Source of the DNA: a virus
Virus record (IMG/VR): IMGVR_UViG_3300043470_001257
Coordinates: 1-21,378 of that record
DNA: 21,378 nucleotides
Reading direction: 5' to 3' (one strand)
Numbering within the stretch: the stretch's first letter is position 1; each line of letters opens with the position of its first letter. Below are positions 1 through 21,378 of the stretch, in pieces. The notes under the pieces are model-generated. The model did not search any database, had not been told where the DNA came from, and was given only the letters and a program-made list of their open reading frames with translations. Position numbers and translations under genes: made by a program.

Positions 1-219
1 AGCTTCTTCATTTGTAATTTCTTTAAAATCAACTCTAGATAAGAAATCATCTCCACTTGAGAATTCTAATTCATCTTGACCCATGGCGTAAATAAAAGGC
101 CATGTAATGCTCATCGCAGTTTCTTCAAAGCTTTCAACTTCTTTTTCTGTCATTACGGTAAAACCGTTAATTTCAATGTCATCTAACGTGTCGGTAAATG
201 TTACTAAAAATTTTGCCAT
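1..219 (-). CDS. Partial hypothetical protein, N-terminal 73 codons
   Basis: The minus strand is open from an ATG at 219 to the window edge, so the C-terminus is missing. The visible 73 residues begin MAKFLVTFTDTLDDIEINGF and are acidic, with no Cys cluster or membrane segment. I do not recognise the family. It lies 52 bases downstream of the CCA-adding enzyme gene on the same strand. A weak promoter-like box (TATATTTA, 240-247) sits 20 bases before the start, so it may have its own start of transcription or be read through from upstream. The coding sense is supported by the uninterrupted frame and an A-rich leader like those of neighbouring genes. Confidence 0.7.
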   Translation of the reverse strand, partial: MAKFLVTFTDTLDDIEINGFTVMTEKEVESFEETAMSITWPFIYAMGQDELEFSSGDDFLSRVDFKEITNEEA

Positions 220-239
220 ATTCTTTTTGTTTATACGAA

Positions 240-247
240 TAAATATA
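240..247 (-). promoter_or_regulatory. Weak Bacteroidetes-type -7 box
   Basis: TATATTTA on the minus strand differs from TAnnTTTG in the last base. The TTTG expected 20 bases upstream is replaced by ATTG. It lies 20 bases before the ATG at 219. This is a low-confidence candidate. Confidence 0.3.
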
Positions 248-271
248 CTAATACACTAAACGAAATCAATA

Positions 272-1444
272 TTATTTTAATAATTTTTCAAAGTTAGCTG
301 TTTCCATTTTTTGGATGGCTTTTCCCAACTCAGGACCTGGTTTCAAATCAAATTTTTCCATAGCCTCTGGTCCGCTAACGCTAAGTCTATATTGTTCAAA
401 AGCGTTTAACAATTTTTCTGGTATGTTTTCTTTCTCACCAAATTCTCTAATTTGTTTATCAGAAACACCAGCAGTTTGTTGCATTTTTTTCAACAAGTAT
501 GCGGTATCAACACTCAATTTTAAGAATGAAATTAAAAACACAATCGCTTTTATTTCGTCTGCTGAGTATTTCAATTCATTTAATTTTCTTCTTAACAAAT
601 CAATTTCGTTATCTTTTAATAAACTAGCCAATTCAACAATGTAATTGTCAACTTTACCAGAGTTTCTCATGTATGATTTTTTATTCAATAACATGTTAGG
701 TAACACCCATTTGAATAAGTCATATTTATCTAACATTTCCATGTATTTTTTAAATGACTTAGCTGAGATTAATCCTTTGATAAACTCATCTCTAATACGC
801 TCACCAGAAATACCTTCAAGACTTGCATCTTTTTGTAATGCCATATCTGTTGCTGGGTCTAAATCAGAACCAAATCTACCAGCAAATCTAATCGCTCTTA
901 GAATTCTAAGCCTATCTTCACCAAATCTATCTTCTGGGGCACCAACAGTTCTCACAACACCGTTTTTAAGGTCGTCTACACCACCTACAAGGTCAACTAT
1001 TTCTTTTGTGTCTATATCATAGAACAAAGCGTTGATTGTAAGGTCACGTCTTTTTACATCACCATCTATATTTGTAAATTCAACACTGTCTGGTCTTCTA
1101 CCAGAACCAATATCATTTCGAAACGTAGCTACTTCATATTCTCCTTGGTCAGTGAATACGTTGATAACACCAAAAGCTTTACCAGTTGGTAGGGTTCTGA
1201 AACCAGCATCTTGCATCATTTCTTCTACTTTGTCAGGAACAGCATCTGTAGCTAAATCAAAATCCTTAGGTGTTTTTCCTAATAGGGCATCGCGCACAGC
1301 TCCACCAACCACATATAATTTATATCCGTTTTTGGTGAACACCTTTTGGATTTCAATTATATCTGATGGTATTTGGAAGTCAAATTTAATTCTTTCTTCC
1401 ATTGTAAGTCCTTCTCTAAGTATTTGTTTTATTTGTGTTTTCAT
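272..1444 (-). CDS. cca: CCA-adding enzyme (tRNA nucleotidyltransferase), N-terminally tagged
   Basis: This 390-residue protein should add or repair the 3' CCA of tRNAs. It shows the class II nucleotidyltransferase head: GGAVRD (47-52), catalytic DFD (61-63), RRDLTINAL (132-140) and EDRLRILRA (176-184), with a helical C-terminal body. Length is close to bacterial enzymes. The tRNAs and tmRNA in this window do not encode CCA, so the enzyme has obvious phage substrates. Residues 1-14 (MKTQIKQILREGLT) are an extension ahead of the usual start and match the L-R-E tag of three other proteins here. The start is ambiguous: a promoter box (1449-1456) lies only four bases before ATG 1444, implying a leaderless message, while Met15 (ATG at 1402) follows an AGAAGGA-like sequence. 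Two products, tagged and untagged, are possible. Confidence 0.93.
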   Translation of the reverse strand: MKTQIKQILREGLTMEERIKFDFQIPSDIIEIQKVFTKNGYKLYVVGGAVRDALLGKTPKDFDLATDAVPDKVEEMMQDAGFRTLPTGKAFGVINVFTDQGEYEVATFRNDIGSGRRPDSVEFTNIDGDVKRRDLTINALFYDIDTKEIVDLVGGVDDLKNGVVRTVGAPEDRFGEDRLRILRAIRFAGRFGSDLDPATDMALQKDASLEGISGERIRDEFIKGLISAKSFKKYMEMLDKYDLFKWVLPNMLLNKKSYMRNSGKVDNYIVELASLLKDNEIDLLRRKLNELKYSADEIKAIVFLISFLKLSVDTAYLLKKMQQTAGVSDKQIREFGEKENIPEKLLNAFEQYRLSVSGPEAMEKFDLKPGPELGKAIQKMETANFEKLLK

Positions 1445-1448
1445 TTTG

Positions 1449-1479
1449 CAAAGATACGAATTATTTTATTATAACCAAA
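1449..1479 (-). promoter_or_regulatory. Bacteroidetes-type promoter of the cca gene
   Basis: On the minus strand TTTG (1476-1479), 19 bases, then TATCTTTG (1449-1456) fit the Bacteroidetes consensus. It lies just past the stop of the upstream gene and abuts ATG 1444, so the transcript would begin at or within the first codons. Confidence 0.7.
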
Positions 1480-1481
1480 TT

Positions 1482-3416
1482 TTAATACATTTTTTTCCCT
1501 AAAAGACCTTCGCGATACATTCTAGTTTTTAAATCTCTAACCCATCTATCTCTGTATTTTAATGGTAACATTTTATAAACAACTTTAATACTTATTGATT
1601 TGTCCATCATTTCATCAAAGGTTAACTCATCCCAAATATCACCATATTTTCTTTTTAATTGATGAATATTATGGATTTGGGCTTGGATTTCTAATTTATC
1701 AGCATCGATTGGCATATTATTTTTTCCAACTTTTTTACCTTTAGCTATAAATTTATCAACAGCTCTTTTCACTTTTCTGTTATGAAATGTATCATCCAAC
1801 CAATGTGAAAATTCATGATAAATACTACCTTTTATTTTTTCTTCAGACAAATCTGATTTAAACTGTCTTACGTATTGGTCATCTAAATTATCTAACGCTT
1901 CATCTAAATTATTGTTATTCGCTTTAATAAAATCAATAGCAGCTATAGACACTGTTATACTAATCACCCTAGTGTTTGGGTTATACGTGTTACCTTTATC
2001 TTTAGCGTTAATAAAAATTCTACTAGGATTCTTTTCATTAGCTTCAACACACAATGGGTTTGATAAAATCCTAGTATCAGTAATTGTCGGATAAAACATC
2101 CCGTTTGATAATTTTCTAGTTGTTAATAATTGCTCTAAATCTTCTTTAAAAAAAGTATCATAAATCATATCTACATCATCATCTATGTTAAAGATAGCTT
2201 CAGTTATTAAACTTTCTGTAAGAATGTTTTTTATCGTATTTTTAGATTCATTTAAACCCAGTTGTAATTGATTAGAGTTTGTTTTAACCCTTTTTTGTTT
2301 TGATGGTTTTTCATCAAAATTCATTATTTTCATTGCTGTTGGTAAATCTAAAAATCTTTCAATATAAGCATTTACACCATATTCTTCTTCTTCTTCATCG
2401 TGAATATCCCTATCAGCCATAGTGTAAAGTCTTTGATAACCAGTTTCACCATAATCTGAATAATCATATCTAAGAGGTTTTGTTAATACATGCATGAAAT
2501 ATTCAGAATCAGATGGTTCTGAAAAATCAATAATGATATAACAAATATCATTGGTAGTATTTTTAAACCAATCATCCAAATTTAAAGCATCACCTTTTCT
2601 ATTATAGGTAAAACACCACAAAGAATTACAACCAATTTTTTTAATACTTTCTGGTTCAGAAACTTCAATAATCATAATATCACCCTTTTGGTAAACTACT
2701 TCTAATCCATTAGCATTTTCTTTATCGTCTTTAAGTATTTGGTTTATTTGTTCTCTAGTTAAATCAGTCCCACCTAGAAGACCTTCTTTATCATTTACAA
2801 AATCAATAACATCATCAAGTCTTGTATTGTTTTTAAAAATTTTACCTAAAATTTTATTTCTAGCGTTTTCATTTCTATTTTGTAATTGATTGATATCTGT
2901 ATCAACATATTCTAACTCATCTCTATAACGATTCATTTCATTACCATTTCTTTCTGTTTTAATATCAGATTTCATATTTCTTTTAGCAATAGATGGCCAT
3001 TCATTGAAAATATTGATTATTTTTTCACGCTGAATCAACGCTCTAATTAAATCATTTGTATCTTGAACACCATTGATGTTGAAACCTTTGATGGGGAATA
3101 CATTTTTATTGTATTCTTTTAATTGGTTGTATATTGGTCTTAATTTTTGCAAATCAGGTGTACTCATCACATCATTTTCTGGTTTTTCAGTTTCTTGATG
3201 TTCTGGGTCTAAGTGTTTCATAGCCCATTCACCAGTTCTATGATTATTGGTTAACATCGTATAGTAGATGTCAGTCATTATTTTGGTATATGGGTCACCA
3301 TTGGTGATACGTGTAATTATTTCTCTAACTCTAGGTGATAACTTCCCAGAATTGAAATAAACCTTATCAGCCAATTGTAAGTTTTCTCTAAGTAATTGTT
3401 TAATTAGATTCTTCAT
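1482..3416 (-). CDS. Putative zinc metallopeptidase, 644 aa, with N-terminal and internal L-R-E-type tags
   Basis: I start this at ATG 3416 because the protein then begins MKNLIKQLLRE|N, the tag shared with neighbours. An in-frame ATG at 3440 lies deeper in the upstream gene. The N-terminal half (to ~385) is unrecognised; residues 255-312 contain a W-C-F segment followed by a YIIIDFSEP strand, loosely like a recurrent phage domain. Residues 388-407 form a second tag-like stretch (KNTIKNILTE, then SLITE|A). The C-terminal half has HEFSH (534-538), an HExxH zinc-peptidase motif, in a helix; the third ligand is not clear. It overlaps the upstream gene by 17 bases, so translation is probably coupled. 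The layout suggests two domains split by a protease. Substrate unknown. Confidence 0.8.
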   Translation of the reverse strand: MKNLIKQLLRENLQLADKVYFNSGKLSPRVREIITRITNGDPYTKIMTDIYYTMLTNNHRTGEWAMKHLDPEHQETEKPENDVMSTPDLQKLRPIYNQLKEYNKNVFPIKGFNINGVQDTNDLIRALIQREKIINIFNEWPSIAKRNMKSDIKTERNGNEMNRYRDELEYVDTDINQLQNRNENARNKILGKIFKNNTRLDDVIDFVNDKEGLLGGTDLTREQINQILKDDKENANGLEVVYQKGDIMIIEVSEPESIKKIGCNSLWCFTYNRKGDALNLDDWFKNTTNDICYIIIDFSEPSDSEYFMHVLTKPLRYDYSDYGETGYQRLYTMADRDIHDEEEEEYGVNAYIERFLDLPTAMKIMNFDEKPSKQKRVKTNSNQLQLGLNESKNTIKNILTESLITEAIFNIDDDVDMIYDTFFKEDLEQLLTTRKLSNGMFYPTITDTRILSNPLCVEANEKNPSRIFINAKDKGNTYNPNTRVISITVSIAAIDFIKANNNNLDEALDNLDDQYVRQFKSDLSEEKIKGSIYHEFSHWLDDTFHNRKVKRAVDKFIAKGKKVGKNNMPIDADKLEIQAQIHNIHQLKRKYGDIWDELTFDEMMDKSISIKVVYKMLPLKYRDRWVRDLKTRMYREGLLGKKMY

Positions 3417-4611
3417 CTTTTTTAAAAGGGTTTGTTTCACTTATGTTATTTGCTTCGTAGTATAAATCCCAATCTAAAATAGATTCATTGGTTGTTCTAG
3501 CGTTTATTTTTTGCATTACATCTGACTGGTTATCATCTTTTGCCATAGCGTATAATTTATGAATTTTCTTTAATAACTTATCGGTTACGGTTTTAAAGTT
3601 TTTTTGTTCATAATTGAAGAACTGTTGATAATTATCAAATCGTTTTAAAGTGTCAACATAATCTTTAATTTCTTTTCTAGAAACCGAATCACCTTGTAAT
3701 AACATAGCAACAAAAGGGTCATTTAATCTAGCAGCGGCTTTGTAAGACTCAAATTTACGCTTTTGTATTAATTCATATGTAAGTTTCAATAAAAGACTAA
3801 TTAAATCATCCTCAGATGATGGTATTTTGTATCCAGCATCGTCTAATACCTTAATTATTCTATCTTTATGTTGTTTCAAATCATTTATCAACTCATCTAA
3901 AGAGAATGAATTTATCCTTTTTAGGTTTTGATACGTGTCATCAGTTTCCAAAAAATTTAAAAATTGTTTTTTGGTGATACCTACTTGTTCTATATTTGAT
4001 GCTACTTCTGTTGCTCTAACTAAATTTTCAGCATTAGTAGTAAAATATAAATCATGTATAAATTGGTCCAAAGGTGGTATGTTTGTTCTCATATCGGTAA
4101 AAACACCATATTCACTATTTCTATGTATTTTAGACACTTTCTTTTTATACATATCGTAAGCATGTTTTAACTCATGAGTTAAAGACATTGTTAATTTAAT
4201 CTTTTCTTTAACAAATTCTTCTAATACTTCTTCTACCGTTGTTGTTTTGTTTATTGCAATTTCAATGAATAGATAAACAGAGCCGTCTTTACCTACAGAA
4301 ATATTTCTAAATAATTGAACATCAAACTCGCTTTTATTTCTAAAAGCCATACCATAAACTTTAGGTAAATTGTTGTCATGACGGTTTAATACCTTAGTAT
4401 TTAATTTAAGTTTAACTTTATTAAACACAGCATCACCAACTTTATACTCACCAGTTATTTTAATTTTATTTGGAATATCAGTCATAAGCATATCTGCTGG
4501 TTGTTGGTTTAAATAATCTAAAACTTTATTATAAACTTCAACACCAACATTTGTTATATTGTCTGGCACACCTAATGCCTCTCTAAGTAATTGTTTAATC
4601 GTATCTTTCAT
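3400..4611 (-). CDS. Putative zinc metallopeptidase, 403 aa, N-terminally tagged
   Basis: The protein begins MKDTIKQLLRE|A, the tag found on four proteins in this window, then has an unrecognised N-terminal region. HELKH (146-150) is an HExxH zinc-binding and catalytic motif in a predicted helix; Glu195 or Glu202 (in NAENLVRATE) could be the third ligand, as in gluzincin-type phage peptidases, though I cannot prove it. The rest is helical and Lys/Asp-rich with no membrane segment or signal peptide. It heads a unit with the 644-residue HExxH protein, which starts inside its last codons. The pair plus the CCA enzyme look like co-expressed cargo. Substrate and activity are unknown. Confidence 0.8.
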   Translation of the reverse strand: MKDTIKQLLREALGVPDNITNVGVEVYNKVLDYLNQQPADMLMTDIPNKIKITGEYKVGDAVFNKVKLKLNTKVLNRHDNNLPKVYGMAFRNKSEFDVQLFRNISVGKDGSVYLFIEIAINKTTTVEEVLEEFVKEKIKLTMSLTHELKHAYDMYKKKVSKIHRNSEYGVFTDMRTNIPPLDQFIHDLYFTTNAENLVRATEVASNIEQVGITKKQFLNFLETDDTYQNLKRINSFSLDELINDLKQHKDRIIKVLDDAGYKIPSSEDDLISLLLKLTYELIQKRKFESYKAAARLNDPFVAMLLQGDSVSRKEIKDYVDTLKRFDNYQQFFNYEQKNFKTVTDKLLKKIHKLYAMAKDDNQSDVMQKINARTTNESILDWDLYYEANNISETNPFKKDEESN

Positions 4612-4633
4612 ACCTATAAATATTCAATAAAAT

Positions 4634-4655
4634 AAAAAAGGACCCCGCTGGGCCC
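4634..4655 (-). terminator. Rho-independent terminator after the kinase gene
   Basis: On the minus strand GGGCCC-AGCG-GGGTCC forms a 6-bp stem with one G-U pair and is followed by six T. It lies 10 bases past the kinase stop codon and closes the operon that begins at the 6662 promoter. Confidence 0.88.
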
Positions 4656-4665
4656 TAATTTATTA

Positions 4666-5163
4666 TTACTTCAAAAATTTTCCAAGTCTTAAAACTTTCT
4701 CTTTGAATTCTTCGAAAGTTCCATTGTTTTCAATGATGATATCAGCGCATGTTTTGTCAATATCAAATGATGAAGGGTCTTCCAATGGTAATCTTTCTGA
4801 TGCGTCAACCCAAATGATTATGTCAAATAATCCTTGGCGCATACACTCGTTTATTTCTTCTCTATCACGCATACCTACATAACAATCTGATTGTTCTAGG
4901 ATACCCTTAGCTAACTTGGCTCTGTCGTCTTTGTTATAATCACAAATCAATTGTTTCCATTCAGCTCTGTGGTTTACTCTATCTTCGAAACATTCTTCTG
5001 GTGTTGTATAACCATACTTGTCTTTTAAGGTGTCATACAAGAAAATATTAGCAGCAGCTTGTGATGATGATTTGAACGTAAGACCATAATTATCTCGCCA
5101 TATTTCAGCTAACGTATCTTTCGCGTGGCGAGCGTGACCTATAATAAGCATTTTTTTAAACAT
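4666..5163 (-). CDS. P-loop nucleotide kinase, probable deoxynucleoside monophosphate kinase
   Basis: At 165 residues this fits phage dNMP/adenylate kinase-like proteins. The phosphate-binding loop is GHARHAKDT (9-17), close to the GxxRxGKDT form common in phage kinases, with Ala in place of the usual Gly before Lys15. An MRDREE segment near residue 98 may be the lid or base-contact region, and IIIWVDAS near 116 is the buried strand seen in this fold. It would phosphorylate dNMPs to feed phage DNA synthesis; the specific base is not readable. Its ATG overlaps the upstream stop (TAATG), so translation is coupled. Met5 is an alternative start. A strong terminator follows. Confidence 0.78.
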   Translation of the reverse strand: MFKKMLIIGHARHAKDTLAEIWRDNYGLTFKSSSQAAANIFLYDTLKDKYGYTTPEECFEDRVNHRAEWKQLICDYNKDDRAKLAKGILEQSDCYVGMRDREEINECMRQGLFDIIIWVDASERLPLEDPSSFDIDKTCADIIIENNGTFEEFKEKVLRLGKFLK

Positions 5164-5447
5164 TATTCCTCGTCGTCTATTTCTACTATCACACTAAACT
5201 CTTCACCAGTGATTTTATCACGAACAATATCTTGTTCCATCATTTCATCCCATAATGAATAAACTTTCTCTTCATCATCTTTTTTAAACATGTTTTCCGA
5301 GTTAGATTCAATGTATTCTGTGATTTCCTCATCAGTCATACCTTCTAACTCTGGATAATCATCAACGTTGATTGTGATGTCTTCTCTAATCATGTAACTA
5401 CAATACGATTCTGTAGCACAAACTTTAATTGTCTTGTTTTCTGCCAT
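5163..5447 (-). CDS. Acidic hypothetical protein, 94 aa
   Basis: A strongly acidic protein (about a third Asp/Glu, ending VEIDDEE) with two Cys near the N-terminus and no membrane segment. I do not recognise the family. Its stop codon overlaps the start of the kinase gene, and the SPFH gene ends 55 bases upstream with no terminator between, so all are probably on one message. The tight coupling suggests it is made in proportion to the kinase, but nothing in the sequence shows that it binds it. Confidence 0.75.
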   Translation of the reverse strand: MAENKTIKVCATESYCSYMIREDITINVDDYPELEGMTDEEITEYIESNSENMFKKDDEEKVYSLWDEMMEQDIVRDKITGEEFSVIVEIDDEE

Positions 5448-5502
5448 TTGTTTTTGTTTTTAAATTAGAAGAAACTCTACCTTTCACAGTAGATTTCTTG
5501 TT

Positions 5503-6444
5503 TTAGTTTTTAAGTTGATTTAACACTGCTGTGCTACCCACAACTTGTGGTACCCTTGGTGTGTTAGGGTTGATGTCAATCCATTTTAAGTATTCAACAT
5601 ACAACGGAGTGATTTCTTGTTTTCTAATTCTCATAGCTTCTGCTTGTGCTTTAGCCGCGATAATTGTTTGTTGTGCATCACCATTAGCAATAGCCACTTT
5701 CTTTCTAGCTTCAGCTTCAGCTGTAAGAGCTTTTTGGTCCTCAGCTTGTGCTTGTTGAATCGCTCTAGTTTTAGCTATAATTGTTTCTTGTAAGGATTGT
5801 GGTGGAACAATGTTTGTTCTTAATTGTGACACGGTAAACCATTTAGATAAACGCTTGTTACATTCAGTTTTAATCGCAGCTTCAAATTGTTCACGCTCGT
5901 TAAAGATTTTATCAACCTCCCATTTATTAGCAACGTCATTAATAGCACCAACTATGGCTGTTTGTAACCAACCTTGTTCTACTGATTTAATATCCAAACG
6001 TAAATTCTGGAACATATCACCAACAGCACCAGCTTTTAATGAATAGTTAAAACTTGGGTGAATTGTCGCTGGGAAACCACCTTTGGTTATAACTTGTTGT
6101 TTTTCATATCCAATAGTTTGTTGGAAAACTGGAAACTGATAAAGTTGTTCAGTCCATGTATTGAATACTACCCAACCAGTTTTGTATTCATACTTTGATA
6201 CACCGCGTGCATCACCAGATAAGTTGACTTTGATACCTACGTTACCAGCATCGACCCTATCTAATTTGTAAGGTTGAGTAAAACCTAACGTAAGACCCAA
6301 AACTAATATTAGTATTGGTTTAATTAACCAAACACTATTAAATTCTGTTCCCCAGTTGGTTTGTTTTGTGCTCGATTCTCTTGTGGAAAGAGCGATTACT
6401 ATCGCCATTATTAGCGATAAAACAATAATAATTGTTGAAATCAT
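5503..6444 (-). CDS. SPFH/Band 7 (prohibitin-like) membrane protein
   Basis: This 313-residue protein has an N-terminal membrane segment (about 1-20), a second hydrophobic stretch (about 43-60), then an SPFH domain (about 62-225, starting with VDAGNVGIKVNLSG). A long Ala/Glu/Gln-rich coiled coil follows (about 228-280, AQAEDQKALTAEAEARKKV), and it ends in a short soluble tail. This order is that of prohibitin/HflK-type scaffolds, which assemble as rings on membranes and often control membrane proteases such as FtsH. In a phage it could shield or remodel host membrane proteolysis or lysis; that is inference. It starts 5 bases after a two-helix membrane protein gene and shares its promoter. Confidence 0.9.
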   Translation of the reverse strand: MISTIIIVLSLIMAIVIALSTRESSTKQTNWGTEFNSVWLIKPILILVLGLTLGFTQPYKLDRVDAGNVGIKVNLSGDARGVSKYEYKTGWVVFNTWTEQLYQFPVFQQTIGYEKQQVITKGGFPATIHPSFNYSLKAGAVGDMFQNLRLDIKSVEQGWLQTAIVGAINDVANKWEVDKIFNEREQFEAAIKTECNKRLSKWFTVSQLRTNIVPPQSLQETIIAKTRAIQQAQAEDQKALTAEAEARKKVAIANGDAQQTIIAAKAQAEAMRIRKQEITPLYVEYLKWIDINPNTPRVPQVVGSTAVLNQLKN

Positions 6445-6449
6445 GGTTT

Positions 6450-6644
6450 TTATTTATTTAAATTGTTAATAATATACAAATAAGTCTTTTTAACTAACAA
6501 TACAGTCATTGCTAATACAAAGATTAAGGATAAGAATTGAACAGAACCGTCTGTTGGTCTGCTAATCACATACTCGGAAATGTAATCTAACCCAACCACC
6601 CATAATATCCAAAAAATAACAATAATTAAAGGATTGTTTTTCAT
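6450..6644 (-). CDS. Small two-helix membrane protein, 64 aa
   Basis: I start at ATG 6644 (MKNNPLIIVIFWILW) because the promoter box at 6662-6669 would place the transcript start downstream of the longer in-frame ATG at 6692. The protein has hydrophobic segments at about 5-20 and 36-55, a short polar loop between, and a Lys/Asn-rich tail. No family is recognised. It is the first gene of the SPFH operon, separated from the SPFH start by only 5 bases, so it may be its membrane partner; a holin-like role cannot be excluded by topology alone. Confidence 0.75.
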   Translation of the reverse strand: MKNNPLIIVIFWILWVVGLDYISEYVISRPTDGSVQFLSLIFVLAMTVLLVKKTYLYIINNLNK

Positions 6645-6661
6645 ATTTAAAGATTTTTTTA

Positions 6662-6693
6662 CAAAGATACCGATTTTTTTACTTATGTACAAA
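6662..6693 (-). promoter_or_regulatory. Bacteroidetes-type promoter of the SPFH operon
   Basis: TTTG (6690-6693), exactly 20 bases, then TATCTTTG (6662-6669) on the minus strand. It lies 17 bases before ATG 6644 and directly after a terminator. Confidence 0.8.
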
Positions 6694-6694
6694 T

Positions 6695-6717
6695 AAAAAA
6701 GGGTGAAATTTTCACCC
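6695..6717 (-). terminator. Terminator after the release-factor gene, probably bidirectional
   Basis: GGGTGAAA and TTTCACCC form a near-perfect stem flanked by A and T runs on both sides. It separates the release-factor gene from the SPFH operon promoter. Confidence 0.85.
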
Positions 6718-6729
6718 TTTTTTTTTTTA

Positions 6730-7407
6730 TTACGATAGTAATTGTATTTTACCTCTGTATATGTCTTTTATATTTGCAGTCTTTTCTGTGATATGGTCGA
6801 TTACAACACCATCTTTAACTCTGTAGGTTCTTCGTTTATCACCTCTATCACCCTTCCCGATTTGGTCTCTGCGTTCTTCAACTATGTCTTCAGTGTGACC
6901 AGTTCTATAGAACTCGTTCACACGCTTTTTAAGCTCTTTTAAGGCATCTTCTTTGTTTTTATGTTGGTCTCTTCCATCTCGAACAACTTTGATTCCTGTA
7001 GCGTGATGTGTTACCACAACACATGAATCTGTAGTGTTCTTATGTTGACCACCATTCCCAGTCCCTCTAGTTGTTTCTAAACGATATTCACTTGGATGTA
7101 TCTCTACTTCTTTGTAATCGTTTTCTTGCATAAGTGCTACTGTTATTGAACTAGTGTGGACTCTTCCCTTACGTTCGGTTGGTGGGACTCTTTGCCACCT
7201 GTGGTTACCAATTTCGTTTTCGAAGATTTTTTTGACATTTTTACCAGTTAGTCATATGCTAACATAGCCATCTCTTTCTTCATCGGTTATTCATCCGATG
7301 TTATTAATGTTTGCTGCTTTGGTGTAAATGTCTTTCATTTCACACACCAATAGCTTTGCATCGGTCCCGCCCTCTGCACCACGAATTTCAAGTTTAATCT
7401 TTTCCAT
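6730..7407 (-). CDS. RF1-like peptide release factor, no N-terminal domain, two in-frame TGA codons
   Basis: From ATG 7407 one frame reads as a class I release factor for 225 codons, with TGA at codon 39 (7291-7293) and codon 52 (7252-7254). Before, between and after the TGAs the homology is continuous: IRGAEGGTDA, then the GW position of RF1 (first TGA), then I-x-LTG (second TGA, where RF1 of Bacillus has Phe), HRWQRVPPTERKGRVHTS (69-86), and GGQ (119-121) in GTGNGGQHKNTTDS. PPT (75-77) matches the RF1 PxT stop-recognition motif for UAA/UAG. The usual N-terminal helical domain of ~360-residue RFs is absent. Only codons 93-225 (from ATG 7131) are readable without passing a TGA. Either UGA is read through here, or this is a young pseudogene, or only the GGQ part is made. 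Confidence 0.75.
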
Positions 7408-7446
7408 TGGTTTTTGTGTTTTAATTTAATTATTAGTTTAAATAGA

Positions 7447-7470
7447 AAAACCCATATTGCTATGGGTTTT
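7447..7470 (-). terminator. Terminator at the end of the tRNA transcription unit
   Basis: On the minus strand AAAACCCATA-GCAA-TATGGGTTTT is a perfect 10-bp stem with a GNRA tetraloop followed by T's. It lies between the Leu-shaped tRNA and the release-factor start. Confidence 0.88.
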
Positions 7471-7532
7471 AATTTTTACAGAATAGTCTTTGTTGTATCC
7501 TAAACATTAAATTGCTGAATCTATTCTTCTAG

Positions 7533-7620
7533 TTGCGGAAGTAGGATTCGAACCTACAACACAGTGTTACTGCTCCTCTAGGTTATGAGCCTAGCATGTT
7601 ACCATTTCCACCATTCCGCG
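7533..7620 (-). tRNA. Class II (Leu-shaped) tRNA with CAU anticodon
   Basis: The 88-base cloverleaf has acceptor CGCGGAA/TTCCGCA with a C1-A72 mismatch, a D-arm typical of tRNA-Leu (GGTGGAAATGGTAACAT), a perfect anticodon stem CTAGG/CCTAG with loop CTCATAA (anticodon CAU at 7585-7587), and a long variable arm with stem CAGT/ACTG. The T-arm is GTAGG-TTCGAAT-CCTAC and the discriminator is A73. CCA is not encoded; CT follows. The body resembles tRNA-Leu, but the anticodon reads AUG. An open 1-72 pair is typical of initiators, though the long variable arm is not. It is the last gene before the terminator at 7447. Confidence 0.9.
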
Positions 7621-7627
7621 ATGTATT

Positions 7628-8287
7628 TTATTTTCTACCCTTAACCCAACCTTCGTTCAGATAAGTTTCAAGGTTTTCTTTTTTTATCTTTTTGTTAGCA
7701 CCGTCTCTGGTTATCCAACACGTACCGTATTGACTATTTGTTTCACCAATACCAGTACCTTTTCTTTTTTCAGAGATTAAACGTTTAGATTCTTCAGCAT
7801 GATTTTTACCAGTCCAATCTAGATTTTTTAATTTATTCTGTCTGTATTCTTCATTTTCCCAAGCTATTTTATTAACATGAGAATTGAATCTACTTAACCA
7901 GTTTTCATCACCACCGAACTTTTCTTTTAAAACTTCGTCAGTTTTTTTTCTACCAGCTTTAACACATTTAAACATATGTTCTTCATTGATAAAACCACCA
8001 CCTTCACCACCAAGAGCCAAATTCATACATTTGGAATCTGAAATTAATTCTTTATTAACAATTTCTTTTTCTCTTTTAGCTAATTCTTCTCTATTTTCTA
8101 AAAATTCTAGAATCTCTTTTGTGTGATTTTCTTTACCGTATTTTCTAATAGAACGTCTTAATGTTTTACCACTACCTATATAACCATCTTCTAAGTTATA
8201 CGTGCTATGCATTCCGATGTACCATCGTCCTGTTATATTACACGTTGTTTTATAAATGTAGTGTATGTTTTTTTCTTTTCTTGCCAT
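7628..8287 (-). CDS. GIY-YIG homing endonuclease (free-standing, Seg-like)
   Basis: This 219-residue protein has the GIY-YIG core at the N-terminus: YIY (10-12), YIG (23-25), then GYIGSGKTLRRSIRKYGKEN (35-54), with a Glu-rich helix at about 58-80 that would hold the metal-binding Glu. The middle is basic and probably binds DNA. The C-terminus (about 188-219, CWITRDGANKKIKKENLETYLNEGWVKGRK) is a repeat-like DNA-binding tail often seen in phage endonucleases. It sits between two tRNA genes, 7 bases upstream of the Leu-shaped tRNA, the usual location for Seg-type enzymes in T4-like phages. No intron is visible around it. Confidence 0.88.
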   Translation of the reverse strand: MARKEKNIHYIYKTTCNITGRWYIGMHSTYNLEDGYIGSGKTLRRSIRKYGKENHTKEILEFLENREELAKREKEIVNKELISDSKCMNLALGGEGGGFINEEHMFKCVKAGRKKTDEVLKEKFGGDENWLSRFNSHVNKIAWENEEYRQNKLKNLDWTGKNHAEESKRLISEKRKGTGIGETNSQYGTCWITRDGANKKIKKENLETYLNEGWVKGRK

Positions 8288-8345
8288 TTCAATTTCTTTA
8301 ATAATAAATATCTCAGAAAACTGAAAAGTACAAAAAAGTCTCCAG

Positions 8346-8418
8346 TAGCGGGGGCCCGACTCGAACGGACGACCTCAAGGTTATGAGCCTTGCGAGCTAC
8401 CTACTGCTCTACCCCGCA
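8346..8418 (-). tRNA. tRNA-Met (CAU), initiator type
   Basis: A 73-base cloverleaf: acceptor TGCGGGG/CCCCGCT with a U1-U72 mismatch, D-stem GAGC/GCTC, anticodon stem CAAGG/CCTTG with loop CTCATAA (CAU), variable loop AGGTC, T-arm GTCCG-TTCGAGT-CGGGC, and discriminator A73. The open 1-72 pair and A11-U24 are hallmarks of bacterial initiator tRNA, and the body resembles E. coli tRNA-fMet closely. The three consecutive G-C pairs of the anticodon stem are reduced to two plus A29-U41. CCA is not encoded. Confidence 0.93.
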
Positions 8419-8425
8419 ATGTTAG

Positions 8426-8507
8426 TGCGGTAGGCTGGCTATGAACCAGCTATCCTAGAAAATGCTTTTTAAGGCAATCTTTCAGATAAAGACTTAACTT
8501 CTACCAC
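8426..8507 (-). ncRNA. Cloverleaf-like RNA, not a canonical tRNA
   Basis: Ends GTGGTAG and CTACCGC pair over 7 bp (one G-U) and are followed by A, like an acceptor plus discriminator. Inside are three hairpins: TCTTT-ATCTG-AAAGA, a short TGC/GCA stem, and GCTGG-TTCATAG-CCAGC in the T-arm position. The D-loop GG is missing, base 8 is A, and the T-loop has U at position 58. It directly precedes the tRNA-Met gene. It could be a decayed tRNA or a tRNA mimic. Confidence 0.45.
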
Positions 8508-8838
8508 TTTTGGTCAGAATCTCTTTTTTTCTGTGTTTTTTTATCAAATTAAAAATAGAGTTTTAGTTTGCTGAAAAGATTCTTTAACCATATAAGTTAT
8601 CTCAAGATGATAGTTCGCTTTGTTTTACGTGACTAACGTGCTCACGGTAGTAGATTTAAAGTGTCCTCACAACACTCCCAGTTTTTTTCACTTTCGTGTG
8701 ACAATAGCGACTCATGGTATTTCAATGTTGTCAGTAATGTCCGATGGAGACTAGTTACTCCTTCTCATAGTTGTAGATATCTGTTTGCAGAAATCATCTT
8801 TTTAGATATGTTGTTTAAGAACGTATTGTAATAAATAT
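8508..8838 (-). ncRNA. Structured leader or non-coding RNA of the tRNA unit
   Basis: About 330 bases downstream of the 8842 promoter carry no convincing gene. Several local hairpins are visible on the minus strand: TCTG-CAAA-CAGA, TCAC-ACGAAA-GTGA, AGTGT-TGTGAGG-ACACT, CGTGA-GCACGTTAG-TCACG and TATC-ATCTTGA-GATA. Their density exceeds that of other gaps here. It may be a processed leader or an independent RNA; I do not recognise a known family. Confidence 0.45.
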
Positions 8839-8841
8839 ATG

Positions 8842-8873
8842 CAAAGATACTAAAAGTTTCGACTCATGTCAAG
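8842..8873 (-). promoter_or_regulatory. Promoter of the tRNA/ncRNA unit
   Basis: CTTG (8870-8873), 20 bases, then TATCTTTG (8842-8849) on the minus strand. The surrounding A-run, TTGACA-like -33 region and TATCTTTGCA closely resemble the promoter at 15583-15614. Confidence 0.78.
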
Positions 8874-8890
8874 TTTTTTTACAACTTTTT

Positions 8891-9115
8891 TTATTTTTTT
8901 TTATTTAAATCATATTTTTCCTCAGTTTCTTCTATAACAATATGTATTTTATGTGTTTTATCAATCGAATGAATCACGTTGATAACATCGTAATATTTAT
9001 TATTAATGTAAATATATTCGTTTCTTTGTGGAATTGAGATTAATTTGACATTAGATTTTACAATTTCCCATTTACTATTTAGGAATGTGACAGTATATTT
9101 TTTATCGAAAAACAT
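8891..9115 (-). CDS. Hypothetical protein, 74 aa
   Basis: A short Lys/Ile/Tyr-rich protein (MFFDKKYTVTFLNSKW...) with an alternating hydrophobic pattern that suggests beta strands and a charged tail ending DLNKKK. There is no signal peptide, Cys motif or membrane span, and I do not recognise it. It ends just upstream (in minus sense) of the tRNA-unit promoter, and the gene on its other side is the plus-strand micro-ORF at 9177, so the two are divergent. The start is supported by an A/T-rich leader like those of other genes here. Confidence 0.6.
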   Translation of the reverse strand: MFFDKKYTVTFLNSKWEIVKSNVKLISIPQRNEYIYINNKYYDVINVIHSIDKTHKIHIVIEETEEKYDLNKKK

Positions 9116-9176
9116 AATTAATATTTTTTATAAGATATTTATAATTGTTATAACACTTCATTAAATAATTAGTACT

Positions 9177-9218
9177 ATGAAAAACAAAGGATGTGGATGC
9201 AAACCACCTAAAAAATAA
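9177..9218 (+). CDS. Candidate 13-residue Cys-containing peptide (MKNKGCGCKPPKK)
   Basis: A complete ATG-to-TAA frame on the plus strand encodes a basic peptide with a CxC pair and a PPKK tail. It is followed 19 bases later by a 13-bp terminator stem with a T-tail oriented for the plus strand, so it forms a self-contained unit. No clear TAnnTTTG promoter is visible upstream. Chance is possible because of the size. The non-random composition and flanking terminator are the only support; a metal-binding or regulatory role would be speculation. Confidence 0.35.
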   Translation: MKNKGCGCKPPKK

Positions 9219-9237
9219 GGTATTGCATTAAAAAGTT

Positions 9238-9273
9238 AAACCCCTAGTAAGCGACAATTTACTAGGGGTTTTT
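9238..9273. terminator. Strong bidirectional terminator between tmRNA and the 13-codon ORF
   Basis: AAACCCCTAGTAA (9238-9250) pairs perfectly with TTACTAGGGGTTT (9259-9271) around an 8-base loop. The better T-tail is on the plus side; on the minus side it follows the tmRNA 3' end by about 50 bases. Confidence 0.88.
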
Positions 9274-9318
9274 ATTTCAGTATGTTTTCGGTAAAATTAA
9301 CTGAATCTTTTTAAAGAG

Positions 9319-9669
9319 AGGAGCTGACGGGAATCGAACCCGCGTCTTGAGTATTCTTCAAATGTTTTCTACATGTTTAGCTACAATTTTTCTTCTAGCG
9401 CCAGAATATATTATCGATGGCATCCAATAATAAAGATGAATGGTGTACCATTATTTAGTGAATTATCACTATCAAGTGGATTACCACTATTTGCAGTTTT
9501 AAGCTACTGCTAACTCTCCGTTAGAAACCATTACAGCTTCATCAAGGAAATTTTCAGATACGATAAAATCGTTGTCAATTCAATGTTTAATAGACAGATT
9601 AAAGTGCTTCCAATCTAGCACTACATGCTTACAGTTTACGACTATACCCAATCAAAACCAACCAACCCC
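9319..9669 (-). ncRNA. ssrA: tmRNA (ssrA) with a long atypical tag
   Basis: The 5' end GGGGTTG pairs with CAGCTCC near the 3' end and keeps the G3-U70 pair needed for alanine charging. The 3' end has the tRNA-like T-arm GCGGG-TTCGATT-CCCGT and the tmRNA stretch CTAAACATGTAG. The 5' part has TGTAAGCATGTAGTGC as in Bacteroidetes tmRNAs. An in-frame tag ORF (stop TAA 9499-9501, inside a GCAGT/ACTGC stem) reads back through SNGELAVA and SENFLDEAVMV; in that frame the TGA at 9580-9582 limits the tag to at most 25 residues, and the resume codon cannot be fixed by eye. The base at position 73 is U rather than A, and CCA is not encoded. It would rescue stalled ribosomes and tag their products. Its own promoter is at 9745. 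Confidence 0.92.
9439..9488 (-). repeat. Three tandem hairpins at 18-base period inside the tmRNA
   Basis: AGTGG-TAAT-CCACT (9475-9488), AGTGA-TAAT-TCACT (9457-9470) and AATGG-TACA-CCATT (9439-9452) are 14-base hairpins separated by 4 bases. They lie just after the tag, where pseudoknots PK2-PK4 are usually found. Confidence 0.8.
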
Positions 9670-9699
9670 ATATTTTTCTAAGAACTTGTGATTTATAAA

Positions 9700-9729
9700 T
9701 ATGCGGGCACACATTAAAAAACCCGCATA
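9700..9729 (-). promoter_or_regulatory. Hairpin in the tmRNA precursor leader
   Basis: TATGCGGG and CCCGCATA form an 8-bp stem with a 14-base loop close to the predicted transcript start. No T-run follows on the minus strand, so it is more likely a 5' stabilising or processing element than a terminator. Confidence 0.55.
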
Positions 9730-9744
9730 TCCTAAATCTTTTTA

Positions 9745-9776
9745 CAAATATACTAACATTTTTTATAAAATGCAAG
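9745..9776 (-). promoter_or_regulatory. Promoter of the tmRNA gene
   Basis: CTTG (9773-9776), 20 bases, then TATATTTG (9745-9752) on the minus strand, between the clpP stop and the tmRNA 5' end. Confidence 0.7.
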
Positions 9777-9787
9777 TTTATTTATAA

Positions 9788-10483
9788 TTATTTTTTCTTT
9801 TTGTTTGTTATAACACCATCAACAATACCATAAGCCAACGCTTCTTCACCATTCATCCAAAAATCTCTTTCAGCATCTTTAAGAACTTGTTCTGGTGTTT
9901 TGTCAGTAAATTCTCCAAGCATGTTAAATAATGTTGTGTTATATTTTTCACCCTCAGCGATTGAACGTCTGATATCTTGAATGTTACCTTGGGCACCTGT
10001 TGATACTTGGTGTAACATTACTCTACTATTTGGTAATGTGAAGCGTTTACCTTTGGTACCAGCACCTAATAAGATACTACCCATACTTGCAGCCATACCA
10101 GTGTTTACTGTAATGATATCAGATGAAACGTAGTTCATCACATCAACGATTGAAAGGCCTGATTTTACTGACCCACCTGGTGTATCAACATGTAACGTAA
10201 CATCCTTAACTTCTAAATTGTCTAAGAACATTAACTGTGCTTGAACAACAGTACTCATTCTATCGTTAACAGGTCCAGCTAACCAAATGATTCTATCCAT
10301 CATAAGTCTGGAAAAAATATCCATTTGTGTAACACGCAATTCTCTTTCTTCTAAGATGTAAGGTGTTAGTGAAGCTGATGGACCATATATTCTAGTTTGA
10401 ACATCTTCCCATGCTTGAAATTGACATGAGCTAATACCCATGTGTTTGATAGCGTAATCTTTAAATTCTTGTGCGTAATTCAT
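9788..10483 (-). CDS. clpP: ClpP-family serine protease
   Basis: At 231 residues this is a ClpP protease subunit with an intact triad: Ser133 in GMAASMGS, His158 in MLHQ, and Asp207 in AERDFWM. The spacings of 25 and 49 match E. coli ClpP. DTPGGSVKSGL (100-110) is the substrate-strand loop. ClpP forms a tetradecamer and needs an unfoldase (ClpX/ClpA) that is not in this window, so it probably uses the host's. The N-terminal 40 residues are longer than in mature ClpP and could be a propeptide. It ends just before the tmRNA promoter, so a tagging RNA and a protease that normally degrades tagged proteins are adjacent. It is the last gene of a three-gene unit. Confidence 0.94.
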   Translation of the reverse strand: MNYAQEFKDYAIKHMGISSCQFQAWEDVQTRIYGPSASLTPYILEERELRVTQMDIFSRLMMDRIIWLAGPVNDRMSTVVQAQLMFLDNLEVKDVTLHVDTPGGSVKSGLSIVDVMNYVSSDIITVNTGMAASMGSILLGAGTKGKRFTLPNSRVMLHQVSTGAQGNIQDIRRSIAEGEKYNTTLFNMLGEFTDKTPEQVLKDAERDFWMNGEEALAYGIVDGVITNKKKK

Positions 10484-10488
10484 TTTAT

Positions 10489-10785
10489 TTAATTTTGTAG
10501 TTTACTAATAAAAATTGGTGTGTAGTCACCCATCCAAGCTCCTTGGATATTAAAATAAAAATATTCGTAAGCCATACTAATTTGAACTTCTTCAATTGAT
10601 TGACCATCCGTAATGTCGTCAATATCAACTTCCATGTCTTTAGCAAGTATTTCGATTATTTTTTCTACGTCATAGGCAACAACAGGGCCGAGATTTATTC
10701 TCTCGGCCATGCCTATAATAGCTTCGTCAAACCCATCAACTAATAACGCTTCTGGGTTTATTTCAGCAATCTGTTCTTTGAACAT
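10489..10785 (-). CDS. Conserved small phage protein, 98 aa
   Basis: The pattern NPEALLVDGFDEAIIGMAERI, then VVAYDVEKIIEIL, then YEYFYFNIQGAWMGDYTPIF matches a family I recall as very common in tailed phages and never assigned a function. The protein is acidic and soluble, without Cys or membrane segments. Its start overlaps the stop of the 141-residue gene (TAATG), and clpP begins 5 bases after its stop, so the three are one message and probably translated in a coupled way. A role as ClpP adaptor or regulator would be a guess from position only. Confidence 0.85.
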   Translation of the reverse strand: MFKEQIAEINPEALLVDGFDEAIIGMAERINLGPVVAYDVEKIIEILAKDMEVDIDDITDGQSIEEVQISMAYEYFYFNIQGAWMGDYTPIFISKLQN

Positions 10786-11210
10786 TACTCAGCGTTTTCT
10801 GCCTCTGTTTGTTTTTCTGATTCGAATAACAAACTTATAGTTTCTCTAACTCGATTCCATTTATCGAAACCGTGTTTAGATAAAATACCACTAAACGTAA
10901 CAACGTCTGGTTTAGAAATCTCAATTCTGTCTTTTTCAGTGTTATAGTGGATTGAAGAAATAGATTCTTCAATCACCATTTCTTTATCAGCGTCATCAAG
11001 TTTATCTAAGACGTTTTCGTTGATAACGATGATGATATCATCACCAGTTCTGTATTTTAACAATTCGTTAGCTTTGTTTACCTTGTAAACGTCTTTAGCT
11101 TTATTGTTAGTTAACACAGTAATGTTAATGAAATTAGATAGACCTGCTCTTTCTATGTGTTTAGTATACAAGTCTGTTGTGTCTTCAAATGGTTCTTCGT
11201 ATCTAGCCAT
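10785..11210 (-). CDS. Hypothetical protein, 141 aa, first gene of the clpP operon
   Basis: A charged soluble protein (MARYEEPFEDTTDLYTKHIE...) with alternating strands in the middle (DDIIIVINENVLDKL) and a Lys/Glu-rich end. The segment EESISSIHYNTEKDRIEI has a Glu and a His in helix-strand context, vaguely like small phage metallopeptidase folds, but no HExxH is present. I do not assign a function. It overlaps the 98-residue gene by the TAATG junction and follows a good promoter at 11247-11278, so it leads the unit 141 aa - 98 aa - ClpP. Confidence 0.78.
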   Translation of the reverse strand: MARYEEPFEDTTDLYTKHIERAGLSNFINITVLTNNKAKDVYKVNKANELLKYRTGDDIIIVINENVLDKLDDADKEMVIEESISSIHYNTEKDRIEISKPDVVTFSGILSKHGFDKWNRVRETISLLFESEKQTEAENAE

Positions 11211-11246
11211 TGTTTTTAAAAAATTTTATATAATGTTATTGTTTTA

Positions 11247-11278
11247 CAAAAATACTAATTAATATTCTAATTTACAAA
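11247..11278 (-). promoter_or_regulatory. Promoter of the clpP operon
   Basis: TTTG (11275-11278), 20 bases, then TATTTTTG (11247-11254) on the minus strand, 37 bases before ATG 11210. The TTTG lies within the last bases of the dnaJ gene. Confidence 0.75.
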
Positions 11279-12303
11279 CTTTCCGTTTGTTTTTTTTCGT
11301 ACTCTTCTTTTAAATTGATTATAATAGCTTTTAAGCTATCATCTAGAGTTTTTGGTATATTCACATCCAAAGTAACAATTAAATCACCACGTTTGTCTGT
11401 ATTTAGCTCTCTGAGACCTTTAAACGGTATTTTAAGGTTTTGCCCAATTTGACTGTATTCTGATATTGGTATTCTAATTTTACCACCTTCTATGGTGTTT
11501 ATTTCAACTTTATCACCCAATACCAACTGATGGTATTCTAATTTAAGTTTTAATTTTAGTTCCGAACCAACTCTAGTGAATTTTTCGTGTGGTAATTCGG
11601 ATATTCGTATAATTAAATCACCTTCTCTTCCGCTTTTAACACCATGGCCTTTACCACCCATAACAAATGCCATACCATCTTGGATTCCAGTTGGTATGTC
11701 TACTTCAACTAGTTCTTGTTTTTTTACTAAACCACTACCACTACAAGTTTTACATTCGTTTTTAAAAGTTGTTCCAGTACCACTACAAACATGACAATCA
11801 TTTATGTTTTCCATAAAACCAAAAGGTGTTCTAGTGACTTGTCTAATCTGACCACTTCCATTACATGTAGAACATTCTTGTGGTTCAGAACCACCATGTC
11901 CAGAACAGTCAGTACAAGAAACATTTCTATTGTAGTTATATTTCTTTTTAACACCTGTAAAAATTTCTTCTAGTGTTAATTTTACAGTTAAGGTCATATT
12001 TTCACCCACGCGTTCTCTAGCTTGTTTTTGTCTAAAAAATTGACTGAACATATCATGGAAACCATTTTGCATATCATCATACCCACCTATATTATCATGA
12101 GAATGACCAAATCTATCGTATTTGGCTTTTTTATCTTTATCAGATAAAACTTCATAAGCTTCTGAAATTTCTTTAAATAGTGTTTCATCACCGCCCTTAT
12201 CTGGATGGTGTTCTTTTGCTAATTTTCTATAGGTTTTTTTGATTTCTTCAGCAGTAGCAGCCTTATTAAGACCTAAAACTTCATAATAATCTTTTTTGCT
12301 CAT
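11272..12303 (-). CDS. dnaJ: DnaJ (Hsp40) co-chaperone
   Basis: The 343-residue protein has a J domain (1-66) with HPD at 33-35, which stimulates DnaK ATPase. A zinc domain holds four CxxCxGxG repeats (Cys130/133, 144/147, 170/173, 184/187), followed by the C-terminal client-binding domains. The linker (67-100) has few Gly and is Gln/Asp/Phe-rich, so the usual G/F region is reduced. DnaK is not in this window, so it probably recruits host DnaK. It has its own promoter and lies just upstream of the clpP operon, grouping folding and degradation functions. Length is slightly below the ~370-380 residues of bacterial DnaJ, mostly because of the shorter linker. Confidence 0.95.
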   Translation of the reverse strand: MSKKDYYEVLGLNKAATAEEIKKTYRKLAKEHHPDKGGDETLFKEISEAYEVLSDKDKKAKYDRFGHSHDNIGGYDDMQNGFHDMFSQFFRQKQARERVGENMTLTVKLTLEEIFTGVKKKYNYNRNVSCTDCSGHGGSEPQECSTCNGSGQIRQVTRTPFGFMENINDCHVCSGTGTTFKNECKTCSGSGLVKKQELVEVDIPTGIQDGMAFVMGGKGHGVKSGREGDLIIRISELPHEKFTRVGSELKLKLKLEYHQLVLGDKVEINTIEGGKIRIPISEYSQIGQNLKIPFKGLRELNTDKRGDLIVTLDVNIPKTLDDSLKAIIINLKEEYEKKQTESL

Positions 12304-12323
12304 AGTTTGTATTTATTTTTTAG

Positions 12324-12355
12324 CAAATATACTTAAATTATATTAAAAATGCAAA
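12324..12355 (-). promoter_or_regulatory. Promoter of dnaJ
   Basis: TTTG (12352-12355), exactly 20 bases, then TATATTTG (12324-12331) on the minus strand, 20 bases before ATG 12303. Confidence 0.78.
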
Positions 12356-12358
12356 TAG

Positions 12359-13018
12359 ATGACATATAGAGTTGTATTATTGTGTAACGGCGAATATAAA
12401 AAAACAATTCATAGAGCTAGAACCCTAGAAACTATTTTTACACGTTACCATAAAATAAAAGAAGAAAATAATGTTTTGTTTCCTAAACGTTTTGTTAATA
12501 GTAATAAAATTATACCTGTAAAATACGAGATTGCTGTGACAAAACCAACTGAAGAGGGTGATACATTTAGAACCCTTAGAGATGGTTATGGTAAGTTATA
12601 CACTGAAGAACCCTTGGGTGATTGGACTATTTTAACATCTCAAGATTATGAGCTTGAAGAAACATTTATGATTTATGGTATTGGTTATAAAAACGGTGAA
12701 AGACCAACAATACGTGAAATAGTTAAAAGACTTATGCTTAACGCACATTCTAAAAAAACTGTTAAACAAATCATAGTTGTTTATAACAAATTGTTAATAT
12801 ATAATGAGGACCAATTTGATATGGTTTTATGTAAGAATTTAGAAGAAGCTCAAAGGTTACACCATACACTTGCTAAAATAGCTAAAAAACAAAAAATAAA
12901 AAGTCTTTTATTTATGGGGACAGCAACTAAGTCTAATATAGGTAGATTATATGATGTGATACATGATGAAACAGGTTGGTCTTACCCTAAAATACGAAGA
13001 CAAAGTACGTTACATTAA
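12359..13018 (+). CDS. Hypothetical protein, 219 aa, plus strand
   Basis: One of three genes I call on the plus strand. It starts MTYRVVLLCNGEYKKTIHRA and is basic. A beta-rich N-terminal half is followed by helices (VKRLMLNAHSKKTVKQIIVVYNKL...) and a very basic end (YPKIRRQSTLH). There are single Cys residues but no metal motif and no membrane segment. I do not recognise a domain. The ATG at 12348 reads into a stop after six codons, so ATG 12359 is the likely start. It diverges from dnaJ and converges on the minus-strand 62-residue gene, with a shared terminator between. Confidence 0.75.
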   Translation: MTYRVVLLCNGEYKKTIHRARTLETIFTRYHKIKEENNVLFPKRFVNSNKIIPVKYEIAVTKPTEEGDTFRTLRDGYGKLYTEEPLGDWTILTSQDYELEETFMIYGIGYKNGERPTIREIVKRLMLNAHSKKTVKQIIVVYNKLLIYNEDQFDMVLCKNLEEAQRLHHTLAKIAKKQKIKSLLFMGTATKSNIGRLYDVIHDETGWSYPKIRRQSTLH

Positions 13019-13019
13019 A

Positions 13020-13042
13020 AAACCCAGAAAATTTCTGGGTTT
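13020..13042. terminator. Bidirectional terminator between convergent genes
   Basis: AAACCCAGAAA (13020-13030), one base, TTTCTGGGTTT (13032-13042). It is flanked by an A-run and a T-rich tract and serves the plus gene ending at 13018 and the minus gene ending at 13047. Confidence 0.85.
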
Positions 13043-13046
13043 AATT

Positions 13047-13235
13047 TTATTTAAATAAGTTTTCTAATTTTGTTACCAACTCAGCTATTCTCTTATCATT
13101 TCTATCTATTTGTTGTTGAATATTATTTGGTATATTACCAACATATTCAGATTTTAATTTAGAATTTTGTCTTTGAAGTGAATCACTTTCTCTAAGACAA
13201 TTGTCATATATTATTGCTTTATCTTGATTATTCAT
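13047..13235 (-). CDS. Small coiled-coil hypothetical protein, 62 aa
   Basis: I start at ATG 13235 (MNNQDKAIIYDNCLRESDS), which overlaps the end of the 112-residue gene; the longer in-frame ORF to 13313 would lie wholly inside that gene. The C-terminal part (IQQQIDRNDKRIAELVTKLENLF) has the heptad pattern of a short coiled coil. No family is recognised. It is the last gene of a three-gene cluster before the terminator at 13020-13042. Confidence 0.65.
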   Translation of the reverse strand: MNNQDKAIIYDNCLRESDSLQRQNSKLKSEYVGNIPNNIQQQIDRNDKRIAELVTKLENLFK

Positions 13236-13566
13236 ATTTACCACAATTACAATCTCCACCGCATTCGCATGGATTATTTTCAATTTCAATATCTTCAATA
13301 TCCATATCAACACCTACTGAAAACTGTTCTTGAATCTCTTTAATCATTTGTTGTACTTTCTCCATATCTGGTTCTGAAAGCATTACTGGGTTGATACATT
13401 CTACTCGTTCCTCACCAGTAGTTGGTAAAAAGAATGCCATCATGTTAGAATTTTTTTGTTCAATCATAAGATTTACCGATTCGGCAAATGGTTGAATAAT
13501 TTGTTGGTTTTGCATCATTTCAGCGTCCAAGTAAAATACTAGGATAAGTGGGTGGTTGTTTTCCAT
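13228..13566 (-). CDS. Acidic hypothetical protein, 112 aa, with Cys-rich C-terminus
   Basis: The body contains a hydrophobic strand (LILVFYLDAE), a Met-rich middle and an acidic stretch (VDMDIEDIEIE). It ends with a compact Cys cluster, CECGGDCNCGKYE (two CxC motifs), that could bind zinc or another metal. I do not recognise the family. It starts one base after the 80-residue gene ends and overlaps the next gene, so it belongs to one message. The CxC tail recalls the CxC of the micro-peptide at 9177, but the similarity is too short to infer relation. Confidence 0.75.
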   Translation of the reverse strand: MENNHPLILVFYLDAEMMQNQQIIQPFAESVNLMIEQKNSNMMAFFLPTTGEERVECINPVMLSEPDMEKVQQMIKEIQEQFSVGVDMDIEDIEIENNPCECGGDCNCGKYE

Positions 13567-13567
13567 T

Positions 13568-13810
13568 TTAGTTTTTATTAAATAATGTTATTTCTTCTAT
13601 TGAATTAAGGATTTCTTTTGTGTTGTAATCGTAAAAATGTATTAAAATTAGTTCGTTAACAATTTCTTTTTTTTCATTATCACCAATAGCAGTTTCACAT
13701 TTTAAATTTTGGTCATCAATTTTAACATAGATTAAAAATTCACTAATATATTTACCTTTTTTATTACTACTATAATAACGGTCTACCTCTTTAATTAATA
13801 GTTTTTTCAT
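13568..13810 (-). CDS. Hypothetical protein, 80 aa
   Basis: A Lys/Ile/Asn-rich soluble protein (MKKLLIKEVDRYYSSNKKGK...) with an alternating pattern suggesting beta strands. It has one Cys, no motif and no membrane segment, and I do not recognise it. It is the first gene of a tight three-gene cluster that runs to the terminator at 13020. A degenerate promoter box (TATATTTA, 13818-13825) lies 8 bases upstream of its ATG, and the terminator of the ncRNA behind the DUF2828 gene is 53 bases upstream. Confidence 0.65.
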   Translation of the reverse strand: MKKLLIKEVDRYYSSNKKGKYISEFLIYVKIDDQNLKCETAIGDNEKKEIVNELILIHFYDYNTKEILNSIEEITLFNKN

Positions 13811-13817
13811 TTTATTT

Positions 13818-13825
13818 TAAATATA
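13818..13825 (-). promoter_or_regulatory. Weak promoter-like box before the 80-residue gene
   Basis: TATATTTA on the minus strand lies 8 bases before ATG 13810. The last base deviates from TAnnTTTG and no TTTG is found at the expected upstream distance, so this is only a candidate. Confidence 0.3.
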
Positions 13826-13862
13826 CCGAAAAATAAAAAATATGTAAATAATATAAAACAAA

Positions 13863-13888
13863 AAAACCCTCCATATATGGAAGGTTTT
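13863..13888 (-). terminator. Terminator after the ncRNA region downstream of the Ro60-like gene
   Basis: On the minus strand AAAACCTTCCAT and ATGGAGGGTTTT pair (one G-U) around a 2-base centre and are followed by a run of T. It marks the 3' end of the transcript from the 15583 promoter. Confidence 0.85.
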
Positions 13889-14088
13889 ATTTTAATTGTC
13901 TCAAGATGTTGGGGCTTTTACTTCTAAACCCTGTTTGAAGTTTCCCAACATTAAAAATAAATTTAGAGGTTGCTGGGAAGACCTACATTAACTAAGTACT
14001 GAATCATAAATATTTGTAGATAGCTTGCGGTATACATCTTTCAATGACAATCTTGATAAAAATGAGGCAGTTTCCCACCTCACCCTTA
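13889..14088 (-). ncRNA. Structured non-coding RNA downstream of the Ro60-like gene (candidate Y RNA)
   Basis: About 200 bases without a gene hold nested pairing on the minus strand. TGTTGGG/CCCAACA (13907-13913 with 13944-13950) encloses ACTTC/GAAGT (13920-13924 with 13937-13941). TGAGG/CCTCA (14063-14082) caps a TGGGAAACTG loop, and AGGT/ACCT surrounds CTTCCCAGCA. A long-range TCAAGAT/ATCTTGA helix (13901-13907 with 14050-14056) could close the domain. TGGGAAACT occurs twice. Position next to a Ro60-like gene suggests a Y RNA partner, but no known Y RNA sequence is recognised. Confidence 0.5.
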
Positions 14089-15543
14089 TTAAACAGTTAC
14101 GCTAGCGTAACGCTCTGAGCCGATAACTGACATCATCATTGCTAATGGTGTCATTTCTTTACCAGCCAACAAGTTGGTAAGTAAAGCTGGGCTGAACCCA
14201 GATACAAGCGCAGTTCCATTTTTATCAAAGTGAACTGGTTTGTTGTTATCACCTCTTGATTGAATGTTCCAGAAAACGATTTTTGGCACTTCGTACCCAG
14301 CATCGTTATACATTTTTTCAATCATTTGTTGAGCAGTTGGGTTCCAAGAACCTTGACCACCCCAACGACTACCTACAGCAGAGTCAAACTCCATATCTGA
14401 TAGGATTAACATCATTGTTGGCATTTCCTCAGGTGCAACATTAGAAGCAACAGCTTTATTTAAAATCAACTTGAAAGCTGCTTCTAAATTAGTACTACCA
14501 CCCCATTTTGAACGTGCCATTTGACGGTATCTTTCTGACAAACTACCTTTCACTATTTCTAATGATGGTGATTCGTGGAAAGTAATAAACGCGTCTTTGA
14601 ATGGACCAACGTTTCTTTCTGAAATGTATAACCCCAATGAGATTGATACATCCATACAAGTAACATTAGCGTTACTACCCGCTGGTGTTTCCATAGAACC
14701 AGATACGTCAACCAATGGCAACACTCTTTCGTTGTTGTTTTCCATGTAGTTTGGTAACGCGTTCCATTGAACATCAGCACCTTTGGTATTACCTTGTTTA
14801 AGGTTTTTGATGATGTCGTATGGGTATACGGCACCAGCATTGATTTTGGTTTCACCTTTTTCAACACTTGTTAAGTATTCTTGAAAACGAGCTAAGTCGT
14901 TTTTAGAGAACGCTTTCATGTAATCACTCATAGCTTTTGAAGGCAATTTAGAGTAATCAATTAAAGAGAATTCTCTAGAACACATTAATTGCTCAACTGT
15001 GTTAGAATTTTCAACTAACATTTTACGGTAGTCTTTTGGTGACATACCCATATATTTTCTTAAAGTGGTTGCCCATCTTTTTTTCTCACGATTACCAACA
15101 TTTGGACGTGGAGCCCATTTTGCAGCTAAACCATTTTTACTAGTCAAACCTTCAGCATATAAACCTAACGCTTGTGTTTCTAAAGGTGTTCCAATCATCA
15201 TAAATAAATCATCCCAACGACCAAACTCACTAATCAAATGTAAGTTCTTAGCAAGAACCTCTGTACGGTTTTTAGCTAAATATTCAATTATGTCTCTGAA
15301 AATTTGTCTCTCACCAGCACCACCACGAACATCACGAGCCCAAAAAAGCAAACGCATAGCGTTTAACGGGTTCTCACCAAAAGCTTTGGTAAACACATTG
15401 ATAAGTCTAGTTTTATCTTGACCTCTCATTGCACCAATTTGAAAAAATAAATCAACACATAAATTCAAAGAACTTGAATTTGTAGTCATTCCGTTTTCAG
15501 TTAAAGAATTGTTAGTTTGCATAGCTTTTAATAAAGTGCTCAT
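14089..15543 (-). CDS. Ro60-like protein: DUF2828/TROVE-type helical domain plus von Willebrand A domain
   Basis: The 484-residue protein has an N-terminal helical-repeat region (about 25-260) with ARDVRGGAGERQIF (69-82), GRWDDLF (108-114), KWAPRPNV and a segment ending KINAGAVYPYDIIKNL, a pattern I associate with DUF2828. A vWA domain follows with MIDAS DVSGS (279-283) and SDMEFD near 382. This architecture matches Ro60/Rsr proteins, ring-shaped RNA-binding proteins that hold Y RNAs and misfolded RNAs and help exonucleases in stress. The RNA-binding role here is inferred from the fold. It has a strong promoter of its own and is followed by a 200-base structured non-coding region and a terminator, so the transcript carries protein and RNA together. 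Confidence 0.88.
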   Translation of the reverse strand: MSTLLKAMQTNNSLTENGMTTNSSSLNLCVDLFFQIGAMRGQDKTRLINVFTKAFGENPLNAMRLLFWARDVRGGAGERQIFRDIIEYLAKNRTEVLAKNLHLISEFGRWDDLFMMIGTPLETQALGLYAEGLTSKNGLAAKWAPRPNVGNREKKRWATTLRKYMGMSPKDYRKMLVENSNTVEQLMCSREFSLIDYSKLPSKAMSDYMKAFSKNDLARFQEYLTSVEKGETKINAGAVYPYDIIKNLKQGNTKGADVQWNALPNYMENNNERVLPLVDVSGSMETPAGSNANVTCMDVSISLGLYISERNVGPFKDAFITFHESPSLEIVKGSLSERYRQMARSKWGGSTNLEAAFKLILNKAVASNVAPEEMPTMMLILSDMEFDSAVGSRWGGQGSWNPTAQQMIEKMYNDAGYEVPKIVFWNIQSRGDNNKPVHFDKNGTALVSGFSPALLTNLLAGKEMTPLAMMMSVIGSERYASVTV

Positions 15544-15582
15544 AATATTTGTTTTTAAAGTTTATTATTTATTTCAGTGATG

Positions 15583-15614
15583 CAAAGATACGAAGTTTTT
15601 TAGTCCGTGTCAAA
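15583..15614 (-). promoter_or_regulatory. Promoter of the Ro60-like gene
   Basis: TTTG (15611-15614), exactly 20 bases, then TATCTTTG (15583-15590) on the minus strand, 39 bases before ATG 15543. The TTTGACA and TATCTTTGCA context is almost the same as in the tRNA-unit promoter. Confidence 0.8.
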
Positions 15615-15666
15615 TTTTTTTGCAACTTTTTTTAAAATATTTTTTTGTTTGTTGATTTTCAGTGAT

Positions 15667-16266
15667 TTAGGATACAAAGTTTTTTATATATTGTGTCCTA
15701 TGATACCTACATGAGCCGTATTGTTTTATAGCGGCTATGTGTCCAGCACTTAAATAACCCTTATTACCACTCCATTCGTATTGTGGGTGTAGTTTGTGTA
15801 TTTTACCCATGTATTCATCACGTCTAACTTTAGCTACTATAGCAGCTGCTGCTATACATGTGTATGTATCGTCACCCTTAGGTACTGTTGTTACTGGCGT
15901 ATCTGAGTATTTTTCCCATACGGTGCCATCCACAAGTATGTGTTCTGGTGTTTTGGTTAGTTTATCTAAACATAGGTGCATTGCTTTGAATGTTGCTGGG
16001 TTGATACCTATTTCGTTGATATCAATGGCTGAGACAGCTTCGCATACAACATCAATCGCATTATCCATAATTAATTTGTATGCGTCTTTGCGTTGTTTTT
16101 CGGTAAGTTGTTTGCTATCTCTTATTAGTTCTGATTTAAAACCCTTAGGCATTATCACAGCTGCTGTTACAACTGGCCCAGCGCCAGCTCCACGACCAAC
16201 CTCGTCTAATCCGACTACATAATCGTAATCACCAAAGTCTTCAAGTATTTTCTTTGTCTTTGCCAT
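15667..16266 (-). CDS. rnhB: Ribonuclease HII
   Basis: At 199 residues this is a full-length RNase HII, which cuts RNA in RNA-DNA hybrids and at single ribonucleotides in DNA. GLDEVGRG (19-26) supplies Asp21 and Glu22, LVDG has Asp113, and AAAAIVAKVRRDEYM supplies Asp150; these are the four metal ligands of the family. HPQYEWSGNKGY (160-171) matches the conserved YxxxxNKGY region. The loop after the first motif is GAGAG rather than the usual GPLxG. It would remove replication primers. It follows two small genes and has a plausible promoter 14 bases before its start. Confidence 0.95.
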   Translation of the reverse strand: MAKTKKILEDFGDYDYVVGLDEVGRGAGAGPVVTAAVIMPKGFKSELIRDSKQLTEKQRKDAYKLIMDNAIDVVCEAVSAIDINEIGINPATFKAMHLCLDKLTKTPEHILVDGTVWEKYSDTPVTTVPKGDDTYTCIAAAAIVAKVRRDEYMGKIHKLHPQYEWSGNKGYLSAGHIAAIKQYGSCRYHRTQYIKNFVS

Positions 16267-16279
16267 TAATTATTTTTGG

Positions 16280-16287
16280 CAAATATA
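16280..16287 (-). promoter_or_regulatory. Promoter-like -7 box before rnhB
   Basis: TATATTTG on the minus strand matches TAnnTTTG, 13 bases before ATG 16266. At the expected upstream distance only TTAC is found, so the second element is poor. Confidence 0.5.
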
Positions 16288-16297
16288 CTACTTTTTT

Positions 16298-16531
16298 TTA
16301 TTCTTCGTAATTTTTTTTAACAAATTTTATTAAAATACCACTAATTTCAACTTCAAATTCATCAACTGGTTCAAAATTGGTATTAACACCTTGTGTTTTT
16401 TGTAGTAATTCTAAGTTCATCGACAAGTGGGCTTTTGGATGTAATTGGTAGGTTAGCACCAGACCATTTTTTTCTATTTTCTCATTTTCGAATATTTCGG
16501 AAACTGTTTCAATTAATTTATCAAAGTTCAT
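16298..16531 (-). CDS. Hypothetical protein, 77 aa
   Basis: A small soluble protein (MNFDKLIETVSEIFENEKIEK...) with helix, strand and helix character and a Glu/Lys-rich end. No Cys, membrane segment or known motif is visible. Its start lies one base after the stop of the upstream 71-residue gene, so they are probably translated together, and the rnhB promoter box lies just upstream (in transcription, downstream) of its stop. I do not assign a function. Confidence 0.65.
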   Translation of the reverse strand: MNFDKLIETVSEIFENEKIEKNGLVLTYQLHPKAHLSMNLELLQKTQGVNTNFEPVDEFEVEISGILIKFVKKNYEE

Positions 16532-16532
16532 A

Positions 16533-16748
16533 TTAAAATTTAGTAAACACTTTTTTTATTGCTGATATTATTTTTGATGTGAAGCTTTTTTTAATCACTT
16601 TAGGTTTTGGGTTTTTTTTAATCTCATCACCAAGGCCGTTTTTAACTTCGTTTATAAATTGTGTTTTTTTAAGTGCTGTTTTATATTTTTCAACCAACAC
16701 ATCTTTATCAGCCAACGACTGTTCTCTACTTATTATTTTATCGTCCAT
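16533..16748 (-). CDS. Small basic protein, 71 aa, with cationic amphipathic C-terminus
   Basis: The N-terminal half is a charged helix (SREQSLADKDVLVEKYKTALKK), the middle is Lys/Pro-rich (KKNPKPKVIKK), and the end FTSKIISAIKKVFTKF forms an amphipathic helix with Lys on one face and Ile/Phe/Val on the other. Such a tail could contact membranes or nucleic acid. No family is recognised. It is followed one base later by the 77-residue gene and preceded by the tagged zinc-ribbon gene, all on the same strand. Confidence 0.65.
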   Translation of the reverse strand: MDDKIISREQSLADKDVLVEKYKTALKKTQFINEVKNGLGDEIKKNPKPKVIKKSFTSKIISAIKKVFTKF

Positions 16749-16768
16749 ATTTTTTTTTATTAAATATA

Positions 16769-16942
16769 CTAGTTATTTTTGTTTTTGTCAATATAATTTG
16801 ATTCATTATCAAACCCACATTTATGACAAACATACAAATCTTCTTTTGAAGATTCAGATTCTTTCCAAGACCAACCACATTTTTTACATTTTATGATTCT
16901 ATCTATGGTTTCTCTAAGTAATTTTTTTATAAAATTCTTCAT
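16769..16942 (-). CDS. Small zinc-ribbon protein, 57 aa, N-terminally tagged
   Basis: The protein begins MKNFIKKLLRE|T, the same tag as the CCA enzyme and the two HExxH proteins. Residues 19-43 contain CKKCGWSWKE and, after a short acidic loop, YVCHKCGFDN, giving a four-Cys zinc ribbon of a type I recall in many phage proteins. It ends in a Lys/Asn-rich tail with a TAG stop, the only TAG in the window. If the tag is removed, a ~46-residue zinc ribbon remains. It could bind nucleic acid or protein; the partner is unknown. The start at 16942 is the one that includes the tag and follows an A-rich leader. Confidence 0.82.
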   Translation of the reverse strand: MKNFIKKLLRETIDRIIKCKKCGWSWKESESSKEDLYVCHKCGFDNESNYIDKNKNN

Positions 16943-17002
16943 GTTTTTTTTTATTATAAATATTGACTAATTTATATATTATGTTTATATTTAATAAAAA
17001 TT

Positions 17003-17338
17003 ATGAATACAATTGTTTTTTTACTGATTTGTTATGGGGCATGTAATAATTTAATTTATGGGTCTTTATTCGAAAGTTTCAGAAATTTCTTAAGTAAATA
17101 TGGGACTGGTGGTTATAGTTTACATAAACTATTCACTTGTTTTATGTGCTTAGGTACATGGATGGGTTTTGCGATATCGTTCATTTTTATTTATTTTGGT
17201 TATTCAGATTTAACACCTGTTGGTTCTATGGGCGTAACCGATTTTTATTTAGTGATTTTCCTAAACGGATTATTATCAGCTGGAGGAGTCTGGTTGATAC
17301 ATACTTTTCAAGAGTTACTTGAAAGAGCATTTTCTTAA
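17003..17338 (+). CDS. Membrane protein, 111 aa, with CxxCLGxW motif
   Basis: Three hydrophobic segments are visible (about 1-20, 46-67 and 82-102). YGACNNLIYGSLFESFRNF near the N-terminus and LFTCFMCLGTWMGF (43-56) match a small membrane family I recall as DUF1360-like in phages and bacteria. The two close Cys residues may be a redox or metal site near the membrane. It is one of the plus-strand genes here, converging on the 222-residue gene with a shared terminator. Function is not known. Confidence 0.78.
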   Translation: MNTIVFLLICYGACNNLIYGSLFESFRNFLSKYGTGGYSLHKLFTCFMCLGTWMGFAISFIFIYFGYSDLTPVGSMGVTDFYLVIFLNGLLSAGGVWLIHTFQELLERAFS

Positions 17339-17354
17339 TGTTATTGTTTTAATT

Positions 17355-17388
17355 AAAAAAGCCTTAGAAATTTCTAAGGCTTTTTTTT
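17355..17388. terminator. Bidirectional terminator
   Basis: A long palindrome, GCCTTAGAAA/TTTCTAAGGC (17361-17380), is flanked by six A and eight T. It serves both the plus membrane gene and the minus 222-residue gene; the T-run overlaps the latter's stop codon. Confidence 0.88.
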
Positions 17389-18055
17389 ATCTAGGTGGTA
17401 ACTCTATTTTGCTAGCCATCCCGTTTTTTTTGTTTTTAAACATTTTTCGATTTCTTTCAGCTCTCGCTTCTTCTTCCATCATTTCCAATTCTTCTTCTGT
17501 AAATTGAATTGGTTTTCCGTTTTCATCTAAGTATTGTGGAGTTGTCATTGTTTCAGACATTTCTTCAACACCCATATTGTCTATCATTTCAGAAGTATAG
17601 ATAATAGGTTCTTGATAATTTTCACTTGGTTGGATGTCTTGTGGTTCAACATCTTCGTCAATGTTTAAATCAAACTCACCTAAAGACGGCACTATGTCTT
17701 CTTCTGAAAAACTAAATTTTAATCTAGAAAGTTTTGTTAATGAATTTTCTTTAAATAATTTTTTAAGTTCTTCAACTTTAACTCTTAATAATTCATGTTT
17801 TTTTTCTCTTTCAAGATTTAATTTAATTGTTTTATCAACAAAAGACAATAATTCATCAATCCCAATCCCTTTTTTTTCACTATAAATCATATAGTAATTC
17901 ATTCCTTCATCACCCTTAACTTTAGTGATTGCTGGGTCCTCTGGAACTGTCCACCCTTCTTTAAACACTGTATCAATTAAAGGTAATCCTTCTAGATACC
18001 TAATACCTATAACATAAGGCTGTAATGAATCTAAAGCTTTTTGAATACTTGACAT
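17387..18055 (-). CDS. Conserved phage protein, 222 aa
   Basis: The N-terminal half (SSIQKALDSLQPYVIGIRYLEGLPLID..., VFKEGWTVPEDP, MNYYMIYSEKKGIGIDELL) resembles a conserved hypothetical of large marine T4-like phages, as far as I recall. A helical segment follows (about 78-110), then an acidic disordered stretch (about 125-185) and a short basic end (ARAERNRKMFKNKKNGMASKIELPPR). No enzyme motif, Cys cluster or membrane segment is visible. It heads away from the small membrane protein gene and ends in the terminator at 17355-17388. A role in virion assembly or DNA metabolism cannot be told apart from the sequence. Confidence 0.78.
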   Translation of the reverse strand: MSSIQKALDSLQPYVIGIRYLEGLPLIDTVFKEGWTVPEDPAITKVKGDEGMNYYMIYSEKKGIGIDELLSFVDKTIKLNLEREKKHELLRVKVEELKKLFKENSLTKLSRLKFSFSEEDIVPSLGEFDLNIDEDVEPQDIQPSENYQEPIIYTSEMIDNMGVEEMSETMTTPQYLDENGKPIQFTEEELEMMEEEARAERNRKMFKNKKNGMASKIELPPR

Positions 18056-18059
18056 ATTT

Positions 18060-18272
18060 TTAAATTTTAATACCTGTAAAAATAACAGATAAAATATATC
18101 CTATTGATAAACCTAACAATATTAATGATGTTTTTGAAATCACATATTTTAATTGTTGTTCCTCAGTTGATGAAACAATTGCTTGGATAAAATAATATGC
18201 ATGTCTAATTGAATTTAGTAATGAAACGAAAAACAAAAACATAAATAATTTATTAAGTAAAACTTCAAACAT
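18060..18272 (-). CDS. Small membrane protein, 70 aa
   Basis: Two hydrophobic segments (about 5-25 and 46-68, LILLGLSIGYILSVIFTGIKI) are joined by a polar loop with SSTEEQQ. The start MFEVLLNKLFMFLFFV has no cleavable signal pattern. I do not recognise a family; holin-like topology is possible, and the endolysin gene is about 1 kb upstream on the same strand, but nothing proves the link. It lies between the histone-like gene (7-base gap) and the 222-residue gene (4-base gap). Confidence 0.7.
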   Translation of the reverse strand: MFEVLLNKLFMFLFFVSLLNSIRHAYYFIQAIVSSTEEQQLKYVISKTSLILLGLSIGYILSVIFTGIKI

Positions 18273-18279
18273 ATTTTTA

Positions 18280-18459
18280 TTATTTAGATTCTTTATTTTT
18301 AGTAGAAACGTCTACTCTAATAGTTTGAGCCATAGCTTTGATATCTTGCAATCCTTTTCTAAGTCTTACACCAGCTGCTTTATTGTTTTTTTCATAAAAT
18401 TTATTAACATCTTCTTCTAATGCTAATAATGTTTCTTTTAATTCGTTAAAATTTTCCAT
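18280..18459 (-). CDS. Histone H1-like DNA-binding protein, 59 aa
   Basis: The product MENFNELKETLLALEEDVNKF continues YEKNNKAAGVRLRKGLQDIKAMAQTIRVDVS and ends in a Lys/Ser tail. The KFYEKxNKAAGxRLRKxLQxIKxLAQxIR core is the pattern I associate with small histone H1-like (Hc1) proteins of Bacteroidetes. It should bind and compact DNA. A phage copy could cover phage DNA or displace host nucleoid proteins; that is inference. The gene is in a compact run with 2- and 7-base gaps to its neighbours and supports a Bacteroidetes host. The start is fixed by family alignment. Confidence 0.85.
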   Translation of the reverse strand: MENFNELKETLLALEEDVNKFYEKNNKAAGVRLRKGLQDIKAMAQTIRVDVSTKNKESK

Positions 18460-18461
18460 TT

Positions 18462-18689
18462 TTAATCTTTTTTTAAATCATTATTATTGTTATTTTGTAG
18501 CATAGCTTGTAGTTTAACCACGCTTTGTTCAATTGTTGTTAATTTTACCAACAATCGTTTAACCTCAATTAATTTTTCAGTTAGAGGTTTATTTTTATCA
18601 TTGATAGCTCTTTCCAAATCATCTTCAACCATAAGTTGGTCAGTGGAATAACTCATCAATAAAGCTTGTATTGTTCTATTAGTTTCCAT
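18462..18689 (-). CDS. Coiled-coil hypothetical protein, 75 aa
   Basis: Almost entirely helical: METNRTIQALLMSYSTDQLMVEDDLERAINDK, then KLIEVKRLLVKLTTIEQSVVKLQAMLQ with leucine/isoleucine spacing of a coiled coil, and an Asn/Lys-rich end. No Cys, membrane segment or motif. It ends 2 bases before the histone-like gene and is probably translated with it. It may be a small oligomeric scaffold or partner, but I do not recognise a family. Confidence 0.65.
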   Translation of the reverse strand: METNRTIQALLMSYSTDQLMVEDDLERAINDKNKPLTEKLIEVKRLLVKLTTIEQSVVKLQAMLQNNNNNDLKKD

Positions 18690-18735
18690 AATTACCTAAA
18701 ACTAAACATTTATTTTTAAAAATAAATAGTAAAAC

Positions 18736-19212
18736 TCATTTTTTATTGGTTTTTAATGAAATATCCATTAATGAATATATCTCAACCAACGCATCAACAT
18801 CTGAATTTGTTTTTGTTTTATTGTAATTAAATAGGTCATTCCAAATATTTAAAATACCTATTTCAAATCCTTGTTTTGATTTATCTTTATTGGAATAAAA
18901 TACTTCAAAACAAAATTCTAAAAAATAATGATATAGATTATCATTATTAAATAAAAAACCTTCACCTTCAAAACCCTCAAGGGTTTTAACCCAACACCAA
19001 TTAAAATGGTTAAGTTGTTCGTTTTGATTCGTAACATCATCGCCCATGTAAGTTTCGAAAACCTTCAATAATAAACTCTTAACAAAATCATTAAAGAGTT
19101 CACACTTTTGAAATAGTATATTATTTTTAGTGTATATCATTTGAATGGCTTCCCAACTCATGGGCTGATGTATGTACGCTAGAAATCTAGATTTATCGTA
19201 ATTTTCATTCAT
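18736..19212 (-). CDS. Hypothetical protein, 158 aa
   Basis: An aromatic-rich protein (SRFLAYIHQPMSWEAIQMIY, LNHFNWCWVKTLEGFEGEGFLF, YHYFLEFCFEVFYSNKDK) with a mostly helical pattern, no membrane segment and no recognised domain. It is the only gene here whose apparent stop is TGA (18736-18738); reading through would add 19 codons to a TAA just inside the next gene. It lies between the endolysin gene and the coiled-coil gene on the same strand. Function unknown. Confidence 0.7.
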   Translation of the reverse strand: MNENYDKSRFLAYIHQPMSWEAIQMIYTKNNILFQKCELFNDFVKSLLLKVFETYMGDDVTNQNEQLNHFNWCWVKTLEGFEGEGFLFNNDNLYHYFLEFCFEVFYSNKDKSKQGFEIGILNIWNDLFNYNKTKTNSDVDALVEIYSLMDISLKTNKK

Positions 19213-19266
19213 TCTAATGTTTTATTATAATATATGAATAACATTAGAAAAATAAATACTTTTTGG

Positions 19267-19881
19267 TTATGCTGTTAACCAACCGTAGTATTTTTTTGTT
19301 TTCTCAGTTCTATCATCTAGACCGTGAGTTCCACCGTTAATTCTTTTGGTTAACGCTAAAATTGAAGCATCGTTAACACCTTTGTCGCAAATATCCCATA
19401 ATTTGTTTTTATTGAAAAAGAAAATAGCTGATTCAAAAGCTAACTCTCCAGCAACTAAATCTGGGTTTGTCATAATTTCAGGTCTTTTAAGGCTTTCAGA
19501 GAATAATTTGTAATTATCCTTACCAGTTAATTGAAGCGCTCCTCTACCTCTGAATTTCCATCCATCGCCAGATTTCTCATCTCCGTTACCCATTCTAGAT
19601 GCGTAAACTCTGTTTGCAATCTTTTCTGGTTGACGAGCGTAAGATTCCTCAAGCGTACCTGGGAAATACTTACCAAAGATACCTTGTAATCCTTGTGCTG
19701 AATAATTTAAATTTTCGCTGAATTTTGCGAAACCACCAGTTTCATGTGAAGTTTGCCCAAAGAAATGTGCTGCTCTTTCTGGTGTCATGTTATAAAACGC
19801 CATTGCTTTTTTTAGCGTGTTAGGCCCGAAGGCTCCATCGGCTTGTACACCGATTTTTTCTTGTAGTTTTGAGATACTCAT
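19267..19881 (-). CDS. GH19-family endolysin (chitinase-like)
   Basis: The 204-residue enzyme has a short N-terminal segment (LQEKIGVQADGAFGPNTLKKA, about 6-26) like half of a peptidoglycan-binding repeat. A GH19 domain follows: HETGGF (46-51, catalytic Glu47), SENLNYSAQGL (55-65, second acid Glu56), GWKFRGRGALQLTGKDNY (the conserved FRGRGxxQLTG motif) and KRINGGTHGLDDR near the end. GH19 phage enzymes cut the glycan of peptidoglycan and lyse the host. There is no signal peptide, so release would need a holin or similar. It has a short A/T-rich leader and lies after the terminator of the acidic structural-type gene. Confidence 0.93.
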   Translation of the reverse strand: MSISKLQEKIGVQADGAFGPNTLKKAMAFYNMTPERAAHFFGQTSHETGGFAKFSENLNYSAQGLQGIFGKYFPGTLEESYARQPEKIANRVYASRMGNGDEKSGDGWKFRGRGALQLTGKDNYKLFSESLKRPEIMTNPDLVAGELAFESAIFFFNKNKLWDICDKGVNDASILALTKRINGGTHGLDDRTEKTKKYYGWLTA

Positions 19882-19913
19882 AATATATATTGTTTTTATA
19901 TAAATATTTTGTA

Positions 19914-19948
19914 AAACAAAAAAAACCCTCTAAATTTTAGAGGGTTTT
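19914..19948 (-). terminator. Terminator after the acidic structural-type gene
   Basis: AAAACCCTCTAAA and TTTAGAGGGTTTT form a near-perfect stem (19922-19948) followed on the minus strand by a run of T. It lies 10 bases past the stop codon at 19959. Confidence 0.88.
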
Positions 19949-19958
19949 AATTTTTTTT

Positions 19959-21374
19959 TTATTCTTCGTCTTCGTAGTCTTCTTCGTCTTCTTCTTCACC
20001 TTCCATCAATGAATCCATTTCATCCATGTCTTTTTCTTCTTCTTCAAATTCATATAAAGAATCCATTTCTTCATCCATAGGGATATTAAGTTCTCTTGGA
20101 GGGTTTGGTAATTGGTCTTCATCGTCTCTACCCATTGTGTAATCAACGTATTCTTCTTCTTCACCCATGTAGTTTTCACCCATACCACCATTCATCATTT
20201 CTTCCATCCATGCTTCATCCATTGGTGCGAAATAACTTTCACCTAATTGGATACCTTCTTTCATGTGAACATGTTTTTTAGCGTCTGCCGCGTGAGCTGG
20301 TTTAGCTTTATCCCATTCACCTGTAGCTGGTTTTGCAGCATATGTAGTTTTTGATGGATTACCATGAGCAGCTGCTTGTGGTACATCTATTTGGTCCCAT
20401 TCACCTTCACCTTCAGATTGGTCACCAAGACCTAATCCTACTTTTTTCTCAACACTACCTTGTACGTGTTTTTTAGCGTCTGGTGCTTGTTTTTTAACTT
20501 TTTCTAATGAATCAGCTGAACCAGTTTTAGCAGCAGGTGCTTTTGTGCCTTTGTCAGTGGTTTCTGAACCCTTAACATGTTTTTTAGCTTCACCAGCTTG
20601 AGCAACTTTTTCGTCAGTTTTTTTCTCTGGAGCTTTTTGTGATTCAATATCTTCACCTTCAATAAGAACTACAGATTTTTTCCAGATATCAGAGAAAATA
20701 ACATTTTCATCAATTCTAGATTTACCTTTAACTGTTCCAAGAGTATCTTGAGATTTGTACCCCATAAGGTGTTTCATTTTTTGCATATCCTCGTTAACCA
20801 AGGTTTTGTCAGAAGCCATAAGCACAATTGCTTTACCTTCAGTAAGTGTTCCCTCCCAACGCATTCTGTATGACTCAACACCGTCAGTCATTTCAAATAC
20901 TTTGTTATCAACTCTATATGATTCAGGGATAAGCTTCAAAGCGTTTCCAACACCTTTGAATTCTTGTTTGAATTTTAATCTTTTCATTCCTTCTTTTATT
21001 TGTGATTTATTGTTAGTTTTATCTTTCATAGCGATTTCTCTGCTAGCTTTTTCGTAGTCATCACCAGAAGCGTCTGATTGTGACATGTCATCTGGGTCAT
21101 CCATTTTTGTTTTGTCTTCACTCTCAGACAAAGATGAAAATTTAGCCATTGGTGCATAATTATCTGGTACTGTTTCAATGTCGTCACCAAAACTAATAAT
21201 ACCCTTAACAGCATCTTCTCTCCTTTTATTTGAGTCTTTAATAGCTTGAACCAATTTTTTACCGAAAGTTGGTCCTGTAAACCCTTGTTGTTCTGGAACA
21301 ACATTAGCATAGTCTGGACTATTACCCATAGTTGGGTGACCTTCTATTGCTCTTTTTGCTCTTTCTTTGAACAT
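19959..21374 (-). CDS. Acidic structural-type protein, 471 aa, with many LxE/IxE sites
   Basis: The protein has a basic N-terminus (MFKERAKRAIEGHP), an ordered central part (about 125-235, MKRLKFKQEFKGVGNALKLIPE to IWKKSVVLIEG), an Ala/Lys/Pro-rich disordered region with three [DE]AKKHV repeats (near 262, 299 and 364), and a very acidic end. T4 gp21-type (L/I)-x-E sites occur at about residues 82-84, 126-128, 177-179, 221-223, 237-239, 377-379 and 456-458, mostly followed by Gly or Ser. This suggests a prohead core or scaffold-like component cut during maturation; I recall similar proteins in marine T4-like phages but no firm name. The ATG is 4 bases from the window edge, so a longer start cannot be excluded. 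Confidence 0.75.
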   Translation of the reverse strand: MFKERAKRAIEGHPTMGNSPDYANVVPEQQGFTGPTFGKKLVQAIKDSNKRREDAVKGIISFGDDIETVPDNYAPMAKFSSLSESEDKTKMDDPDDMSQSDASGDDYEKASREIAMKDKTNNKSQIKEGMKRLKFKQEFKGVGNALKLIPESYRVDNKVFEMTDGVESYRMRWEGTLTEGKAIVLMASDKTLVNEDMQKMKHLMGYKSQDTLGTVKGKSRIDENVIFSDIWKKSVVLIEGEDIESQKAPEKKTDEKVAQAGEAKKHVKGSETTDKGTKAPAAKTGSADSLEKVKKQAPDAKKHVQGSVEKKVGLGLGDQSEGEGEWDQIDVPQAAAHGNPSKTTYAAKPATGEWDKAKPAHAADAKKHVHMKEGIQLGESYFAPMDEAWMEEMMNGGMGENYMGEEEEYVDYTMGRDDEDQLPNPPRELNIPMDEEMDSLYEFEEEEKDMDEMDSLMEGEEEDEEDYEDEE

Positions 21375-21378
21375 TTTG

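Follow-up and report, generated by a model that had tools for sequence, protein, structure and literature searches.

Four proteins encoded in the window, that is, the whole stretch of 21,378 nucleotides of viral DNA analyzed here, start with a common 11-residue peptide. The presence of this tag is confirmed and extends beyond the window. Very probably it acts as a propeptide that, as in T4, directs exchangeable injected proteins to the capsid; this targeting, the cleavage and ejection, and any role in the host are inferred, with no virion data. The tag is best read as a new family of peptides akin to the capsid-targeting sequences of T4.

Four proteins with a common N-terminus

Analysis of the window revealed the common N-terminus that the original prediction had described in four proteins: all of them start with MKxxIK(K/Q)(I/L)LRE and are encoded on the minus strand (Table 1), and each tag terminates in L/I-x-E, the motif of gp21 sites. 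The identities previously proposed for the tagged proteins were examined as well. The CCA enzyme contains the PolyA_pol head domain, with GGAVRD and the catalytic region present, and the two HExxH motifs were located as HEFSH from residue 534 of protein 1482-3416 and HELKH from residue 146 of protein 3400-4611. Both HExxH proteins are known by the motif only, with no Pfam match above cut-off, and the zinc ribbon of 16769-16942 is a CxxC pattern recognized by eye, with every Pfam match under the curated cut-offs. Protein 1482-3416 was counted from the ATG at 3416; the longest ORF begins 24 nt upstream, with GTG.

Table 1. Tags, tagged proteins, and upstream elements of the window
Feature	Position	Strand	Remarks
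Tag MKTQIKQILRE	1412-1444	-	Start of CCA enzyme; candidate cut after E11
CCA-adding enzyme (tRNA nucleotidyltransferase), tagged	272-1444	-	Pfam PolyA_pol 2.2e-37, PHROG 2244 9.1e-61
TATCTTTG, fits TAnnTTTG	1449-1456	-	4 nt upstream of CCA start codon
Tag MKNLIKQLLRE	3384-3416	-	Start of two-part protein 1482-3416
Two-part cargo: N-terminal part of unknown function and C-terminal HExxH part	1482-3416	-	
Internal tag remnant KNTIKNILTESLITEA, residues 392-407	2196-2243	-	Linker between the two parts of 1482-3416
Tag MKDTIKQLLRE	4579-4611	-	Start of HExxH protein 3400-4611
HExxH protein	3400-4611	-	Cargo begins ALGVP right behind the tag
ATATTTATA, late-promoter-like element	4615-4623	-	3 nt upstream of 3400-4611 start codon
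Tag MKNFIKKLLRE	16910-16942	-	Start of zinc-ribbon protein
Zinc-ribbon protein, 57 aa, tagged	16769-16942	-	
ATATTTATA, late-promoter-like element	16955-16963	-	12 nt upstream of 16769-16942 start codon

Spread of the tag

The window overlaps G002, a 306-kb contig of a T4-type phage, with 91-99.8% identity. The search for further N-terminal tags that had been suggested for the whole genome revealed that the tag recurs at N-termini, the tagged genes of G002 being scattered along the contig. A strict core, defined as I[KR]x[ILV]L[RK]E within the first 25 residues of an ORF, was present in 13 out of 392 G002 ORFs, with 2 internal occurrences and a shuffle mean of 0.03. The same core was found at the N-terminus of 7/509, 12/355, and 3/633 ORFs in contigs G004, G003, and G013, respectively, with one internal core in each of them and shuffle means ≤0.04. 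The list of tagged genes in G002 comprises 19 entries, and L/I-x-E ends 16 of the 17 curated tags, the exception (288916) being V-R-E.

Scanning of IMG/VR with a DNA pattern for the tag resulted in at least 132 instances in at least 119 stretches. Among the matches listed, 125 of the 126 closed frames were ≥45 aa; the matches listed from the 119 stretches correspond to at least 107 distinct tagged proteins in at least 44 BLASTP cargo clusters. Application of this pattern to cellular genomes detected 8 stretches, with frames ≥45 aa in 2, and neither start of these two frames resembles a separate tag. Because the total number of bases in IMG/VR is not known, the contrast between IMG/VR and cellular genomes is not a rate. 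The strict core was absent from the 86 ORFs in the first 50 kb of T4, a piece without ip genes, and from the 208 ORFs in 142 kb of a Flavobacterium isolate. A different common start, M..NF(D/N)L(K/R)xFL(V/T)EN, was observed in three proteins of this isolate. A tblastn search of the phages collection with the window gene 19959-21374 gave no match, and no account of this tag was found in the literature available as open-licence PMC articles.

Gain, loss, and exchange of the tag

The proposal that the tag behaves as a portable module was borne out by the existence of orthologues with and without it and by the finding of the same cargo behind another tag with the same junction. Tagged and untagged orthologues occur both for the CCA enzyme and for the PNK-type kinase, with at least 9 and 8 changes of tag state on the respective trees; counting high-support branches alone, the forced changes are fewer (4 and 3, respectively). 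The CCA tree was built with 66 of 80 loci (4 interrupted and 10 longer or distant loci were left out) and the PNK tree with 56 of 72 (without 16 loci that were interrupted, cut, or distant). Tag states were assigned by hand in both trees, and the CCA bootstrap is not settled. The zinc-ribbon orthologues are tagged in G004 and G007 and have another N-terminus in G008.

In the case of the two-part protein 1482-3416, the C-terminal part is found by itself, behind a tag of its own, in L226 and L252, and the N-terminal part by itself in G004/L183. The linker remnant KNTIKNILTESLITEA between the two parts holds two LxE/IxE motifs. In addition, relatives of 3400-4611 in L005 and L007 carry a different tag with an identical junction, E↓ALGVP (the arrow marks the junction). 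Tags of at least two sequence types are present in the lineage.

The cargoes match unrelated Pfam families (nucleotidyltransferase, P-loop kinase with CPD, NUDIX, GNAT, and ART). In an alignment of 54 proteins, chosen by hand out of 99 instances after removal of duplicates, few Pfam matches were obtained at E ≤ 0.001, corresponding to ten families of no more than four members each. The neighboring RNA ligase (RNA_lig_T4_1) was not counted as tagged. These data bear on the idea that the tagged genes have a common ancestor, with only the N-terminus still recognizable. Some clusters may indeed be distant kin, as several ADP-ribosyltransferase-like cargoes were split by BLASTP, but unrelated cargo families and untagged orthologues are hardly compatible with this origin. 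We consider it scarcely credible and reject it, the untagged orthologues refuting it for the CCA and PNK proteins.

Codons and upstream elements of tagged genes

The four tags of the window have the codons CTT AGA GA(A/G) in common, as would be expected if the shared start were an element of the DNA or RNA, such as a promoter, a recombination site, or a start of translation, that is translated by chance. However, tag codons in the CCA and PNK relatives are synonymously variable at each position, with TTA, CTT, TTG, CTA, and CTG for Leu, AGA, AGG, and CGT for Arg, and GAA and GAG for Glu; this variety indicates that what is conserved is the peptide. The upstream elements, moreover, are unlike among tagged genes. 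The codon variety strongly disfavors the nucleic acid reading, which was rejected as highly improbable.

Regarding these elements, ATATTTAT was found upstream of 9 of the 17 curated tagged G002 genes, and it precedes 58 of 384 G002 genes, that of gp21 included, as compared to 8.1 by shuffling; its role as a promoter is only inferred. The CCA and PNK genes of G002 lack this late element and have another one instead. A sequence fitting TAnnTTTG, the Bacteroidetes -7 element, precedes the tagged kinase gene in G002 as well as the CCA gene of the window. Together with the Flavobacterium relative NC_055915, these elements hint at, but do not demonstrate, a host among the Bacteroidota.

In G002, no encoded CCA was apparent in 34 of the 38 tRNA genes (tails read by eye), which gives the CCA enzyme an obvious task in the cell. 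This task, the non-late promoter-like element, and the presence of LKK in place of LRE in the G004 orthologue make it the weakest case for packaging. Its tag might be incidental, on an early enzyme that matures the tRNAs of the phage itself and is packaged to a minor extent, if at all. Besides the tRNA genes and the TAnnTTTG element, the loss of the cleavable E in G004 and the lack of extension in 26 of the 66 tree rows fit this possibility, and a restart at Met15 could give an untagged form. Untagged orthologues start at residue 15 or 16 of the window enzyme. On the other side, a tag ending in LxE is retained in 31 of the 66 rows; its codons vary synonymously and it has been gained or lost repeatedly, and the functionally allied PNK follows the same pattern. 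An incidental tag is conceivable for this enzyme, but we think it rather unlikely; tRNA maturation and packaging are not mutually exclusive roles.

Head genes, inferred cleavage sites, and structure models

The original prediction had proposed a search for a gp21-type prohead protease. An S77 gene was identified in the near-identical contig G002 (53671-54183, E = 7.5e-26). Of 15 other related records, which are mostly fragments, 5 have such a gene as well. The 21 kb of the window are devoid of S77 and do not reach the head genes. Eleven of the 18 large tag-bearing contigs contain S77 and the same 11 contain gp23, either with most of its length covered or in adjacent pieces; both genes are present in G002, G003, G004, G011, G012, and G013. 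S77 was not found in 7 of the 18 large contigs. Six S77-less contigs contain the marker gene of the window and so seem to be pieces of this lineage, and G031 contains neither S77 nor this marker gene. A gp22-like scaffold gene is present, with a gp22-like site LLTE↓A in 4 contigs. The maturation site of gp23, the major capsid protein, inferred by alignment and position, would be LLTE↓(A/S/G) in 4 contigs, LINE↓A in G003, and IVSE↓A in isolate NC_055915.

A second [LI]xE within 9 residues behind the tag was detected in 21 of 48 cluster representatives, taken from 90 of the 119 IMG/VR stretches, versus 77 of 763 background windows. Arg occupies position P2 in 46 of 63 rows, and the canonical LxE is missing in 10 of the 84 extended CCA and PNK rows (CCA L304, L308, L330, L333, L335, and L336; PNK L400, L407, L408, and L431), with an IxE a few residues downstream in L333 and L335.

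The models that AlphaFold produced for 3400-4611 and 1482-3416 were of low quality (mean pLDDT 58.5 and 59.0, respectively), with pLDDT <50 for residues 367-408 of the latter, around the linker remnant. Using these models, no PDB match was obtained with Foldseek at E ≤ 0.001, and no Z ≥5 with VIA-align (best 4.8); these comparisons were uninformative. The sequence of the PNK-type protein had no match in the PDB.

Both models, at low confidence, place a short basic amphipathic helix at the N-terminus, a feature also suited to an uncleaved localization or docking peptide directed to a membrane, a replication compartment, or a host or phage partner. The P2 Arg, which the bare L/I-x-E rule does not require, is conserved beyond the need of a cleavage site, and the 10 rows without LxE keep the remainder of the tag. 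A docking function, however, does not account for an unlike tag with the same E↓ALGVP junction, for the additional L/I-x-E motifs that accumulate directly behind the tag, for the joint presence of S77 and gp23 in those tag-bearing contigs that extend to the head genes, or for the late-promoter-like element common to some tagged genes and gp21; we judge it improbable. The capsid-targeting and cleavage peptide initially proposed is supported by the genome-wide recurrence of the tag at N-termini along with the S77 gene, although packaging, cleavage, and ejection remain inferences.

A model for the tag and its relation to known systems

Under the capsid-targeting reading, large T4-type phages of one lineage would use the 11-residue peptide as a propeptide. 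Its basic, amphipathic MKxxIKxx part would bring unrelated proteins into the prohead core, where a gp21-like S77 protease might then cut behind L-x-E, leaving the cargo free in the head. The cargo would exit with the DNA and could act in the host ahead of phage gene expression. The tag would have been gained and lost on CCA enzymes, PNK-type tRNA-repair kinases, HExxH proteins, and ADP-ribosyltransferase-like, NUDIX, acetyltransferase, and kinase-like proteins, and it could be replaced by a second tag type with the same kind of terminal site.

A broader proposal, for which we see the chances as evenly divided, is that of a modular effector delivery system with dozens of cargoes and at least two propeptide types. 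It would include a preloaded tRNA-repair set (CCA enzyme and PNK/phosphodiesterase), ARTs, acetyltransferases, HExxH proteins, and double cargoes split by the protease, all loaded into the heads of large uncultured phages, and would counter tRNA cleavage and other early defenses before any phage gene expression. If the capsid-targeting reading is right, a peptide readable in sequences would predict which of the many uncharacterized proteins of uncultured phages accompany the DNA into the host, metagenomes would provide lists of candidate injected effectors and anti-defense proteins (at least 44 cargo clusters), and the carriage of tRNA-repair enzymes in virions would become a testable question.

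The closest parallel is the capsid-targeting sequence (CTS) of T4 IPI, IPII, IPIII, and Alt, a propeptide that, like the tag, is short, N-terminal, and MK-starting, is carried by unrelated accessory proteins, and has a hydrophobic-x-E end. According to PMC9026906, gp21 follows an L/I-x-E rule, targeting and processing residues have been mapped in IPIII, and the well-known T4 cargoes are only three small internal proteins and Alt; this source and PMC3012670 describe the entry of foreign proteins into the head by means of the CTS. As in T4, a gp21-type protease and a gp23-type capsid are present in the tag-bearing phages, and ART-type cargoes recall Alt, an ADP-ribosyltransferase. In contrast, T4 ipII and ipIII start with MKTYQEFIAE↓A, and MKTYQEFIAE has in common with MKxxIKxxLRE only M-K and the final hydrophobic-x-E. 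The phages studied here also differ from T4 in having far more kinds of cargo, tRNA-repair enzymes included, at least two tag types, and one protein that fuses two cargoes and contains an internal tag remnant.

Similarities also exist with head proteins of SPN3US/phiKZ, for which PMC5694885 describes a prohead protease cutting after x-x-E, several processed ejected proteins, and identical N-termini on the diverged gp53 and gp54. There, sites are A-x-E or S/A-x-E and propeptides often exceed 100 residues, whereas here the end is L-x-E and the length about 11 residues. The T4 anti-restriction proteins Ip1-Ip3, with a function shown against Type IV restriction enzymes (PMC12373910), are likewise signal-bearing, exchangeable, and injected (injection being only inferred here); in our case, cargoes include predicted enzymes of tRNA repair and modification. 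Finally, PNK, RNA ligase, and tRNA nucleotidyltransferase of jumbo phages have been discussed as a reply to host tRNA cleavage (PMC7824862); virion delivery is not mentioned in the excerpt available from that work, while the CCA enzyme and PNK described here carry a capsid-type tag.

Unrelated proteins start with a common N-terminal tag

The original prediction that four unlike proteins of the window share one N-terminal tag was borne out: the 11-residue MKxxIK(K/Q)(I/L)LRE was found at the N-terminus of four genes, all on the minus strand, and the cargoes behind it (a tRNA nucleotidyltransferase or CCA enzyme, a two-part HEFSH protein, a second HExxH protein and a small zinc ribbon) are unrelated. 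The genome-wide search that the prediction had proposed was made in G002, a 306-kb contig of a T4-type phage that matches nearly the full length of the window, a 21-kb virus record, with 91.4-99.8% identity. Of its 392 ORFs, 13 have the stringent core pattern I[KR]x[ILV]L[RK]E within residues 1-25; two occurrences lie elsewhere, and shuffling of the N-termini gave 0.03. Values for other contigs were 7/509 ORFs (G004), 12/355 (G003) and 3/633 (G013), with one internal occurrence in each; at about 238-250 kb of G003, many tagged genes stand in succession. Curation with looser patterns resulted in 17 tagged genes in G002, and two further ones were noticed, starting with MKEDFKPIIKALLRES and MKDFIKNRLRES.

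Scanning of IMG/VR with the DNA pattern ATGAARNNNNNNATHAARMARYTNYTNAGRGAR revealed at least 132 instances of the tag in at least 119 stretches. Among the instances listed, 126 lay in closed frames (median length 174.5; 125 of at least 45 aa) and six in frames that run off the end. After removal of the first 14 residues, the 107 distinct tagged proteins among the matches listed fell into 44 BLASTP clusters, or 52 clusters from 117 proteins when the 17 G002 genes were added. The same pattern met eight stretches in genome_contigs; six of these frames are closed by a stop inside 40 codons, and the remaining two, with lengths of 324 and 463 aa, resemble ordinary cellular proteins by eye. Few of 54 examined cargoes were named by Pfam (ART-PolyVal, 4; NUDIX, 2; GNAT, 2; protein kinase, 1), other matches being weak. 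Among the scan matches listed, the most frequent tagged cargo is a small protein with a length of about 133 aa; HELTH is present in its first displayed member. A region with a W-C or similar Cys motif (TWCIT, SWCVA, LWCFT, GHCGT) is common, by eye, to four tagged proteins, for which no Pfam family was found.

The possibility that the tag is a DNA element was considered using relatives of the CCA enzyme and of the PNK-type tRNA-repair kinase (PNK), found through their domains and not through the tag (63 distinct rows, not all of which are tags). For Leu before R-E, the codons TTA, CTT, TTG, CTA and CTG occur, for Arg AGA, AGG and CGT, and for Glu GAA and GAG, a synonymous variety that speaks for conservation as protein. 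Regarding the candidate cut after the final residue, P1 is Glu in 48 of the 63 rows, P3 is Leu or Ile in 58 and P2 is Arg in 46, with Lys, Gly, Ser and Cys also seen at P2 in otherwise clear tags.

Features and their locations
Feature	Sequence	Position	Loci
Commonest tagged cargo (~133 aa)	IMG/VR		L172, L174, L187, L200, L201, L206, L211, L213, L223, L231
Tagged proteins with Cys motif	G002	14715-16301, 18439-20619, 240341-242683	
Two-part HEFSH protein, with Cys motif	window	1482-3416	
Second HExxH protein	window	3400-4611	
Second tag type	G003	e.g. 255468-258772	L103, L102, L104
CCA enzyme with second tag start			L337, L338
Shared-start proteins of immuto	NC_055915	1803, 117631, 118632	L148, L127
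Tagged PNK	G002	213762-214700	
PNK, frame broken at or near P-loop			L380, L397, L403, L404, L424, L425, L429, L432-L436
CCA, frame broken inside head domain			L352, L355, L356, L358
Peptidase_S77	G002	53.6-54.3 kb	
Lineage marker gene	window	19959-21374	
RNA-binding protein homologue	window	14089-15543	
GIY-YIG homing endonuclease-like, by eye only	window	7628-8287	

Tag changes on the same cargo

The tag had also been predicted to behave as a portable module, and CCA and PNK orthologues with and without it support this view. CCA orthologues in G007, G008, G005 and G013 lack the tag, and their first residue corresponds to residue 15 or 16 of the tagged enzyme, which retains Met15 at that place in G002 and in the window. 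For PNK, the contigs G002, G004 and G007 have a tagged form, and G008 and G013 an untagged one. At least nine changes between extension and none are required in the CCA tree (of 66 rows, 31 have the tag, 6 a degenerate form, 3 another extension and 26 none), and at least eight in the PNK tree (of 56 rows, 40 have the tag, 4 a degenerate form and 12 none); well-supported branches alone require four and three changes, respectively. Neither tree tells gain from loss.

Relatives of the second HExxH protein (MKDTIKQLLRE followed by ALGVP in the window) start with MKIIITESQLKFINE (L005, L006) or MKNILITENQLKFISE (L007), again followed by ALGVP, and E and ALGVP do not vary across the four aligned rows. 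Judged from this alignment, such constancy under differing tags would be the look expected of a cleavage junction if the upstream propeptide is exchangeable. A second tag start, MKxIITExQ, was found by pattern in 14 of 347 G003 ORFs and also occurs on a CCA enzyme. The full form in G003 is MKxIITExQ(Y/F)xxLxE, with a lysozyme-LysM protein among its cargoes. In the isolated Flavobacterium phage immuto, three proteins have the start M..NF(D/N)L(K/R)xFL(V/T)EN(K/R)LT in common, perhaps a capsid-targeting tag of its own.

A proposed fused cargo and possible spare cleavage sites

The N-terminal part of the two-part protein occurs alone in G004 (408 aa), and its C-terminal HExxH part is found as a separate, tagged protein in L226 and L252. 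The stretch between the two parts contains KNTIKNILTESLITEA, tag-like without Met, in a region of very low model confidence. The protein is inferred to be a polyprotein, which might be divided in two by the prohead protease. Within nine residues behind the tag, an extra [LI]xE was present in 21 of 48 cluster representatives drawn from the IMG/VR tag matches listed, vs 77 of 763 background windows (p ~2e-9); directly behind the tag, 38 of 46 representatives have N, G, S or A.

Head genes in tag-bearing contigs

A gp21-type prohead protease gene, for which a search had also been proposed, was found in G002 (Peptidase_S77, E 7.5e-26), followed downstream by an acidic gene resembling the gp22 scaffold and by the gp23 capsid gene (E 5.3e-63). 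S77 was present in 6 of 16 related records and in 11 of 18 large tag-bearing contigs, gp23 being found in the same 11; in a twelfth contig, G031, gp23 is represented by no more than two weak pieces. The marker gene is present in 8 of the 18, and the absence of S77 from most other tag contigs fits fragments, since 17 of the 18 carry head genes or the marker. The marker product is acidic with a variable C-terminal part and has relatives in 22 IMG/VR loci; it gave no Pfam, PHROG or phage-isolate match and is a useful lineage marker.

The conserved N-terminal piece of the capsid protein ends in LLTE before A, S or G (four contigs), LINE before A (G003) or IVSE before A (the Flavobacterium phage isolate NC_055915), and the gp22-like protein has LLTE before A in four contigs; these putative cleavage sites are inferred from alignment. 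T4 gp21 cuts after L/I-x-E (PMC9026906). The T4 proteins ipII and ipIII start with MKTYQEFIAE followed by A.

Expression and tRNA enzymes

Of 384 genes in G002, 58 have the element ATATTTAT no more than 50 nt upstream, against 8.1 expected from shuffled sequence; among them are gp21, the window's GH19 endolysin and a gene that by eye resembles a terminase. Most of the tagged genes appear to be late and the two tRNA enzymes perhaps early, because ATATTTAT precedes 9 of the 17 tagged genes and is replaced just before the CCA and PNK starts by TAnnTTTG, which we take to be a Bacteroidetes-type element; in many rows of CCA and PNK relatives this stretch translates as YLC or YIC ahead of Met.

In the tagged G002 PNK, a tRNA-ligase phosphodiesterase domain (3.4e-6) is fused to the PNK-type kinase (AAA_33, 2e-9). 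An RNA ligase gene lies nearby, downstream; its product starts with MLKIQKFIKE and was not counted as tagged. Should the ligase not be packaged, it is doubtful that all repair enzymes would be available at time zero. Of 38 tRNA genes predicted in G002, 4 end in CCA and 34 lack it (tails read by the author); therefore, tRNA maturation is a further role of the CCA enzyme. Reading frames are broken in several PNK and CCA loci, perhaps by introns or inteins. The product of a further window gene is homologous to the RNA-binding protein found in KVP40-like phages (best matches 47-48% identical; 673 records matched; Pfam DUF7788/DUF2828), presumably TROVE-like.

Comparison with known systems

Capsid targeting is very probably the best explanation for the tag as such; packaging, cutting and ejection are inferred, and no observation of them in these phages was found in the literature (open-licence PMC only). 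Capsid targeting is already known from T4. What is new here is this family of tags and the lineage that has it, the kinds of cargo and how many there are, a second tag interchangeable with the first, and the fused double cargo. T4 internal proteins differ between phages (PMC9026906, PMC12373910). Redundant sites are described for phiKZ propeptides (PMC9026906), and here further [LI]xE sites stand behind the tag.
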